This document shows positions 1 through 64,000 of a stretch of 64,000 nucleotides of DNA, in pieces. The position numbers were made by a program, and so were the translations under genes. Origin of the DNA: Nonlabens sp. YIK11 (GTDB lineage Bacteria; Bacteroidota; Bacteroidia; Flavobacteriales; Flavobacteriaceae); NCBI RefSeq assembly GCF_001413925.1, contig NZ_LBMJ01000001.1, positions 806,001-870,000 of the forward strand, in the 5' to 3' direction. The notes under the pieces are model-generated. The model was given only the letters and a program-made list of their open reading frames with translations. It made no database searches and was not told where the DNA came from. How positions within the stretch are numbered: the stretch's first letter is position 1; every line of letters begins with the position of its first letter.

Positions 1-12
1 TTTCGCGAAAGC
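1..12. repeat. Interspersed palindrome, copy 1 (cut by window edge)
   Basis: Right part of the GCTTTCGCGAAAGC palindrome. It is read in frame as F-A-K-A just before the mature part of the first OmpH protein, so it forms the signal-peptidase site. Confidence 0.8.
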
Positions 13-796
13 GCAAAGAGGCATAAGAGTTGGTTACGTTGATATGGAGTACATCTTAGAAAGCGTTCCAGAATACCAGAAAGCGTCAGAGCAATTAGAG
101 CAGCGCATGCAAGGATGGAAGACCGAAATCGAAAAGATGGAGTCTGAAATTGCCCAAATGGAGACTTCTCTCAAGAACGAACGCGTTTTGCTTACTAAGG
201 AATTGATAGAGGAGCGTGAAGAAGAAATAGGCATCAAGCGACAAGCCCTAAATGATTACCAGCAAAAAAGATTTGGCGCGCAAGGTGATTTCATCAAGCA
301 AAAACAACAGTTGATTCAACCAGTCCAAGATCAGGTATTCAACGAGATGCAAAAGATAGGTGAGCAAAAGAAGTATGACATGATCCTTGAGCGATCAGAG
401 ACTACCATGCTTTACAGCGATGACCGTCATGATTTGAGTGATGATGTATTAAGAGCCATAGGTCGTACCGGCAAGAAGGCAGATCGTGAAGAAAGAAATC
501 AGTCCAGAAATACTCCAGTTGAGGATGTCAAGGACGAGCCGTATATGTCAGTACAAGAAGCTGCAGATCGTCAGGAAAAAGTAGCTGCAAAAGAGGCGAT
601 CATTGATGAGAAGCAAGCCGCCAGAGCAGCAAAATTAAGATTTAGAGACAGCGTAAAAGAAGCTAGAGCAAGAGAATACCAAGAACGTAAAGAGGCAAGT
701 ATCAAAGAGCGACAACGTAGAAAAGACAGTGTTCTTGCCGCTCGCAAAGCAGATAAAGAAAAGAAGGAAAATAACAATCCTCCAGACAATAAATAA
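2..796 (+). CDS. OmpH/Skp family periplasmic chaperone (5' end outside window)
   Basis: Skp-like chaperones hold unfolded outer-membrane proteins in the periplasm. The frame is open from base 2, upstream of the first ATG at 44: it reads FAKAQRGIRVGYVDMEYILE, and GYVDMEYIL is the usual start of mature flavobacterial OmpH. So the ATG at 44 is internal and the true start with most of the signal peptide is off the window. After residue ~20 the protein is coiled-coil, rich in E, K and Q. Beyond the core it has a long charged Lys/Arg/Glu tail of roughly 110 residues, longer than E. coli Skp. A second OmpH gene follows after 60 bp, the usual tandem pair downstream of bamA in this group. Confidence 0.85.
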   Translation, partial: FAKAQRGIRVGYVDMEYILESVPEYQKASEQLEQRMQGWKTEIEKMESEIAQMETSLKNERVLLTKELIEEREEEIGIKRQALNDYQQKRFGAQGDFIKQKQQLIQPVQDQVFNEMQKIGEQKKYDMILERSETTMLYSDDRHDLSDDVLRAIGRTGKKADREERNQSRNTPVEDVKDEPYMSVQEAADRQEKVAAKEAIIDEKQAARAAKLRFRDSVKEARAREYQERKEASIKERQRRKDSVLAARKADKEKKENNNPPDNK

Positions 797-811
797 AGGT
801 TTCAAACCCAT

Positions 812-819
812 TATATTTG
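812..819 (+). promoter_or_regulatory. Candidate -7 element for the second OmpH gene
   Basis: TATATTTG matches the Bacteroidetes -7 consensus TAnnTTTG and lies 37 bp before the ATG at 857. No clear -33 TTG is present at the right distance, so this is tentative. Confidence 0.4.
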
Positions 820-856
820 CAGCCCGTTACCATAAAATAAAATAACAAAGTTGATA

Positions 857-1378
857 ATGAAACAAGTAAAAAATTTAATAGCCATTGCCGCATTTGTAGT
901 TGCAGGAACCTTTACAGCGACCGCACAGACAGCCGCGTCAAAAGTGTGTCACATTGCATCTCAAGAATTGGTTGAAATTATGCCAAAGGCAAAAGCAGCC
1001 GAGAAGCAATTGAGAAACCTTGCAAAAACTTATGAGGCAGAGCTGGTAAACATGGATAAAGCTTTACAAACGAAGTCCCAAGAAGCACAGCAAAAAGCTC
1101 CTACACGTACTGATGAGGAGAACCAGCGTATCTTGGAGCAAATCCAGGCAGACCGCAAGACTATCGAAGAGTTTTATACCAATTCTCAAAAGTCTCTTTC
1201 TCAAAAAAGAACTGATCTATTAAAGCCAGTTTATGAAGAGGCAAGACAAGCGATCTTTAAAGTAGCTAGAGCAAAAGGTTTTGACTATGTTCTTGATTCT
1301 ACTACGGGAACTGGAGTGATCATGGCAGATGGTTATGATTTGATGCCAGACGTGAAGAAAGCATTAGGTATCCAATAG
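857..1378 (+). CDS. OmpH/Skp family periplasmic chaperone
   Basis: A 173-residue Skp-like protein. A TTG in frame at 851 is possible, but the ATG at 857 gives a clean signal peptide: MKQVKN, a hydrophobic stretch, then TATAQ at about residue 24. The mature part begins with the beta-strand segment KVCHIASQELVEIMP, continues as a charged coiled coil (residues ~45-125), and ends with the typical GFDYVLDSTTG...DLMPDVKKALGI segment. The length fits the family. It lies directly behind another OmpH gene and is closed by a strong terminator, so the pair probably shares the job of escorting outer-membrane proteins. Confidence 0.9.
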   Translation: MKQVKNLIAIAAFVVAGTFTATAQTAASKVCHIASQELVEIMPKAKAAEKQLRNLAKTYEAELVNMDKALQTKSQEAQQKAPTRTDEENQRILEQIQADRKTIEEFYTNSQKSLSQKRTDLLKPVYEEARQAIFKVARAKGFDYVLDSTTGTGVIMADGYDLMPDVKKALGIQ

Positions 1379-1399
1379 GAATACACTTAAAAATACAAG

Positions 1400-1435
1400 A
1401 AACCGTCTCTACAATGTAGAGGCGGTTTTATTTTT
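1400..1435 (+). terminator. Rho-independent terminator after ompH
   Basis: 13-bp stem AAACCGTCTCTAC/GTAGAGGCGGTTT with one G-U pair, a three-base AAT loop and a T-rich tail. Confidence 0.85.
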
Positions 1436-1468
1436 GGCGTAAATTAAGATCTCAAACAACACATCATT

Positions 1469-2254
1469 TTGAGTAAGGCACCCTTAGGTTTTTTTGATAG
1501 CGGCGTTGGCGGCACTTCAGTTTGGAAAGAAGTGGTTCAGCTCTTGCCACATGAGAACACTATCTATCTCGCCGACTCTAAAAATGCGCCCTACGGTATT
1601 AAATCCAGGCAAGAGATCATTGATTTGAGCATCAAGAACACAGAGTATCTGCTTGCCCAAGGTTGTAAGTTAATTGCCGTTCCCTGTAACACGGCCACCA
1701 CAAATGCCATTGATTATTTGAGAGCTAATTACAAGGTTCCCTTCATAGGTATAGAACCGGCCATAAAGCCCGCAGCCCTAAATTCTGATACCAAAAAAAT
1801 TGGCATTTTAGCTACTAAAGGTACCTTGTCCAGCCAATTGTTTAAAACCACTCAAGAAAAATTCACAAGAGATATTGCCACAATTGAAGTCACAGGTACT
1901 GGCATCGTGGAACTTATTGAATCTGGCAAGAAAGACAGTCGTGAGATGAAATCCCTACTGCAGGCAATCACACAGCCATTCATGACTTCAGGCATTGATT
2001 ATTTGGTTTTGGGGTGTAGTCATTACCCATATATCAAAACCACGTTGCAGGAATTGCTACCTAAAAACGTTAAGATCATAGATTCTGGTGCAGCCGTGGC
2101 AAGGCAGACCTTGGCGGTTTTACAAGAGCAGAATCTTCTCAATACAAGTAGTGACTCAGGACAGCATCGGCTCTTTTCAAATGCAGATCCTACGGTTCTG
2201 GAAGAGCTTATTCAGCCTGTAGAAAATGCTACAATTGCCTCATTGGATTTTTGA
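1469..2254 (+). CDS. murI: Glutamate racemase
   Basis: Interconverts L- and D-glutamate, supplying D-Glu for peptidoglycan. It has 261 residues, normal for the family. The start is TTG at 1469 (no ATG in a usable position), giving MSKAPLGFFDSGVGG. Both catalytic cysteines are visible: Cys73 in VPCNTATTNA and Cys183 in LGCSHYPY. The substrate-binding DSGVGG motif is at residues 10-15 and the ADSKNAPYG motif at 35-43. The gene follows the OmpH pair, a common flavobacterial order, but the terminator at 1400 separates them, so it probably has its own promoter. Confidence 0.95.
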   Translation: MSKAPLGFFDSGVGGTSVWKEVVQLLPHENTIYLADSKNAPYGIKSRQEIIDLSIKNTEYLLAQGCKLIAVPCNTATTNAIDYLRANYKVPFIGIEPAIKPAALNSDTKKIGILATKGTLSSQLFKTTQEKFTRDIATIEVTGTGIVELIESGKKDSREMKSLLQAITQPFMTSGIDYLVLGCSHYPYIKTTLQELLPKNVKIIDSGAAVARQTLAVLQEQNLLNTSSDSGQHRLFSNADPTVLEELIQPVENATIASLDF

Positions 2255-2346
2255 ATAACTTCTGCCCACTGTTGAAAAGTCTAGAGACGAGCCATCGCGC
2301 TTCCCTTACCTAAATTGTATTTTTAAAGCTCCTAAAATCAAGCACA

Positions 2347-4965
2347 TTGGCAGCCAAAAGTAAGAAGGTTACACCCTTAATGCAGCAATACAACAAGATC
2401 AAGGTAAAATATCCTGATGCTTTGTTGCTCTTCCGTGTGGGCGATTTTTACGAGACCTTTGGCGAGGACGCCGTCAAGACCGCACGTATTCTCAATATTG
2501 TTTTGACCAACAGGAACAATGGTGGCGAGCGCACAGAGCTGGCAGGTTTCCCGCACCATTCCTTGAATACCTACTTGCCTAAGCTCGTCCGTGCTGGTGA
2601 GCGTGTGGCCATTTGTGATCAACTGGAAGATCCTAAACAGACTAAAAATATCGTCAAACGTGGTGTGACAGAGTTGATTACGCCTGGTGTTTCCCTCAAC
2701 GATGAAGTCTTGCAGGCGGGCAGTAACAATTTTTTGGCGGCAATATCGCTTTCGCGAAATGTCTATGCCGTGGCATTTCTGGATATATCCACCGGTGAGT
2801 TTTTGATAAGCCAAGGAACAAAAGAAGAAGCCGATAAATTATTGCAGAACTTCAATCCTAGTGAGGTCTTGGTGTCTCGCAGCGATAAAAAGCAACTGGC
2901 TCAAGACTTTCCTTATGATTTGCCTTTTTTCTACTTAGAAGATTGGGTGTTCCAGATTGATTATGCCAGAGAAAGCCTACTCAAACACTTTAAAGTAAAT
3001 TCCTTAAAAGGTTATGGAGTAGAAAAGCTGGATGAAGCCCTAATTTCAGCAGGAGCCATTTTACATTACCTCGCCGAAACCCAACACCATCAAATTGACC
3101 ACATCGCCACCATATCCAGGATAGAAGATGACAGCTTCGTCTGGATGGATCGATTTACCGTGCGTAATTTGGAGCTGTATCAGGCACTCAGTTCTGGTGC
3201 CGTTACGTTGATTGATGTCATTGACCAGACGACAACATCCATGGGCGCACGTTTGCTCAAGCGCTGGATGGCGTTCCCGCTTAAAAATGCAGATCAAATA
3301 AAAAAGCGACACGATGTGGTCGCTTATTTTAAAGCTCAATCACAAATCAGAGAAGCTATCAAGAATCAGCTCAAAAGTATGAATGATCTTGAGCGTCTGG
3401 TTTCAAAAGTCGCTGTCGGTAAGATTTGCCCGCGAGAGGTGATTCAATTGAAGAATAGTTTGTTAGCCATTGCTCCTATCAAGAAACTGGCGATGGAAGC
3501 TCCAGACAGTTCATTACAGGTCTTGGGCGAGAGCCTCAACAACTGCACGCACCTTGTTGAGCTCATTCAAGAGCGTCTGGATGAAGAAGCACCTGTCAAC
3601 ATCTTAAAAGGAAAAACCATCGCTAATGGCTTTTATGAAGAGCTGGATGAGCTGCGGGACTTAGCAACTTCAGGAAAGGACTATCTAGATAAGATGCTGG
3701 ATCGACACAGTAAGGAAACTGGTATTTCCAGCCTAAAAATATCCAGCAATAATGTATTTGGCTATTATATAGAAGTCCGCAATTCCCATAAAGATAAAGT
3801 CCCAGAATCCTGGACACGTAAACAAACCCTTGTCAACGCAGAGCGTTACATTACTGAGGAGCTTAAGGAATATGAGGGAAAAATATTGGGTGCAGAAGAA
3901 CGTATCCATGCCCTGCAACAAGAGCTGTTTGAAAAGGTCGTTCAGGAAATCATTCCCTTTATCAAGGCCATTCAAAACAATGCACATTTGATTGGACAGT
4001 TGGACTGTTTGTTGTCCTTTGCAGATCATGCTGTGGCGTCCAATTACACGAGACCAGAGATTTTAGAGACTGATGAATTGGTCATTAAAGGTGGACGTCA
4101 TCCAGTGATAGAAAAAATGTTGCCCGCAGATCAGCCTTATATTCCTAATGATGTACAACTAGATCGAGAGGAACAGCAAATCATCATGATCACTGGACCC
4201 AACATGAGTGGTAAAAGTGCGATCCTAAGACAAACGGCATTGATTGTCCTACTCGCTCAAATAGGAAGTTTTGTTCCTGCAGATGAGGTCAAAATGGGAA
4301 TCGTAGATAAAATATTTACGAGAGTTGGAGCAAGCGATAACATATCTCAAGGTGAATCTACCTTCATGACAGAAATGAACGAGAGCGCAAGTATCTTGAA
4401 TAACGTGAGTGACCGCAGTTTGATTTTGCTAGACGAGATAGGTCGTGGTACGAGTACCTATGACGGTATTTCCATCGCCTGGGCCATCACAGAATATCTT
4501 CACGAGCATCCATTTAAGGCAAAGACCTTGTTTGCTACCCATTATCACGAGCTCAATGAAATGACGGAACAGTTTGACCGCATCAAAAATTATAATGTTG
4601 AGGTCAAAGAATTGAAGGATAAAGTGCTGTTCATGCGCAAGCTAATTCCTGGCGGTAGTCATCATAGTTTTGGAATTCACGTAGCAAAAATGGCGGGCAT
4701 GCCTCAACAAGTGATTCATAAAGCTCAAAAGATTTTAAAAACTCTTGAAAAGTCGCACCAACGAGAAGATTCTAAAGCTGCCATGAAAGCGGTGCAAGAT
4801 GAAGAAATGCAATTGAGTTTCTTCAACCTAGACGATCCATTGCTGGAGGAAGTGCGCAATGAAATACTGCAGGTTGACATCAACACCTTAACGCCAGTCG
4901 AGGCATTAATGAAATTGAACGAGATAAAACGCATGCTCGTGGGAAAGGATAAAGCCACAGGATAA
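2347..4965 (+). CDS. mutS: DNA mismatch repair protein MutS
   Basis: Recognises mismatches and starts mismatch repair. It has 872 residues, standard for MutS1. TTG start at 2347 (MAAKSKKVTPLMQQY). The mismatch-reading F-Y-E motif is at residues 34-36 (GDFYETF). The ATPase has a Walker A GPNMSGKS near residue 617 and Walker B LILLDEIGRGTST near 695, followed by the ATHYHEL switch. The C-terminal segment resembles the dimerisation tail (VNTLTP-EALMKLNEIK type). A copy of the genome-wide palindrome at 2749 is read as SLSRN in domain I/II. A TATTTTTA at 2319 could be a weak -7 element. Confidence 0.97.
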   Translation: MAAKSKKVTPLMQQYNKIKVKYPDALLLFRVGDFYETFGEDAVKTARILNIVLTNRNNGGERTELAGFPHHSLNTYLPKLVRAGERVAICDQLEDPKQTKNIVKRGVTELITPGVSLNDEVLQAGSNNFLAAISLSRNVYAVAFLDISTGEFLISQGTKEEADKLLQNFNPSEVLVSRSDKKQLAQDFPYDLPFFYLEDWVFQIDYARESLLKHFKVNSLKGYGVEKLDEALISAGAILHYLAETQHHQIDHIATISRIEDDSFVWMDRFTVRNLELYQALSSGAVTLIDVIDQTTTSMGARLLKRWMAFPLKNADQIKKRHDVVAYFKAQSQIREAIKNQLKSMNDLERLVSKVAVGKICPREVIQLKNSLLAIAPIKKLAMEAPDSSLQVLGESLNNCTHLVELIQERLDEEAPVNILKGKTIANGFYEELDELRDLATSGKDYLDKMLDRHSKETGISSLKISSNNVFGYYIEVRNSHKDKVPESWTRKQTLVNAERYITEELKEYEGKILGAEERIHALQQELFEKVVQEIIPFIKAIQNNAHLIGQLDCLLSFADHAVASNYTRPEILETDELVIKGGRHPVIEKMLPADQPYIPNDVQLDREEQQIIMITGPNMSGKSAILRQTALIVLLAQIGSFVPADEVKMGIVDKIFTRVGASDNISQGESTFMTEMNESASILNNVSDRSLILLDEIGRGTSTYDGISIAWAITEYLHEHPFKAKTLFATHYHELNEMTEQFDRIKNYNVEVKELKDKVLFMRKLIPGGSHHSFGIHVAKMAGMPQQVIHKAQKILKTLEKSHQREDSKAAMKAVQDEEMQLSFFNLDDPLLEEVRNEILQVDINTLTPVEALMKLNEIKRMLVGKDKATG
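2749..2760. repeat. Interspersed palindrome, partial copy inside mutS
   Basis: GCTTTCGCGAAA followed by tg instead of gc: 12 of 14 core positions. Frame reads S-L-S-R-N. Confidence 0.6.
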
Positions 4966-4980
4966 TTTTACATTAAATCC

Positions 4981-5010
4981 TTTGCAGAATAAGGAAAGTT
5001 ATTAAATTTG
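4981..5010 (+). promoter_or_regulatory. Promoter of the tRNA-Gly/tRNA-Leu unit
   Basis: TTTG at 4981-4984 and TAAATTTG at 5003-5010, spaced 18 bp. This is an excellent match to the Bacteroidetes sigma-70 consensus (-33 TTTG, -7 TAnnTTTG). Confidence 0.75.
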
Positions 5011-5069
5011 CATCCGCTTTGAAACGTAGTTTTAAAGTGATTGTTCTTCAAATTTTGAAATACAATAAT

Positions 5070-5141
5070 GCGAAAGTAGCTCAGGGGTAGAGCATCACCT
5101 TGCCAAGGTGGAGGTCGCGGGTTCAAATCCCGTCTTTCGCT
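5070..5141 (+). tRNA. tRNA-Gly (anticodon GCC)
   Basis: 72-nt cloverleaf. Acceptor stem GCGAAAG/CTTTCGC, D-arm with AGCTCAGGGGTAGAGC, anticodon GCC at 5102-5104 in loop TTGCCAA, T-arm GCGGGTTCAAATCCCGT, discriminator T. CCA is not encoded. Confidence 0.97.
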
Positions 5142-5147
5142 CTAGAA

Positions 5148-5173
5148 AAAGCCGATTAAACGTCGGCTTTTTT
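5148..5173 (+). terminator. Hairpin terminator between the two tRNAs
   Basis: AAAGCCGA/TCGGCTTT stem with a seven-base loop, then a T-run. The tRNA-Leu behind it either relies on read-through or has its own promoter. Confidence 0.7.
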
Positions 5174-5205
5174 GATCATACCAATGATGTGTCGCTGACA
5201 CAATC

Positions 5206-5291
5206 GCTCGAGTGGTGGAATTGGTAGACACGTTGGACTTAAAATCCAATGAGCAGTAATGTTCGTACGGGTTCAAGTCCCGTCTCGAGTA
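5206..5291 (+). tRNA. tRNA-Leu (anticodon TAA)
   Basis: 86-nt type II tRNA. Acceptor GCTCGAG/CTCGAGT, anticodon TAA at 5240-5242 in stem TTGGA/TCCAA, a long variable arm typical of leucine tRNA, T-arm with GGGTTCAAGTCCC, discriminator A. CCA is not encoded. Confidence 0.97.
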
Positions 5292-5293
5292 CA

Positions 5294-5324
5294 AAAAAGC
5301 TTCTCTTTTAGAGAGGCTTTTTTA
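5294..5324 (+). terminator. Terminator after tRNA-Leu
   Basis: AAAAGCTTCTC/GAGAGGCTTTT stem with a G-U pair, followed by a T-run. Confidence 0.75.
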
Positions 5325-5423
5325 GTTTTATTGCATTTTATAATCATTCAGCTTCACTCGTACATCTTCCTCCTTAGTTTTCAACCGCAGCTTTTTAAGT
5401 GTGAAGATGTAATGTGTATGGAG

Positions 5424-5443
5424 TTCGCTTTCGCGAAAGCGAA
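5424..5443. repeat. Interspersed palindrome, intergenic copy
   Basis: Full 20-bp perfect palindrome TTCGCTTTCGCGAAAGCGAA between the tRNA terminator and the 3' end of the convergent marC-like gene. The rest of 5325-5497 shows nothing recognisable. Confidence 0.9.
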
Positions 5444-5497
5444 ATAATCATCCATAATAGTGCTCAAATCGAGGTGGATTATAAACTTAAGTTCAGC

Positions 5498-6112
5498 TTA
5501 ATTAAGGACGGTGAAGAAATCCTTTAATCCGGTAAGAATGCTTTGTACCGCATAGGATGCGAGTATCAAACCCATCACCTTACTGATGACTGTAATTCCG
5601 TAGGAACCTATTCTTTTTTGAACGGCATTTGCAGCAATCAACAGTAGACTTGTTAAGGTGATGACGATAAGAACGAGGACCGTGGTTATGGCTTGTTGCT
5701 CTATGCTGTATAGGTTGTTGTTAGTCATGAGTACCACGGCCATGATCGCACCAGGAGAAGCGATGGAAGGGATCGCGATGGGAAAGATGGAAACGTGTTT
5801 ATAGTCTGTGATTTTACTTTTTTCGCTTTCGGGTTTTCCTTCTCCAAAAATCATGGTCAAGGCAAAAAGAAACAGAATAACTCCACCTGAAATCTGAAAG
5901 GCATTCAAAGAGACTTCCATCCCTTCCAGGATAAGTTGGCCTACCACGATAAAAAACAATAGGATCAAGAAGGCGATGAAGGAAGCTCGTAGGGCAATCT
6001 TACGTTTGTGTTTCTTGTCAAAGTTTTTTGTTGCTTCCAGATACACAGGTACAGACCCCAACGGATCAATTACCGCGATCAGGAATAAAATGGTGGTGAT
6101 GATTTCTGTCAT
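5498..6112 (-). CDS. MarC family integral membrane protein
   Basis: 204 residues with about six hydrophobic segments, the size and profile of MarC/UPF0056 proteins. It starts with MTEIITTILFLIAVIDPLGS; the IDPLG(S/N)VP segment near residues 15-22 is the family signature. A second hallmark, SIASPGAIMAVVLM, sits near the middle, where the half-repeat begins. The function of the family is unclear; the old link to multiple antibiotic resistance has not held up, and transport of a small molecule is only suggested by the fold. The gene starts 1 bp after the stop of the DUF3124 lipoprotein gene, so the two form an operon read on the minus strand. Confidence 0.85.
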   Translation of the reverse strand: MTEIITTILFLIAVIDPLGSVPVYLEATKNFDKKHKRKIALRASFIAFLILLFFIVVGQLILEGMEVSLNAFQISGGVILFLFALTMIFGEGKPESEKSKITDYKHVSIFPIAIPSIASPGAIMAVVLMTNNNLYSIEQQAITTVLVLIVITLTSLLLIAANAVQKRIGSYGITVISKVMGLILASYAVQSILTGLKDFFTVLN

Positions 6113-6113
6113 G

Positions 6114-6656
6114 TTATTTTACTCTTTTTCCCTGTGTGGTAAAGGAAAGGCCTTGCTGCCTGTTGGTAGAGTTCATGACACCTTCAAACATAGGTTCTGG
6201 AGTCGTAGTTGAGGCTTTCCATTCAAAAAGGAAATTTGATCCTGTGCCGCCAGTGACGTCTTCTTCATCTATAATAATCTCCACGGTTTCCATAGGTGCT
6301 AGATAGATGGGCTGATCGAAATAGGTTCTGATCATTTTACCATGCGTATCAAAATATTTGGCACTCAGTACGTAAATAGAATCCGTATCGCTGGTGTTGC
6401 GCAGGCTTGCCGTGGCGGTTAGGTTGATACGCTTATGTTCTGATAGGTTATAAATCTGCGAATAGATAGATAGGTAGGTCTTTCCAGTTTCTAAAGAATC
6501 CAGTTGAGAGGTATCAGCAGCTCTTTTAGACCAGTTCTCTGGATTGACGGAACTCATTTTTTCCTGTTCCTCGCAACTTGCTAGGGCAAGTGCAAAAAAG
6601 CAGAAAGTGTATAGATAGTCTTTAATTCTCAACCTTTTAAATAAGTTCATCTCCAT
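6114..6656 (-). CDS. DUF3124 domain lipoprotein
   Basis: 180 residues with an N-terminal hydrophobic segment ending in LALASCEE, a lipobox with Cys near residue 28, so a membrane-anchored lipoprotein. The body (SIYSQIYNLSEHKRINLTATASLRNTSD... FDQPIYLAPMETVEIIIDEEDVTGG) matches the beta-rich DUF3124 family, whose role is unknown. Met3 (6650) is an alternative start. It is first in a two-gene operon with the MarC-like gene. TAAAGATA at 6670-6677 (TATCTTTA on the minus strand) is a possible imperfect -7 element. Confidence 0.75.
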   Translation of the reverse strand: MEMNLFKRLRIKDYLYTFCFFALALASCEEQEKMSSVNPENWSKRAADTSQLDSLETGKTYLSIYSQIYNLSEHKRINLTATASLRNTSDTDSIYVLSAKYFDTHGKMIRTYFDQPIYLAPMETVEIIIDEEDVTGGTGSNFLFEWKASTTTPEPMFEGVMNSTNRQQGLSFTTQGKRVK

Positions 6657-7009
6657 CCTATTTTAAATCATAAAGATACTTATTTGATACCGAGTTATTA
6701 TCAGGCTCGAGACAGTAGCTCGTTAGGTTTAACAATACTTTTTTTGATTCTAATACTGCTTTCAATATACATGTTCGCTGGTATGCAGAGATCTATCAAG
6801 CCTACTTAAGATATCGTTATCAAAAACAAGAGGTCCAATCTTAACGTAACATTCTCAGCCCGCTTCTTATCAAAACTTAGTGCTATATTATCTTTACAGG
6901 AATAGCTGGTGGTATACTAAAATGCAGTATGCAGATGGTTTTAAATCATTTGATGATTTTGGATTAATTGATTACCTGGCTGACCACTGCCTTCAAAACT
7001 TAATAAAAC
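6657..7009. other. Divergent intergenic region before cysE
   Basis: A 353-bp AT-rich spacer between the DUF3124 gene (minus) and cysE (plus). A possible plus-strand -7 element TATCTTTA lies at 6889-6896, which would leave a leader of about 110 nt. I see no riboswitch-like conserved core and no convincing coding frame. Confidence 0.5.
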
Positions 7010-7804
7010 ATGCTTTCGACTCAACTCATAGACGCGATCACCGCCCAAAAGAAGGAAGTTTCGGTTTCCATGAGATTAAAAAGCGAATCACAACGATTTA
7101 GCCAGTTGCTGTTTCATGCATTCTTTGATTCAGAAACAGACACTGTCGCAGCACTAAGAGAGTTGGAAGATCTTTTTCTGGTCATACGGAATTTGGCCTG
7201 CCCAGACATTAAAGGCAAGCCCTGCAAGACTTGGGAAGACTTTACGGTTGCGATACCAGATTTATTTTGCAGTTTAAAAAAGGATGCTACGGCTATTTAT
7301 GATAATGACCCAGCAGCAAAATCTCTGGAAGAAGTATACCTGGCCTATCCTGGATTTTTTGCGATTGCTATTTATAGAATGGCTAGAGTTTTTTACAAGC
7401 TAGGTTTACCACTTATTCCTAGGCTCATGACCGAATATGCGCACCAGCTTACAGGAATCGATATCCACCCAGGAGCAACCATAGGTGCCTCTTTGTTCAT
7501 TGATCACGGTACAGGTGTCGTCATAGGCGAGACGGCAGAGATCCATAATCACGTTAAGATTTACCAAGGTGTAACTCTAGGCGCGCTAACGGTAAAAAAA
7601 TCTCTGCAGGATCAAAAAAGACATCCTACCATACAAGATCATGTTACTATCTATGCTAACGCTACTATTCTAGGTGGCGATACTATAATAGGCGCACGTA
7701 GCACTATTGGTGGAAACGCTTGGATAACTTCATCTGTAGATAAAAACACAGTGGCGATATACACGGCACAGATAAAAACATCAACCCAAAAAACAAATTC
7801 ATGA
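7010..7804 (+). CDS. cysE: Serine O-acetyltransferase
   Basis: Makes O-acetylserine from serine and acetyl-CoA, the first step of cysteine synthesis. 264 residues: an alpha-helical N-terminal half, then the left-handed beta-helix of hexapeptide repeats from about residue 150. Recognisable are GIDIHPGATIG, the catalytic FIDHGTGVVIGETAEI with its conserved His, and YQGVTLGAL. The ATG at 7010 fits the usual N-terminal length. It overlaps the next gene (cysM) by 4 bp (ATGA), showing translational coupling of the two steps. Confidence 0.93.
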   Translation: MLSTQLIDAITAQKKEVSVSMRLKSESQRFSQLLFHAFFDSETDTVAALRELEDLFLVIRNLACPDIKGKPCKTWEDFTVAIPDLFCSLKKDATAIYDNDPAAKSLEEVYLAYPGFFAIAIYRMARVFYKLGLPLIPRLMTEYAHQLTGIDIHPGATIGASLFIDHGTGVVIGETAEIHNHVKIYQGVTLGALTVKKSLQDQKRHPTIQDHVTIYANATILGGDTIIGARSTIGGNAWITSSVDKNTVAIYTAQIKTSTQKTNS

Positions 7805-8697
7805 GTCACTCGATTCTAGATCAGATAGGTAACACGCCACTGGTAAAATCCATGGTGCTTAATACAAATCCCAACGTCACTCTTTATTTTAAAATGGAAG
7901 GCGATAATCCTGGTGGCAGTGTTAAGGATAGAGCTGCATTTAACATGATCAAGAGCGCACTGGAAAGAGGTGAGATTGATGAGAATTCCAAACTAATTGA
8001 AGCAACCAGCGGTAATACTGGTATCGCGCTTGCCATGATCGCTGGGATCTATCAACTGGATATAGAACTGGTCATGCCAGAGAACGCCACAATAGAACGT
8101 GTGCAAACTATGAAAGCTTATGGCGCAAAAGTTATCCTTCATCCAGATGGCATTGAAGGCGCGAGAGATTATGCCACAGATAAAGTAAAAAAAGAAGGAT
8201 ATTTTTCCTTCAACCAGTTTGCTAATGAGGACAACTGGAAGGCGCATTACAAAACCACTGGTCCAGAAATATGGGAAGACACAGATGGCAAAGTCACGCA
8301 TTTCGTCTCCTCCATGGGAACCACAGGAACGATCATGGGAGCCTCTACCTATTTGAAGGAGCAAAGCAAAAACGTCCAGATCGTCGGCGTACAACCTACA
8401 GATGGCTCCAGCATTCCGGGAATACGTAAATGGCCCAAAGAATATCTGCCAGCCATCTTTGATGCCTCAAAAGTAGATCGTGTGATGGAAGTAAGTACAG
8501 ATCAAGCCAGAGCCATGGCCAGACGTCTCGCTAGGGAAGAAGGCATTTTTTCTGGAATGAGTAGTGGTGGAGCCACCACGGCAGCCTTGCAACTAGCCAA
8601 TGAACTGGAAAGCGGTGTGATTGTGAGTATCATCTGTGACCGCGGCGACCGTTATCTTTCTTCAGACCTTTTTGAGCAAAATACTGGTAATTTATAG
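7801..8697 (+). CDS. cysM: Cysteine synthase (O-acetylserine sulfhydrylase), CysM-like
   Basis: PLP enzyme that replaces the acetyl group of O-acetylserine with sulfide (or thiosulfate) to form cysteine. 298 residues, closer in length to CysM than to CysK. The PLP lysine is Lys42 in GGSVKDR, the substrate loop TSGNTG is at residues 69-74, and the phosphate-binding loop is STGTTGT-like (SSMGTTGTIMG). The C-terminal CDRGDRYLS is also family-typical. It is translationally coupled to cysE. No classic terminator follows; instead a composite palindrome lies 18 bp downstream. Confidence 0.92.
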   Translation: MSHSILDQIGNTPLVKSMVLNTNPNVTLYFKMEGDNPGGSVKDRAAFNMIKSALERGEIDENSKLIEATSGNTGIALAMIAGIYQLDIELVMPENATIERVQTMKAYGAKVILHPDGIEGARDYATDKVKKEGYFSFNQFANEDNWKAHYKTTGPEIWEDTDGKVTHFVSSMGTTGTIMGASTYLKEQSKNVQIVGVQPTDGSSIPGIRKWPKEYLPAIFDASKVDRVMEVSTDQARAMARRLAREEGIFSGMSSGGATTAALQLANELESGVIVSIICDRGDRYLSSDLFEQNTGNL

Positions 8698-8715
8698 ATG
8701 AGGTTGATGATGAAT

Positions 8716-8755
8716 TTCGCTTTCGCGCCTGCCTGTCGGCAGACAGGAAAGCGAA
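8716..8755. repeat. Composite palindrome, long form (copy L1)
   Basis: The usual palindrome arms (TTCGCTTTCGCG ... AAAGCGAA) with an inner inverted repeat (CCTGTC-GGCA-GACAGG) inserted. It lies between the convergent cysM and fructokinase 3' ends. 39 bases are identical, in opposite orientation, to the copy at 34119. Confidence 0.85.
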
Positions 8756-8783
8756 CTAACAACACATTTTTCACACTGCTTAT

Positions 8784-9707
8784 CTACGGTTGTAGCGATA
8801 AGTTTGCAGGTAAGCCGCCAATGGTAGTCAGTTTGATGGAAGCTACTTTAAGCGCAAATTCAACACACTGGTCTAAACTGCGGTTCTCCAGCATGGCGCA
8901 TAAAAATCCAGACCAGAATGCATCTCCAGCACCAGTAGCATCTTCTACAGATGTGATGGGAATGGCAGGCATTTCGAGTAAGGCGTGATCTCTACGCGAA
9001 ACTATCACTCCATTACCGCCGCGAGTAAGACAAATCAAATTCGCGCCGTAACCGTGAAGCGTTTCAAAAAGCTCACTGCTGGTCATCGCATCGCCATACA
9101 AGCGCTGCATATCATCCATACTTATTTTTATCATGGCGCCGTAGGAGCAGTATTTCTTAATCGTTTTGATCGCCTGATTCTTATCGGGCCATATTCTAGC
9201 AGAATAGTTGAGGTCGATGCTTATCAAACAACCGGCAGTAGCGGCCACCTTGACCTTTTCTAAAATAGTGTCACGTGCCGGATTGCGGCTTAAAGCAAAG
9301 CAAGTCGTGTGAAAAACAGCGGCTGATTTGATGACATCGTCAGGAAGCTGTGAGTTGATGATTTTACAGTCTGCTTCTCTATAGGCTATAAAGTCTGGAG
9401 TTTCAGAAGTTTTTGATACGAGTATGGTGCTCGTGGGAACGTCAGTTACTTTTCTCACATGATCCTGATTCATACCCAGCGATTGCATTTCCTGCAATAG
9501 AAAATCTCCTAAACCATCGTCTCCTATGGTTGCTACCAGCGTGGCCTTACAACCCAGCTTGGTGAGATTCATCGCCACATTTGCGGGCGATCCACCTAGA
9601 AAACGCTTGAACTCTGCCGTATGGGCGATGTCTGGACTGCTGTGCAAGCCTATAAAATCGATCAGGATCTCGCCCATGCAAATGACTTGTTTGTTGTTGT
9701 CTTTCAT
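8784..9707 (-). CDS. PfkB-family carbohydrate kinase, probable fructokinase
   Basis: Phosphorylates a sugar, most likely fructose, with ATP. 307 residues, the family norm. It begins VICMGEILIDFIG and has the N-terminal signature FLGGSPANVAMNLTKLG near residues 35-50. The C-terminal PfkB signature DATGAGDAFWSGF holds the catalytic base Asp262. The start codon overlaps the stop of the upstream glycosidase gene by one base (TGATG), so translation is coupled. Together with the transporter, glycosidase and LacI regulator, this points to fructose released inside the cell from sucrose. Specificity is inferred from context. Confidence 0.85.
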   Translation of the reverse strand: MKDNNKQVICMGEILIDFIGLHSSPDIAHTAEFKRFLGGSPANVAMNLTKLGCKATLVATIGDDGLGDFLLQEMQSLGMNQDHVRKVTDVPTSTILVSKTSETPDFIAYREADCKIINSQLPDDVIKSAAVFHTTCFALSRNPARDTILEKVKVAATAGCLISIDLNYSARIWPDKNQAIKTIKKYCSYGAMIKISMDDMQRLYGDAMTSSELFETLHGYGANLICLTRGGNGVIVSRRDHALLEMPAIPITSVEDATGAGDAFWSGFLCAMLENRSLDQCVEFALKVASIKLTTIGGLPANLSLQP

Positions 9708-10873
9708 CAGGATAGCAGTCTTTTACCGTTAATGTATTCCCTCAAGAGAATCTCTCCAGCAGCGCTCCAGGTGCAATATTTGATTCCTATGGCGGCTGTG
9801 GTCTGCGTATTGAAGTTTTCGTAATAGCCGTAATCCTCGGCGCTGTTCAGTTGTTTTATGTGGGCTAGGATTTCTTGGCTCTTGTCTTTATGCTGTCCGG
9901 CCAGTGCCATTCCATAAAAGCCGTTGACCATTTGCCAGGTGCCACCATTATGGAATTCATAGGCATAGTTGCGGAATTCATACTTGCAATTGTCCGTCAA
10001 TAATTCCCAATCCTTGTCGCCTTCCTGGATAGGCTCCCAAAAAGCAGGTAATAAGTTAAGCGGTAAAGTAGAGCGCAGCTGTTCTGAGTAGGTAATGACG
10101 CTTTCGCGAAAGCGAACTGAACCCAATCCCAGTAACAAAGCAATGGAATTTCCCAAGGCGTCAAACATGGTCTGATAACCCGATGGATTGATCGAAGCCA
10201 TCCAATAAGGCTTGTCTTCCAGTGATTTATAGGCCCTAGGATGAAACGGATGCTCAAAATTACCTGCGGTATAGTTGCCTTCCAGTATCGTAGTGATGGT
10301 ACTAATTTGTTCTTCCAAGACACTTGAAGGTTCTAAACTGTGTACGCAGCGTAAGGCCCAAAGTCGCAATACTTGATCGTAGAAGATGTGACCTTCCGTA
10401 ATATATTCGTCTGCCCAGTTTCCTGATCTGGGAACGTAGATCAAATGGTTGTTGTTGAATTCCCAAGCCTTGAGTAGCTGGAGTCCTTTATGGATTTTGG
10501 GAAGCATTTGTTTGAAAAAGTCCCTTTCACCGGTATGTGATGCATAATTGCAAACTCCTATAATAAACCAAGAAATGGTGTCAACACGGCCGGCAAGACC
10601 GCCAAAGCTAACTTCACTAGATCCGTTTTCTTTGAAGTGGACGTTTGAAGGTATGTGACCCAATTCATGCTGATGGCTGGCTAGGGTTTCTAGCGTAGAC
10701 TTAAAGGTCGCGATCAACGAGTCGTCACCATCCAGCAATGCGGCAAGTCCACAAATAACGCCGTCTCTAGCCCAGATGCGCTTGTAGTTGGAAATATCTG
10801 AAGCGCTGGCGAGAAAACCGCGATCTGATCGTGCAGCAGCCAAAAGACTTGATGGATCTTGAGTGATTTCCAT
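9707..10873 (-). CDS. Six-hairpin glycoside hydrolase, invertase/glucosidase-like
   Basis: 388 residues with no signal peptide, so cytoplasmic. It shows the (alpha/alpha)6-barrel pattern seen in amylo-1,6-glucosidase, GH63 and neutral invertase (GH100) proteins: YKRIWARDG at residues 30-38 with the conserved R-D pair, GRVDTISWFIIGV, and a C-terminal EFHNGGTWQMVNGFYG. I infer that it splits an imported disaccharide, probably sucrose, because it sits between a SUC-type transporter and a fructokinase. A glucosylglycerate or trehalose-like substrate cannot be excluded. The palindrome copy at 10099 is read as RFRES near residue 257. Confidence 0.75.
   Translation of the reverse strand: MEITQDPSSLLAAARSDRGFLASASDISNYKRIWARDGVICGLAALLDGDDSLIATFKSTLETLASHQHELGHIPSNVHFKENGSSEVSFGGLAGRVDTISWFIIGVCNYASHTGERDFFKQMLPKIHKGLQLLKAWEFNNNHLIYVPRSGNWADEYITEGHIFYDQVLRLWALRCVHSLEPSSVLEEQISTITTILEGNYTAGNFEHPFHPRAYKSLEDKPYWMASINPSGYQTMFDALGNSIALLLGLGSVRFRESVITYSEQLRSTLPLNLLPAFWEPIQEGDKDWELLTDNCKYEFRNYAYEFHNGGTWQMVNGFYGMALAGQHKDKSQEILAHIKQLNSAEDYGYYENFNTQTTAAIGIKYCTWSAAGEILLREYINGKRLLS
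10099..10114. repeat. Interspersed palindrome inside the glycosidase gene
   Basis: CGCTTTCGCGAAAGCG, perfect. Read in frame as R-F-R-E-S. Confidence 0.9.
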
Positions 10874-10875
10874 AA

Positions 10876-12258
10876 TTATTGAACTACTTGATTCTTGCGT
10901 TTTACTTTGATAAATAGGGTAAATACCGCTGCCAGTCCCAGGAACACACCTGCCATCTTAATAACGTTAATAGGGTTGCTACCCAACAATTCATAGACAA
11001 ATCCCTGCATGGTCAAAATCTGGATGATCATAGGGATCACGATGAACATGTTGAAAATACCCATGTAGACTCCTGTTTTTTCTTTTGGGATGGATCCAGC
11101 TAGTAATTGATACGGCATTGCCAGCATGGATGCCCATGCGATACCTAGGCCTACGGTTGCCAGATACAAGGTATAAATAGGCGTTGCACCACTACCAAAT
11201 GGATTAGGGATCGAGAACAAAACTTCTGTAACGCTTAAGTATGGAATACAAAACACACCTATACCACCTAGGATCAAAGCAAAGAAATGAACTCCTTTTG
11301 CTCCAATTTTATAGGCTAATGGTACTAACGCAAAGGCCACCATAAAACAAACGATGTTATAGGAGCCGTTCACTTGACCTGTCAGTACTTGGGCTTCTTT
11401 AAAACCTGCCGTATCGGTATCTAACGTTCCAAAAAAGGATAAAGACATCGCAGAGGTCAAGTACTGCCAATAGCAAAACATAGCGTACCAGGTAAAGAAT
11501 TTTACCGGTATCAATTGCTTCATGGTAAGTGGCATTTCTTTAAAGGCCGTGACGATATCCTTCCAGGTTCTTGTCAGGATATTGCCGTGTTCTTTTTCGG
11601 CTTTGATGGCAGCGAGCTCTTCTGGAGTTGGCGGGTATTCCTTAGTAGTGTAAACCGATACCAGAATACTGGCAATGGAGGCAAAGGCGCCAATAAAGAA
11701 AGCCCAGTACGTCGCTACTGGTATACCGTTATCCATGGTATCTGTCAAAGCAAAGAAGCCTATGGAGATTAAGATAGCTGGAGTGAAATTGGCTAAAGTT
11801 GTACCCAAGCCCGTAAAAAAGCTCTGCATCAAAAATCCAAGAGAATGTTGCTTTTTAGGTAAGATATCAGAAACAAAAGCACGGTAAGGTTCCATGGCTA
11901 TATTGTTTCCAGCATCAAGTATCCATAACAAACTTGCCGCAATCCAGATGGAAGGCGAGTAGGGCATAAATAAAAGCGCTACACTGGCACAGATCGCACC
12001 TATCAAAAAGAAAGGCTTGCGACGACCAAATCGTGGCGACCAGGTACCATCACTTATGGCACCAATGATAGGTTGCAAAATCAATCCAGTCACAGGGCCA
12101 GCAAGCCACAAAATAGGAATCTCACTTTCCTCAGCGCCTAAATATTTATAAATGGCGCTCATGTTACTTTGTTGCAACCCAAAGCTGAATTGAATCCCGA
12201 AGAACCCAAAATTCATGGTCCAGATTTGCCAGAAACTTAGTTTAGCTTTTTGAAACAT
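10876..12258 (-). CDS. MFS/GPH sugar transporter, SUC (SLC45)-like
   Basis: Inner-membrane symporter for a disaccharide, probably sucrose. 460 residues with about 12 hydrophobic segments. The loop after segment 2 reads [14 protein letters not shown] (residues 69-82), the hallmark of plant and bacterial sucrose transporters. The N-terminus has the [17 protein letters not shown] pattern, which resembles the G(I/V)QFGWALQ(L/M)S segment of that family. The stop is 2 bp from the glycosidase start and the 5' end overlaps the glutaredoxin gene by 17 bp, so all belong to one minus-strand operon. Confidence 0.85.
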
Positions 12259-12604
12259 GATCTTTTGTAAAAGGGATTAATTTTTCAAGAAATTGGTCAA
12301 AATCACCGTCATTGATGAGGTATCTGCCAGATTTTTTGATCACTGGCATGTTTAAGTTTTTTAGGTCAATGGACGCTGCCTTCAAACCTTCGATCATTTC
12401 CTTTCTTTTGGCAACATTCGTATCCACATCATAAAACGTGTATTCCACTTTGTTTTTGTCCAAAAGAGCTCTTGAATCGTGACAGTAATGACAGTCGTCT
12501 ATTCCATAAACGATGAGCTGGGTTTCTTGCTGCGTTGACGTTTCGGTTTGTGAGAACGCAAGCGCCCTGGTGAACAAGAAGAGTAAGACAAAAAGGGATT
12601 TCAT
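12242..12604 (-). CDS. Exported glutaredoxin-like protein
   Basis: 120 residues. A signal peptide (MKSLFVLLFLFTRALAFSQ, residues 1-19) precedes a compact thioredoxin-fold domain with the redox motif C38-H-Y-C41, a following helix, and the cis-Pro segment NLNMPVIKKSGRYLIN. It is probably periplasmic and could reduce or shuffle disulfides. It is the first gene of the transporter-glycosidase-kinase operon and overlaps the transporter gene by 17 bp. Why a redox protein is co-transcribed with sugar genes is not obvious; it may help the TonB receptor encoded upstream. Confidence 0.8.
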   Translation of the reverse strand: MKSLFVLLFLFTRALAFSQTETSTQQETQLIVYGIDDCHYCHDSRALLDKNKVEYTFYDVDTNVAKRKEMIEGLKAASIDLKNLNMPVIKKSGRYLINDGDFDQFLEKLIPFTKDHVSKS

Positions 12605-12619
12605 GAGAAAGGCTTTAGG

Positions 12620-12656
12620 TAAAAAGAGTTGCTGAAAACCTCGCTTTCAGCAACTC
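12620..12656 (-). terminator. Terminator after the TonB receptor gene
   Basis: Perfect 12-bp stem GAGTTGCTGAAA/TTTCAGCAACTC with a seven-base loop; on the minus strand it is followed by TTTTT. It separates the receptor from the glutaredoxin-transporter operon, possibly as an attenuation point. Confidence 0.85.
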
Positions 12657-12694
12657 CAAGGTACTCATCTAAACTAAAGTAAAAGGGCTAATTT

Positions 12695-15328
12695 TTAGAA
12701 TCGGTATCCTAATCCTAGGGAAATGGATCTTCCAGGTACTGGACGTACTCTAATGAAATTGGTTTGACCTTCAGTAATTGCGCCTTCTTCAGACTCTGTG
12801 ATCCCTAAGGTGTCAAAGATGTTGTTGGCAGATAGGTTTGCTGTCAAATTGTTTGCGATCTGGAAGTTCACGTTACCACTTACAATCAAGAATGCAGGCA
12901 ATACCAACTGATTACTGTCTTGTGCAAAAGCCTTAGACTGTCCTAGAAAACTTAGGCCTACATTATTTTGTGACTCAGCGCCAAAGCTGTAGGATGGCAA
13001 GAAGTTATAGATAAAGTCTGGCTGTCTTCTAGGAGTGTTTCCTGCATTGTCACCAGAGTCAATTTCGGCATTGGTATACGTTACACCACCACGCAGGTTG
13101 AGGTTGTCAAATCTGTAAGTACCTTCTAGTTCAATACCTATAGACTTATAATCATTCTCAATAATTTGCTGTGAGGTTGCTTCAAAACCACCTTCTTCTG
13201 TTGTTTTTGCATAGAAAGCAGTCGCGTACAATGCACCGTTTTCAAATCCTTGTTTGTAACCTACTTCTGCTTGATTGATAAAGTCCAATGCGTTGATTGC
13301 ATCACCATCAAGATAGTTGAGTCCCGCAAAGAGTATTCTGTCAGCTTTCGCGGAAGCGCCTCTAGAATATCTTCCAAACACAGCTTGAGACTCTGATAAC
13401 TTCAAGTTAGCCCCTAAGGAATAAGAGAAATAGTCATAATCGTAATCTACCGTGGTAGGGTTTGCAACGTCAATAGCAGAAACAGACTGCTCGATAAACG
13501 AAATATCACCGTCATTGTTCACGTCATAAGTGGTTTGAACTGGTCCTGCAAAAGTTCCATCTACACGGCCTTTATCAAAACGAGCACTTGCATTGAAGTT
13601 GAGGTTTTCATTGGCCTCAATGGAAACGTCCACATAAGGAGCGCTCACATTATAATCAGTGTCATAGTTGCGCTGGCAACAGTTACCGAATAGGGTAGCG
13701 CCATAGCCAATAAGTCCGTTTTCACTACGAGCGTCGCCATTAGCTGCTGTTGCGTTGATCAATCTAGCGCGGTCTCCAGATGCTTCTAGCAAATAAGAGT
13801 TCCACAACCAGGACATGCTTACATTTTGATAAGATTTGAAGTATCCTAAAGTGATATCGATGTTGTCAAATGATTTGGACAACCTCGCATCATTCATAAA
13901 GTTGTTGAAGTTGTTGAGCTGTGTGTCAAACAAAACCGTTGGAGCAAGAATGGTGTTGCCAGGAACTGGGCTGCCGTCGTTTGCAAAAGTCAAGTTTGCA
14001 TAGTCACGTGAGGTAGCAAAATCACCTGCAAGAAAATCGTTAGCCGTCAAGACGCTCGCTGGAAATGGTGAGTTGAATCCACCTTTATTGAAGGAAAATC
14101 TACCGCGATTATCAAATCTCCAACCGTCTACCAGATCAAAGGAAGCCTCAACACCTACTGAGGTTGAAATAGGATTCATACCGTTTGCAACGTCAGATCT
14201 TCTCAATTCTCCACTGTCACCTAGACCTACATTTTGACGTAAGAATGGTGTGTGTAATGTTTGACCATTAGCATCAAACCCTGCGATGTCATTAAAATCA
14301 GGATCGGCGTTTGTTCCAGAAACAGCAATTGGATTAGGTAAGTAAGCAATAGCCTTGTCGTTAAGGTATTTAGCATATAATCTTACGTATCCTTTTTCAA
14401 ATTCTTTAGTGATATTGAACTTAAACTGACCACCATTGTTAGCCGTATAACCAGCATCTCGTATGCCTTCACCTACACGGTAGAAACCACCCATGTGAAA
14501 ATAAAGCCCGTCGGCGATAGGAGCGCCGTATTCAAAATCAGTTCTAAAGCTATTGTAATCTGCTCCAAAGGTTGTCCCTAGAGATCCACCTTCTACACGA
14601 CCTGTTTTGCTAATCAAGTTGATGATGGCACCAGGAGAATTTGAAGAAAGTGTTGATGCAGATCCACCACGTATGGCTTCAATTCTAGCGATATTGGAAT
14701 CGTATCTGGTAAAAATATCTGCAGTTGCAAAAGACATATCCCCAAAAAGCAGCACCGGTAAACCATCTTCCTGAATCTGTACATACTTTGATCCACCAGA
14801 AGAAACCGGCACACCACGTACAGCAATGTTGGAATTCCCTTCACCACCAGAAGATTCTGCGCGTATCCCTGGAATGGTTCTGAAGATCTCTGCCGTTGTT
14901 CTAGGTGCAGATTGTTCAATCACCGTAGGCGTTAGGGTAGTAATCGATACAGATGATTCTAATTTTGACTTTGGGTTTGCCACACCAGTAACAACGATGG
15001 CGTCTAGGGAAGCAGCATCTTCAGCAAGTTCAAAGTTGAGGACACGGTCAACACCTATAACGCTTAAGGACTTTTCTACTTTGGTGTAACCTATGGAGCT
15101 CGCAACAACGATGTAGTCGCCGTCTTCTACATTAGTAATGGTGTAGTTCCCATCAAAATCTGTAATAGCTCCTTTTGTAGTGTTTTGTAGTACAACATTG
15201 ACATTAAGTAATGGCGTACCGCTCGCGTCTGTGATTTTCCCAGTGATCTTGGACTGTGAGAAACCTACTAGACAAACAAAGAAAGCCAGTAGAAAGGCAA
15301 TCTTATGAATTGAAGTATTTGTTTTCAT
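12695..15328 (-). CDS. TonB-dependent outer-membrane receptor (probable sucrose or oligosaccharide uptake)
   Basis: 877 residues. A signal peptide ends at GFSQ (~24), followed by a carboxypeptidase-regulatory-like domain (ITGKITDASGTPLLNVNVVLQNTTKGAITDFDGNY starts the repeat), a plug domain (SVSITTLTPTVIEQ... IRGGSASTLSSNSPGAIINLIS) and a 22-strand barrel ending in GRSISLGLGYRF with the terminal Phe. There is no SusD partner, so it is the smaller non-SusC type. It is divergent from a LacI regulator, with twin operators between them. A degenerate palindrome copy gives RGASAKADR. The sugar specificity is inferred from neighbours. Confidence 0.88.
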   Translation of the reverse strand: MKTNTSIHKIAFLLAFFVCLVGFSQSKITGKITDASGTPLLNVNVVLQNTTKGAITDFDGNYTITNVEDGDYIVVASSIGYTKVEKSLSVIGVDRVLNFELAEDAASLDAIVVTGVANPKSKLESSVSITTLTPTVIEQSAPRTTAEIFRTIPGIRAESSGGEGNSNIAVRGVPVSSGGSKYVQIQEDGLPVLLFGDMSFATADIFTRYDSNIARIEAIRGGSASTLSSNSPGAIINLISKTGRVEGGSLGTTFGADYNSFRTDFEYGAPIADGLYFHMGGFYRVGEGIRDAGYTANNGGQFKFNITKEFEKGYVRLYAKYLNDKAIAYLPNPIAVSGTNADPDFNDIAGFDANGQTLHTPFLRQNVGLGDSGELRRSDVANGMNPISTSVGVEASFDLVDGWRFDNRGRFSFNKGGFNSPFPASVLTANDFLAGDFATSRDYANLTFANDGSPVPGNTILAPTVLFDTQLNNFNNFMNDARLSKSFDNIDITLGYFKSYQNVSMSWLWNSYLLEASGDRARLINATAANGDARSENGLIGYGATLFGNCCQRNYDTDYNVSAPYVDVSIEANENLNFNASARFDKGRVDGTFAGPVQTTYDVNNDGDISFIEQSVSAIDVANPTTVDYDYDYFSYSLGANLKLSESQAVFGRYSRGASAKADRILFAGLNYLDGDAINALDFINQAEVGYKQGFENGALYATAFYAKTTEEGGFEATSQQIIENDYKSIGIELEGTYRFDNLNLRGGVTYTNAEIDSGDNAGNTPRRQPDFIYNFLPSYSFGAESQNNVGLSFLGQSKAFAQDSNQLVLPAFLIVSGNVNFQIANNLTANLSANNIFDTLGITESEEGAITEGQTNFIRVRPVPGRSISLGLGYRF
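13344..13357. repeat. Interspersed palindrome, one-mismatch copy in TonB receptor gene
   Basis: GCTTTCGCGGAAGC, one change from the perfect core. Read on the minus strand as A-S-A-K-A. Confidence 0.6.
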
Positions 15329-15410
15329 GATGCATTATGGATTTGTGAATAATTCCTATTGTGGTTGCTAATCTATTGGCATTAGGCAGTTAAAAAAGCG
15401 AAATAGAAAA

Positions 15411-15445
15411 CGAAAACGTTTTCGAAAGTACCGAAAACGTTTTCG
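15411..15445. promoter_or_regulatory. Twin LacI-type operators
   Basis: Two identical perfect 14-bp palindromes CGAAAACGTTTTCG at 15411-15424 and 15432-15445. Their centres are 21 bp apart, two helical turns, so two dimers could bind the same DNA face. The AACGTT centre is typical for LacI/CcpA-like regulators. They lie between the TonB receptor (minus) and the lacI-type gene (plus), so both are probably controlled. Confidence 0.88.
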
Positions 15446-15479
15446 ATAAATTTTCTTAAATTCGATTAACGCGTTATTT

Positions 15480-16511
15480 ATGAAACCTACCACACTCAAA
15501 GAAATAGCAGAAATCCTAGGCATTTCCGTCACCACGGTTTCTAAAGCATTGAAGGACTATCCCGATGTAAGCAAGAAGACCAAAGCCATGGTCAAGGAAC
15601 TCGCGGTCACCATGAATTACAGGCCTAATTCCTTTGCCGTGAATTTGCGTACCAAGGAATCCAAAACCATAGGTCTGATCATCCCAGAGATTGTCCATCA
15701 TTTTTTCTCAAGTGTCATTAAAGGAATTATTAGTCAGGCAGAAAAGAAGGGTTATCTGGTCATTATTTTACAAAGTGATGAGTCCTACGTTCTAGAGAAA
15801 AGGCAAATGGAGTTGCTGCTTAACAAAAATGTGGATGGACTTTTAATCTCTTTGGCAAATGCCACAGCAGACTTTGATCACTTGACCAATTTTATGGAAC
15901 AAGGTAAACCTCTAGTGCTCTTTGATAAAGTGGCAAAGATTGTCAACTGCTCAAAAATCATCATCGACGATCGCAAGGCTGCAGAGACTGCCACACAGCA
16001 TCTCATCGATACCGGTTGTAAACGCATTGCCCATTTTAGAGGGCCGTTGTTGCCTCAAAATTCTATTGATCGGTTTCTGGGATATCGCAAGGCACTGCGT
16101 GATAACAATATGGAGTACGACCCGTCCTTAGTCTATATATGCAACGATATGAGCTATGAAGAAGGTGGTAATTATGCAGAGCAGTTGGTCAAGGAACATC
16201 CAGATGTCGACGGTGTTTTTATCAATACAGATATGGTTGCCATAGGCGCCATCACCAGACTTAGAGATATGGGAATTAATGTACCGGGCCAAATATCCAT
16301 TGTAGGATTTAGTAACTGGTTCATGTCATCAGCGATTTCTCCATCGTTGACTACCATTGATCAGCCGGGTTTTGAGATGGGTAAAGTAGCATTCAAACGT
16401 TTGTACAAAGAAATGCAGGCCGTCAAGTCAAAAAAGCAATTGCCGCCCACAATCAAAGTGCTGGATACCGCACTGGTAAAACGAGAATCGACTAGATCTG
16501 TTACTGTTTAG
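15480..16511 (+). CDS. LacI family transcriptional regulator of the sugar locus
   Basis: 343 residues. The N-terminal HTH reads TTLKEIAEILGISVTTVSKAL (residues 4-24) and the hinge helix follows near residues 50-60 (NLRTKESKTIGLIIP marks the junction). The C-terminal half is a periplasmic-binding-protein fold with the family motifs VDGLLIS, GCKRIAHF and SIVGFSNWF, ending in a dimerisation segment. It starts 35 bp after a pair of LacI-type operators and faces away from the TonB receptor, so it most likely represses receptor and itself until the sugar or a derivative binds. Confidence 0.92.
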   Translation: MKPTTLKEIAEILGISVTTVSKALKDYPDVSKKTKAMVKELAVTMNYRPNSFAVNLRTKESKTIGLIIPEIVHHFFSSVIKGIISQAEKKGYLVIILQSDESYVLEKRQMELLLNKNVDGLLISLANATADFDHLTNFMEQGKPLVLFDKVAKIVNCSKIIIDDRKAAETATQHLIDTGCKRIAHFRGPLLPQNSIDRFLGYRKALRDNNMEYDPSLVYICNDMSYEEGGNYAEQLVKEHPDVDGVFINTDMVAIGAITRLRDMGINVPGQISIVGFSNWFMSSAISPSLTTIDQPGFEMGKVAFKRLYKEMQAVKSKKQLPPTIKVLDTALVKRESTRSVTV

Positions 16512-16523
16512 CAATACATTAGA

Positions 16524-16564
16524 GTTCGCTTTCCTTTCTGCCGACTGGCGAACGCTAAAGCGCA
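16524..16564. repeat. Composite palindrome, degenerate long form (copy L2)
   Basis: Starts GTTCGCTTTCCT and keeps TCTGCCGAC, the orientation of the copy at 34119. The right half is mutated (GGCGAACGCTAAAGCGC). Lies between convergent lacI and a small lipoprotein gene. Confidence 0.6.
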
Positions 16565-16585
16565 CACTTTTCAAAACCTACGCAA

Positions 16586-16613
16586 ATAAAAATGCAGCGA
16601 TTACCGCTGCATT
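16586..16613 (-). terminator. Terminator of the small lipoprotein gene
   Basis: AATGCAGCG/CGCTGCATT stem with a five-base loop. On the minus strand it runs into TTTTTATTTG. Confidence 0.7.
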
Positions 16614-16635
16614 CTATAAATTAAAGACTCACTGA

Positions 16636-16851
16636 TTAATTATCATCTGCATCAGTGCGCTCTTCCTGTATTTCTTCTTCGATCTCGTCGCCCAGTTCCT
16701 CGATTTCATCACCTACTTTTTCTAGGTTGTCCTCAGTATCTTCTGCAGCGGCCTCGATGGCATCTTCTGCTTTTTCAGCGGTGGATTCACGGCAAGAAGT
16801 GGTCGCCAGTAACAAACCTAGGACAGCGGTGCTTAGGAATATTTTTCTCAT
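16636..16851 (-). CDS. Small acidic lipoprotein (paralogue A)
   Basis: 71 residues. A short basic start (MRKIF), a hydrophobic stretch and a lipobox ending in TTSCRES, with Cys at residue 20, predict a lipoprotein. The mature part is almost only Glu, Asp, Ala and Lys, with a heptad-like pattern, and should form one acidic amphipathic helix. Four similar genes lie at 25.7-27.0 kb. I know of no assigned function; entericidin-like small lipoproteins are a loose comparison only. It has its own terminator and stands alone next to the DNA repair island. Confidence 0.75.
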   Translation of the reverse strand: MRKIFLSTAVLGLLLATTSCRESTAEKAEDAIEAAAEDTEDNLEKVGDEIEELGDEIEEEIQEERTDADDN

Positions 16852-16985
16852 AATGATGTTGTTTAATGGATGACTAAATCTAGGTCATTATTCTTAAACG
16901 TGAAAGCGCGCTGCCAGCCATCAATTTCCGCTTTTTGATGGCAAGGTTACGATCGCGACTTTTGCCGTCCTGGAAAATGGATGGG

Positions 16986-17771
16986 TTAGTCTATTTTCTC
17001 ACTCAAGTATTTCCAGTATCGTTTTGGGACGTGTTGCAGGTGCAGCTTCATGTTTTTGCGCGATTCTATGTTGACGCTCTTGAAATATTGATTCCATAGA
17101 TCACGGTAGTTGTTTTCGCTTTCGCGAAAGCGAGATTCCTGACCAGCTAACTTATTAGTCACGCCTCTTTTTGCTATAGGATCATCAAATTTTATGGTGA
17201 TCTCTTCTACTTTTTCCAAGTCATAGGAGATCCCAAAATCTCTCTTCAAATCGTAAATGATCCATTTTTGATCTGCATATCTATTTTTAAAATGGCTGCT
17301 TATGAGTGGCAACACATTAAAATCTGGCTCGCAATTAGCATAATACACGTCGCCGTCTATGAGGTGAAAGCGTATGAAGGCCTCCATGCGGTGCTTCTCG
17401 CGGCCTACCATTTTGGCAGCTTGCGAAATTTTCAAAACGGTCGAGTTCCCGTAATCTCCAAACGGTGCTTTGTTATTCTCAAAGGTGGTCCTGCAATACT
17501 CAAAAAGCGTATTCTCGATTCCTATAATTTCACTTAAAAAGGCGCGATAGAGATCGTAAAAATCGTTTTTGCTGGTGAGTTCCTGCAGTTTTTTTAAAAC
17601 ACGTTCTGCCTTGTCGTGTTCTGTAATTACGGTATGTGCCTCACCAAACAGCTGGTTCTGCACCTGCGATTCTGGCTGGATGATGGGGCTTTTTATCTTG
17701 TGGGCATAAATGGTAAAAACCGTGGTCAAAAAACCATTGAAAGAACCATCATAAGTCAAGACATTGTTCAT
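16986..17771 (-). CDS. SAM/UDG-linked DUF4130 protein (TIGR03915-like), probable DNA repair
   Basis: 261 residues. The N-terminus NVLTYDGSFNGFLTTVFTIY and the central YGNSTVLKISQAAKMVGREKHRMEAFIRF match the family that always accompanies a particular radical SAM protein. In many bacteria the DUF4130 part is fused to a uracil-DNA-glycosylase-like domain; here only the DUF4130 part with a C-terminal extension is present. The start overlaps the radical SAM stop by 4 bp, so they are co-translated. The palindrome copy is read as SRFRESEN in a likely linker near residue 218. Role in nucleic-acid repair is inferred from the family name and neighbours. Confidence 0.82.
   Translation of the reverse strand: MNNVLTYDGSFNGFLTTVFTIYAHKIKSPIIQPESQVQNQLFGEAHTVITEHDKAERVLKKLQELTSKNDFYDLYRAFLSEIIGIENTLFEYCRTTFENNKAPFGDYGNSTVLKISQAAKMVGREKHRMEAFIRFHLIDGDVYYANCEPDFNVLPLISSHFKNRYADQKWIIYDLKRDFGISYDLEKVEEITIKFDDPIAKRGVTNKLAGQESRFRESENNYRDLWNQYFKSVNIESRKNMKLHLQHVPKRYWKYLSEKID
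17116..17133. repeat. Interspersed palindrome in DUF4130 gene
   Basis: Perfect 18-bp palindrome TCGCTTTCGCGAAAGCGA. Read as R-F-R-E-S-E. Confidence 0.9.
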
Positions 17772-19030
17772 GAAAATAGGCTTAATTGATTGGTGAAGTT
17801 CTTGCTGTACTTGCTATTGCCTGATAATAGGATTTGGTTCTTTATTTGTATGCCCGTAAGATCGCGCGTCTCAAATTCCCTTGAATTGCACGTGATGAAA
17901 TACTTGCTACGGTTCATAGAGATCCCAATGGCTTTTAAGTGTTCCCAGTTGAGTTTTCTATAACGGCGTGCACTCAATATTTTGCCTACTGATTTTAAAC
18001 CAACTCCAGGAATACGTGCCAGCATTCTCTTTTCTGCCTTGTTGATGTCTACAGGGAATTGATCCAGGTTGCGTAGTGCCCACGAAAGTTTGGGATCAAT
18101 ATCCATGTCCAGATTCTGGTACTGGTCGTTGAGTATTTCCCGCACGTCAAAACCATAAAAGCGCAATAGCCAGTCCGTTTGATAGAGTCGGTTCTCACGC
18201 ATCATAGGGACTTCAGTTCCTAAGGCAGGCAATCTGGAGTCATCTGCCACTGGTACGTAACCAGAATAATAGACGCGCTTCATCTGGAACTTATTGTAAA
18301 AATAGTTGGCGCTGTACATCACATCACGATCGCTTTCACCAGTAGCGCCCACGATCATTTGGGTACTTTGCCCGGCAGGTGCATAAACTGGTGTGCTCTT
18401 GATGATCTTTTTTTCTGACTTATAAATCTGGATAGAGTTTTGAACCGCTTTCATGGGCTGTATAAAATCCTTGTGGTCCTTATCTGGCGCCAGTAATTTC
18501 AAGCCAGCTTTTGTAGGAATCTCAATATTTACTGATAGCCTATCTGCATATAGTCCAGCTTCCTGCATCAGTTCATCGCTCGCGCCAGGTATGGATTTGA
18601 GGTGAATGTACCCGTTGAAGTTTTCTTCCAGGCGCAGTTTTTTTGCCACTCGTATCAACCGTTCCATGGTGGCGTCTGGACTTTTGAAGATTCCAGAGCT
18701 CAAGAAAAGGCCTTCAATGTAATTGCGTCTGTAAAAATTGATGGTAAGATCTACCACTTCTTGAACGGTAAACGCAGCACGTTTGATATCGTTTGATTTG
18801 CGGGTCACGCAGTAGGCGCAGTCAAAGATGCAAACGTTAGTCAATAGAATTTTGAGCAGTGATACACAACGACCATCTTCAGTATAGCTATGGCAAATTC
18901 CCATACCGCTGGAATCGCCCAGTCCTTTGTTTTTGTTTTGTCGTTTGCTACCGCTACTGCTGCAACTCACGTCATACTTTGCAGCATCTGCCAGTATCTC
19001 CAGTTTTTCCTTTATTCTCTCGTAATTCAT
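17768..19030 (-). CDS. Putative DNA modification/repair radical SAM protein (TIGR03916-like)
   Basis: 420 residues. A 4Fe-4S cluster site is visible as C67-x3-C71-x2-C74 (NVCIFDCAYC), preceded by a conserved CHSYTEDGRC segment that may hold a further cysteine pair. The C-terminus has a helix-hairpin-helix (RIPGVGLKSVGKIL, about residues 345-358), a DNA-binding motif rare in radical SAM enzymes. This layout is that of the UDG-linked radical SAM family. Its reaction is unknown. It is coupled to the DUF4130 gene and lies next to two translesion polymerases and an SRAP protein, which supports a repair role. Confidence 0.87.
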   Translation of the reverse strand: MNYERIKEKLEILADAAKYDVSCSSSGSKRQNKNKGLGDSSGMGICHSYTEDGRCVSLLKILLTNVCIFDCAYCVTRKSNDIKRAAFTVQEVVDLTINFYRRNYIEGLFLSSGIFKSPDATMERLIRVAKKLRLEENFNGYIHLKSIPGASDELMQEAGLYADRLSVNIEIPTKAGLKLLAPDKDHKDFIQPMKAVQNSIQIYKSEKKIIKSTPVYAPAGQSTQMIVGATGESDRDVMYSANYFYNKFQMKRVYYSGYVPVADDSRLPALGTEVPMMRENRLYQTDWLLRFYGFDVREILNDQYQNLDMDIDPKLSWALRNLDQFPVDINKAEKRMLARIPGVGLKSVGKILSARRYRKLNWEHLKAIGISMNRSKYFITCNSREFETRDLTGIQIKNQILLSGNSKYSKNFTNQLSLFS

Positions 19031-19152
19031 AATCGTTGCCCACGTATGTGAGTGTTTTTGCTTAGTTCAAATCTTCTTTATGTCACGCCGCTACATAGCG
19101 GTACTGGTTAGAGGTGATCTCAATGCTCCTTAAAAGAACATCAGTGACTCTA

Positions 19153-22100
19153 TTATTCTCTAATCTTACCTGGTTTGCGACCAGCACCAGACTGATGAAT
19201 GTTTGCATTCTCATGCGGCAGTTCCAGGCGACGGTACCCATTGCCGTTTCCCATGCGACGATCGCGCAGGCTTGCCTGTTTGTCCAGCCGCTGCATGGTT
19301 TGCGGATTATCCTCTGCATACCGTGGATCTTGTATGTAATCCATTTTTCTCATGTCCTCAACCTCTATGGAACAGAAGTCAAACTCTTCAACTACTTTGC
19401 CATATACTGCATAAATACCGCTGCCGCGAAAGCTGATTTTTGCCGCCACTGGTGGAAACATTACGGTATCGAAAAAATGACCATCTCGATCCAGAAAGGT
19501 CCCAAACTGCATGCGCTTGCCTTTGGCCGTATGTGTCGTTTTGATGTTTACCACATAGCCGTAGATCAAGATCTTATTGTTGAGATATCTCGATAAGTCC
19601 CTGCAAGTATGATTGTTGCGCTGCTCATCTACCAGTAAGTCAAAATGGGAACACAAGGGAAACCCTAGAAGTTCGATCTGCTCAAAGGCCAGTTCCTGTT
19701 GTGTCGTCGTCAATTTAGGAATATGTGCTTGTCTAAACTTGGGCACGAACAACTGTTTTTGCAATGCCTTTTTAGGCGTTTTATCCATCTTGAAATGTGC
19801 TTGCCACAAGAGTTCATATCGATCTATTCCCGTAAACCTAAAGGCATCAATGCGTATTAATAAACTCATCTGGTCTATGCTTATCGCGACTCTATTGATA
19901 AAATCATCCAGCGATGTAAACTCTCCATCGCGCCATCTGGATGCTACAATGGACAGCATTGCTTTTTTCTCCAGTTCATTGATGTAGCTGTAACCCAAGT
20001 ATATCGAGGTGTCTTTGATCACATTTGCCACATCACTGTTATTGATGCAAGGTGCTTCAATAGTGGCGCCGCACATTCTCGCCTCGTGTACGTAGAGTTC
20101 TGGTTTATAGAAACCACCGCCATTGTTAAGTGTTGCGGTCATGTACTCCAGCGGGAAATATCGTTTTAAGTATAAACTCTGGTAGCTTTCCACGGCGTAT
20201 GAGGCAGAGTGACCTTTCGCGAAAGCGTACCCAGCAAAACTCTTGATCTGGTTCCATATCTCTTGGGATTCTGCTGGATCGTGACCTTCTTTGCGACAGT
20301 TTTTATAAAACTTTTCTTCCACCTTTTGGAACTCTTCTCGCGAACGATATTTACCGCTCATACCGCGTCGCAGCACGTCTGCCTCGCCCAGGTCGAGCTT
20401 TGCATAATGGTGAGCCACCTTGATCACGTCTTCTTGATAGACCATGATGCCATAGGTTTCTGGCATGATGCTTTGCATGATGGGATGTGCCTCGGCACGT
20501 TTTTCTGGATAACGTGTGCGCAGGATAAACTCGCGCATCATACCACTTTGCGCCACGCCAGGCCTGATGACAGAGCTGGCTGCGACTAGTCCTATATAAT
20601 CATTGGTGGCCAGTTTACTCAAAAGCATGCGCATCGCTGGTGACTCGATGTAAAAACAACCTATGCATTTTGCGCGTGAGATCATGGCGTTGATGCTCTC
20701 GTCCTTCATAAACTTTTTTACGTCACGACGCACATCTGCCAGTACAGCATCTGGCTGATTGTTCTTAATGATCTGGATGGCGTCCCTTATTTTTCCCAGA
20801 CCGCGCTGTGCCAGGATATCAAACTTGTGGATGCCGGCATCCTCTGCAATGTGCATGTCAAACTGTACGGTAGGATAACCTTTGGGCGGCAGGTTGGTGG
20901 CGCTATAATAGTGAATGGGACGCTCTGTAATGAGAATACCGCCAGCGTGAATGCTGGTATAGTTGGGCATGTCCATCAAATATTTGGAATACTTGATCAC
21001 CAGCTGGTGCATGTGGTCCAGTAGTGTAAAATTCCAGTTTCCAGAGGTGAGCATGTCAATATCTGCCCGCGGCAATCCAAATACTTTACCCAATTCTCGC
21101 AGCACCGCACGATACTGAAAAGTGACATAGGTTCCCTGCAACGCGACATTAGCTCGCTTCCCGAATTCCTCAAAGATGAATCGGGTCATGTCCTCACGGT
21201 CGTCCCAGGAAAAATCAAGGTCAAAATCTGGTGGGCTGGTACGGTAATCATTGATGAACCGCTCAAAATATAGATCCAGCTCAATGGGATCGACCTCGGT
21301 GATTTGTAATAGGTAGGCAAGGATACTGTTAGCGCCACTACCACGACCTACATAGAAATAACCTTGCTCACGAGCATATTGACAAATGCGCCAATTGATC
21401 AGGAAATAGGCAACAAATCCCTTTTTTACCACAGTGGTGATTTCCTTTTCTATGCGTGCGTCAATATCTGGTGTCGATGCGCCGTACCGCAATGGGATTC
21501 CTTCCTGAGCCAGTTGCTGGAGCAGTTTGAAATCTGCTTTAGAGTTTTCTTCTGGTGTACCGTTGCGGTGGTAGGTCTTCTGGTTAGCATTGAGTTGCGA
21601 CTTGTCGTAATCAAAACTTATGCTGCACTGGTCCAGCAGTTTTTTGGTGTTTTCAATGATGAATGGATACTCGCTAAACAGGGCTTCCAGTTCATCAACA
21701 GGAATCATTTTATCAGCTTCAGTGCCTTGTTGTTGTGTGGGCAACTGGCTCAAGAGAATATTCAGGTCGATGCAGCGCAGCAATCGGTGTGCGTTAAAAT
21801 CCTTCTTGTTTCTAAACGTTACGGGCTGCAGGATCACCAATTTATCCTTGTACTTGAGATAATCGGTAAAGGGCAGTTTACGTAGGCTTGTTATGGAGAC
21901 TCCTATGAATTCGCTTTCGCGAAAGCGAGTTTTCCTCAACGCTACCACTTTCTCCAGTGGGTAAATGACAAAACAATTTTCAAATGCTGGCGCGATCTCT
22001 GGCAGGGCTGTCTTGCCGTGAAGGTGCGGTGACAAAAAATCATTGAGTTCTTGAAAGCCAGCGTTGTTTTTTGCAAGTCCTACATACAACTGCTGGTGAT

Positions 22101-22299
22101 CATTACGAAAGTCGATACCTATTACCGGTTTTTGCGGCTTGTTCTCCAGCAGGCGCACAAAGTTGAGACAGGCGCTGGTGTTGTTGATGTCTGTCAGTAC
22201 AATGGTTTCCAGCCCACTTTTTATCGCAAGGTCGATGAGCGCCTCTTCATCAAAGGTGCCGTATCGCATGGAATAATAGGTGTGGTTATTCAGGTACAT
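19153..22299 (-). CDS. dnaE2: Error-prone DNA polymerase, DnaE2-type
   Basis: C-family polymerase for copying damaged DNA. 1048 residues from the ATG at 22299 (MYLNNHTYYSMRYGT); an upstream ATG at 22311 is less likely. It is much shorter than the replicative DnaE of this phylum. Polymerase landmarks: YVGRGSGANSILAYLL, catalytic aspartates near 360 and 362 in PDFDLDF, VYQEDVIKVAHHYA, and FAGYAFAKGHSASYA. The N-terminal PHP domain looks inactive: the first metal motif is NNHTYYS rather than HxHxxxS and TDH is TDI, so no proofreading is expected. An OB-fold follows near the C-terminus (ILIYGYVVNIKTTHTAKGKRM). Two palindrome copies lie inside. Confidence 0.9.
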   Translation of the reverse strand: MYLNNHTYYSMRYGTFDEEALIDLAIKSGLETIVLTDINNTSACLNFVRLLENKPQKPVIGIDFRNDHQQLYVGLAKNNAGFQELNDFLSPHLHGKTALPEIAPAFENCFVIYPLEKVVALRKTRFRESEFIGVSITSLRKLPFTDYLKYKDKLVILQPVTFRNKKDFNAHRLLRCIDLNILLSQLPTQQQGTEADKMIPVDELEALFSEYPFIIENTKKLLDQCSISFDYDKSQLNANQKTYHRNGTPEENSKADFKLLQQLAQEGIPLRYGASTPDIDARIEKEITTVVKKGFVAYFLINWRICQYAREQGYFYVGRGSGANSILAYLLQITEVDPIELDLYFERFINDYRTSPPDFDLDFSWDDREDMTRFIFEEFGKRANVALQGTYVTFQYRAVLRELGKVFGLPRADIDMLTSGNWNFTLLDHMHQLVIKYSKYLMDMPNYTSIHAGGILITERPIHYYSATNLPPKGYPTVQFDMHIAEDAGIHKFDILAQRGLGKIRDAIQIIKNNQPDAVLADVRRDVKKFMKDESINAMISRAKCIGCFYIESPAMRMLLSKLATNDYIGLVAASSVIRPGVAQSGMMREFILRTRYPEKRAEAHPIMQSIMPETYGIMVYQEDVIKVAHHYAKLDLGEADVLRRGMSGKYRSREEFQKVEEKFYKNCRKEGHDPAESQEIWNQIKSFAGYAFAKGHSASYAVESYQSLYLKRYFPLEYMTATLNNGGGFYKPELYVHEARMCGATIEAPCINNSDVANVIKDTSIYLGYSYINELEKKAMLSIVASRWRDGEFTSLDDFINRVAISIDQMSLLIRIDAFRFTGIDRYELLWQAHFKMDKTPKKALQKQLFVPKFRQAHIPKLTTTQQELAFEQIELLGFPLCSHFDLLVDEQRNNHTCRDLSRYLNNKILIYGYVVNIKTTHTAKGKRMQFGTFLDRDGHFFDTVMFPPVAAKISFRGSGIYAVYGKVVEEFDFCSIEVEDMRKMDYIQDPRYAEDNPQTMQRLDKQASLRDRRMGNGNGYRRLELPHENANIHQSGAGRKPGKIRE
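20214..20226. repeat. Interspersed palindrome in dnaE2 (copy 1)
   Basis: CTTTCGCGAAAGC, one flank mismatch to the core. Read as Y-A-F-A-K-G within the conserved FAGYAFxKxHS motif, where AFAK fits the family pattern naturally. Confidence 0.7.
21911..21928. repeat. Interspersed palindrome in dnaE2 (copy 2)
   Basis: Perfect 18-bp TCGCTTTCGCGAAAGCGA. Read as R-F-R-E-S-E in the degenerate PHP region. Confidence 0.9.
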
Positions 22300-22373
22300 T
22301 TTTAAAAACAAGCTTATCTACAATGGACAAATGGCTTAAACATTTTACTTCTAGGTAGCTCTTGACTACGCTC

Positions 22374-22393
22374 GAGTAAGTTTTTGCTTACTC
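22374..22393. other. Inverted repeat between dinB and dnaE2
   Basis: GAGTAAG-N6-CTTACTC in the 102-bp gap. It lacks a T-run on the minus strand, so it is not a clear terminator. It may be a regulatory or mRNA-structure element. Confidence 0.4.
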
Positions 22394-22401
22394 TTTACTC
22401 T

Positions 22402-23619
22402 CTACTGTTTTCTATGCGCTAGAACTACTGGCGGCAAACCGTTGAACGGGTTGACCATTCTACCTATGGTTCTAGCCTCCATTCCAGCGGCTTTCACCAC
22501 CATACGATCTCCATATTTTTCCCTGATTTTATCTAGGGCACTATATAGATTCAACGCACTTTCGTCATCTTCAAACAAGTTGATTTGATAATGACCGCTT
22601 ACAAGATGCGAGAAGCGTATTCCAATAAGACGCACCAAAACCCTGCGGTTGTACAGCTTGTCAAAAAGGTCCAATATTTTAGGAATCAATATGTGGTCTG
22701 CACTGCAAAAGGGAATGCGCATTTGTTTGGAATAGGTATTAAAATCAGAATATTTGATTTTCACATTGATGCATGCCGTGAGTTTATCGCCACGGCGCAA
22801 TTGATAGGCCAGATTTTCTGTCATCGCAATCAATATGGACTTGAGCTTTTTGACGTCTATGGTGTCATTGTCAAACGTACGTTCTGTACTGATGGACTTG
22901 CGCTCATTGAATGCAATCACGGGTCTATTATCGACACCTTGCGCTCGGCGCCAGATAAGGCTGCCGTTTTTGCCCAGTACGTTGATGAGCATCTCTTCTG
23001 ACATTTCCTGGATCGTGTGAATTCTTCTCACGCCCAGATGCCTCAAGGTTTGATAGGTTTTATCGCCTACTTGCGGTATTTTCTTAATGGATAATGGTGC
23101 CATGAATTGTTTTTCATGCCCATGCTCTATCATAAGCTGGTTATTGGGTTTTGCCTCACCAGTCGCAATTTTTGAAACCACCTTATTGATAGACAGTCCA
23201 AAGGATATAGGCAAACCAGTCTCTTTAATGATTTTGCTGCGCACCTCACTGGCTAGTTTATAGCAGCCGTGGAATTTATCTATTCCTGTGAGGTCTGCAT
23301 AGAACTCATCAATGCTGGATTTTTCAAAGAGCGGTGTCTGTTCTTTGATGATTTCAGTCACCTCGTCAGAGTGTTTGGAATAGGTGCCTGCATTACCGCG
23401 TATGACAATGGCTTCTGGACACAACTGTCGTGCCAGCTTCATGGACATACCACTATGGACGCCATAACCACGCGTCTCATAACTACAGGCAGCCACCACA
23501 CCACGATCACTGGTACCACCTACTAGAAGCGGTTTGTTTTTAAGCCGTGCATCCATCTTACGCTCTACCGAAACATAAAATGTATCCAGATCAATATGCA
23601 TGATATTCTTGTCAGCCAT
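22402..23619 (-). CDS. dinB: Y-family translesion DNA polymerase (DinB/Pol IV-like)
   Basis: Copies past lesions with low fidelity. 405 residues. Palm residues: Asp10 in MHIDLDTFYVSVE and Asp104-Glu105 in SSIDEFYADLTG; Y15 is at the steric-gate site. The fingers have ACSYETRGYGVHSGM. The HhH segment (IPQVGDKTYQTLRHLGV) and the little-finger domain follow, and the C-terminus is GMEARTIGRMVNPFNGLPP. I see no clear clamp-binding peptide at the end. It lies just upstream of dnaE2 on the same strand, forming a polymerase pair similar in idea to imuB-dnaE2, although a RecA-like imuA is missing here. Confidence 0.9.
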   Translation of the reverse strand: MADKNIMHIDLDTFYVSVERKMDARLKNKPLLVGGTSDRGVVAACSYETRGYGVHSGMSMKLARQLCPEAIVIRGNAGTYSKHSDEVTEIIKEQTPLFEKSSIDEFYADLTGIDKFHGCYKLASEVRSKIIKETGLPISFGLSINKVVSKIATGEAKPNNQLMIEHGHEKQFMAPLSIKKIPQVGDKTYQTLRHLGVRRIHTIQEMSEEMLINVLGKNGSLIWRRAQGVDNRPVIAFNERKSISTERTFDNDTIDVKKLKSILIAMTENLAYQLRRGDKLTACINVKIKYSDFNTYSKQMRIPFCSADHILIPKILDLFDKLYNRRVLVRLIGIRFSHLVSGHYQINLFEDDESALNLYSALDKIREKYGDRMVVKAAGMEARTIGRMVNPFNGLPPVVLAHRKQ

Positions 23620-23656
23620 GATAGTTACTCGGTATTGGTATTTTTAAAATAAGTGG

Positions 23657-23688
23657 TCAAAAAACCTCACAGTTTTTACTGTGAGGTT
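23657..23688 (-). terminator. Terminator of the SRAP operon
   Basis: Perfect 11-bp stem AACCTCACAGT/ACTGTGAGGTT with a four-base loop; on the minus strand followed by TTTTTTGACC. It closes the SRAP/91-residue unit, so dinB needs its own promoter in the 40 bp left. Confidence 0.85.
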
Positions 23689-23717
23689 GCCGGTATTTCA
23701 AATAATGAGAGGTGGTT

Positions 23718-23993
23718 CTAGTCCTCTATGTTTTTGATGATGATATCGTTGACGCTGGGCTCCAGCATACTGATCAATCCATCCAGCTCTTTATTGCTGG
23801 AGAACTCGATACCGTTCGTCTGTAATATTTCATACAAGGTCTCGTATACTTTTTTGACCAGGTTATCCGCATCTGCCACTTTATCCTTCCAGGTTTTAAG
23901 TGGAATAGTGGAGTTTGCTTTGCGCCTGGAAGCCATCAAGTTCTGGACTCTTAGGGCTAGATCTGCTTTTATGTGCTCAATGTCCATCACCAT
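23718..23993 (-). CDS. Uncharacterised 91-residue protein in the repair operon
   Basis: Begins MVMDIEHIKADLALRVQNLM and is predicted mainly helical, with a basic stretch (ASRRKANSTIPLKTWKDKVAD) and an acidic C-terminus. No signal peptide, so cytoplasmic. I do not recognise the family. It starts 3 bp after the SRAP stop codon and ends before a strong terminator, so it is co-expressed with the SRAP protein under the LexA-like repressor. A DNA-binding or accessory repair role is only a guess from position. Confidence 0.6.
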   Translation of the reverse strand: MVMDIEHIKADLALRVQNLMASRRKANSTIPLKTWKDKVADADNLVKKVYETLYEILQTNGIEFSSNKELDGLISMLEPSVNDIIIKNIED

Positions 23994-23996
23994 TAT

Positions 23997-24824
23997 TTAA
24001 AACAATACAAATTGATCTCCAGCCACGAGTCGCTCCTCACGTATGGTAAACGGTTTTTCTTCAACATACTTCAAACGCTCGTATAAACTGCGGTCATAAT
24101 CCTTAAAGAGTTTCTCGCCTATAGGCTTTAACAATTCCAATCCATTTTGTTCTGGATTCTTGATTTTTTGCGAGATAGGGTAGGCATTGAATCCCTTATC
24201 ATCAAATGGCTTCATGATACTGGACAATCTTGCCGTGGAAAGATCCTTATCCAGCCATTCTTCTTCTTGTTTTCTAGTCAATACCACTGGTGCACGATGG
24301 TGGCCTATACGTTGTGTAAGCCTGTTAGCAGCCGTGGTCACTATGGCAACGGTATGATGCTGCTCACCAGTTAAGGGATGTTGCCATACATCATAGATGC
24401 CAGCTAGTGCAAATGGCCCACGATCCTTATTAGGGTAAACCAGATGTGGTTTGTTGAGTTTTTCCAGTTTAGGACCTTCAATGAATGCATCTACAAGTAC
24501 AAGGCATCGTTGTGACTTGATGGCGTGTCTAAACATAGGCTTCTGGAAGATACCTGCCGGTCCATCATAGTTGGGATCGTTGTTGGGGTTGTAGCTTCCT
24601 TCTGCCCTGGCATTGATCATGTAGGTTTGCTTGTGTGCCCAGTGTGGCGTAAAACCTAAGGTGAACATCTGTATGTGGTTGGGTCTTGCACTGGTGATTA
24701 CCGGTATTTTATTGCCGGCACTTATGTTCACATTTTCTGATAGTTGTTCCGCTTTCGCGAAAGCGGCATTAAAACGCTGCTCCAACAACGCTGCTGGTGT
24801 TATAACTGATGCTCTTCCACACAT
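23997..24824 (-). CDS. SRAP (HMCES/YedK) abasic-site crosslinking protein
   Basis: SRAP proteins covalently cap abasic sites in single-stranded DNA through Cys2. Here Met is followed directly by Cys (MCGRASVI), so Cys2 is exposed after Met removal. Other conserved features are NARAEGS (Asn and Glu of the active site), RCLVLVDAFIEG (family: RCL-P-DGFYEW, here altered), and the catalytic His in HHRAPVVL. 275 residues, slightly longer than YedK (about 222), with a C-terminal extension. The palindrome copy gives NAAFAKAEQL near residue 22. It is divergent from a LexA-like repressor with shared operator boxes, implying damage induction. Confidence 0.9.
   Translation of the reverse strand: MCGRASVITPAALLEQRFNAAFAKAEQLSENVNISAGNKIPVITSARPNHIQMFTLGFTPHWAHKQTYMINARAEGSYNPNNDPNYDGPAGIFQKPMFRHAIKSQRCLVLVDAFIEGPKLEKLNKPHLVYPNKDRGPFALAGIYDVWQHPLTGEQHHTVAIVTTAANRLTQRIGHHRAPVVLTRKQEEEWLDKDLSTARLSSIMKPFDDKGFNAYPISQKIKNPEQNGLELLKPIGEKLFKDYDRSLYERLKYVEEKPFTIREERLVAGDQFVLF
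24749..24766. repeat. Interspersed palindrome in SRAP gene
   Basis: 18-bp perfect palindrome CCGCTTTCGCGAAAGCGG. Read as A-A-F-A-K-A. Confidence 0.9.
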
Positions 24825-24837
24825 AACTTTAGGTTTT

Positions 24838-24933
24838 GGAAATATTCCTAGGAATAGTTCTGTTTACACTTCAAAAGTATGGAATAATTCCTAATATATG
24901 GAAATATTCCAGTGTTAAAATTGGAATAATTCC
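24838..24933. promoter_or_regulatory. Five-box operator between SRAP gene and LexA-like gene
   Basis: Five copies of GGAAN3TTCC: 24838-24848, 24851-24861 (last base changed), 24881-24891, 24900-24910 and 24923-24933. They cover the whole divergent promoter region. Box 5 lies between the -33 and -7 elements of the regulator gene, a repression layout. I found no such box by eye upstream of dinB, dnaE2 or the radical SAM gene. Confidence 0.85.
24872..24879 (-). promoter_or_regulatory. -7 element for the SRAP operon
   Basis: CAAAAGTA on the plus strand, TACTTTTG on the minus strand, matching TAnnTTTG. It lies 48 bp before the SRAP start, with box 3 just upstream. No clear -33 element. Confidence 0.55.
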
Positions 24934-24950
24934 CAAAAGGAGTATATTTG
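24921..24950 (+). promoter_or_regulatory. Promoter of the LexA-like gene
   Basis: TTG at 24921-24923 and TATATTTG at 24943-24950, 19 bp apart. The ATG follows only 4 bp later, so the transcript would be nearly leaderless. Confidence 0.65.
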
Positions 24951-24954
24951 AATT

Positions 24955-25722
24955 ATGGGACAAGATATTTCTATAGAGGCACAGCGCTTCAAAATGGTAC
25001 GTGAAGGCCTAGGTAAAACGCAGGCCGAGTTTGCACAAATGCTAGATGCGGGATCATCCACGGCAGACATTGAACGTGGTAAAAAGAAGATCACGGGTAA
25101 GATCGTGACCGAGCTGTTACGCCAGTTCAACATCAACCCTTTATGGTTGTATGGAAATAGTTATAACAAGCATCTGGAAACCAGCCAAAGCACGGCTCCC
25201 AAAATCATCACCATGGATGTAAGTGAGCGAGAGAATATGATTATGGTGCCTATCAAGGCTAGTGCTGGTTATGCCAATAATCTACAGGATACGGACTGGT
25301 TCAATGAGTTGCCGGCTTTTAATATACCGTTACCACAATATAGAGAAGGAAGTTACCGCGCATTCCAGGTAAAGGGCGATAGCATGTTGCCCGTTTTACA
25401 GCCTAATGAATGGGTGATGGGTCGTGCGGTAGAAAGCTTACGCCAGGCAAACGACGGTAAGATCCATGTCGTTGTTACCAGTGACACTGTCGTTGTAAAG
25501 AAGTTGCGTAAAGATTCACAAGAGCGCGTGATGCTTATTTCCCTGAACAATGAATATCCTATTATCGAGCAGGACGTGGCAGAGATATCTGAACTTTGGG
25601 AAGTCAATTCAAAATTGAGTTTTGACCTGGATGTTCATGAAGGCCAAGAGGCGATGATATCGCTCAAACAAGGACTCGATAGTTTAAGAGACGAGATTGC
25701 AAGCATAAAAAAAGGAACCTGA
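24955..25722 (+). CDS. LexA-like XRE/S24 self-cleaving repressor
   Basis: 255 residues. An XRE-type helix-turn-helix lies at about 9-65 (GKTQAEFAQMLDAGSSTADIERGKKK). The C-terminal part is a LexA/UmuD-type S24 peptidase: the probable cleavage bond is Ala104-Gly105 (KASAGYAN), the nucleophile Ser143 (VKGDSMLPVL), and the general-base Lys182 or Lys183 (VVVKKL). So it is expected to repress until RecA-driven self-cleavage. It is not a classical LexA, which has a winged helix. The five GGAAN3TTCC boxes just upstream are the likely target. The stop codon lies within the terminator stem. Confidence 0.9.
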   Translation: MGQDISIEAQRFKMVREGLGKTQAEFAQMLDAGSSTADIERGKKKITGKIVTELLRQFNINPLWLYGNSYNKHLETSQSTAPKIITMDVSERENMIMVPIKASAGYANNLQDTDWFNELPAFNIPLPQYREGSYRAFQVKGDSMLPVLQPNEWVMGRAVESLRQANDGKIHVVVTSDTVVVKKLRKDSQERVMLISLNNEYPIIEQDVAEISELWEVNSKLSFDLDVHEGQEAMISLKQGLDSLRDEIASIKKGT

Positions 25723-25737
25723 TTAGGTTCCTTTTTT
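25706..25737. terminator. Bidirectional terminator
   Basis: AAAAAAGGAACCT/AGGTTCCTTTTTT with GATT loop. It ends the repressor gene on the plus strand (its TGA overlaps the loop edge) and the small lipoprotein gene on the minus strand. Confidence 0.88.
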
Positions 25738-25754
25738 ATGATGTATGATTTAAT

Positions 25755-25919
25755 TTAATCTGGATCACTAGGTGTAGGGTTTGTGTCGTAGCCATCATCG
25801 CTGCTATCATCTGCATCTGGTGCTAATGTTTCTACCTCGATTTCTTTTTCTTCACGACAGCTGTTCAATGCCGGTGCAAGTATCGCGCATAATGCGCAAG
25901 CAATAAATAGTCTTTTCAT
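25755..25919 (-). CDS. Small acidic lipoprotein (paralogue B, 54 residues)
   Basis: Short gene read directly from the sequence. MKRLFIACALCAILAPALNSC is the lipoprotein signal, with Cys21 in the lipobox (LNSCREE). The rest is rich in Asp, Glu, Ser and Pro (DADDSSDDGYDTNPTPSDPD), less helical than its relatives. It keeps the C-R-E after the lipid cysteine that marks the group. It faces the LexA-like gene across a shared terminator. Function unknown. Confidence 0.7.
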   Translation of the reverse strand: MKRLFIACALCAILAPALNSCREEKEIEVETLAPDADDSSDDGYDTNPTPSDPD

Positions 25920-26013
25920 GGTTTTTAATTTTGTGCGTCGTACTCGTCGCGGTTTTTTATTTCTAGTAATTGGAAAGCTTTGTTTATTTTAAATATAACT
26001 CAGCTTGATAATC

Positions 26014-26029
26014 GATCACTATAGTGATC
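26014..26029. promoter_or_regulatory. Perfect 16-bp palindrome upstream of paralogue B
   Basis: GATCACTATAGTGATC lies 95 bp upstream of the 54-residue lipoprotein start. Operator-like; no partner protein can be named. The rest of 25920-26082 shows no gene. Confidence 0.5.
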
Positions 26030-26082
26030 AAACCCAACAATGCTAAATATAAATTATTGTAGGGCAAACCAATGGTAACAAA

Positions 26083-26113
26083 AGCAAAAAAGCCGTCTCG
26101 AGAGACAGCTTTT
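26083..26113 (-). terminator. Terminator of small lipoprotein paralogue C
   Basis: AAAAGCCGTCTC/GAGACAGCTTTT stem with a single wobble. On the minus strand followed by a T-rich tail. Confidence 0.75.
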
Positions 26114-26141
26114 CTATAGGGATTATAAAAACACGTGGTTT

Positions 26142-26390
26142 TTACATGTCGTCTGCTGCATCTTCTAGATCATCAGCGCGATCGTCCATTGCATCTTCAA
26201 CTTCTTCAGCTTGCTCATCTAATTCGTCAGCACGCTCTTCCATTGCCTCTTCTACATCGTCTGCAGCATCTTCCATGTCGTCAGACATTTGCTCCATTTT
26301 TTCTTCTGCACTATCTGCCTCATCTCTACAAGAAGTAGTGAATAATGCCACTGTGAATAGTGCAATGAAGAGTAAGTTTAATTTTTTCAT
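26142..26390 (-). CDS. Small acidic lipoprotein (paralogue C)
   Basis: 82 residues. The signal is MKKLNLLFIALFTVALFTTSC, with Cys21 in the lipobox. The mature part repeats an 11-15-residue acidic unit (DDMEDAADDVEEAMEERADELDEQ-like, then AMDDRADDLEDAADDM), giving one long, very acidic amphipathic helix. Its first 21 residues are almost identical to those of paralogue D, 120 bp upstream, down to the DNA level, so this pair is a recent tandem duplication. Function unknown. Confidence 0.75.
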   Translation of the reverse strand: MKKLNLLFIALFTVALFTTSCRDEADSAEEKMEQMSDDMEDAADDVEEAMEERADELDEQAEEVEDAMDDRADDLEDAADDM

Positions 26391-26461
26391 AATAAAAAAG
26401 TTTTTGGTTAAGGGGTAAATATAAAATATTGTGACGTTTTACAGGGTTTTTGTTAAATTAA

Positions 26462-26488
26462 AAAAGCTGTCTTTTTGGGACAGCTTTT
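26462..26488 (-). terminator. Terminator of small lipoprotein paralogue D
   Basis: AAAAGCTGTC/GACAGCTTTT stem, seven-base loop, T-rich tail on the minus strand. Confidence 0.78.
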
Positions 26489-26512
26489 AAGTATGAGATA
26501 ACAAACGCTTAA

Positions 26513-26731
26513 TTAAGCAGCGTCATCGTTTCCTTCTACTTCGTCTTCAACTTCTTGAGCGCCATCTTCAACAGCGTCCTCTACATCTTCTGCAGCATCT
26601 TCCATATCTTCACCTACTTCTTCCATAGATTCTTCGATGTTAGTTTCTTCAACTGTAGTTTCTTCTCTACAAGAAGTAGTGAATAAAGCAACTGCAAAAA
26701 GAGCGATAAATAATAAGTTTAATTTTTTCAT
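26513..26731 (-). CDS. Small acidic lipoprotein (paralogue D)
   Basis: 72 residues. MKKLNLLFIALFAVALFTTSC is the signal, one residue different from paralogue C. The mature part starts REETTVEETNIEESMEEVGED and continues as an acidic helix with an EDAAEDVEDAVEDGAQEVEDEV heptad-like rhythm. Own terminator, separate from its neighbours, so each copy is its own transcription unit. Function unknown. Confidence 0.75.
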   Translation of the reverse strand: MKKLNLLFIALFAVALFTTSCREETTVEETNIEESMEEVGEDMEDAAEDVEDAVEDGAQEVEDEVEGNDDAA

Positions 26732-26813
26732 TGTAATAGTTTTTAAGTTAAATGATGATAAATATATAATTGTCGATCAAGATCACTGCCTAACGGCAAT
26801 ATTCTACGATCGA

Positions 26814-27038
26814 TTAGTTATCGTCGCCTATCTCGTCGATAGCCTGATCGATTTCTTTGTTTACTTCTTGATCAGCTTTTTCTCCAGCTCTTTCAAGAAT
26901 TCCGCCAGCTTCTTCAGTAGCCTCTTCTGTTTCAACTTCTACTTCTCTAACGATAGTCTCAGTTTCAGTCTCACGACAAGAGGTGAATGCAGTAGCACAT
27001 GTAGCAAATACCGCTAGGGTTAATACAACTTTTTTCAT
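26814..27038 (-). CDS. Small acidic lipoprotein (paralogue E)
   Basis: 74 residues. MKKVVLTLAVFATCATAFTSC is the lipoprotein signal, with lipobox FTSCRET. The mature helix mixes Glu and Val/Ile (ETETIVREVEVETEEATEEAGG), then KADQEVNKEIDQAIDEIGDDN, a good amphipathic pattern and less acidic than C and D. A -7 element lies at 27065. Function unknown. Confidence 0.75.
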   Translation of the reverse strand: MKKVVLTLAVFATCATAFTSCRETETETIVREVEVETEEATEEAGGILERAGEKADQEVNKEIDQAIDEIGDDN

Positions 27039-27064
27039 GGTTGATGATTAAATGATTAAAGCGG

Positions 27065-27072
27065 CAAAAGTA
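27065..27072 (-). promoter_or_regulatory. -7 element for paralogue E
   Basis: CAAAAGTA on the plus strand is TACTTTTG on the minus strand (TAnnTTTG), 27 bp before the start. No clear -33. Confidence 0.5.
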
Positions 27073-27158
27073 TTTTTTTTGCTCAAAACTTTTACTAATG
27101 TTCTCACAACTTATTAACAATTTAATTGTCTCATTTCTATCTTTATAGCAAAAAGTAG

Positions 27159-27821
27159 ATGAGTTTTCATAAAATGTTTTCTTTCTTAAGAGAGCTACAA
27201 AAAAATAACAACAAGGAATGGATGGATGCACATCGCGACACCTATGAAGAAGTGCGCGACTGGTATAAATGCTGGCTCAATGAGCTGGATGCAGAACTAG
27301 GCAAAATAGACAAAGACTATCATTCTACCGAAGGCAAAAGAGCCATCAACCGTATCAACAATAATCTACTTTATCATCCCAATAAACCTATATATAAAGA
27401 CCATTTTGGCGCTGGACTGGATCTATCAGAAAATGGTAAACAAGGTGATTTTTATATCCATTTAGGAACCAATGGCTCTTTTATCGCTGGCGGTTTTTAC
27501 AATCCCAAAAAGGAAACCCTTGACTCAATACGCGACGCTATCGACTATAATGGTGCCGAATTCAAGAAGATCATGGCTAAAAAGTCTTTTATGCAAACCT
27601 TTGGTGAAATGATTGAAGATGAGAATAAACTCAAGACCTCGCCCAAGGGCTATTCACAAGATCATGAACACATAGATCTACTGCGACGTAAGAGTTTTGC
27701 AGTAAAACATGATGTGACTCAAAAAGAAGTCATGCAGGATGATTTCAAGGAAAAGTGTGTAGAGATATACAAGGAAATGTTGCCTTTTAGAAAATATCTC
27801 AATAAGGCCGTGACGGTTTAA
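27159..27821 (+). CDS. DUF2461 family protein
   Basis: 220 residues, the usual length. It opens with FHKMFSFLRELQKNNNKEWMDAHRDTYEE, the family's signature start, and has AINRINNNLLYHPNKPIYKDHFGAGL and FYIHLGTNGSFIAGGFY typical of DUF2461/TIGR02453. Cytoplasmic; function unknown. Its stop shares the four bases TTAA with the stop of the convergent gene on the minus strand. Confidence 0.85.
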   Translation: MSFHKMFSFLRELQKNNNKEWMDAHRDTYEEVRDWYKCWLNELDAELGKIDKDYHSTEGKRAINRINNNLLYHPNKPIYKDHFGAGLDLSENGKQGDFYIHLGTNGSFIAGGFYNPKKETLDSIRDAIDYNGAEFKKIMAKKSFMQTFGEMIEDENKLKTSPKGYSQDHEHIDLLRRKSFAVKHDVTQKEVMQDDFKEKCVEIYKEMLPFRKYLNKAVTV

Positions 27822-28795
27822 TCTTTTGGCTCGTACACCTTAAGAACCGCACCCATTCCGTAATTGTCATGACCAGATCTTACCAGCTTGCTGTTGGGGT
27901 TGTAAGTCAGGTCAAAAAGCTGCCAGGTTTTGTTGTTGAAAAAAATACGACGTACCCAGGTTTGCTTACCATCAATTTCATCGGTAAACGGTAAGAGTGG
28001 CCTATAGGTCGTGGACACTTTTTCCATACCGCGGCGGGTTTTGATCTCTCTATATTTTTTGGCGTCTATCAATCTTCCATCCGGATAAGTGTATCCCAAC
28101 ACTTGAATAGCGGCAAAAATTCCGTTTTCTGGAATTTGAATTCCCAGTTCCTCTACATCCAGTTCATGGATCTCGTCGGTTTCTTGAGTGATCACAAAAG
28201 TTTGCGCAGGATAATTGGATTGTCTAGTAGGTGAACCATCGCCGTTGACGTTGTAGAATTGCACCCTAAACATGGTAGAAAATGCTCGCAGCTTTCCCTT
28301 TTTACTGGCCTGACTTTCTTCAAGAACAACCGGTATTTGTAGGGTTTTGATCAATGTGCGGCGTCCATCCTGTCGTTCAAATTTTACCGCAATTTCAGAT
28401 TCTACGGTAGGTAGCCAGCAATCAAAATAATTGTCATGAACGATCGCATCAATCTCTTCTTCCTTAAATTTTCCTTCCAGTTTTGCAAGTACCACAATCG
28501 CATCCATCTGCGCTGTTGATGGATTCATGTACAGCTCATCAACCACATTTGCTGTAGCAACCTTCAAGTCTTCATAACCTATGGATGATACTGTTAGAGA
28601 ATCTACGTCTGGATATCGCTTTCGCGAAAGCGTAAACACTCCATCGCCATCTGCAAAGGTGCCTTTCCCATTACCAAAGCTGATGGTCGCAAAAGAAACC
28701 GGCTCTTTTGAAATCGAGTCCAAGAGCGTGATCTTTTGTGCGTTCGAGAGAACGGCAGTACAAAGTAAGCTAAGAAGTAATAAGTTCTTCATCAA
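27818..28795 (-). CDS. Exported protein with carboxypeptidase-regulatory-like domain
   Basis: 325 residues. A signal peptide ends at SNAQ (~20). A short CarboxypepD-reg-like beta domain follows (ITLLDSISKEPVSFATISFGNGKGTFADGDGVFTL), then about 210 residues with no family I recognise. It has no TonB plug or barrel, so it is not a truncated receptor of normal type. Its 5' end overlaps the waaA 3' end by 26 bp on the same strand. The palindrome copy is read as TLSRKRYPD. Possibly a surface protein; function unknown. Confidence 0.65.
   Translation of the reverse strand: MMKNLLLLSLLCTAVLSNAQKITLLDSISKEPVSFATISFGNGKGTFADGDGVFTLSRKRYPDVDSLTVSSIGYEDLKVATANVVDELYMNPSTAQMDAIVVLAKLEGKFKEEEIDAIVHDNYFDCWLPTVESEIAVKFERQDGRRTLIKTLQIPVVLEESQASKKGKLRAFSTMFRVQFYNVNGDGSPTRQSNYPAQTFVITQETDEIHELDVEELGIQIPENGIFAAIQVLGYTYPDGRLIDAKKYREIKTRRGMEKVSTTYRPLLPFTDEIDGKQTWVRRIFFNNKTWQLFDLTYNPNSKLVRSGHDNYGMGAVLKVYEPKD
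28617..28632. repeat. Interspersed palindrome in the 325-residue exported protein gene
   Basis: CGCTTTCGCGAAAGCG, perfect. Read in the third frame as L-S-R-K-R. Confidence 0.9.
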
Positions 28796-30062
28796 TGATT
28801 TTTAAGTGTTCGAGCACGTGATTTGTCGCGCCGGTGTTGCTATTGACCCAATGCCCACAAACCATGCCTGTTTTCTCCCTTAAAAAATCATCCTCAAATA
28901 GCTTGTTGACCGTATCTGCAAAATCCTGCGCGTTAGATATGGAGAAAAGTCCACCTAGATCTTCCAGTTTTCCAGCTTCAGGATACTTGTCATAATTCTT
29001 CCCGATCATAACAGGAACGCCAAAGGTGGCTGCCTCTAAAATATTATGCAGGCCAGAATTATCCATGGCGCCACCTACATAGGCCACATCTGCATAGCTG
29101 TATATTTTAGTGAGTAATCCTATGGTGTCTATGACAAGAACGCTCTTGTTGGAAGTCAGTAACTTCTCGTGAACTTTGGTTTCTGTCCATCGCAAGGTGT
29201 CAAAGGGCAGACTATTTTCTAACTCTGTTACCTTTTCTTCATGCACCTCATGCGGTGCGATGATCACTTTGATCTCTTTTGTCTTGTCATTCTCTACAAG
29301 CCATTTTTTCATCACCTCAATATCCTTGGGCCAGCTACTGCCTACCACAAGACAAGGCTTGCCGTTGATGAATTTTTCCAATGCTGGTATGCGATTATCT
29401 CGTTCAATAAGCTGGCTGGCGCGATCAAATCTCGTGTCGCCACTTACACTGGCGTTTTCAAAACCCAGCTTTTTGAGCTCTCTTAAGGACGATTCATTTT
29501 GCAGGAAAAAATGGTCAAAGGCTTCTAAAGAGCTGGTCATCCACGAGCCGTACCATTTATGGAAACTCATCTTTTCTCTAAAGATTCCGCTTATTAGAAT
29601 GGTGGGAATTTTATGCGACTTGAGCGCATTCAAATAATTGGGCCAGAACTCATATTTGACCATTATGGCCAGCGATGGCTCGACCAGACCCATAAACTTT
29701 GAAACGTTTGACACCGCATCAATAGGCAGGTAACAAACCACATCAGCAAGTTGGGTGTTCTTTTTATTCTCGTATCCAGATGGTGAGAAAAAGGTGAGTA
29801 CCACCTGATATTTCCTTCGGTTCAATTTTTCTAAGATCGGTACCACTTGTTCATATTCACCTAGAGAAGCCACGTGCACCCAGATTTTTGGTATCGTGCT
29901 CTTAACTTTGGTGTCCAGAATGTCCCAGGATCGTTCCCGACCTTGTGATCCCAGCTTCATTTTCTTGTTAAAGAAACCTGCGATGGGAAGTGCCGCTTTC
30001 GCGAAAGCGGAACCCGTATCATACAAACTTTTTAAAATAGGCATAGGCAGTAAAAATAGCAT
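28770..30062 (-). CDS. waaA: 3-deoxy-D-manno-octulosonic acid (Kdo) transferase
   Basis: Adds Kdo to lipid A precursors at the inner membrane. 430 residues. It has a GT30-type N-terminus (FFNKKMKLGSQGRERSW, then IWVHVASLGEYEQVVPILEKL), the TFFSPSGYE motif, MVKYEFWPNYL, and the C-terminal donor-binding ADVAYVGGAMDNSGLHNILEAATFGVPVMIG. The usual N-terminal membrane helix is altered here: the palindrome at 29993 encodes SAFAKAALPIAGFF. Met7 is an alternative start. Downstream gene overlaps by 26 bp. Confidence 0.92.
   Translation of the reverse strand: MLFLLPMPILKSLYDTGSAFAKAALPIAGFFNKKMKLGSQGRERSWDILDTKVKSTIPKIWVHVASLGEYEQVVPILEKLNRRKYQVVLTFFSPSGYENKKNTQLADVVCYLPIDAVSNVSKFMGLVEPSLAIMVKYEFWPNYLNALKSHKIPTILISGIFREKMSFHKWYGSWMTSSLEAFDHFFLQNESSLRELKKLGFENASVSGDTRFDRASQLIERDNRIPALEKFINGKPCLVVGSSWPKDIEVMKKWLVENDKTKEIKVIIAPHEVHEEKVTELENSLPFDTLRWTETKVHEKLLTSNKSVLVIDTIGLLTKIYSYADVAYVGGAMDNSGLHNILEAATFGVPVMIGKNYDKYPEAGKLEDLGGLFSISNAQDFADTVNKLFEDDFLREKTGMVCGHWVNSNTGATNHVLEHLKIIDEELITS
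29993..30010. repeat. Interspersed palindrome in waaA
   Basis: Perfect 18-bp CCGCTTTCGCGAAAGCGG. Read as S-A-F-A-K-A-A in the N-terminal membrane segment. Confidence 0.9.
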
Positions 30063-30145
30063 AAAATAGCCGTTGGGTGATGCGCTACTTATATCGTATT
30101 TTTACAATAATGTCGCTGTTTACAGCTGTTAATCTAGAAAATCGC

Positions 30146-31279
30146 ATGCGCAAGATTCAAATGGTAGACCTAAAAGGTCAGTATGAAAAGATCAAACCAG
30201 AAGTTGATAAAAACGTGATGGATGTCATTGAGACGACCGCTTTTATCAATGGACCAGAGGTACACGCTTTTCAAAAAGAACTCGAGGAATATCTCAACGT
30301 GAAACACGTGATTCCATGTGCCAACGGTACCGATGCCTTGCAAATTGCCATGATGGGATTGGGGCTCAAGCCTGGCGACGAGGTTATTACTGCAGATTTT
30401 ACGTTTGCTGCCACGGTAGAAGTCATTGCATTGCTACAACTCACGCCGGTTCTAGTCGACGTGAATCCTTTTGATTTCAATATCGACATAGAGGCCGTTA
30501 AACGTGCTATTACTCCTAAAACGAAAGCCATCGTACCGGTGCATTTATTTGGTTTAGCAGCAAATATGGACGAGATCATGAAGCTTGCCGAAGAAAACGA
30601 TCTTTATGTCATTGAGGACAACGCTCAAGGAATAGGTGCCAATTTCATGCATTCCAACGGTTCAAAGTCCAAAACGGGAACCATAGGCCATGCAGGAACG
30701 ACTTCATTTTTCCCTTCTAAGAATCTAGGTTGTTACGGCGATGGTGGTGCTATTTTTACCAATGATGATGATCTAGCGCACACCATACGTGGGATTGTCA
30801 ACCATGGTATGTATGAGCGATACCACCACGATGTGGTTGGTGTCAATTCAAGACTGGATTCCATGCAGGCGGCCGTGTTGCGCATTAAGTTGCGCCACTT
30901 GAACGATTACAATGACGCGAGACGCAGTGCAGCAAGAAAATACACCGCTGCTTTTGCGCAGGAAGAAAAAATCATCACACCGCTTATTTGCGATAACTGC
31001 GATTGCCACGTGTTCCATCAATATACCTTGATCATCAAGGATGCAGATCGCGACGCACTGGTCAAGCACTTGAATGAAAAAGGGATTCCATGTGGTGTCT
31101 ATTACCCAATCCCGCTACACAAACAAAAAGCGTATCAGGACGAGCGCTACAACGAGGCTGATTTCCCTGTGACGAACAAGCTGGTTCAAGAATGTATCTC
31201 GTTGCCTATGCATACAGAGCTGGATGACGAGCAGATCGCTTTTATTACTAAAACCGTTATTGACTTTGTGAATGGGTAG
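30146..31279 (+). CDS. DegT/DnrJ/EryC1/StrS family PLP aminotransferase
   Basis: Transfers an amino group to a keto-sugar nucleotide, usually for LPS, capsule or glycan precursors. I choose the ATG at 30146 (MRKIQMVDLKGQYEKIK), because the family starts with VDL-xQY; upstream in-frame starts at 30077 add an unconserved tail. 377 residues. The PLP lysine is Lys192 in SFFPSKNLGCYGDGGA, and the N-terminal AFINGPEV and CANGTDALQIAM match the family. Divergent from waaA, 83 bp apart, which fits a role in envelope glycans. The exact sugar cannot be told. Confidence 0.88.
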   Translation: MRKIQMVDLKGQYEKIKPEVDKNVMDVIETTAFINGPEVHAFQKELEEYLNVKHVIPCANGTDALQIAMMGLGLKPGDEVITADFTFAATVEVIALLQLTPVLVDVNPFDFNIDIEAVKRAITPKTKAIVPVHLFGLAANMDEIMKLAEENDLYVIEDNAQGIGANFMHSNGSKSKTGTIGHAGTTSFFPSKNLGCYGDGGAIFTNDDDLAHTIRGIVNHGMYERYHHDVVGVNSRLDSMQAAVLRIKLRHLNDYNDARRSAARKYTAAFAQEEKIITPLICDNCDCHVFHQYTLIIKDADRDALVKHLNEKGIPCGVYYPIPLHKQKAYQDERYNEADFPVTNKLVQECISLPMHTELDDEQIAFITKTVIDFVNG

Positions 31280-31284
31280 TTTTT

Positions 31285-31323
31285 TTCGCTTTCGCGTCTG
31301 CCTGCCGGCAGACGGTAAAGGAA
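31285..31323. repeat. Composite palindrome, long form (copy L3)
   Basis: TTCGCTTTCGCG then a perfect inner hairpin GTCTGCC-TGCC-GGCAGAC, then a decayed right arm. Lies 6 bp after the aminotransferase stop. Confidence 0.75.
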
Positions 31324-31362
31324 CTTATAAACAACTCTATAATTAAACTTTAAAATCCTAAC

Positions 31363-32646
31363 ATGAGACATCTATTTGCGTTTCTCTTTTCGGTAATGCT
31401 GAGTTTTACTGCGTTTGCCCAACAAACCACTACATTTATTCATGCAGGTCATTTACTGGACACAAAATCTGGTAAGTGGTTGGATGAGATGACGATCAAG
31501 GTGAGCGGTACTGAAATTACAGATGTTTCTAAAGGCTATGCCGCCATACCTCAAGATGTCAAATATTTTGATTTTAAAAACCAATGGGTACTGCCAGGCC
31601 TGACGGACATGCACGTCCACATGGAAACGGAATATAATCCACAGGCGTACATATCAAAATTTGTTGACGATCCAGCAGATGTGGCGTACAACTCGGTCGC
31701 TTTTGCAGAAACTACTTTGATGAAGGGATTTACAACCGTACGTGATTTAGGCGGTAGCGGTATCAACATTAGCTTGAGAGATGCCATCAATAAAGGAAAG
31801 CTAGTAGGTCCTAGAATCTTCACGGCTGGAAAATCCATCGCTACCACTGGCGGTCACGCAGATCCCACCAACGGTGGTAATGCAGCATTTATGGGAAATC
31901 CTGGACCACGTGAAGGAGTAGCCGATGGTGCTGACCAAGCTCGTGAAGCCGTGCGTCACCGCTATAAAAATGGTGCCGATTGCATTAAGATTACTGCTAC
32001 TGGTGGCGTCTTGAGCGTCGCCAAAAATGGTAGCAATCCGCAATTTACTGTTGAAGAAATCAAAGCAATCACTAGCACCGCAGCAGATTATGGTTTTCAC
32101 GTGGCGGCACATGCCCATGGTGATGAAGGAATGCGTCGCGCGGTAGAAGGTGGCGTTAAAACCATTGAGCATGGTACTTACATGAGCGAGGAAACTATGG
32201 ACCTGATGAAAAAAATGAACTGTTATCTAGTTCCAACGATCACTGCCGGAAAAGAAGTCGCCATGAAAGCTGAAGAAGATGGTTTTTATCCAGACATCGT
32301 TGTGCCTAAAGCAAAAGCAGTTGGTCCGCAAATTCAGGGAACCTTCGGTCGTGCCTACAAACGTGGTGTACCTATCGTTTTTGGAACTGATGCAGGCGTG
32401 TTTAAGCACGGTAAAAACGCAATGGAGTTTGGTTATATGGTAGAAGCAGGAATGCCCGCCATGGAAGCGATTCAAAGTGCGACCATCACACCTGCGAAAA
32501 TCCTACAGATGGAAGACCAGATAGGTCAAGTGCAAAAAGGCTTTTTTGCAGATATTATCGCTGTTTCAGATAATCCTGAAAAGAATGTGGCTACACTTAA
32601 TGACGTCAAGTTTGTGATGAAAGACGGTGAGGTTTATAAGGATTAG
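31363..32646 (+). CDS. Exported amidohydrolase (Xaa-Pro dipeptidase-like)
   Basis: 427 residues. A signal peptide ends at AFAQ (~20), so periplasmic or secreted. The metal-site motif is at H84-V-H86 (LTDMHVH), with the probable carboxylated Lys in CIKITATGG, then HAHGDEG, IEHGT and the metal Asp in FGTDAG. This is the imidazolonepropionase-like metal-dependent hydrolase subgroup often annotated as Xaa-Pro or prolidase-like. The substrate is probably a small amide or dipeptide. A 17-bp-stem terminator follows. Confidence 0.87.
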   Translation: MRHLFAFLFSVMLSFTAFAQQTTTFIHAGHLLDTKSGKWLDEMTIKVSGTEITDVSKGYAAIPQDVKYFDFKNQWVLPGLTDMHVHMETEYNPQAYISKFVDDPADVAYNSVAFAETTLMKGFTTVRDLGGSGINISLRDAINKGKLVGPRIFTAGKSIATTGGHADPTNGGNAAFMGNPGPREGVADGADQAREAVRHRYKNGADCIKITATGGVLSVAKNGSNPQFTVEEIKAITSTAADYGFHVAAHAHGDEGMRRAVEGGVKTIEHGTYMSEETMDLMKKMNCYLVPTITAGKEVAMKAEEDGFYPDIVVPKAKAVGPQIQGTFGRAYKRGVPIVFGTDAGVFKHGKNAMEFGYMVEAGMPAMEAIQSATITPAKILQMEDQIGQVQKGFFADIIAVSDNPEKNVATLNDVKFVMKDGEVYKD

Positions 32647-32670
32647 TTCAAAAAAAACTTGAATATCGCA

Positions 32671-32711
32671 GAAAACAAGAAACGCCGCAATCCGCGGCGT
32701 TTCTTGTTTTA
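32671..32711. terminator. Bidirectional terminator
   Basis: Perfect 17-bp stem AAAACAAGAAACGCCGC/GCGGCGTTTCTTGTTTT, five-base loop, between the convergent amidohydrolase and AarF genes. Confidence 0.9.
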
Positions 32712-32723
32712 TAAATAAATCCT

Positions 32724-34064
32724 TTATAAAGCTGGATGGTTCTTAAATCCTTTGTCTTTTAGATACTGCACATAATCCCGAGTATTCACGGTTGCCTTTA
32801 GATCATGCAACAAATTATAAAGACCAAAGAACGTACGGTTAATGTATAAAAAGTGCTTGCTACCACGATTACCATTCATTTTACGCAACTCTTTATCGTT
32901 ACTGTATTTCTCGCTAAGCGAACTGATCTGATCCCAGAAGGATTCATCTGCAAAATTGAAGGTTTCTTCTTGAAATGGTTTGGTAAACAAACTCAACATC
33001 TCGTGAAACAACGCAGAGAAATACTTTACTTCCTTCTCGCTATCGTCCTCACGTAAAATCTCTAATTGATAAAGTTTCTGCTCAAAGATTTCAGGATTAT
33101 TGATACTTGCAGGAACCGCTAGTTCAAAGTACGGCTGATAAAATTCATCTGGAATTTGCTTGATACAACCAAAGTCAATCGCAATCAACTCATTGTTTTC
33201 TGAGATCAAGAAATTCCCAGGATGTGGATCAGCATGAACTGCTTTTAGGCCGTGCATCTGGAACATATAAAAATCCCATAACGTCTGTCCCAGTTTGTTG
33301 CCAGTTTCTTGAGCAAATTCGGTTAGGGCAAATTCGCTCAAGTGCTGGCCGTTCATCCAGTCCATCGTGATGATGCGTTTACTGGATAGATCTGGGTAGT
33401 ATTCAGGGAAATGTAAATGAGGTATGTGCGAGCAAGCCTCAGTTATAGCGATGCTTTGCTCAACTTCAAGATTGTAATCGGTTTCTTCTAGGAGCTTGTC
33501 TTCAACCTCGGCAAAGTATCTTTTGGAATCTTCACCCTTTAAGTTGAACATCTTGATAGCAATAGGCTTTACCATCGCAAGGTCACTACTTATGGAATCT
33601 GCAACACCAGGATACTGAATCTTAACTGCGAGCTCCTTACCGTTTTTAGTAGCTTTATGAACTTGCCCAATGCTCGCGGCATTGATGGAATCCTTAGAAA
33701 AAGTATCGTAGATCTCTTCAGGAAAAGCTCCTTGATAGCGCTTGAACGTTTTGCGTACCAGCGGTGCCGATAGTGGTGGCACACTAAACTGAGCCAGGCT
33801 AAACTTTTCTACATACGCGCCAGGCAATAAACTTTTATCCATGGACAGCATTTGTGCGACCTTGAGCGCGCTGCCCTTAAGACTCTTCAAGCCGTCATAA
33901 ATATCGCTGGCATTATTTTCATCCAGCTCACTGCGATCCATGCCTGGATAAACAGCCTTCTTGGAATAATATTTAAGATAATTCCCACCTATTTTCACTC
34001 CAGTCTTCACAAGCTCTGTTGTGCGACTTATTTTGCTGGTGGGTATTTTATCTAGTGTTTTCAT
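32724..34064 (-). CDS. ABC1/AarF/UbiB atypical kinase-like protein
   Basis: 446 residues. The KxGQ-type motif region reads LKSLKGSALKVAQMLSMD, followed by SFPEE-like (GAFPEEIYDTFSKD), the invariant-Lys strand GKELAVKIQYPGV, and the catalytic loop HADPHPGNF with metal-binding IDFGCIKQ. The family supports ubiquinone or other lipid metabolism (UbiB, ADCK3). Flavobacteria use menaquinone, so the target here may be another lipid. It lies downstream of a TetR-like regulator on the same strand, with a long palindrome between. Confidence 0.9.
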   Translation of the reverse strand: MKTLDKIPTSKISRTTELVKTGVKIGGNYLKYYSKKAVYPGMDRSELDENNASDIYDGLKSLKGSALKVAQMLSMDKSLLPGAYVEKFSLAQFSVPPLSAPLVRKTFKRYQGAFPEEIYDTFSKDSINAASIGQVHKATKNGKELAVKIQYPGVADSISSDLAMVKPIAIKMFNLKGEDSKRYFAEVEDKLLEETDYNLEVEQSIAITEACSHIPHLHFPEYYPDLSSKRIITMDWMNGQHLSEFALTEFAQETGNKLGQTLWDFYMFQMHGLKAVHADPHPGNFLISENNELIAIDFGCIKQIPDEFYQPYFELAVPASINNPEIFEQKLYQLEILREDDSEKEVKYFSALFHEMLSLFTKPFQEETFNFADESFWDQISSLSEKYSNDKELRKMNGNRGSKHFLYINRTFFGLYNLLHDLKATVNTRDYVQYLKDKGFKNHPAL

Positions 34065-34118
34065 TGCTTGATTATGAATTCAGATCACTGAATCTTGTGC
34101 TGCTGTTGGTTGATGTTA

Positions 34119-34157
34119 TCGCTTTCCTGTCTGCCGACAGGCAGGCGCGAAAGCGAA
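34119..34157. repeat. Composite palindrome, long form (copy L4)
   Basis: Inverted relative to the copy at 8716. 39 bases are identical when reverse-complemented, though 25 kb apart. Lies between the TetR-like and AarF genes. Confidence 0.88.
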
Positions 34158-34221
34158 CTTTTCTAAAATCATTTTCAACCTACAGTCAGTAATATTTAAA
34201 ATTTAGCCGATGGAAATAAGT

Positions 34222-34905
34222 TTAGGCCATTCGCTCTTTCCACAAAAACTTTCCAAAATCAAAGACAGCATCTAGTGGTGTGTTATCAAAAACATCAAAA
34301 ATGGTATTGACCGACTTCTCGATCGCCATATCTGTTTTCTCAAAACCAGCACTGTCGTCGTCCATCCAGAATTTGAGTAGGAATAACATTTGAACCCATG
34401 CACCTTCGCTATATATAGTTTCAGAGCGTTCCAAAAGGATGTTGGTCTTGTTCTCATTACGATCCTGAATCAATTCTTTGGCAAAACCTTTCACGTGTTT
34501 GCGCAAACCTTTAAGCTGTTCCATCTTGCTCATCATGTGCTGGTTCTCTTGCAATGCAAACAGGACATAACTGCGGTTGAGTGTTAATAATTCAAAGAAC
34601 GTATAGAAAAAGGTGAGCATTTTCTCACGGTTGGAAAAGCTGTGGTAATCCTCGCTTTTATGAGCCACATCCATGGTCATGGTAAAGAAGGTATTCCAGA
34701 TCTCTTTGCGTAAACCTTCAAAACTTCCAAAAAAACCGTAGAAATCGGCTTCAGTCATGTTGTTATCCTTAGCAAATTTGAACACACTTTTAGGAGTCTT
34801 CTCATGCTCAAGCACGTATTCCATATAAGCGGTAATCACATCTTGACGATTGATTTCCTTTTTTTGGGTCGTCTTTTTTGTAGTCGTTTTCTTCACAGTC
34901 GCCAT
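34222..34905 (-). CDS. TetR-like protein adjacent to AarF
   Basis: 227 residues. A lysine/threonine-rich start (VKKTTTKKTTQKK) precedes a HTH-like segment (DVITAYMEYVLEHEKTPKSVFKFAKDNNMTEADFYGFFGSF), in which the usual TetR DNA-binding helices are recognisable but shortened. The C-terminal two-thirds is a helical ligand-binding-type domain. It may not bind DNA normally, since the usual TetR recognition motif is poor. It lies 157 bp upstream of the AarF kinase gene on the same strand; a linked function is inferred. Confidence 0.7.
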   Translation of the reverse strand: MATVKKTTTKKTTQKKEINRQDVITAYMEYVLEHEKTPKSVFKFAKDNNMTEADFYGFFGSFEGLRKEIWNTFFTMTMDVAHKSEDYHSFSNREKMLTFFYTFFELLTLNRSYVLFALQENQHMMSKMEQLKGLRKHVKGFAKELIQDRNENKTNILLERSETIYSEGAWVQMLFLLKFWMDDDSAGFEKTDMAIEKSVNTIFDVFDNTPLDAVFDFGKFLWKERMA

Positions 34906-35043
34906 AATATCAATTCTTTAGGTAAAGATACAGTCTGTTTAATGTTTCTGCATATTTTATTAAACAAAACTGTGTTAAGATTAAGTCGTTAAAAGTGCAT
35001 ATAAATTGCAGTGCACTGTATCATTTTTAAAACGGTTCTACAA

Positions 35044-35077
35044 AAAAACCGCCTTTCAAATAAGAAAGGCGGTTTTT
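35044..35077 (-). terminator. Terminator of the YwqK-like gene
   Basis: AAAAACCGCCTTTC/GAAAGGCGGTTTTT perfect 14-bp stem with a six-base loop; symmetric, so it could work for both strands. The rest of 34906-35097 shows no gene. Confidence 0.88.
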
Positions 35078-35097
35078 ACTAAATGTGTTTTTACCAA

Positions 35098-35454
35098 TTA
35101 CGGCTTGTTGCTTGCTACTGGATCTTTATCGATCCACGTGTTTACAGATGCAATCTGGTTGTTTTGGTAATCAACCTCAGTCAATTCATCACCGTTCCAG
35201 ATAAACCATTTTCCAGTTTTCTTACCGTTATCGAATTCTGCCTGCGCTGTCTTCTGGCCTTCTTTGTTGTAGCTTATCCACTCACCGTGTCGTTTGTTGT
35301 TCAGGAAAAAGCCTTGTTGGGCTATGGTTCCATCTTCGTGGAAATAAGTTGCCGCAATCTTGCCATCTTTTAACTGGTCAAATTTGGGCTTAACTTCTTG
35401 TGCAAATGTGATCATGCTTAACATCATCACAGATAGGATCAATAAATTCTTCAT
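35098..35454 (-). CDS. Exported MORN/YwqK-like repeat protein
   Basis: 118 residues from the ATG at 35454; an upstream frame to 35553 has no conserved start and adds a non-coding-like tail. Signal peptide MKNLLILSVMMLSMITFAQ (1-19). Mature part holds MORN-variant repeats: GKIAATYFHEDGTIAQQGFF, KRHGEWISYNKEGQKTAQAEF, KKTGKWFIWNGDELTEVDY. Such repeats are common in flavobacterial secreted proteins and are sometimes called toxin-antitoxin YwqK. Specific role unknown. Confidence 0.75.
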   Translation of the reverse strand: MKNLLILSVMMLSMITFAQEVKPKFDQLKDGKIAATYFHEDGTIAQQGFFLNNKRHGEWISYNKEGQKTAQAEFDNGKKTGKWFIWNGDELTEVDYQNNQIASVNTWIDKDPVASNKP

Positions 35455-35655
35455 AGTTATGCCGTTTAATTCATTCAAATTTAAACATAAATATACATTA
35501 AATACATCATTAGATAACATTAAATTTACATTACGTATACAAACCGCTGACAATCAACAGTTAAACATAAATATTAAACACCGTTAAATAGGGTTTTGAA
35601 CTATTTTGGTAGCTATTCTCTGTATGTTTAAGCTATAAAATGGGTAGAATCGGCT

Positions 35656-35663
35656 TATTTTTG
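35656..35663 (+). promoter_or_regulatory. -7 element for aspS
   Basis: TATTTTTG matches TAnnTTTG, 23 bp before the aspS ATG. No good -33. Confidence 0.5.
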
Positions 35664-35686
35664 CAGGCTTATTACAAGAATTAATT

Positions 35687-37435
35687 ATGTACAGATCACA
35701 CGATTGTGGCAGCTTGCGCTCCAGCGATATCAATAAGGAAGTTACACTTGCCGGTTGGGTTCAAAAGAGCCGCGATAAAGGATTCATGGTTTGGGTAGAT
35801 TTAAGAGATCGATACGGCATCACGCAATTGATCTTTGATGAAGAACGTTCCGACAAAGCTGTACTCGAACAAGCTCAAAAACTAGGACGCGAGTTTGTGA
35901 TCCAGGTCAAAGGAACCGTTATTGAACGTGAATCTAAAAACGACAAAATGCCTACTGGCGATGTCGAGATTCTTGTAAACGAACTCAAAGTATTGAGCGA
36001 GTCAAAAACGCCGCCTTTTACCATAGAGGATAAAACCGATGGTGGTGAGGAACTGCGTATGAAATACCGTTATCTGGATATACGTCGCAATCCTGTGCGT
36101 GAGAATCTGATCTTCCGTTCCAAGGTTGCCATGGAGGTGCGCAATTTCCTTGCAGGTAAAGATTTTGTTGAGGTGGAAACACCAGTGCTGATCAAATCCA
36201 CTCCAGAAGGTGCCCGTGATTTTGTGGTGCCATCCAGAATGAATGAAGGCCAATTTTATGCCCTACCACAATCGCCACAAACCTTTAAGCAACTGCTTAT
36301 GGTAGGTGGATTGGACAAATATTTCCAGATCGTGAAATGCTTTAGGGATGAGGATTTGCGAGCAGATCGCCAGCCAGAGTTTACGCAAATTGACTGCGAG
36401 ATGTCCTTTGTAGAGCAGGAAGATGTGCTCAATATTTTTGAAGAGATGACACGCCACTTGCTTAAAAAAGTGAAAAATGTGGATGTGACAGAATTTCCTC
36501 GCATGACCTACCAGCAGGCGATGGAGAAGTACGGTAACGATAAACCAGACATTCGTTTTGGGATGGAGTTTGGAGATATTTCCGCTTTCGCGAAAGCGAG
36601 AGACTTCAAAATCTTCAATGAAGCCGAATTAGTTGTCGCCATCGCAGTTCCTAGCGGTGCATCCATGACTAGAAAGGAAATCGACGGATTGATCGACTGG
36701 GTAAAGCGCCCACAGGTAGGCGCTATGGGAATGGTCTATGCCAAATACAACGAAGACGGTACTTTCAAGTCCAGTGTTGACAAGTTTTACAATCAGGAAG
36801 ATCTTGCTCAATGGGCTGAAGCCACTGGCGCACAACCAGGCGATTTGATATGTGTACTTTCTGGACCAGCTAACAAAACTAGAGCGCAATTGAGTGCCCT
36901 AAGAATGGAAATGGCAGAGCGTCTAGGCCTAAGAAAAGCCGATGAATTTGCTCCATTATGGGTAGTGGATTTCCCATTGCTGGAATGGGATGAAGAAACC
37001 AACCGCTACCACGCGATGCACCATCCATTTACATCGCCCAAACCAGAAGATATCGAGAAACTATCAACAGATCCTGGAAATGTGAGAGCAAATGCCTACG
37101 ACCTTGTCCTTAACGGTAACGAGATAGGTGGCGGATCTGTAAGGATATTTGATAAAAAACTGCAGTCTTTGATGTTTGATCATCTAGGATTCACACCAGA
37201 AGAAGCTCGAGCGCAATTTGGCTTTTTGATGGATGCTTTTGAATATGGAGCGCCACCGCACGCAGGACTGGCTTTTGGCTTTGACCGATTGGTGTCCATT
37301 TTAGGTGGTCAGGAAACCATACGTGATTTTATCGCGTTCCCTAAAAACAATAATGGCCGTGATGTCATGATTGACGCACCATCAAAAATTGACGATGAGC
37401 AGTTGAAGGAACTTAACTTGAAAGTGACCGTCTAA
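35687..37435 (+). CDS. aspS: Aspartyl-tRNA synthetase
   Basis: Charges tRNA-Asp. 582 residues, the bacterial type. N-terminal OB fold ([27 protein letters not shown]), then class II core: motif 1 and 2 regions [10 protein letters not shown] and [23 protein letters not shown], the GAD domain in the middle, and motif 3 [13 protein letters not shown] near the end. The ATG at 35687 gives [12 protein letters not shown], the typical start. The palindrome copy lies in the GAD region and is read as ISAFAKARD. Confidence 0.97.
36583..36598. repeat. Interspersed palindrome in aspS
   Basis: CGCTTTCGCGAAAGCG, perfect. Read as A-F-A-K-A. Confidence 0.9.
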
Positions 37436-37453
37436 ATAAATCCAGAGCCTAAC

Positions 37454-37726
37454 TTGAACGCCACAAAATTTATTGGGATTCTTCTTCTATGCACGCTAGG
37501 TGTGATAGGATTGGGTTTTTATTTTGTGAATAATGGCGATCCTGTATTAGGGAACAAACTTGTCGGCTTTTCTACCTTGTTTATGTTTCTCATATTGATG
37601 CCTGCGTTTATTGTAGTGCGATACAAGAACAAGGATTTGTCAAAATTCAACTTCAATAACAAGAGTAAAGAAGAGCAGGAAGAGGAAGAAGATGAGGATT
37701 GGGATGATAAAAGCAGGTGGAACTAG
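37454..37726 (+). CDS. Small two-helix membrane protein
   Basis: 90 residues from a TTG start (18 bp after aspS). Two hydrophobic helices (FIGILLLCTLGVIGLGFYFV and LVGFSTLFMFLILMPAFIVV) are followed by a basic segment (RYKNKDLSKFNFNNK) and a very acidic tail (EEQEEEEDEDWDD). No family recognised. Probably co-transcribed with aspS. Its stop shares CTAG with the convergent tadA stop. Confidence 0.65.
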   Translation: MNATKFIGILLLCTLGVIGLGFYFVNNGDPVLGNKLVGFSTLFMFLILMPAFIVVRYKNKDLSKFNFNNKSKEEQEEEEDEDWDDKSRWN

Positions 37727-38172
37727 TTCAACCGTCTTCTAGCTTTAAAAAAATCATCCAGAATTTGCGAACATTCACTGGCTAAAATCCCATGGCTAAC
37801 TTGTGTTTTTGGGTGCAACTGCGTTCCCATTTTGCGATACCCGCGATGGTCATCACTGGCACCAAAGACGATTCTTGAAATTTGAGACCAGTACAAGGCG
37901 CCCGCACACATCTGGCAAGGCTCCAGCGTTACATACAGCGTGCAATCTTTTAAGTATTTACCACCTAGAAAACTGGATCCAGCGGTGATGGCTTGCATTT
38001 CGGCATGAGCCGTGACGTCTGTTAGGGTTTCTGTGAGGTTGTGACCTTTGGCGATGATGCGGTTATCGGTGACGATTACGGCACCCACAGGAATTTCTCC
38101 GCGATCCAGTGCAGCTTCTGCCTCTTGCAGGGCTTTCTTCATGAAAACGGCGTCGTCAAAAGGTTCTAGCAT
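37723..38172 (-). CDS. tadA: tRNA adenosine(34)/nucleoside deaminase
   Basis: Zinc-dependent deaminase that makes inosine at the wobble position of tRNA-Arg(ACG), or a related nucleoside deaminase. The ATG at 38172 (MLEPFDDAVFMKKAL) is chosen over the longer frame to 38259, since the family begins with this helix. 149 residues. Zinc site: HAEMQAI with the catalytic Glu, and PCQMCAGAL. It is divergent from dxs (106 bp apart), a common flavobacterial pair. Confidence 0.92.
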   Translation of the reverse strand: MLEPFDDAVFMKKALQEAEAALDRGEIPVGAVIVTDNRIIAKGHNLTETLTDVTAHAEMQAITAGSSFLGGKYLKDCTLYVTLEPCQMCAGALYWSQISRIVFGASDDHRGYRKMGTQLHPKTQVSHGILASECSQILDDFFKARRRLN

Positions 38173-38278
38173 GATATAAATGTACGTGTAATTACAACTT
38201 CCAACGGATTCTGAAATAAGAAATTCAAATTTCAGATAGGAGTTCGCATTCAGTTTCAATAAGAATTACCTTTGAATC

Positions 38279-40039
38279 ATGGCACAAAACCTACTTTCAC
38301 AGATTGATTCACCGGTTGATTTAAGACGCTTTCGCGAAAGCGAACTCCTCATTCTAGCTCAAGAATTGAGAGCGTTTATCATCGCCGCTGTGGCTGCAAA
38401 GGAAGGTCATCTGGGCGCTAGTTTGGGCGTTGTCGAGCTTACCATTGCATTACATTATGTGTTTGATACACCGCAAGATCTACTGGTTTGGGATGTAGGC
38501 CATCAGGCTTATGGGCATAAAATATTGACGGGTCGCCGCGATGTGTTTCACACCAATCGTGAACTAGGTGGCATTTCTGGATTCCCAAAGCGATCGGAAA
38601 GTGAGTACGATACCTTTGGTGTAGGTCACAGTTCTACAGCAATAAGCGCTGCGCTAGGTATGGCGATGGCGAGCCAGTTAAAAGCCGAATCCCACAAGCA
38701 TATTGCCGTGGTGGGCGATGCGAGTATTGCCAGCGGTATGGCCTTTGAGGCACTCAACCATGCTGGCGTGAGCGGTGCCGATTTGCTCGTGATTCTTAAT
38801 GACAATGCGATAGGGATTGATCCGGCGGTTGGTGCGCTCAAAGATTACTTGACTAAAACAAAAAGCGGTAAGGAAACAGGTCGCGATAACATTTTTGAAT
38901 CCCTCAATTTTGATTATTCAGGACCTATCGATGGTCATGATCTTCCAGCCTTAGTTAAGGAATTAGAAAGGCAAAAAACTCTCGATGGACCGCGACTGTT
39001 GCATGTGCGAACCACAAAAGGCAAAGGCCTCAAACAAGCCGAACTTGATCAAGTGCGGTACCATGCGCCTGGAAAGTTTGATAAAATTACCGGTGATATT
39101 CCTACCAAAGATGACAGTAAGTTACCGCCTAAGTTTCAGGATGTATTTGGGCATACGCTATTAGAACTGGCGCAACAAAATGAAAAGATCGTGGGAATCA
39201 CACCGGCGATGCCGACGGGTAGCTCCATGAAAATCATGATGGATGCGTTACCAGATCGTGCTTTTGATGTGGGCATTGCAGAGCAACATGCGGTGACGCT
39301 CGCAGCCGGAATGGCAGCCCAAGGACTGATTCCTTTTTGTAATATTTATTCCACCTTTTTACAGCGCGCCTACGATCAGGTGATCCATGATGTCGCATTG
39401 CAAAAGTTACCAGTCGTGTTTTGTCTGGACCGCGCTGGATTAGTGGGTCAAGACGGTGCGACACATCACGGTGCCTTCGATTTGGCCTTTCTTAATTGTA
39501 TTCCTGATTTGATTATCGCCGCACCCATGGACGCCATTGAATTGCGCGATATGATGTACACCGCACAATTGGGCTTGGACCTTCCTATTGCCATACGTTA
39601 TCCGCGAGGTCGCGGGTCTATTTTAGATTGGAAAAAGTCTTTTTCAAAATTGGAAATAGGACAATCTAGATTACTGCAAAAAGGGAAACAGGTTGCAGTG
39701 ATCAGTATAGGAACTATAGGCGTCATGGTTCAAGAATTGATCGGTTCAGAAAAGCTCGATATCACACATTTAGATTTGAGGTTCTTGAAGCCGTTGGATA
39801 AGAGTCAGCTGGATAGTCTTTTTGAAAATCATGATCATGTTATCACGATTGAGGATGGCACCATGGTAGGTGGAATGGGTAGTACTGTTGGAGATTACGC
39901 TTTCGCGAAAGCGTACAAAGGATCCATCCACAAACTAGGTTTACCAGATTCTTTTATAGAACAAGGTCCCACAAGCGACCTGCAACAAATAGCAGGAATC
40001 GATCGTGAGACCTTGTTGAGACTTATCAAAAGCCTTTAA
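38279..40039 (+). CDS. dxs: 1-deoxy-D-xylulose-5-phosphate synthase
   Basis: First enzyme of the MEP isoprenoid pathway; it condenses pyruvate and glyceraldehyde 3-phosphate with thiamine diphosphate. 586 residues, a bit shorter than E. coli (620). ThDP-binding GDASIASGMAFEALNHAG... ILNDN, VGHQAYGHKILTGR and the transketolase-central domain (DVGIAEQHAVTLAAGMA) are clear. It carries two palindrome copies: one at residues ~17-21 (LRRFRESELL, in place of the usual conserved LPESEL helix), one near the C-terminus (DYAFAKAYKG). Its stop abuts the stop of the convergent T9SS gene with no spacer. Confidence 0.95.
   Translation: MAQNLLSQIDSPVDLRRFRESELLILAQELRAFIIAAVAAKEGHLGASLGVVELTIALHYVFDTPQDLLVWDVGHQAYGHKILTGRRDVFHTNRELGGISGFPKRSESEYDTFGVGHSSTAISAALGMAMASQLKAESHKHIAVVGDASIASGMAFEALNHAGVSGADLLVILNDNAIGIDPAVGALKDYLTKTKSGKETGRDNIFESLNFDYSGPIDGHDLPALVKELERQKTLDGPRLLHVRTTKGKGLKQAELDQVRYHAPGKFDKITGDIPTKDDSKLPPKFQDVFGHTLLELAQQNEKIVGITPAMPTGSSMKIMMDALPDRAFDVGIAEQHAVTLAAGMAAQGLIPFCNIYSTFLQRAYDQVIHDVALQKLPVVFCLDRAGLVGQDGATHHGAFDLAFLNCIPDLIIAAPMDAIELRDMMYTAQLGLDLPIAIRYPRGRGSILDWKKSFSKLEIGQSRLLQKGKQVAVISIGTIGVMVQELIGSEKLDITHLDLRFLKPLDKSQLDSLFENHDHVITIEDGTMVGGMGSTVGDYAFAKAYKGSIHKLGLPDSFIEQGPTSDLQQIAGIDRETLLRLIKSL
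38327..38342. repeat. Interspersed palindrome in dxs (copy 1)
   Basis: CGCTTTCGCGAAAGCG, perfect. Read as R-F-R-E-S. Confidence 0.9.
39896..39915. repeat. Interspersed palindrome in dxs (copy 2)
   Basis: A 20-bp perfect palindrome with different outer arms (TACGC...GCGTA), so both arms changed together. Read as Y-A-F-A-K-A-Y. Confidence 0.9.
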
Positions 40040-42865
40040 TTACTCCTTGACGAATTTGACGGTCTGGTCAATGCCGTTGCCGCGCACCTTCAATAGATAC
40101 AATCCAGTGCTTAATCCAGAAACGTCAATGCGTTGACGGCTGGAAGACAAGGATTTCTTTTGCTGATACACTTGCTGACCATTAAGATTGAAAATGGTAA
40201 TATCTGCGTTGTTGTAGTTCAGCTTAGTAGAAATAAATATCTCTGAGGTAGCTTGAGTTGGAAACACTTTTAATTGATTTTCATCTATAGTCGCCGTTAT
40301 GCTGGCAGTATCTGCAGTGAACTTACCGGTGAACAAACCTCTTCCATGAGTGGTCGCTAGAACGGTATTGTCTGCAGTTCTTAAGTCTAAGTCGTAAACA
40401 GGAACATTAGTCATACCATTCATGGATGGTGTCCAGGTAGGACTTGCACTATCAAAATCAGTGGTGGAAAAAATACCTTGCTGAGTACCTATGATCACCT
40501 CATTAGGCACTAATGGGTTTCTCAAAATAGCTTTCACGGGTATATCAGGAAGGTTACCATCCTTTTGTGCCCAAGTTAGCCCGCCATCGTTGGTGAACCA
40601 CACGTTATTAACACCGTAGTTATGGAAGGTAACATAGATTTCCAATTCTGTCTCTCCAAACTCAATATCAGACACACTACCTAGAAAATCTGGACCTGTC
40701 AAGTTGGTCACCGTTCTTGCTGTGGAGGAATTTGCATTTGTAATTTTGAAAAATCTTGAATCTTGAGATCCAACAAATAATGTCGGGCTGCCGGTAGAAA
40801 AAGGTGATGCGGTCATCGCAGTAGGTCTTCCTTGAGAAATTGCTCCAGCTACTATTTCAGTACATTCAGCAGAACTGTCTCCTAATTGACATGCAGTGAT
40901 TGAGTTAGCACCACTTGATGTTCTGGAATTAGCAAAAAGAATATCAAAACGGCTATCAAGTTCTGCTACGTTGATAAAATCACCGTCGTTCTCGTCAGAT
41001 ATAAAGTAGCTAGAGCTCGATTGAGTTATTGGATATTCAAAATAGGCATGAGTTCTACTAGTATATCCTAGGATGGCATAACCGCCTTCATCATCTATTG
41101 CGCTGTAAGAACCATCACCTCCTAGAGGATCAAAAGATTGAGAAATTAATGGTCCTACGACTGACCTGTCTATCACAGGAGAACCATTATCCTGCGTTCC
41201 TCCTAAAAAATCATCTCCATCCTCAAAATCAACTTGGTTGATGTCACCATAGTAAAATTGTGTTACGTTATATCCAAAATTTCTGTTTTGAATATCATTT
41301 TCTGATAATACGCTCTTATTTAAATTTAAAGCCAAAGAAACACCACCATCAGAGCCTATTAAAGCTCTATTGACATTATTGGGTTGAAATGAGATTGCAT
41401 GAATGTCTGCATGAACGAAAGGTACATTTAATTGGTTCATGTTAGGATTTTGAGACCATTTTGACATTTGTTGCCAGGTGTCGCCGCCATTTCTCGTACG
41501 ATGAATGTTTATACCACCTACATAAACTTCGTCATCATTAGTTGGATTAACTTCAATAACTAAATCATAAAATGCCTGTCCTCTAGTAAAATCTGACGCT
41601 GGAATCCCATTATCTGCATCATCAGGTTCATTAAGATTGGAAAAAGTTGAGAATCCATTTTCTGTGACGAATATATCTGCTTGACCAGTTACATTAGCCA
41701 AAGCATAGATTTTGTCAGAATCCGTTGCAGAGGTTGCAATTTCTACGCGACTAGCTCCTGCAATATTTTGAGCTAAACTCCATGTTGTTCCATTTACACT
41801 TCTGTAAATCCTACCACCACCAGTGTTGATCCCTGGACTATTAATGGAACCCATATATAAAGTTCCATCCGCTGAAAGCTCAAAATCGTTAGGTATAACT
41901 GGGAATCTCCCATCTTCTGTAAATATCTTTAAAATAGCGCTTTCGTTTCTAGCCCAATTTTGACCGTTATCTATACTGCGATAAATACCTGCATTGCGTA
42001 AGCCTAAAAAATTTACCGGGTTTTGAGTGCTGAAATTGGGGCTAGAATATAGACTTGCTCCAACAGCGACATATACTTCAGTTGTGCCACTAACATCTCT
42101 TGCAATAATATCATTTATATGAAAAATTCCAGCTTTAAATAAAGATTCATCATTACTCGTACTTTCATCACCCGCGACTTCAATTTCTACATTTTCCCAG
42201 TTGACTCCACCATCTATACTTCTATAGAGTCCACTACCTATTGCAGCGCCATCTGTATATTGCTCTCCAGTACCTATATATATTGTCTGGGAATCGTTAG
42301 GATCTATTGCATATGCACTTACACTCAAATTCGCAGCCAATCCAGAGACAATACTCCATTGACTTGTCAAGCTATTGATATTGTTATTTACCCATAGACC
42401 ACCACCTACGCCACCAGCAAATACTCTATTATAGTCCACACCATCACCATTATTGTCACCGACGTCGTTTGGATCAAAAAACACTACTCTTGTACGACCA
42501 CCAACATTTAGAGGGCCACGCTCTATCCACGGTGATGTAACTGAGCCAGGACTTGCTTTTTGTTGAATTAAATTAACGTCATAAGGTTCAACTTTAAAAG
42601 GTGTAGGATACCCAAGATCTGGATTCATGGTGAGCTCCCAAAGTCTTTCATTGTAAGCGTTAGGAGGAAGGCCTAATTTCTTTCTCTCGGTTTTAGTGAG
42701 GTTTTTTGTTTCATTGAATGGCGATTCTGCAAGAAAATTTCTGTGTTTATCACGTTTTTGTTTCATCACATCGATTTCTCCGTCATTAGAGGAAAAATCG
42801 ATAAGTAAGAAAGTAACAAAAGCTACTAACGCAACAGAAACGAACGCGAGAATAATTTTTTTCAT
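40040..42865 (-). CDS. T9SS-secreted beta-propeller (BNR/VPS10-like) protein
   Basis: 941 residues. A signal peptide-like hydrophobic start (MKKIILAFVSVALVAFVTFLL) leads into a large region with repeated SIDGGVNWENV-, DNGQNWARN-, GGDTWQQM- and DGGLTWAQKD-type Asp-box turns, typical of BNR/sortilin-like propellers. The last ~75 residues (LKVFPTQATSEIFIS... ISTGLYLLKVRGNG) are a type A type IX secretion sorting domain, with the GLYLLKV motif and C-terminal VKFVKE. So the protein is exported and likely surface-attached. Ligand unknown. Confidence 0.87.
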   Translation of the reverse strand: MKKIILAFVSVALVAFVTFLLIDFSSNDGEIDVMKQKRDKHRNFLAESPFNETKNLTKTERKKLGLPPNAYNERLWELTMNPDLGYPTPFKVEPYDVNLIQQKASPGSVTSPWIERGPLNVGGRTRVVFFDPNDVGDNNGDGVDYNRVFAGGVGGGLWVNNNINSLTSQWSIVSGLAANLSVSAYAIDPNDSQTIYIGTGEQYTDGAAIGSGLYRSIDGGVNWENVEIEVAGDESTSNDESLFKAGIFHINDIIARDVSGTTEVYVAVGASLYSSPNFSTQNPVNFLGLRNAGIYRSIDNGQNWARNESAILKIFTEDGRFPVIPNDFELSADGTLYMGSINSPGINTGGGRIYRSVNGTTWSLAQNIAGASRVEIATSATDSDKIYALANVTGQADIFVTENGFSTFSNLNEPDDADNGIPASDFTRGQAFYDLVIEVNPTNDDEVYVGGINIHRTRNGGDTWQQMSKWSQNPNMNQLNVPFVHADIHAISFQPNNVNRALIGSDGGVSLALNLNKSVLSENDIQNRNFGYNVTQFYYGDINQVDFEDGDDFLGGTQDNGSPVIDRSVVGPLISQSFDPLGGDGSYSAIDDEGGYAILGYTSRTHAYFEYPITQSSSSYFISDENDGDFINVAELDSRFDILFANSRTSSGANSITACQLGDSSAECTEIVAGAISQGRPTAMTASPFSTGSPTLFVGSQDSRFFKITNANSSTARTVTNLTGPDFLGSVSDIEFGETELEIYVTFHNYGVNNVWFTNDGGLTWAQKDGNLPDIPVKAILRNPLVPNEVIIGTQQGIFSTTDFDSASPTWTPSMNGMTNVPVYDLDLRTADNTVLATTHGRGLFTGKFTADTASITATIDENQLKVFPTQATSEIFISTKLNYNNADITIFNLNGQQVYQQKKSLSSSRQRIDVSGLSTGLYLLKVRGNGIDQTVKFVKE

Positions 42866-42923
42866 TTGTAAATTTTATTATTTAAAGGTACGGGAATGGT
42901 ATGGTCTCAGTTTTATGATAATC

Positions 42924-44252
42924 TTAAATTTTCCCGTTGATGATGTGAAATAATCGGGAAGATTTGGTATCAGTGAGTGATGCCACATAACAGCAAGCCG
43001 CTAGTAATCTGTCGTATAGACCTTCTGAAACTAATGCGGATGCGGGTAAAATTTCCAAAATCAATCGATCGTAACTGGAGACTTGACCATTCAAATGATT
43101 GACACTCGCTGTGATTACGGCGTCAAGGATAGACGTCAATATCTTGTATCCCGCAATTTCCTTCTCCACTACATCTGGATGGCGGTACAGTTGCTCTCTA
43201 GTAATGGAAAGTATATCCTCAATTTGTGGCTTGAACCTGGACAAATCTGTAAGAGATGTAGTGAGACTGCCATCCAATAGAGCATTTTGCCTGTCCATAA
43301 ATACATTGACGCAATCCGTAATTAGGCTACCAATGGCTAGAGATCTTAAATATGCGATGCGATCTGCCGTGGTGGTCAGAGCCGTGTAGGTGTCCGTTTT
43401 TATGTTGTCTCGTACGAGATTGATGAGCAGTTCCAGCGCATGATCTTCGGCAATGTGGCCTAAGTTGATGGCATCTTCAAAATCAATAATAGTGTAGCAA
43501 ATATCATCTGCAGCCTCAACCAGGTAGGTCAATGGATGGCGATGAAATGGCTGATTCTCATCTGTGGAATTAAGTCCTAGTTCTAGAGCGACATCGTTGA
43601 AATGTTCCACATCTGCCTGGAAAATTCCATATTTCTTTTGAGATATGTGTGTGGTGGGCTTCTTTGGCAAAGACTCTTTCGGGTATTTCACAAAGGCTCC
43701 TAAGGTCGCATAAGAAAGTCTAAGACCACCTGGCGATCCAGCTACCGTTTTGTTAAGCAGGTGATATCCATTGGCATTTCCTTCAAAATCAAGCAGGTCT
43801 TGTTGTTGCTTTCGCGAAAGCGAACTCATCAAAGCATTTCCCTTCTCACTGGCAAAATAACTGCCTATAGCCTTTTCACCACTGTGACCGAAGGGTGGAT
43901 TTCCTATATCGTGAGCCAGCGCTGCTGCTGCCACAATGGCGCCAAAATCCTGATGCTGGTACCCGTTTTCCTGTAATTCTGGATGCTTTTCCAGCAGGTG
44001 CTTTCCAGCCATACGACCCAAGGATCGCCCTACTACCGAAACCTCTAGGCTATGCGTCAACCTTGTATGCACAAAACCCGTCTGGCTTAAAGGAATTACC
44101 TGCGTTTTATCCTGCAGACTGCGGAACTGTGAGGAAAAAATAATACGGTCATAATCCACCTCAAAACCCAGTCGCAAATCGTCCTGATCCTTTCTGTCCC
44201 TGGGCGTGGTGTCGCCATGTTTTTTAAGAGAAAGGAGCTGTAGCCAGTTCAT
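42924..44252 (-). CDS. dgt: Deoxyguanosinetriphosphate triphosphohydrolase-like protein
   Basis: HD-domain enzyme that cleaves dNTPs to nucleoside and tripolyphosphate. 442 residues. The metal residues are seen in THSLEVSVVGRSLG (His) and AHDIGNPPFGHSGE (H-D pair), with the conserved SQFRSLQDKTQVIPL at the start (residues ~36-50). The palindrome copy gives MSSLSRKQQQ in the insert after the HD motif. The gene is preceded by TATATTGC on its strand rather than a good promoter. Confidence 0.9.
   Translation of the reverse strand: MNWLQLLSLKKHGDTTPRDRKDQDDLRLGFEVDYDRIIFSSQFRSLQDKTQVIPLSQTGFVHTRLTHSLEVSVVGRSLGRMAGKHLLEKHPELQENGYQHQDFGAIVAAAALAHDIGNPPFGHSGEKAIGSYFASEKGNALMSSLSRKQQQDLLDFEGNANGYHLLNKTVAGSPGGLRLSYATLGAFVKYPKESLPKKPTTHISQKKYGIFQADVEHFNDVALELGLNSTDENQPFHRHPLTYLVEAADDICYTIIDFEDAINLGHIAEDHALELLINLVRDNIKTDTYTALTTTADRIAYLRSLAIGSLITDCVNVFMDRQNALLDGSLTTSLTDLSRFKPQIEDILSITREQLYRHPDVVEKEIAGYKILTSILDAVITASVNHLNGQVSSYDRLILEILPASALVSEGLYDRLLAACCYVASLTDTKSSRLFHIINGKI
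43808..43821. repeat. Interspersed palindrome in dgt
   Basis: GCTTTCGCGAAAGC, perfect core. Read in the third frame as S-L-S-R-K. Confidence 0.9.
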
Positions 44253-44405
44253 ATTATTTTTTGTTGCAATATAAGTACCATAAGGTAAATGAAGGGCATA
44301 ACATGGCTTAACCGTTTCTTAACAATCCCGATCATAAAGCTAATACTGTAATAACCTATCCAAGTGCATTAAGATTGTTTTTTTGTAACCTCAAAACGAA
44401 GCGTA

Positions 44406-47219
44406 ATGAACAGATTGATTTTCATTTTATCTTTTTTTATAACTGTGGTGGCTTCTGCCCAAACAGGTAAGGTAAATGGGTTGCTTACAGACAAAGATTC
44501 TCAAACTGCAGATGAACCAGTGTCGTTTGCGTCTGTGGTATTAAAGGGCACTAACTATGGCGCTCAATCAGATATTGATGGTAAGTATACCATCACAGCT
44601 CCTGCAGGAACTTACACTCTTGTAGTTTCCTTTGTAGGTATGAAGACAGTGGAGATCCCAGATGTGGTCGTGAGAAACGGATTTACCACAACCGTTGATG
44701 TAGCGATGAGTGCAGAGGCTGCATCTCTAGATGCGGTATCCATAACAGTGACGAAATCCCGCGAGAGCGCAGAGGCTTTGCTACAAGAGCAAAAGAAATC
44801 AGTAACGATCGTACAGTCTATTGGTGCAGAAGAGCTTTCTCAAAAAGGGGTAAGTGATGCCTCTGGAGCAGTTGCAAAAATATCTGGAGTATCAAAACAG
44901 GAAAGCAGCAGCAATGTTTATGTTCGAGGCTTAGGTGACCGCTACCAAAACTCCTCCTTAAATGGTTTATCACTTCCATCAACTGATGTGAATAAGAAAA
45001 ACATTGATCTTGATATTTTCTCTTCTGATGTTATTGAGAGTATTGATGTGAGTAAGGCATATGACGTCCGTTTCTTTGGAGATTTTTCTGCAGGAAATGT
45101 GAATGTAAGATCTAAAAAACATACGGGTAATAGTTTCATCAACATTTCACTGGGAAGTGGTGCAAATACTAATGCCATAGGAGAGGATTTTCTAAGAATG
45201 GATGGCGCGAGTTTCTTTGGTTACTACAATAAATATGACAATGATCCATTTGCTGTTTTATTATCCCATGGTCTTGATCCAGTAGATGGATATGCTCCAG
45301 TGAACATTGACGCGAGTATTGATGGTGGTCATACCATTAAGTTTAATAACGATATGAGATTGAGTATTTATGGATCTGCAAGTTTTTCTAATGGTTCTTA
45401 TTTCCAGACTGGTGTAGCGCGCGATTATACAAACGTTCTAAAGGTGGACTTTCCTGCAGTCGAAGAATTTAGTTATACGGCAAGAACTACCGCACAGGCT
45501 AACATTGATTTTAGTATTGATAGCTATAATCGATTTAAGTTGGTGAATTTGTTTGTAAACAAATCAGCAAATGAGGTTTCTAATTATGGTATCAATGGTT
45601 TAGGTTTTAATCGTGATGCTAACGATAGTGAAGATGGATATTTTGTAAGAAACACACAGTTCAACCAAGACAGAGTTCACGTAACCCAATTATTAGGTGA
45701 GCATGAAGTGACAGATAGTTGGACAATCAATTGGGGAGCTGCGTACAACAAAGTTTTTTCTGACGAACCAGACAGACGTAGAAATACGCTTGAGGATTAT
45801 CAGTTTGCCCTTGATAATGACCCTACAACAAATCCAAATTTATTCTCAAACATTGCCTTTGATAACCAGAGATTTACTCAGGCAGTTCAGGATGACGAAT
45901 GGACTGGTTTTCTTAACGTAGAGAAAAAATTAAATGATAAAGTCAAGCTTAATCTGCGCTATAGCGGTAAGGTAAAGGAGAGAGATTTTACGTCTTATAG
46001 ATATGGGTATGAGGTAGAACTTAATGGAAGCGACGTTCCAGTTCTTCACGTCAATAATCTTGATGCGATCTTCAACTTGAATAACCTAAATACAGATGGG
46101 AATGGCGTTTATAATACTGTAGTACTCAATCCTATTTCTAATGAAATTGGAAACACGAATGTTCCAGGACTGCCAGAAAATATCTATAACGGTGAGATGA
46201 GCTACCAAGGTGTTAGCGCAAATGCAGAAATCAACATAGGTAAATTATTAGTAATCCCAGGATTACGCTTTGAAACGTGGGATCAAAGCATTACTTACGA
46301 CGTAGTGAATTTACCACCTAATGATCCAGGCTTGAGAAGTGTTTATGAAAACATCTTGTTACCTAGCTTGAACTTGAAATATGCCTTAACTGATGATATC
46401 AACTTGAGAGGATCATACAGTCAGACAGCCTCATTACCAGAGTTTAAAGAAGTGGCACCTTTTGTCTATGAAGATGTAACCGTTAGATATGGTGGTAACC
46501 CAGACTTACTTGGTGGTAGAGATGGTAGCGGCCCAACTTACTCAACCATTAACAATGTTGACTTAAAATTTGAATGGTTTTTCAATAAGTCAGAAGTGCT
46601 GTCTGTTGGAGGTTTTTACAAACAAATTAACGATCCTGTCAACAGAGTTGTTGCAGCAGATGCTACTGGGACACAGCGTTATTTCAGGACTGGTGATAGT
46701 GCAGATGTTGTAGGTGTTGAATTGGAAACTAGAATTGGAGTCATCAAAGATCAAGAGGATGACAATGTATTAGTTGCTGGCCTTAACATGGCTTACACGC
46801 ATACCACTCAGGATCTTAAAAATATATCAGGAGATAACGTGACTTATACCACGTCCTTCGACCGTGATGAGATTGAACTGCAGGGCGCGTCTCCATTTAT
46901 ATTCAATGCAGACTTGACTTATACTCCAACCTTTAATACCTACAAACCTACTGCATCGCTAGTGGCATCCTATTTTAGTGATCGTATTTCTGCGATTGGT
47001 GCTGGTTCTTTGGGAGATATAGTAGAAAAATCAGTGACGACTCTTGATTTTGTATGGAGCAGTCCTTTATCTGAAAACTTAAGTCTGAAATTTAGCGCTA
47101 AAAACCTACTTAATCCTGACATCGAGTATGTTAGAGAAGAAACCAGTAGTGGTGATATCACCATAAGTAGCTTTAAAGTTGGTGTGAACTTAGGCATGAG
47201 TCTTAAATATAAATTCTAA
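44406..47219 (+). CDS. TonB-dependent receptor
   Basis: 937 residues. A signal peptide ends at ASAQ (~20). Then CarboxypepD-reg-like domain (GKVNGLLTDKDSQTADEPVSFASVVLKGT), plug domain with TVTKSRESAEALLQEQKKSVTIVQSIGAEELSQKGVSDA and VYVRGLGDRYQNSSLNGL, then a barrel ending MSLKYKF. The VRGLGDRY motif belongs to the large 'outer membrane protein beta-barrel/TonB' group often paired with a beta-helix lipoprotein, as here (31 bp downstream). The phosphate transporter after it hints at phosphate or phospho-compound uptake, but this is inference. Confidence 0.87.
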   Translation: MNRLIFILSFFITVVASAQTGKVNGLLTDKDSQTADEPVSFASVVLKGTNYGAQSDIDGKYTITAPAGTYTLVVSFVGMKTVEIPDVVVRNGFTTTVDVAMSAEAASLDAVSITVTKSRESAEALLQEQKKSVTIVQSIGAEELSQKGVSDASGAVAKISGVSKQESSSNVYVRGLGDRYQNSSLNGLSLPSTDVNKKNIDLDIFSSDVIESIDVSKAYDVRFFGDFSAGNVNVRSKKHTGNSFINISLGSGANTNAIGEDFLRMDGASFFGYYNKYDNDPFAVLLSHGLDPVDGYAPVNIDASIDGGHTIKFNNDMRLSIYGSASFSNGSYFQTGVARDYTNVLKVDFPAVEEFSYTARTTAQANIDFSIDSYNRFKLVNLFVNKSANEVSNYGINGLGFNRDANDSEDGYFVRNTQFNQDRVHVTQLLGEHEVTDSWTINWGAAYNKVFSDEPDRRRNTLEDYQFALDNDPTTNPNLFSNIAFDNQRFTQAVQDDEWTGFLNVEKKLNDKVKLNLRYSGKVKERDFTSYRYGYEVELNGSDVPVLHVNNLDAIFNLNNLNTDGNGVYNTVVLNPISNEIGNTNVPGLPENIYNGEMSYQGVSANAEINIGKLLVIPGLRFETWDQSITYDVVNLPPNDPGLRSVYENILLPSLNLKYALTDDINLRGSYSQTASLPEFKEVAPFVYEDVTVRYGGNPDLLGGRDGSGPTYSTINNVDLKFEWFFNKSEVLSVGGFYKQINDPVNRVVAADATGTQRYFRTGDSADVVGVELETRIGVIKDQEDDNVLVAGLNMAYTHTTQDLKNISGDNVTYTTSFDRDEIELQGASPFIFNADLTYTPTFNTYKPTASLVASYFSDRISAIGAGSLGDIVEKSVTTLDFVWSSPLSENLSLKFSAKNLLNPDIEYVREETSSGDITISSFKVGVNLGMSLKYKF

Positions 47220-47250
47220 AACAATCAAATAATCAATAAAAACTGAAGCA

Positions 47251-48444
47251 ATGAAACTGAATAAACTTTTAATACTGTTTTTATCTGCTATTGCACTTAC
47301 TAATTGTACGAGCGATGATACTGCAGATATCGTAATCAACATAAATAATGGCGGTACAGGTACGAGTGGTGCTGTGAATATTAGCGGTGTCTACACAGAG
47401 AATCTAACACTAGATGCAAACACAGAATATCTTATCAATGGTCCATTGTTGATGAGTAGAGGTACCACGCTTACTATTCCTGCAGGTACTACACTTAAAG
47501 CACAGCCAGTAGGTGTTAATGCGTATATCGCAATACAGCAAGGAGCAAGAATTGATGCTCGCGGTACTCAAAGCAATCCTATCGTATTGACTTCTGCAGC
47601 AGCAGATCCTCAATCTGGAGATTGGGGTGGCTTGATCATATTAGGAAATGCACCTATCAATTCGACTGCTGCTGGTTCTACAGACACTGCAACTTCTGAA
47701 GTTGGACAACTTTCTTATGGTGGTAATGAAGTAGCTGATAATTCTGGAACTATTTCTTACCTACGTATTGAATATGCAGGTGGAGCAATCGACGGAAATG
47801 CAGAATTGAACGGTCTTTCTTTATACGCAGTTGGAAATGGAACAAGTATCGATCACGTTCAGGTTTACCTAGGATCCGATGATGGTGTCGAATTCTTTGG
47901 TGGTACGGTAAATCTTGATTTTGTTTCAGTAGTTGGAGCAGAGGACGATTCTATTGACTGGACAGAAGGTTATAGAGGTAACTTGTCTAACGTTTATGTA
48001 GAGCAGCTAGCTAGTGCAGATGGAGACAGTGGATTTGAAATGGATGGTTTCAATACAGATTTCTCTCTAGAAGACACTTCTTTACTATCAAGACCAACCG
48101 TGAGCAACGTAAGTATTGTTGGTAACAATGACAACAGTAGAGCATTTAGAGTTCGTGCAGGATCTGGCGGAATCTTCACAAATGTCGTAATATCAAACAC
48201 AGGTAGAGGTGTTGTAGTAGAAGATGACGAGTCTGCCTTCAGAACAAGCGATAACATACCAGACGACTTATTGTTTACTGATGTAGCCTTTACAAACGTG
48301 ACTACAGAGTATTCTTATGGATTTGAAACTGGAGTAGGAACCGCAAACCCAGCACCAACTCAAGCTGATGTTATAAAAGGTACCTCTGCAAATGCAACAG
48401 GTACAGATTATGCCACTTGGGGTGCAGGTTGGACTAGAAACTAA
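47251..48444 (+). CDS. Lipoprotein with beta-helix-like repeats, partner of TonB receptor
   Basis: 397 residues. Lipobox at ALTNCTSDD, Cys ~19. The body has many short Gly/Ser/Asn/Thr-rich strands (GTTLTIPAGTTLKAQP, GDWGGLIILGNAPIN, DHVQVYLGSDDGVEFFGGTVN, VVGAEDDSIDWTEGYRGN), like a right-handed parallel beta-helix. The DWGGLIILG and DDSIDWTEGYRG segments recur in flavobacterial proteins that sit next to such receptors. It may capture the substrate at the surface. Co-transcribed with the receptor; terminator follows. Confidence 0.75.
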   Translation: MKLNKLLILFLSAIALTNCTSDDTADIVININNGGTGTSGAVNISGVYTENLTLDANTEYLINGPLLMSRGTTLTIPAGTTLKAQPVGVNAYIAIQQGARIDARGTQSNPIVLTSAAADPQSGDWGGLIILGNAPINSTAAGSTDTATSEVGQLSYGGNEVADNSGTISYLRIEYAGGAIDGNAELNGLSLYAVGNGTSIDHVQVYLGSDDGVEFFGGTVNLDFVSVVGAEDDSIDWTEGYRGNLSNVYVEQLASADGDSGFEMDGFNTDFSLEDTSLLSRPTVSNVSIVGNNDNSRAFRVRAGSGGIFTNVVISNTGRGVVVEDDESAFRTSDNIPDDLLFTDVAFTNVTTEYSYGFETGVGTANPAPTQADVIKGTSANATGTDYATWGAGWTRN

Positions 48445-48478
48445 GTATCAATAAAGACATCCTGCATGTTAATTTAAA

Positions 48479-48510
48479 GAAAGCTGCCTTCAAATGGGCA
48501 GCTTTTTTAT
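48479..48510 (+). terminator. Terminator after the receptor/lipoprotein operon
   Basis: AAAGCTGCC/GGCAGCTTT stem followed by a T-run. Confidence 0.85.
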
Positions 48511-48533
48511 TGCGGTAAAGCTGGTATGGAATA

Positions 48534-48549
48534 CGCTTTCGTGAAAGCG
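48534..48549. repeat. Interspersed palindrome, one-mismatch intergenic copy
   Basis: CGCTTTCGTGAAAGCG: the central CG has become TG on one strand, a CpG-to-TpG change. Upstream of the phosphate transporter. Confidence 0.7.
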
Positions 48550-48636
48550 AACTAAAACACTCCTATATTTATAACCTTATCATAACGTACAAGTTCCAGC
48601 AAAAGACCATTTTTGCGGATTAATATTTCTATAAAA

Positions 48637-50904
48637 ATGGGAGACATTTATATCTACATGCTCATCATTCTCGCCGGTCTGGCGATCACTGACCTTGTTG
48701 TTGGTGTTAGTAATGATGCGGTAAACTTCTTGAACAGTGCCATAGGTTCCAAGGCCATAAGCTTCAAGACCATCATGATCATTGCCAGTCTGGGAATCGC
48801 GCTGGGCGCGCTATCCAGCAGCGGTATGATGGAAGTGGCACGTAAGGGAATCTTTAATCCAGGTGAGTTCTACTTTGACGAGATCATGATCGTCTTTATG
48901 GCTGTGATGATTACAGACGTCCTCTTGTTGGACTTCTTCAACAGTATGGGATTGCCTACATCCACTACGGTTTCCATCGTTTTTGAATTGTTGGGTGCCG
49001 CGGTTTGTATGTCGTTGCTCAAGATAGGCGAGAGCGACACAGAGACTTTTCTGGATCTGGGCAAGTATATCGCCAGTGATACGGCCATAGAGATTGTTAG
49101 CGGCATCCTACTATCGGTGGTTATTGCCTTTACTATAGGTGCGCTGGTGCAGTTTTTATCGCGATTGATGCTGACCTTTAATTACAGCAAAAGACCCGCT
49201 TTTCTGGCCGGTATTTTTGGCGGTCTTTCCCTAACCAGCTTGTATTACTTCATCCTTGTCAAAGGACTTAAAGGCGCAGACCTGGGCGCGCTTAATTTTA
49301 TATTTGATTACACGACAGACGTTTATACCACTTTAGGTTATGGATTCATATTTTGGTTGGTATTCAGTTTGATCTATGTGTACGTCTTGAAATGGGATAT
49401 CTATAAACTGATTATCATTTTGGGAACCTTTGGTCTTGCGATGGCTTTTGCCGGTAATGACCTTGTGAATTTCATTGGTGTGCCAATAGGTGCCTACGAT
49501 GCCTACAACGTATGGTCTGCAGCAGGTTCGCCAGCAGACTTTACCATGGATGCACTTGCAGGTCAACTGCCTAGCCAGAGATGGTTATTACTACTCGCGG
49601 GTGTTGTAATGGTATTGACTTTATGGTTCTCGTCTAAAGCCCAAGCGGTAGTGAAGACTTCTGTAGACCTCGCGAGACAAGACAGCGGTACAGAGCGTTT
49701 CAAATCTAACGCCTTGTCTAGATACCTTGTACGTTACTCCATTCTAGCCGCCGAAGGCGTTGAACGCATCATGCCTGCCAAAGCAAGTGCCTACATCTCA
49801 AAAAGATTTGAGAAGGCACCATCGCTGGGAATCGTTTCAAAAAATGCAGATAAACCGGCCTTTGACTACGTTAGAGCGTCAGTCAACCTAATGGTGGCAA
49901 GTATACTTATTTCTTTGGCAACATCCTATAAGTTACCATTATCCACGACTTATGTGACCTTTATGGTGGCTATGGGAACCTCGCTGGCAGATAAAGCTTG
50001 GGGAACAGAAAGCGCGGTGTACCGTATTGCTGGAGTTCTTAACGTAATAGGTGGTTGGTTCTTTACTGCCTTTAGTGCGTTTACCGCAGCTGCGATATTT
50101 GCCTATATCATTTATTGGGGTGGCTTTTATGCTATTATAGGATTGGTCGTTCTTGCCGTGGTCTTGATCACACGCAGTTTTATCATGCACAAGCGATCAC
50201 AGACACAACAAAAGGTGACTGACGAGCTTCAAAAGGCCGAAAGCAACACCATACAAGGAATTATCGAGGAAAGCTCTGAAACGGTCGCTACCGTCTTTAA
50301 ACGTGCTAGAGATATGTATAGCAACACGCTGGAAGGATTGATTACCCAAGATCTGGGTAGTCTTAAATCGGGTCGCAAGGCCACCAAAAAACTGGCGGTA
50401 GAAATCGATGGTTTGCGCAACAACATCTACTTTTTTATCAAAAACCTTGATGAAAAAAGTATAGGAGCCAGTAAATTCTACATCGACGTGTTGGGACATT
50501 TACAGGATATTTCCCAGTCGTTGGAATACATCTCGCGTTCCAGTACAGACCACATCAACAACAATCACAAGAGCCTTAAGTTTACGCAGATCAAGGATTT
50601 AAAAGAGATCATTGAGCGCATTCAGAAGATTTTTGACGATTCTAAAAAGATCTTTAAGTCTAAGGAATTTAGCGGTCTTGAGAAGATCATTTACGAGAAG
50701 CGCGAGTTGCTTCAACTGGTGGACAGCAAGATTGAAAAGCAGGTCAAGCGCACAAAGAATACTGACGAGTCTCCTAAAAACACCACGCTATACTTCGGTT
50801 TGTTGCTCGAGACCAGAGACCTTATGAACGTGACCATTCAGGTGGCAGAGCAGTACTATTCAGAATACGACGCGAGCAGGTTCGATAACGAGGAAAGCGA
50901 GTAA
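48637..50904 (+). CDS. Inorganic phosphate transporter (PiT family) with PhoU-like C-terminal domain
   Basis: 755 residues from the ATG at 48637 (MGDIYIYMLIILAG); a TTG at 48613 is unlikely. Ten or more membrane helices and both PiT signature repeats (GVSNDAVNFLNSAIGSKA and GNDLVNFIGVPIGAYDAY). The GLPTSTT and LPLSTTYVT motifs are also present. After residue ~540 the chain turns soluble and helical (RDMYSNTLEGLITQDL...LDEKSIGASKFYIDVLGHLQDISQSLEYI), resembling the PhoU/DUF47 fold that is usually a separate protein. So transporter and regulator are fused. Sodium- or proton-driven phosphate uptake is likely. Confidence 0.92.
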   Translation: MGDIYIYMLIILAGLAITDLVVGVSNDAVNFLNSAIGSKAISFKTIMIIASLGIALGALSSSGMMEVARKGIFNPGEFYFDEIMIVFMAVMITDVLLLDFFNSMGLPTSTTVSIVFELLGAAVCMSLLKIGESDTETFLDLGKYIASDTAIEIVSGILLSVVIAFTIGALVQFLSRLMLTFNYSKRPAFLAGIFGGLSLTSLYYFILVKGLKGADLGALNFIFDYTTDVYTTLGYGFIFWLVFSLIYVYVLKWDIYKLIIILGTFGLAMAFAGNDLVNFIGVPIGAYDAYNVWSAAGSPADFTMDALAGQLPSQRWLLLLAGVVMVLTLWFSSKAQAVVKTSVDLARQDSGTERFKSNALSRYLVRYSILAAEGVERIMPAKASAYISKRFEKAPSLGIVSKNADKPAFDYVRASVNLMVASILISLATSYKLPLSTTYVTFMVAMGTSLADKAWGTESAVYRIAGVLNVIGGWFFTAFSAFTAAAIFAYIIYWGGFYAIIGLVVLAVVLITRSFIMHKRSQTQQKVTDELQKAESNTIQGIIEESSETVATVFKRARDMYSNTLEGLITQDLGSLKSGRKATKKLAVEIDGLRNNIYFFIKNLDEKSIGASKFYIDVLGHLQDISQSLEYISRSSTDHINNNHKSLKFTQIKDLKEIIERIQKIFDDSKKIFKSKEFSGLEKIIYEKRELLQLVDSKIEKQVKRTKNTDESPKNTTLYFGLLLETRDLMNVTIQVAEQYYSEYDASRFDNEESE

Positions 50905-50925
50905 AAGTAGTAAGGATTGAATAGG

Positions 50926-50947
50926 GTTCGCTTTCGCGAAAGCGAAC
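50926..50947. repeat. Interspersed palindrome, intergenic copy
   Basis: Longest perfect copy (22 bp: GTTCGC arms around the core). Between convergent phosphate transporter and RND genes. Confidence 0.92.
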
Positions 50948-51005
50948 TACTTCAACATCTCTTTGATATAAATACAGTACCTCACATTCCCGAATTGAGG
51001 ACAAT

Positions 51006-51044
51006 AAAAAAATCCCAACCATGAACCGGTTGGGATTTACTTTT
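51006..51044. terminator. Bidirectional terminator
   Basis: AAATCCCAACC/GGTTGGGATTT stem with T-runs on both sides, between convergent genes. Confidence 0.88.
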
Positions 51045-51058
51045 TAAGCACTTTTAAG

Positions 51059-54000
51059 TTATGCTGCCGTTTGGGTTGGGATTTCTTCACCTTCTTCAGG
51101 TTGGTCCCCAAACTTCCTACGGAATCTTAGCTTTGCCCTGTGTACCAAGTAGAGCAATACAGGTATGATGATAAGTGTCAGGAACGTCGCAAACAACAAT
51201 CCAAAGATTACCGTCCAGGCCAGTGGTCCCCAGAAAATCACATTGTCACCACCCATGTAAATGTTAGGATCAAACTCACTAAATAGCGAGAAGAAGTCAA
51301 TATTCAAACCTATGGCCAGTGGTATAAGTCCTAGAACTGTTGTGATTGCCGTAAGTAATACAGGTCGCAAACGGGCCTTTCCAGCTTGAACGATCGCGTT
51401 AAATGAATCCTCTTTACTTATAAGGTATTTGTCATCATCGATTCCCAACTCTTCACGTCTTTTAAGTTTTAGAATGTCCACGTAGTCAATAAGAACCACA
51501 CTGTTGTTTACCACAATACCAGCGAGCGAGATAATTCCCATCATGGTCATCATGATCACAAATGGCCATCCTGTAATCATCAAGCCTAGGAATACCCCAA
51601 TAAAACTTAGGAAGATGGAGATCATGATTATGGTAGGTTTTGAAATACCGCTAAACTGAAAGATGAGAATGAAGAAAATCAAAGCCAGTCCGCCTAAAAG
51701 TGCGGTCATCAAGAATGCTTGCTGCTTGTTTTGCTCTTCTAGCTGCCCAGTATAGTCGATTTTAATATCATCAGGAAGATTCTCAAAATCCAGCATCTCA
51801 TTCTGTATCTGTGCCACAGCGGCGCCAGCATCGGTATAACCTGGTTTGAGCGCACTGTACACGGTGACCACACGTTTGTTGTCCTTGTGCTTGATGGCAC
51901 TAAAACCGCTAACATTCTCCTGTGTAGTCACTGCACTTACAGGCACTTCACGCACCTGACCGCTCGCCATATCTCTAAACGTAATACGCTGATTGAATAG
52001 CGCACTGCGATCATAGCGGTTCTCGTCATTGAATCTAACATAGATGTCATAATCCTCGCCATCCTTTTTGTAGACACCAGCTTTTTCACCAAAAATAGAT
52101 CTGCGCAATTGCTGTCCTACTTGTCCAGCGCTAATGCCTAATTCTCCTGCTTTCTCGCGATCGACTTTGACTTGTAAAGCAGGCTTGCTTTTGTTCACAT
52201 CGATTTTAAGTTCGTCTACCGGTGCGATGTTTTTCTCATTCAAGAATTTCACCATACGGTTTGCTGTTGCGATAAGCTCACCATAATCTTCACCTTGAAG
52301 CTCAATATTCACAGGATAACCTGCTGGTGGTCCTGCTTGGTCTTTTTCAACACTTATGGCGATACCAGGAAATTTGCCTTGAACGGCTTCTTGGACCTTT
52401 TTACGCAGTACCTCACTGTCTTTACCATTACGATATTTATATTCTCGCATGGAAGCCGTTATTTTCCCTTTATTGGGCATTTCGGCAGCGCTACCGCCAT
52501 CTGTTTGTGGGTTACCGGCACCTTCACCTACCTGGGAAACGGCGCTTTCTACTAGGAAGTTTTCACCGTCTTCAATGTATTCTGGATCATTGAGAACTTC
52601 ATAAACGACATCTTCAATCTCTTTGGTAGTCCTATTGGTCTTGGCAATAGAGGTACCTTCAGGATACTCAATATAAACGATGATCTGGTTGGGTTTGTTC
52701 TCTGGGAAGAATTCCACTTTTGTTCTACCACTAGCTACAGATACACCAAAGTAGAGGAACAACACCGTTACAAACATGACCAACATACCTGCTGTAAGAT
52801 AGTAGGGCTTTTTCCCTCTCAAGGCATATTTCAAAAAGCGCTCATAGGCATTGTCCAGTCTTTTCAACGTGTTCTTCTGGAATCTTAGAGTCCATCCTTT
52901 TACCACGTATTTGTAAAGCCATAAAAGAATAACGGTCACCACCATCACAGATCCAATACCGCGTATCGCACCACCAAAAATCATGATGAGTATTCCTATG
53001 CCGCCCATGATGGCCGTGATGTAAATCAAGTTCTTGAAAGGAATCTTTTTCTCATCCACACTCATGAACTTGGACACTAACATGGAATTGAAGAATATGG
53101 CCACTATCAGTGAACTACCCAACACAATGGAAAGTGTGATAGGGAAATACTTCATAAATTCTCCCATAACGCCAGGCCATAAACCGATTGGGACAAAAGC
53201 CGCCACGGTAGTCAATGTCGAGATGATGATAGGCACGGCGATTTCACCGATACCGATTTTTGCTGCTTTGATGCGTGACATTCCTTCTTCATCCATCAAT
53301 CTGTAGACGTTCTCAACCACCACAATACCATTATCCACAAGCATTCCTAGTCCCATAATCATGGCAAAAAGGATCATTGTGTTTAAGGTGTATCCTAAAA
53401 AGCTTAGAATAATAAAACTCATAAGCATGGACATAGGGATCGCAAAACCAACAAATAAGGCATTTCTAAAGCCTAAGAAGAACATGAGAACTGTGACCAC
53501 GAGAATCACCCCAAAAATGATATTGTTTACAAGGTCGTCCACTTGATTGAGCGTACGGCTGGAACCATCGTTCGTAATAGTGATCTCCACATCATCTGGA
53601 ATCCTGTCGTTTTCTTGTGATGCGGCTATGATCTCCCGAATGCTTTCTGCAGCTTCAATGGTGTTTTTACCAGATTGCTTTTTGACATCAATCATCACCA
53701 CTGGATCACCAAATTCCCGTGCGAAGGTTGTTTTATCTTCTTCTTGAAAGTGAACCTCTGCAATGTCAGTTAGGTAAATAGGTCCTTTCTCGTTTTTGAC
53801 CACAAAGTTTTCCAGCTGGTCAGGTCGAGTAATTTCTCCTAAAATACGGATGGTACGTCGCTGACTTTCGGTTTTGATGTTACCGGCACTCATGGTAGCA
53901 TTACCACCAGAAACGGCATTGATTACATTATCAAAGCTCACTTGAGCTGCCGTCATTTTGTAGATGTCGACAGCAACTTCAACCTCTAGTTCTTGAGCAC

Positions 54001-54568
54001 CACGTATACTGGCTTCTTTGATCTGGTCCAGACCTTCAATCTCATCCTGCAGGTATTCTGCATATTCCTTGAGCTCGCGTACGGTATAATCACCACGCAA
54101 GTTGATGTTCATGATAGGCATTTCTTCACTCAGCTTGAGGTCAAAAATGTTGGGCTCAATCTTGGCATTATTGAAAGTAGGCCAGTCCTCATTAGAGGTC
54201 TCTACATCAACTTCATCCTTTACTTTTTGTTTGGCCTCTTCAACGCTTACTTTTTCATCAAACTCTACCGTGATGATGGAGTAATCCTCTTGTGAGGTGG
54301 ATAGAATCTCCACCACATTAGAGAGGTTTTTTAACTTGTCCTCTAAAGGCTCTGTGATGAGTCGCTCAATGTCTTCAGCAGTGTTACCTGGGTAGACGCT
54401 GGATATGTAGATTTTAGTCTCTTTTACCTCTGGATAGTCTTCTCTAGGCATGGCAAAATAGCCTTGAATTCCCAATACGAGAACCAAGCCTATTATGATC
54501 CATATCACCGTGGAATTATTGATCGCCCATGAGGAGAGACCAAATTCCTTTTCGCTTTTCTTTCCCAT
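51059..54568 (-). CDS. RND efflux transporter permease
   Basis: Inner-membrane pump driven by protons. 1169 residues, somewhat longer than AcrB (1049). Starts WAINNSTVIWIIIGLVLVLGIQGYFAMPREDYPEV, as in the hydrophobe/amphiphile or cation RND group. TM4 holds GLGMLVDNGIVVVENVYRLM with the proton-relay Asp; the second half has GIVVNNSVVLIDYV. Two big periplasmic loops. It is the last gene of a TetR-TolC-MFP-RND operon, 2 bp after the MFP stop. Substrate unknown. Confidence 0.92.
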   Translation of the reverse strand: MGKKSEKEFGLSSWAINNSTVIWIIIGLVLVLGIQGYFAMPREDYPEVKETKIYISSVYPGNTAEDIERLITEPLEDKLKNLSNVVEILSTSQEDYSIITVEFDEKVSVEEAKQKVKDEVDVETSNEDWPTFNNAKIEPNIFDLKLSEEMPIMNINLRGDYTVRELKEYAEYLQDEIEGLDQIKEASIRGAQELEVEVAVDIYKMTAAQVSFDNVINAVSGGNATMSAGNIKTESQRRTIRILGEITRPDQLENFVVKNEKGPIYLTDIAEVHFQEEDKTTFAREFGDPVVMIDVKKQSGKNTIEAAESIREIIAASQENDRIPDDVEITITNDGSSRTLNQVDDLVNNIIFGVILVVTVLMFFLGFRNALFVGFAIPMSMLMSFIILSFLGYTLNTMILFAMIMGLGMLVDNGIVVVENVYRLMDEEGMSRIKAAKIGIGEIAVPIIISTLTTVAAFVPIGLWPGVMGEFMKYFPITLSIVLGSSLIVAIFFNSMLVSKFMSVDEKKIPFKNLIYITAIMGGIGILIMIFGGAIRGIGSVMVVTVILLWLYKYVVKGWTLRFQKNTLKRLDNAYERFLKYALRGKKPYYLTAGMLVMFVTVLFLYFGVSVASGRTKVEFFPENKPNQIIVYIEYPEGTSIAKTNRTTKEIEDVVYEVLNDPEYIEDGENFLVESAVSQVGEGAGNPQTDGGSAAEMPNKGKITASMREYKYRNGKDSEVLRKKVQEAVQGKFPGIAISVEKDQAGPPAGYPVNIELQGEDYGELIATANRMVKFLNEKNIAPVDELKIDVNKSKPALQVKVDREKAGELGISAGQVGQQLRRSIFGEKAGVYKKDGEDYDIYVRFNDENRYDRSALFNQRITFRDMASGQVREVPVSAVTTQENVSGFSAIKHKDNKRVVTVYSALKPGYTDAGAAVAQIQNEMLDFENLPDDIKIDYTGQLEEQNKQQAFLMTALLGGLALIFFILIFQFSGISKPTIIMISIFLSFIGVFLGLMITGWPFVIMMTMMGIISLAGIVVNNSVVLIDYVDILKLKRREELGIDDDKYLISKEDSFNAIVQAGKARLRPVLLTAITTVLGLIPLAIGLNIDFFSLFSEFDPNIYMGGDNVIFWGPLAWTVIFGLLFATFLTLIIIPVLLYLVHRAKLRFRRKFGDQPEEGEEIPTQTAA

Positions 54569-54570
54569 TG

Positions 54571-55743
54571 TTATGCTTTTATTCTAATTTGTTGATCGTC
54601 CTTCACGCTACGTGCTCCTTCAACGATAATGACATCGCCTACTTCTAGACCGTTTACGATCTCGATCATGTTGTCGCTTGTTTTACCGGTTTTAATCAGT
54701 TTCCTTTTCGCGACAGCGGTATCAAAATCATCTCCAGATTGACGATCCACGGCGACCATCACATATTGCTCACCATCTTGATTTTCACTAATCACGGCAA
54801 GAGGAATCAAAATGGCCTCTTTGTTAGTGTAGTCGTTGATTTTTAGCTTGGCCGTTAGGTTAGGCTTCACGTTCTTCTTTTCATTCTTTACGGGAACTTC
54901 AATAGAAAACGAACGGTTGGCAGGATTGATGAATGAACTGGCCTGACGCACTTTACTGTCCATTTTTTCACCTAAAACTGGGAATTCAATTTGCACATCA
55001 GTACCTTCATTGATGGATGCAATGTAGGTTTCTGGCACTTCTACCTCGATGTACATGTTATCTAGGTTGACAAGTCTAAAAAGTTCTGTCATACCAGGAG
55101 ACACGACATTGCCTTGTTCTGTCATTACATTGTCAATTACTCCAGCAAATGGTGCTTTCACGACAGATTTAGCAAGTTGCTGTTGCATGGAATTAATCGC
55201 ATTTTGTTGGGATTCATAGTTAGCTTTTGCCTGTAGGTATTGAATTTCAGATCCTATGTTTTGATCCCACAATCTCTTTTGTCTTTCAAATGTCGTTTTA
55301 GCGAGTTGCGCCTGGACTTTCATTTGTTCGATCTGTTGAGAGAGACCACCGTCATCAATTTTGGCAAGAGTTTGTCCTTTAGACACCTTTTGACCTTCAG
55401 TCACATAGACGCGCTGCAGTATTCCTGAAGTTTCTGCCTTAACGGTAATGTTTTGTTTAGTATCTACACTACCTTGAAGCTCGATATAGTGGTTGAACAA
55501 CGTATCCTCGATAGGTTCCACACTCACGAGCGATCCTTCTTTTTTTACACTGTTTTTGTCCAGGTAGGATTCAATGGCTTTGATCTCATCTTCCAGTTCC
55601 TTCTTCTGGTTGAGTAATTCTGTTTTCTTTTGTGAGATCGATTCTGTATCACCGTTGGCAATAAGTTCGTCCACGCTGGGCTCGCCACCACCACAGGCAA
55701 CGATTACAGGCAATAACAGTAGGTATAAATATTTAGTTTTCAT
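54571..55743 (-). CDS. Efflux periplasmic adaptor (membrane fusion) lipoprotein
   Basis: 390 residues from the ATG at 55743. This start gives a clean lipoprotein signal (MKTKYLYLLLLPVIVACGGG, Cys17); an upstream in-frame ATG at 55764 lies inside the tolC-like gene. A long helical hairpin at ~25-50 precedes the lipoyl-like half-motifs (IELQGSVDTKQNITVKAETSG and AKSVVKAPFAGVIDNVMTEQG), with the alpha-hairpin between and the beta-barrel after. Links the RND pump to the outer-membrane channel. Confidence 0.9.
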   Translation of the reverse strand: MKTKYLYLLLLPVIVACGGGEPSVDELIANGDTESISQKKTELLNQKKELEDEIKAIESYLDKNSVKKEGSLVSVEPIEDTLFNHYIELQGSVDTKQNITVKAETSGILQRVYVTEGQKVSKGQTLAKIDDGGLSQQIEQMKVQAQLAKTTFERQKRLWDQNIGSEIQYLQAKANYESQQNAINSMQQQLAKSVVKAPFAGVIDNVMTEQGNVVSPGMTELFRLVNLDNMYIEVEVPETYIASINEGTDVQIEFPVLGEKMDSKVRQASSFINPANRSFSIEVPVKNEKKNVKPNLTAKLKINDYTNKEAILIPLAVISENQDGEQYVMVAVDRQSGDDFDTAVAKRKLIKTGKTSDNMIEIVNGLEVGDVIIVEGARSVKDDQQIRIKA

Positions 55744-55750
55744 AATGGAA

Positions 55751-57136
55751 TCAGTCTTGGTCATTGTTGGTTAGATATTCTGGTGTGTTGAGTACGGTCT
55801 CTAGGGCAGCCTTATTTGTGATGACCTGATACATACTGTTGAGGTACTCGCTTTGTGCTTCATAAAGTTGGGTTTGTGCCTGTCTCAAATCAAAGCTGGT
55901 AGCGATACCTTCTGTAAATTTTATTTCGTTTTTGTTTTCAATGCGCTCTGCGAGCTGCAGATTTTGTTTGCTTGTGAAATAGGTGTCTATCGCCAGTTGA
56001 TATTCATTGACGGCACGTTCATATTCCAACTCAATTTCCTGTTCTGCACGCACTTGATCTGTCAATGCTTGATCCCATGCAATTTTTGCACGATCCACTC
56101 GCGCCTTTCTACCAAAAGAAGTAAACACGGGCCAGTTAATGCTCAATCCAGCAATGGACTGTTGGAACCATTGCGTGTTGCTATTAAAGAACACAAAATC
56201 ATCATCAAATGCTTGCGTCCCATAATTCACAAAGGCAGTGACTTTAGGCAACGCCTTGCTGCGTTCCAGTTTGTATTCCAGTCTGCGTTGTTCAGAAAGG
56301 TTTCTAGCAATTTGATAATCCACGCTTTGCTCCAGGTTGAGGTTCTCATTGGTTAACGCAGGATCGATGGTTTTTAGGGCCAGACTTTCCAAATCATCTT
56401 TTAAGGTAATGGTTTCCTTAAGGTCAATTCCTAAAGCCAGTTGGAGCATATTCATCGCAATCTCAGTTTGTCGACGCGCGCTGTTGAGCTGGTTGGTCAA
56501 CTGTAAATATGTGATTTGTAATTGCTCGACATCTTCTTCTTCAGTAAGTCCGTTCTCGTAAATCTTGCGAGTCTCGTTGAGGTTTTTTTCTACTGTCTCA
56601 AGATTCCGGGTTACGATATCCACGTTTTCTTGGGATAATAGCACGCCGCCATAAGCGTTGATGACACCTTTGCGCACTTCCAGTTTAGTCTTGTTATTGG
56701 AATTTTCAGAAAAATCCAGGAATGTTTTTGAGGCTTCCAGCGCCACAATGTAGCTACCGTCAAAGATGATCTGGGAAAGAGTGGCCGTAAGATTAGCACT
56801 CTGTTTAGGCGAGAATGCTACGGGAACAAAAGTTCCAGGCTCGCCGCCAGCAATTTCTCCTGGTAGTGGCGTGATGGGTTGTTTGAGCTGATTTTGATAG
56901 TCTGCCGTACCAGTGACTTGCGGCAGGCCAGTTGCTGTAGTTTCCCATTTTTGCTTGAGCGCTGCGGCGATATCTCGCTTGGCGTTCAAGGCTTGGTAGT
57001 TGTTGCTGAGCGCAAAATCGATGGCTTCTTCCAGAGTGAAAGCATAACTCTCCAGACCAGTTGTGGTTTGTTGCGAGTTCGCTTTCGCGAAAGCGAAAAA
57101 CATCAAAATCAACGTCACATAGGATAATCTGTTCAT
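55751..57136 (-). CDS. TolC-family outer-membrane efflux channel
   Basis: 461 residues. Signal peptide MNRLSYVTLILMFFAFAKA; the palindrome at 57078 encodes FAFAKAN, i.e. the hydrophobic end and the AKA cleavage site. Mature part has two OEP repeats: SYAFTLEEAIDFALSNNYQALNAKRD and DYQIARNLSEQRRLEYKLERSKALPKV, with long helices (DVEQLQITYLQLTNQLNSARRQTEIAMNMLQLALG). One bp behind the TetR gene, overlapping or abutting the MFP gene, so one operon. Confidence 0.92.
   Translation of the reverse strand: MNRLSYVTLILMFFAFAKANSQQTTTGLESYAFTLEEAIDFALSNNYQALNAKRDIAAALKQKWETTATGLPQVTGTADYQNQLKQPITPLPGEIAGGEPGTFVPVAFSPKQSANLTATLSQIIFDGSYIVALEASKTFLDFSENSNNKTKLEVRKGVINAYGGVLLSQENVDIVTRNLETVEKNLNETRKIYENGLTEEEDVEQLQITYLQLTNQLNSARRQTEIAMNMLQLALGIDLKETITLKDDLESLALKTIDPALTNENLNLEQSVDYQIARNLSEQRRLEYKLERSKALPKVTAFVNYGTQAFDDDFVFFNSNTQWFQQSIAGLSINWPVFTSFGRKARVDRAKIAWDQALTDQVRAEQEIELEYERAVNEYQLAIDTYFTSKQNLQLAERIENKNEIKFTEGIATSFDLRQAQTQLYEAQSEYLNSMYQVITNKAALETVLNTPEYLTNNDQD
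57078..57097. repeat. Interspersed palindrome in the tolC-like signal peptide
   Basis: Perfect 20-bp TTCGCTTTCGCGAAAGCGAA. Read F-A-F-A-K-A-N at the signal-peptidase site. Confidence 0.92.
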
Positions 57137-57751
57137 TTAGTCGTGGTTTGATTGGGTTAGTTGGTTCAATATTTTACGTCCGGTAGGCGTGACGATACCG
57201 CGCAGGTGATATTCCAGATATTGATCGTACAGTTTGTCTTGTGGGAACTGATCTACTGGAAAAATGGAAATATCCTTTATTCCTTGAATGCCAATAAAAT
57301 ACATGCGTGCAACAAAGGTCTTGTCAATATTATCGCGGTAAAGTCCCAGCTCGATGCCTCTTTCTACATTGCGATAGATACAGTTGTCCATAAAATCATA
57401 CATCTGTTTGTTGACCAGCTTGTGTATTTCAGGATAGTACTTTTGAAGCTGATAAATAGAAGAGGTGTTGTCACCTTTGAGTTCCCGCATGACATAGCTC
57501 TTGATCTCATAAAGCTCCTCAATGGGATTGCGGTCCTCACAGGTAGAGATTTTTTCAACACCATTGCATATGTGATGACACATGTGCAACGAGGTGGCTG
57601 CGACCAGTTCGCTCTTGTTTTTATAATGGGTGTAGAGCGTCTTCTTACTCATTCCCATCTTGTTGGCAATCTCGTCCATGGTCACACTTTTGAAACCATG
57701 GTTGATGAACATGTCCAGCGACTCCGTTAAAATTAGTTCTTTAGTTTCCAT
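57137..57751 (-). CDS. TetR family regulator of the efflux operon
   Basis: 204 residues. HTH: ILTESLDMFINHGFKSVTMDEIANKMGMSKKTLYTHYKNKSELV (residues ~6-50), standard TetR. C-terminal ligand domain without known specificity. First gene of the operon with tolC/MFP/RND and preceded by a palindromic operator, so likely autoregulation plus control of the pump in response to a toxic compound. Confidence 0.92.
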   Translation of the reverse strand: METKELILTESLDMFINHGFKSVTMDEIANKMGMSKKTLYTHYKNKSELVAATSLHMCHHICNGVEKISTCEDRNPIEELYEIKSYVMRELKGDNTSSIYQLQKYYPEIHKLVNKQMYDFMDNCIYRNVERGIELGLYRDNIDKTFVARMYFIGIQGIKDISIFPVDQFPQDKLYDQYLEYHLRGIVTPTGRKILNQLTQSNHD

Positions 57752-57762
57752 AATTGAAGCTG

Positions 57763-57804
57763 CAAAAGTACAGCTAGGAAACTTTAAAAACTAAGAAAGT
57801 TTCC
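57763..57804 (-). promoter_or_regulatory. Promoter and TetR operator of the efflux operon
   Basis: CAAAAGTA at 57763-57770 reads TACTTTTG on the minus strand (-7 element), 12 bp from the start codon. Perfect inverted repeat GGAAACTTT-N10-AAAGTTTCC at 57777-57804 covers the spacer up to the -33 region, ideal for repression. Confidence 0.75.
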
Positions 57805-57877
57805 AAAGTTTTATATTTATTTAACATTGGACTATTTTTCATAGAAGATGTATGTAACCTTGCCTATTTTTGAAACC

Positions 57878-58861
57878 ATGACATCAATGGAACACTTGCG
57901 ATCCCAATTTCTAGAATACCTGCAGCAAAAGGTAACTTTAACAGAGCCTGCCGGGCTTTACGATCCCGTACATTACATCCTGCAACTAGGCGGCAAGCGA
58001 TTGCGACCATTAATGACTTTGATGAGCGCGCAGATGTATGGCGCGCCTGTCACCAGTGCCATGGATGCCGCTGTAGCCGTTGAGGTTTTTCACAACTTCA
58101 CCTTGTTGCATGATGATATTATGGATGCTGCAGACTTGCGTCGTGGCCAGGCTACGGTCCATAAAAAATGGGATGTCAATACCGGTATTTTGAGTGGTGA
58201 TGCGATGATGATCATGGCCTATCAACAGTTTCTATCCTATGAGCCAAAAACCTTTTACGATCTAAACAAACTATTTTCAAAGACAGCCCTTGAGGTTTGT
58301 GAAGGCCAGCAGTATGACGTGGATTTTGAAACTAGGGATGATGTTACTGTTGATGAATATCTATTGATGATCAAGCTCAAAACATCAGTTTTAGTAGGTT
58401 GTGCCCTGCAAATGGGAGCGATTATTGCGCAAAAGAATATTGCAGAGCAGGAAAAAATCTACAACTATGGTATCGAGTTGGGAATGGCATTTCAATTGAT
58501 GGATGACTATCTGGACGCCTTTGGTGATCCAGAGACTTTTGGAAAGGAAGTAGGTGGTGATATTAGAGAAAACAAGAAAACCTATCTGTATTTGAAATCC
58601 ATCGACAACAAAGATTTTGCTACAGAACTAAAAGATCTTTTTGCTCAGGACTACCGCAGTCTGACCGATCAAGAAATTGAAGATAAAAAGGACCGAGCAA
58701 AAGAACTTTTTGTCAATAGCGGTGGCGCTAATCGCACACTGGAAGCGATTGAAGATTACACTCAAAAAGCCCTCAAAACCATCGAGTCACTCGATATGGA
58801 AAAGGAGCACAAAACGATCTTGAAAAAGTTCTCTCAAGATCTTATGTCTAGAATAAGTTAA
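57878..58861 (+). CDS. Polyprenyl synthetase (isoprenyl diphosphate synthase)
   Basis: Chain-elongating prenyltransferase, for example for GGPP or the menaquinone side chain. Aspartate-rich motifs: LLHDDIMDAADLRRG (FARM) and MDDYLDAFGD (SARM), with GGKRLRPLMTLM before. The ATG at 57848 is in frame, but a TATTTTTG promoter-like element (57865-57872) overlaps it, and family members begin near MEHLRSQFLEYL, so I choose the ATG at 57878 (327 residues); 57887 is equally possible. The next gene begins 2 bp after the stop. Confidence 0.88.
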   Translation: MTSMEHLRSQFLEYLQQKVTLTEPAGLYDPVHYILQLGGKRLRPLMTLMSAQMYGAPVTSAMDAAVAVEVFHNFTLLHDDIMDAADLRRGQATVHKKWDVNTGILSGDAMMIMAYQQFLSYEPKTFYDLNKLFSKTALEVCEGQQYDVDFETRDDVTVDEYLLMIKLKTSVLVGCALQMGAIIAQKNIAEQEKIYNYGIELGMAFQLMDDYLDAFGDPETFGKEVGGDIRENKKTYLYLKSIDNKDFATELKDLFAQDYRSLTDQEIEDKKDRAKELFVNSGGANRTLEAIEDYTQKALKTIESLDMEKEHKTILKKFSQDLMSRIS

Positions 58862-58863
58862 CC

Positions 58864-59163
58864 ATGGAACTGGCGCGCATTCAAGAACAGCTGGAAGCGA
58901 AACATCACATTTTTATGGTGTACCGCAATCAGGTGAATAAAGATCTGGAACGATCTGGTTATGATGCGATCGTAGAGAATAATCCGCAAGAGTTTTTAGC
59001 AGCCTTGATCGACTTGTTGAATGAGGCGATTGAAGATGGAGACCCTAAGCTACAGCAACTCTATTATCTCGCCGATGTCCAAGAAAAAAACCTAGAACAT
59101 GGAATTATTCTAGGTTTCTTATCCAGAGAATGGATCAAAATTAAGTATCGATTGAATCAGTAA
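58864..59163 (+). CDS. Uncharacterised 99-residue protein after the prenyl synthetase
   Basis: Helical, charged, no signal peptide or membrane segment (MELARIQEQLEAKHHIFMVYRNQVNKD...). I do not recognise a family. It starts 2 bp after the prenyl synthetase stop, so co-translated; a linked role is possible. A perfect 7-bp hairpin without T-run follows at 59164-59181. Confidence 0.65.
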   Translation: MELARIQEQLEAKHHIFMVYRNQVNKDLERSGYDAIVENNPQEFLAALIDLLNEAIEDGDPKLQQLYYLADVQEKNLEHGIILGFLSREWIKIKYRLNQ

Positions 59164-59181
59164 GGGCTGGCGTACCAGCCC
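59164..59181. other. Hairpin between convergent genes
   Basis: GGGCTGG-CGTA-CCAGCCC. No T-run on either strand; it may still slow convergent transcription. Confidence 0.45.
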
Positions 59182-59203
59182 AAACCAATCATCAACAATA
59201 ATT

Positions 59204-60256
59204 TTAATTGTTCATCTCTTCGTTATACTCTTCAGTAGCATCTTTAATACGCTCACTCATAGTTTGATTGCTATTGCTGTTGAATTCTTCCATAAACTCT
59301 TCAATAGCATCACTTTTTTGATCGTCATATTTTTTACGTGACTTGATCAGTTCCTTGTTTAGGTCGTATAATGCCTCGTCAATTTCCTCTAGGTTTTCTA
59401 GATTCTCATCAAGATCTGTTTCGGCATTGTTTTTCTCCATCTCATACTCTTTCATCTCCTTTTGCACATCTGCAACAGCATCCATCACATCGTCAATTTT
59501 TAAGTAGGCTGGCATTCTATTCACCATCTCATTAAAACTCGCTCTCAAGGTTTTTTGATAGGTGTTTTTTTCGTCGTCTGCAGCTTCATATAAGGCTATG
59601 CGATCATCCTGTACTTTTGCGTAATTATCAAAATTGATGATGGTCACATATCCAGCATCGTCATAATTCACATTGTCTACAAAATCTCTGTACGCATCAT
59701 AATCTATGGAAGTATCGTTTTCAAGACTTAGGCGTATGTCTACAATCTCATCATTAAGGTCCTGCACCGCTTCTTCTACATCTACAATACGGCTTTTGAT
59801 AGCACTTTCTGTAGCATTAGCATTATTTAAGGTAGCGTTTAAGCGATCCATTCTATTTCTAACGTCACTTACTTCTTTCATTACCAGATTAGTTTTTAAA
59901 TAAGCCGGCATTTGTGCTACAAAGGTTTCAAAAGAAGCGTATGCTTTTTCACCATTCATCTTGTCTCTTAGATTGGGACTTGTAGAAAGATTTTTAATAT
60001 CATTTTGCAACTGGCCATATTCCTCAAAACCTGTAATGGTTAAGTTGTTATCCTTATCCACATTCACATTGGTTTTCATTTCATTTGCCATCGTTTCGGC
60101 ATCTTCACGGGTTACAACAGCAACGACGTCAGAATCATCTTCCGTTGCGGCATCTTCATCATAGACTTCCATCACAAGTGTCTCATCCGTTTTTTCTTCT
60201 TTACATGCTGTCATTGCTAGAGAAACAGCAATCATTGTTATAAATATCTTTTTCAT
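59204..60256 (-). CDS. Coiled-coil lipoprotein with internal duplication
   Basis: 350 residues from the ATG at 60256 (MKKIFITMIAVSLAMTACKEE, lipobox Cys18); an upstream ATG at 60283 spoils the signal. Two homologous halves of about 130 residues can be aligned: FETFVAQMPAYLKTNLVMKEVSDVRNRM with FNEMVNRMPAYLKIDDVMDAVADVQKEM, and ITGFEEYGQLQND with IINFDNYAKVQDD. Strong coiled coil, mostly Glu, Asp, Lys. No family recognised. Presumably a periplasmic or surface lipoprotein. Confidence 0.7.
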   Translation of the reverse strand: MKKIFITMIAVSLAMTACKEEKTDETLVMEVYDEDAATEDDSDVVAVVTREDAETMANEMKTNVNVDKDNNLTITGFEEYGQLQNDIKNLSTSPNLRDKMNGEKAYASFETFVAQMPAYLKTNLVMKEVSDVRNRMDRLNATLNNANATESAIKSRIVDVEEAVQDLNDEIVDIRLSLENDTSIDYDAYRDFVDNVNYDDAGYVTIINFDNYAKVQDDRIALYEAADDEKNTYQKTLRASFNEMVNRMPAYLKIDDVMDAVADVQKEMKEYEMEKNNAETDLDENLENLEEIDEALYDLNKELIKSRKKYDDQKSDAIEEFMEEFNSNSNQTMSERIKDATEEYNEEMNN

Positions 60257-60453
60257 AATTTTTTGGTTTTCTAATAGCAACATACGACCATTGTGTAGGA
60301 ATTACCCTTAATTTAATCATAAGTCTGGCGTAGGGAAGCCTATACCGATTGATAATTAACACATATTATTACCGCATTAAAACCGTATTAACATAGTGAG
60401 GCCACAAGATGGGCAGCACCTGCATGGAAAGGAGTTGGGATGTGTGGGATGAT

Positions 60454-60473
60454 TTCGCTTTCGCGAAAGCGAA
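60454..60473. repeat. Interspersed palindrome, intergenic copy
   Basis: Perfect 20-bp TTCGCTTTCGCGAAAGCGAA, 3 bp from the stop of the small outer-membrane protein gene. The remainder of 60257-60453 shows nothing recognisable. Confidence 0.92.
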
Positions 60474-60476
60474 CTC

Positions 60477-61028
60477 TTAAAAAAGCACTCGTGCAAACGG
60501 CTGCAACCCGTTTCTATAAATGCTGCGATCCTCATTAAACAATACATCATAGCGAACACCTATGACCACAGGACCATTAGAATAACCAGCGCCCAGGAAT
60601 AATGCAGGAACCCAATAATTGTCATCGAGAAATTGATCGTCCTCAAAATTTCTATTCACATTGAGCAATTCAAAATCAGAGCTGAGTTGGATCTCACGAA
60701 TGGGTTGAAAAATACCGATAAGGCTACCACCTAGAATGGTGCTGGTAAAATCCAGCCCATCGTTAAAGCCATTGCGGTTATCAAAATTGCGCTTTACATA
60801 ACTACCATTGAGACCAATGCCAACGCCTACATATGGATTGACCTGATAGATCGCCTGCGGTGCTACTTGAATTGCGGTGTATCCAGTGCTAAAATTGAGA
60901 CCTAGATTACCTCCATAACGCACGCGATTCCAAAAGTCTGAACCAGCATCTTGAGCAACCATGCTGCTGCAAATCGAGATCCCAAAAAGTAAAGTGATTA
61001 TCAGTTTTTTAGAAAAAATAGAAGCCAT
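60477..61028 (-). CDS. Small outer-membrane beta-barrel protein
   Basis: 183 residues. A signal peptide ends at SSMVAQ (~25). The mature part has about eight amphipathic strands (YGGNLGLNFSTGYTAIQVAPQAIYQ, PYVGVGIGLNGSYV, STILGGSLIGIFQP) and ends in FARVLF with the C-terminal Phe, typical for barrel insertion. In flavobacterial genomes this gene, divergent from sucA, is sometimes labelled 'alpha-ketoglutarate decarboxylase'; nothing in the sequence supports an enzyme, and the name seems borrowed from its neighbour. Confidence 0.75.
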   Translation of the reverse strand: MASIFSKKLIITLLFGISICSSMVAQDAGSDFWNRVRYGGNLGLNFSTGYTAIQVAPQAIYQVNPYVGVGIGLNGSYVKRNFDNRNGFNDGLDFTSTILGGSLIGIFQPIREIQLSSDFELLNVNRNFEDDQFLDDNYWVPALFLGAGYSNGPVVIGVRYDVLFNEDRSIYRNGLQPFARVLF

Positions 61029-61093
61029 TGTCTGAAGTTATAGTGCAATCGTTATAAATATACAAAACGCTATGCCGTACAAAGCCAATTCTT

Positions 61094-61101
61094 TACTTTT
61101 G
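61094..61101 (+). promoter_or_regulatory. -7 element for sucA
   Basis: TACTTTTG matches TAnnTTTG, 38 bp before the ATG at 61140. No clear -33. Confidence 0.5.
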
Positions 61102-61139
61102 CTATAATTATCGAAAACGGGACTTTTCCCGATAGATTT

Positions 61140-63896
61140 ATGGATAAATTTTCTTTTCTAAATGCAGCACACACTGCATTCTTTGCACAACTTTACGATG
61201 AATATCTAATCAATCCAGACCGCGTGGAGCCATCGTGGCGCGCATTTTTCCAAGGCTTTGATTTTGGAATGGAGTCTGCTGGTGATGGTGAGGTACAGGT
61301 AGTTTATGAAGATAGAGGCGAGACCAAAACAGTGGACGTGTCTGAAAAGATGCGCAAGGAGTTTGAGGTCGTCCAGCTTATTGATGGCTACAGGACTCGT
61401 GGTCACTTATTTACAAAAACCAACCCAGTAAGGGAACGTCGCAAATACGAGCCTACTTTAGAACTATCCAACTTTGGACTGTCTGATGCAGATTTGAATA
61501 CAGAGTTTGAATCTGGCGAATTGATCGGTTTAGGTAAAACCACCTTGAAGAATATTGTCAATCACTTGAAGCAAGTGTATTGTGAGAGTATTGGTGTAGA
61601 GTACATGTATGTGCGTTCTCCAGAGCAGGTCAAATGGATACAGAGCTGGTTGCATAGAAACAACAACCATCCAGAATTTGATAAATCCCAAAAATTACAG
61701 ATTCTTAAGAAGCTTAATGAGGCTGTTTCTTTTGAATCCTTTTTACATACAAAATACGTAGGACAGAAACGTTTCTCTCTGGAAGGGAACGAGTCGTTGA
61801 TTCCTGCATTGGACAGCTTGATTGAAAACGCTGCAGATAAAGGCGTGAATCAGTTTGTACTGGGAATGGCGCACCGTGGTCGTTTGAATGTGTTGAGTAA
61901 CATCTTCGGCAAGCCGGTGTCTGATATCTTTTCAGAATTTGATGGTAAGGATTATGAGCAGGATATTTTTGATGGTGACGTTAAGTATCACTTAGGTTAC
62001 ACCAGCAAACGTAAAACCGATAATGGGAATCAAATCAACATCAACATTGTTCCCAACCCATCACACTTAGAAACCGTAGGCGCTGTAGTAGAAGGTATTG
62101 CACGAGCAAAACAAGACATGCACACGCCAGACGATTTTTCTAAAGTATTGCCTATTGTATTGCACGGTGATGCGGCGATCGCAGGGCAAGGCGTGGTTTA
62201 TGAGGTGGTGCAAATGGCAAAACTGGATGCCTACAAAACCGCTGGTACCATTCACCTAGTGGTGAACAACCAGGTAGGTTTTACCACTAATTATCTAGAT
62301 GCAAGATCCAGTACTTATTGTACCGACATTGCCAAAGTGACTTTGTCGCCTGTACTTCACGTTAATGCAGACGATGCAGAAGCTGTGGTACACGCCATGA
62401 ACTTTGCATTTGAATATAGAATGCAGTTCCAGAGTGATGTATTTATCGACCTGTTGGGTTATAGAAAATACGGTCACAATGAAGGTGACGAGCCACGATT
62501 CACGCAACCACAATTGTATAAGGCTATCAGCAAGCATGAAAATCCGCGAGATATTTATGCAGATAAATTGTTGAAAGCTGGAGTCATTGAGGAAAATACA
62601 GTGGCAGATCTAGAGAAGGACTACAAAGACAAATTGGAGGATCAATTGATCACTTCCAGAAAACAAGAAAATACAGTGATCACGCCATTCATGCAGGATG
62701 AATGGGAAGGTTATGAAACGGCAGATGAAGAAATGATGATGAAGGTCGTCAAGTCTGGCGTGAAGAAAAAGACCCTTGAAGAGATCACTAAAACTATATC
62801 AACATTACCTAAGGATGAGAACTTCATCCGCAAGATCAAGAAGATTGTAGAATCCCGTCAGCAAATGTGGGATGAGGACAAATTGGATTGGGCCATGGGC
62901 GAGCACCTAGCTTATGGTTCCTTGATGCTGGAAGGCTACAATGTAAGAATGAGCGGTCAGGACGTGGAACGTGGTACTTTTTCTCACCGTCATGCGGTAG
63001 TGAAATCCGAGAATCACGAGCACGAATTTATTCTGCACAATTTCTTGGATGCAGAAGGTAAGATGGAAATCTACAATTCACACCTTTCAGAATATGGAGT
63101 GGTAGGTTTTGAATACGGTTATGCCATGGCACAGCCAGAGACCTTGACCATTTGGGAAGCACAATTTGGTGATTTCTCAAACGGTGCACAAATCATGATT
63201 GACCAGTACATCAGTGCTGGCGAGGACAAATGGAAAAATCAAAACGGACTGGTATTGCTATTGCCACATGGTTATGAAGGCCAAGGTGCAGAGCATTCCA
63301 GTGCAAGAATGGAGCGTTATCTACAATTGTGTGCTAAAGACAATATGTGGATGGCAAACTGTACGACGCCAGCAAACATGTTTCACTTGTTGAGACGCCA
63401 GATGCTGGTCAACTACCGCAAGCCGTTGACCGTTTTTACGCCTAAATCATTGTTGAGAAGCCCACGTGCAGTGAGCTCTATTGACGAGTTTGTCAACGGT
63501 CATTTTCAAGAAGTGATCGATGTGGATGGTGACGCTTTCGCGAAAGCGGAAACCCTAGTATTCACCAGTGGTAAATTCTACTATGATCTATTGGAATATA
63601 GAGAAGAACACGACCGCAATGACGTTGTCCTTGTACGTGTGGAACAATTGTTCCCGCTACCGGTGGAGCAGATCAAGGAAGTGATCAAAAAATACGGATC
63701 CAAGGATGTCGTATGGGCGCAGGAAGAACCGCGCAACATGGGAGCTTATTCCCATTTAATGTTACACATGCCAGAAACCAGAACATGGCGCGTGTGCTCA
63801 AGAAACATGTATGCCGCACCAGCTAGTGGAAGCTCTACGAGATCCAAAGCGAGACAGGCACGAGTAATAGAAGACGTATTTAATACCAACAAATAG
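61140..63896 (+). CDS. sucA: 2-oxoglutarate dehydrogenase E1 component
   Basis: Thiamine-dependent decarboxylation of 2-oxoglutarate in the TCA cycle. 918 residues. The N-terminal tail (NAAHTAFFAQLYDEYLINPDRVEPSWRAFFQGFD) is the typical E1o segment that contacts the E2 core. The ThDP part has GMAHRGRLNVL, LHGDAAIAGQGVVYE and NNQVGFTT; the C-terminal half has GTFSHRHAV and LLPHGYEGQGAEHSSAR. The palindrome copy gives GDAFAKAETLVF. Four bp later sucB starts. Confidence 0.96.
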   Translation: MDKFSFLNAAHTAFFAQLYDEYLINPDRVEPSWRAFFQGFDFGMESAGDGEVQVVYEDRGETKTVDVSEKMRKEFEVVQLIDGYRTRGHLFTKTNPVRERRKYEPTLELSNFGLSDADLNTEFESGELIGLGKTTLKNIVNHLKQVYCESIGVEYMYVRSPEQVKWIQSWLHRNNNHPEFDKSQKLQILKKLNEAVSFESFLHTKYVGQKRFSLEGNESLIPALDSLIENAADKGVNQFVLGMAHRGRLNVLSNIFGKPVSDIFSEFDGKDYEQDIFDGDVKYHLGYTSKRKTDNGNQININIVPNPSHLETVGAVVEGIARAKQDMHTPDDFSKVLPIVLHGDAAIAGQGVVYEVVQMAKLDAYKTAGTIHLVVNNQVGFTTNYLDARSSTYCTDIAKVTLSPVLHVNADDAEAVVHAMNFAFEYRMQFQSDVFIDLLGYRKYGHNEGDEPRFTQPQLYKAISKHENPRDIYADKLLKAGVIEENTVADLEKDYKDKLEDQLITSRKQENTVITPFMQDEWEGYETADEEMMMKVVKSGVKKKTLEEITKTISTLPKDENFIRKIKKIVESRQQMWDEDKLDWAMGEHLAYGSLMLEGYNVRMSGQDVERGTFSHRHAVVKSENHEHEFILHNFLDAEGKMEIYNSHLSEYGVVGFEYGYAMAQPETLTIWEAQFGDFSNGAQIMIDQYISAGEDKWKNQNGLVLLLPHGYEGQGAEHSSARMERYLQLCAKDNMWMANCTTPANMFHLLRRQMLVNYRKPLTVFTPKSLLRSPRAVSSIDEFVNGHFQEVIDVDGDAFAKAETLVFTSGKFYYDLLEYREEHDRNDVVLVRVEQLFPLPVEQIKEVIKKYGSKDVVWAQEEPRNMGAYSHLMLHMPETRTWRVCSRNMYAAPASGSSTRSKARQARVIEDVFNTNK
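63533..63548. repeat. Interspersed palindrome in sucA
   Basis: CGCTTTCGCGAAAGCG, perfect. Read as A-F-A-K-A. Confidence 0.9.
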
Positions 63897-63900
63897 CATT

Positions 63901-64000
63901 ATGGCTCTAGAAATGAAAGTGCCCTCACCGGGCGAGTCGATTACAGAAGTAGAAATAGCAGAATGGCTGGTTGCCGATGGTGACTGGGTTGAAAAAGATC
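63901..64000 (+). CDS. sucB: Dihydrolipoyl succinyltransferase E2 component (3' end outside window)
   Basis: First 33 residues only: MALEMKVPSPGESITEVEIA followed by EWLVADGDWVEKD, the start of a lipoyl domain (E2 of 2-oxoglutarate dehydrogenase). The lipoyl-lysine lies beyond the window. Operon with sucA, gap 4 bp. Confidence 0.92.
   Translation, partial: MALEMKVPSPGESITEVEIAEWLVADGDWVEKD

Follow-up and report, generated by a model that had tools for sequence, protein, structure and literature searches.

The Nonlabens genome from which the window was taken (the window being the whole 64,000-nucleotide stretch analysed here) carries a dyad-symmetric palindrome, GCTTTCGCGAAAGC, that is iterated genome-wide far above chance and is kept by selection or drive. 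Since the palindrome is preserved to the base as the sequence around it changes, some DNA-reading machine probably depends on it. We favour, at a probability of about 0.38 and from sequence comparison, a self-DNA tag read by a putative dyad-symmetric uptake or recombination machine.

All 15 perfect cores listed by the first-pass annotation were located, its coordinates being 0–4 bases off, as was the copy cut by the left window edge, whose last 12 of 14 bases are the window's first bases (1..12). Motif search combined with profile analysis placed perfect cores in a TIGR03915 putative DNA repair gene (17118..17131), a dnaE-type gene (21913..21926), an SRAP-domain gene (24751..24764), a waaA/kdtA-type gene (29995..30008), aspS (36584..36597), a dGTPase gene (43808..43821), an outer membrane efflux (TolC-like) gene (57081..57094) and a sucA-type gene (63534..63547). 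Two more lie in the 5′ part (38328..38341, the first dxs site) and the 3′ part (39899..39912) of dxs, and others in ORF 9707–10873 (10100..10113, intact in G004 and G020) and ORF 27818–28795 (28618..28631). Intergenic cores are found between mutS and a marC-type gene (5427..5440, with arms of about 20 bp per side), past a PHO4-family gene (50930..50943) and at 60457..60470. The gene names proposed earlier agree with the profiles (DnaE-type polymerase, AspS, Dxs with its two copies, dGTPase, WaaA/KdtA-type, SucA-type E1 and TolC-like). The name mutS also holds, yet that gene carries a near copy only (2748..2761, two mismatches, motif search and profile). The other three near copies already noted have one mismatch each and lie in a TonB-receptor-like gene (13344..13357, identical variant in G004 and G020), in the dnaE-type gene (20213..20226, identical variant in G004, G020 and G019) and in the gap between ORFs 47251–48444 and 48613–50904 (48535..48548, perfect in G004, G020 and G022). 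To these we add a fifth, weak one with two mismatches in the dnaE-type gene (19420..19433).

At two mismatches or fewer, the window holds 20 matches, compared with a mean of 0.22 and a maximum of 2 in 100 dinucleotide shuffles. The genome-wide excess on which the first-pass annotation had staked its case is real: 752 copies of the 14-mer are present in the genome of 3.26 Mb (reversed control, 0), and each of the 23 genus genomes examined has hundreds (288–857). On motif-rich chromosomes the spacing is about one copy per 4 kb. A search of 864 kb found 195, 18, 16 and 54 forms at 0, 1, 2 and 3 mismatches, against control means of 0, 0.12, 3.05 and 25.0 for 153 shuffled palindromes in 864 kb, with certain single controls reaching 178 and 205 at two and three mismatches. 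The palindrome thus combines an over-represented core with graded mismatch forms, as an uptake sequence does. Beyond the window's genus, two further genera are motif-rich, represented by one genome each (G250, 857 copies; G234, 408) and assigned, like the other carriers, to the Flavobacteriaceae by named relatives in the Dxs tree; in a one-gene tree they are mutual sisters, far from the window's genus. The remaining family genomes sampled have at most 19 copies each, and every one of 354 genomes outside the family has at most one. No other iterated 12-mer palindrome was found in genome pieces of about 12–22 kb from other Bacteroidota, short pieces that make for a weak search. A few non-palindromic 12-mers in those pieces reach 3–7 copies (7 in L092; 4 in L072 and L075).

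The element is longer than the 14 bp first ascribed to it. It spans about 54 bp and consists of the near-invariant CGCTTTCGCGAAAGCG flanked by two arms of about 19 bp; the core may be written (C)GCTTTCGCGAAAGC(G), with 14–16 invariant bases. On either strand the arms are C-poor 5′ of the core and G-poor 3′ of it; each strand is G/T-rich before the core and A/C-rich, not T-rich, after it. Arm–arm covariation past position 9 is absent among 220 copies, which argues that the arms are read independently on each side; together, the dyad symmetry and these long arms back the predicted protein-binding site suggested by the first-pass annotation. The arm profile is nearly identical in the distant genus represented by G250, and the changes in one-mismatch copies fall near the centre and at the ends alike. 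Each site holds 38.8 bits of information, compared with the 12.1 bits sufficient for locating 752 sites. The palindrome has zero stop codons in any reading frame, and the use of all three frames seen earlier recurs in a larger sample of 135 genic copies (AFAKA 74, RFRES 32, SLSRK 29). The arms also display a period-3 base pattern. It is shared by intergenic copies but weak in one frame class, and a RecA-like reading of it was dropped.

Comparison of orthologues revealed how strictly the palindrome is kept. With G004 left aside as too near G000, the palindrome is intact at 129 of the 140 orthologous sites scored, compared with 55 of 1320 control 14-mers. Among 485 orthologue comparisons, 237 were scored, with 220 intact and 2 gapped, and 248 were unscored (153 without a hit, 52 at an edge, 43 with a poor flank). 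Arm positions mutate freely, G being a less frequent outcome there (221/1282) than farther out (2288/7567). Between-species identity does not rise near sites and is slightly lower in G004; thus, no homogenising recombination is seen around the palindromes.

As first described, most copies are genic, yet intergenic DNA holds 59 of 194 while making up, with a simple ORF caller, about 8% of the sequence, and is thus about 4-fold enriched. This intergenic preference is indifferent to gene direction, given that tandem, convergent and divergent contexts hold 54, 15 and 25 copies against 52.3, 17.6 and 24.2 expected by length; this indifference and the lack of arm covariation leave a promoter reading unsupported. 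Copies avoid intervals below 1 kb and are spaced more evenly than chance, as seen in G000 (4 such intervals against 22.7 expected), G014 (1 against 10.3) and G250 (2 against 12.2). There are also nearly empty stretches, namely a second contig with 0 copies in 29 kb and a 40-kb block with a single copy.

The palindrome is also found on mobile DNA. A large integrative element carries 16 sites in about 85 kb, near host density, and some phage contigs with host-like arms carry 17 further sites over 304,563 bases, counting overlapping loci, about one-quarter of host density. In three genomes with 16–19 copies (G120, G330 and G095), the majority of copies are grouped on one or two contigs, and the islands of several genera have sequence in common. 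One protein of the element in G120 and G330 has close relatives in the window's genus, so transfer explains the copies there, which had at first resembled relics. The copies of G188 and G372 lie mostly dispersed. The integrative element further bears a four-gene SMC-like operon, Wadjet-like by size, for which PADLOC returned no match.

If the palindrome is a self-DNA tag, one symmetric DNA-binding machine, common to the motif-rich genera, would recognise core and arms on any replicon, and DNA that has a copy no more than a few kilobases away would be favoured in cell-to-cell exchange inside the group, through specific uptake and then recombination. Favoured exchange would cause copies to be gained and then held, and a second copy nearby would add little, which would space the copies out. 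Copies would accrue with residence, and the site-free stretches are as expected if, as we infer, they are recent. A DNA-uptake tag in particular is compatible with these data and is our first choice, held with limited confidence and not proven. As in the uptake sequences DUS and USS of Neisseriaceae and Pasteurellaceae, an invariant core is accompanied by weak flanks and intergenic enrichment. Against an uptake tag, all uptake sequences known to us are non-palindromic. The present element differs from DUS and USS both in being palindromic and in occurring on the integrative element and phage contigs, where an uptake tag is not obviously needed, and its near-permanent positions suit a structural need equally well. 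Its steep mismatch ladder resembles the one described for DNA uptake enhancing sequences (PMC1939737). According to one report, Riemerella columbina, which it places in the Flavobacteriaceae, shows self-preferring natural transformation with no confirmed uptake sequence, Flavobacterium johnsoniae is not competent, and competence is not universal in the family (PMC7965970). More tentatively, the self-tag might be of a kind undescribed before: a long, dyad-symmetric palindrome with arms of biased composition on every long-resident replicon (chromosome, integrative element, phage), every few kilobases, with its reader in two distant lineages of one family.

The main rival, possible though doubtful, is a binding site for a protein dimer that organises the chromosome (as a nucleoid-bridging, domain or segregation factor) and would need strong anchoring points at intervals of a few kilobases. 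The dyad symmetry, independently read arms, near-permanent and even positions, and sites on the integrative element and phage contigs would all suit such a protein, as would a density that falls only from 0.26 to 0.20 per kb with distance from parS. Sites for parS-binding proteins, Noc and SlmA are likewise 14–16 bp palindromes read by dimers, but they number about ten to a hundred copies rather than hundreds, and a parS-like pair is separately present here, kept in 14 of 14 motif-rich genomes. An organiser is further disfavoured by information far beyond that needed for location (38.8 against 12.1 bits), by tolerance of the nearly site-free stretches and the second contig, and by the distribution around parS, with no gap opposite the pair and no cluster at parS above 0.26 per kb. 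Each of 26 genomes has exactly one ParB of about 300 aa and no second one of that size (a Noc-like paralogue), and among the roughly 315 columns of a ParB alignment only two distinguish the 12 motif-rich sequences from the 8 motif-poor ones; on this indirect evidence and the separate parS-like pair, ParB is disfavoured as the reader. An improbable reading is a palindromic site of Chi-like or roadblock type that would protect ends from resection and promote repair in both directions. E. coli Chi has a similar density of about one per 4 kb and also lies both in genes and between them, the sites extend to phage contigs and the integrative element, and the G/T-rich sequence 5′ of the core may give RecA-favoured ends from both sides. 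Known Chi sites, however, are non-palindromic and much shorter than 14–16 invariant bases, and RecC is missing in 26 of 26 genomes (the E. coli control was found), which rejects RecBCD as the explanation.

The likeness to HIP1 drawn by the first-pass annotation stands for the pattern; a C5-methylase is ruled out as its general cause. A palindrome made and held by a core-modifying methyltransferase would fit genome-wide iteration with a palindromic extension, yet it is very unlikely: to our knowledge no methylase reads 54 bp, and the C5 family, the type scanned, is missing in half of the motif-rich genomes scanned (7 of 14), G234 and the source of the window included, so no universal C5-methylase accompanies the motif. 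Cyanobacteria are reported to have HIPs, HIP extensions and alternates, and HIP1 and its alternates are, like the palindrome, short, iterated over the whole genome, lineage-specific and unsettled in function; HIP mismatches are biased to the ends, unlike the central as well as terminal ones here (PMC4390886). The sequences differ as well, HIP1 being GCGATCGC with cyanobacterial alternates as opposed to GCTTTCGCGAAAGC in Flavobacteriaceae, and HIP1 spans 8–10 bp, compared with a 14–16 bp core and arms of about 19 bp at about one per 4 kb. Also scarcely credible is the mobile palindrome (REP, MITE or insertion sequence) suggested earlier, inserted and tolerated. Hundreds of identical cores and the lack of stop codons would allow it, but the flanks differ among the copies examined, only 2 of 237 scored comparisons are gapped (220 intact), and the first dxs site aligns ungapped in 11 orthologues that lack the palindrome, with G001 left aside for its split dxs and L123 too short for this site. 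A hairpin or terminator acting in RNA is just as remote; the consensus 24-mer does fold alone (−9.3 kcal/mol as DNA), but the arms do not covary beyond position 9, the 3′ arm is not T-rich, and convergent genes show no excess (15 against 17.6). Taken as a whole, the interpretation of the first-pass annotation is partly supported.

In summary, the palindrome is a clear example of a signal that is strongly maintained across a genome, genes included. It recurs at full length in two separated lineages, and relatives lying between these are motif-poor, a sharply divided pattern of presence and absence from which the reader protein should be identifiable. We are aware of no established signal for uptake or recombination in the phylum; should the palindrome prove to be an uptake tag, it would be the first there and could account for self-preferring transformation such as that reported in a relative. 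If it instead serves a chromosome organiser, it would be among the densest sequence-specific ones.

The 15 perfect copies of the 14-bp palindromic core GCTTTCGCGAAAGC that the first-pass annotation counted in the window are all present, as is the copy cut at its left end; the near copies number five rather than the reported four. Allowing up to two mismatches to GCTTTCGCGAAAGC, the window has 20 matches against 0.22 expected. The host genes named in that annotation were checked with NCBIfam and Pfam; MutS has a near copy only. A run of repair-related genes at window positions 16986–24824 (TIGR03915, a DnaE-type polymerase and SRAP) holds three perfect and two near copies. Counted genome-wide and in related Flavobacteriaceae, as the annotation had proposed, the core occurs 752 times in the source genome and 288–857 times in each of the 23 genus genomes examined. 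Among 36 genomes outside the genus in the same scan, one (G033) has six copies and 35 have none. A family survey, whose sample included four genus members, gave a match in 80 of 397 genomes (237 genera by tally). Besides those four, only one genome from each of two other genera is rich, namely G250 with 857 copies in 3.6 Mb and G234 with 408 in 3.2 Mb, about half the density of G250; the remaining 74 matching genomes have 1–19 copies each. In a phylum survey, 22 of 395 genomes match, 14 of them among the 41 of the family, and the eight of 354 outside it have one copy each. In a tree of Dxs, a single gene with weak inner branches, G250 and G234 group together (support 0.97), adjoining G188, which has 9 copies, and stand apart from the genus, with motif-poor genera in between. 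The two rich lineages do not form a sister pair here.

The element extends beyond its core. Of 106 pooled copies, 95% have G at position 8 counted from the dyad, and G is depleted to the right of the dyad and C to the left, out to about position 27. This arm profile is similar in G250 and G014, weaker in G234 (12 copies sampled), and sharp in intergenic copies, with G at 1%–12% at positions 9 to 27 (91 copies from three genomes). Covariation between left and right arms, sought in 220 sites, was absent past position 9, which marks the arms as base preferences rather than an extension of a hairpin. Position 9 itself gives a z of 3.7; it varies between genomes, and its signal may be an effect of pooling them. 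The information content amounts to 38.8 bits (core 27.9, position 8 3.6, arms 7.3), whereas 12.1 bits suffice to locate 752 sites.

Analysis of 864 kb of the source genome placed 59 of 194 classified copies between genes, although non-coding sequence makes up only 8% as estimated with a simple ORF caller; the corresponding counts are 8 of 49 in G014 and 24 of 62 in G250. Intergenic copies number 54 in tandem, 15 in convergent and 25 in divergent gaps, against 52.3, 17.6 and 24.2 expected from the available length. Of 209 copies, 46 lie in the first tenth of a gene, an excess that may be an artefact of ORF starts called too long. Spacing is more regular than random, with a CV of 0.47–0.71 in eight genomes and few intervals below 1 kb (observed vs expected: 4 vs 22.7 in the source genome, 1 vs 10.3 in G014 and 2 vs 12.2 in G250). 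On the source chromosome, there is a single copy in the 40 kb at 1.00–1.04 Mb and none in a 20-kb stretch at 2.66 Mb that looks phage-like by eye. The second contig (29 kb) has no copy at up to two mismatches. This contig is plasmid-like and its first ~8 kb recur at its end; it is perhaps a circular molecule assembled beyond its start.

Orthologue comparison, suggested by the first-pass annotation as a way to separate insertion from point mutation, favours the latter. At the first dxs site, the core is perfect in 10 of 21 genus orthologues and all 21 align ungapped, so this copy was gained by substitution in place; we infer the same origin at other loci. At the second dxs site, 14 of 22 genus orthologues are perfect, five have one or two changes and three lack it. 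Across a 64-kb region in six genomes, 237 comparisons could be scored: 220 show an intact site, 14 a single mismatch and one five mismatches, and two are gapped; a further 248 were unscorable, chiefly lacking an orthologous match. Leaving out G004, which is near-identical to the source genome, 129 of 140 sites are intact; for control 14-mers taken from those alignments the figure is 55 of 1320. Past their first ten bases the arms are not conserved above their surroundings (identity 0.683 at 11–20 bases from the core vs 0.72–0.74 farther out), but changes to G are rarer there, making up 221 of 1282 substitutions in the arms vs 2288 of 7567 farther out. Identity near sites is not elevated between the source genome and three relatives; for G004 it is 0.955 at 30–250 bases from a site and 0.968 at 2–3 kb. 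At zero, one, two and three mismatches, 864 kb contain 195, 18, 16 and 54 matches, against means of 0, 0.12, 3.05 and 25.0 for 153 shuffled palindromes, single ones of which give up to 178 matches at two mismatches and 205 at three. At one locus of G020 (L260, joined position 30546) the site is intact, and the orthologues in the source genome and G004 are disrupted by a different inverted-repeat-like sequence, in the former GTCTGCCTGCCGGCAGAC.

Some motif-poor genomes hold their copies in islands. All 16 copies of G120 lie inside 78 kb of one contig, and two contigs carry 18 of 19 copies in G330 and 16 of 17 in G095, with shared spacings. The G120 copies coincide with an integrative element of ~85 kb (G120:C3, about 31–116 kb, limits set by eye) that adjoins an ftsZ-like ORF. 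It encodes a serine recombinase, a type IIG restriction-methylase, a Zot/A32-like ATPase and, by eye, genes resembling those for metal efflux, and it has an SMC-like operon of four genes for which PADLOC gave no match. Relatives of the ATPase at 94%–98% identity occur in the genus members G013, G006 (two) and G002, with partial ones in G004 and G010; the search found no relative in the remaining 17 genus members or in G234 and G250. Some motif-rich hosts therefore carry the element as well, and recent transfer is the best reading of the copies in G120 and G330. Islands in other genera, with genes metal-efflux-like by eye, have sequence and sites in common. In comparisons with the G120 element, sites are intact in 45 of 68 cases vs 4397 of 17447 for control 14-mers. 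IMG/VR pattern scans found at least 128 loci with a site. Among the matches listed, 38 of 128 combine host-like arms with a G+C content under about 0.45; some of the 38 overlap on one contig, and some may be due to chance. The 24 of these that measure at least 9 kb span 304,563 bases and contain 17 further sites, whereas 34 other loci have three in 413,575 bases. Proteins tested from these loci include a tape-measure protein and a phrog_310 transposase, whose relatives occur in many phages, including those of Flavobacterium and Winogradskyella. A 30-base query against phage and plasmid records gave chance-level matches only (E about 2 or more).

Candidate readers were compared across 26 genomes. 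A ParB of ~300 residues is present once in each, and longer ParB-domain proteins occur in motif-rich and motif-poor genomes alike. Alignment columns 96 and 249 of 20 ParB sequences split the two groups, and judged by eye they appear to lie outside the recognition helix. Two perfect parS-like sites stand 1.9 kb apart at 600556–602461 of the source chromosome. All 12 genus members tested have such a pair, ~1.9 kb apart with at least one perfect member, and it recurs with one mismatch in G250, G234, G188 and G084. Allowing up to one mismatch, six of 12 motif-poor genomes gave no match, and a reversed control gave 0–2 matches per genome. With distance from the pair at 0.60 Mb, copy density changes little (0.261, 0.200, 0.211, 0.225 and 0.200 per kb in 0.4-Mb steps). 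Seven of the 14 motif-rich genomes have a C5-methylase, as do six of the 12 motif-poor ones, and RecC is in none of the 26.

The literature searched yielded no paper with the 14-mer or its inner 12-mer as text, none joining "iterated palindrom" with Bacteroidetes, and none on this sequence by title or abstract. HIPs have been tied to methyltransferases (PMC4390886), and the over-representation of uptake sequences falls steeply with mismatches (PMC1939737). In one study, Riemerella columbina showed a preference for its own DNA when transformed, k-mers of up to 10 bp yielded no confirmed uptake sequence, and Flavobacterium johnsoniae was not competent (PMC7965970).

Taken together, the GCTTTCGCGAAAGC element is a selected or driven, dyad-symmetric recognition site distributed genome-wide. 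Given the very stable positions of the sites and their presence on mobile DNA, an anchor that organises the chromosome ranks a close second among the candidate mechanisms. We rank first a self-DNA tag, in view of the excess information, the mismatch ladder, the indifference to gene direction, the spacing and the patchy absence; the element would then act as a signal for uptake or recombination.
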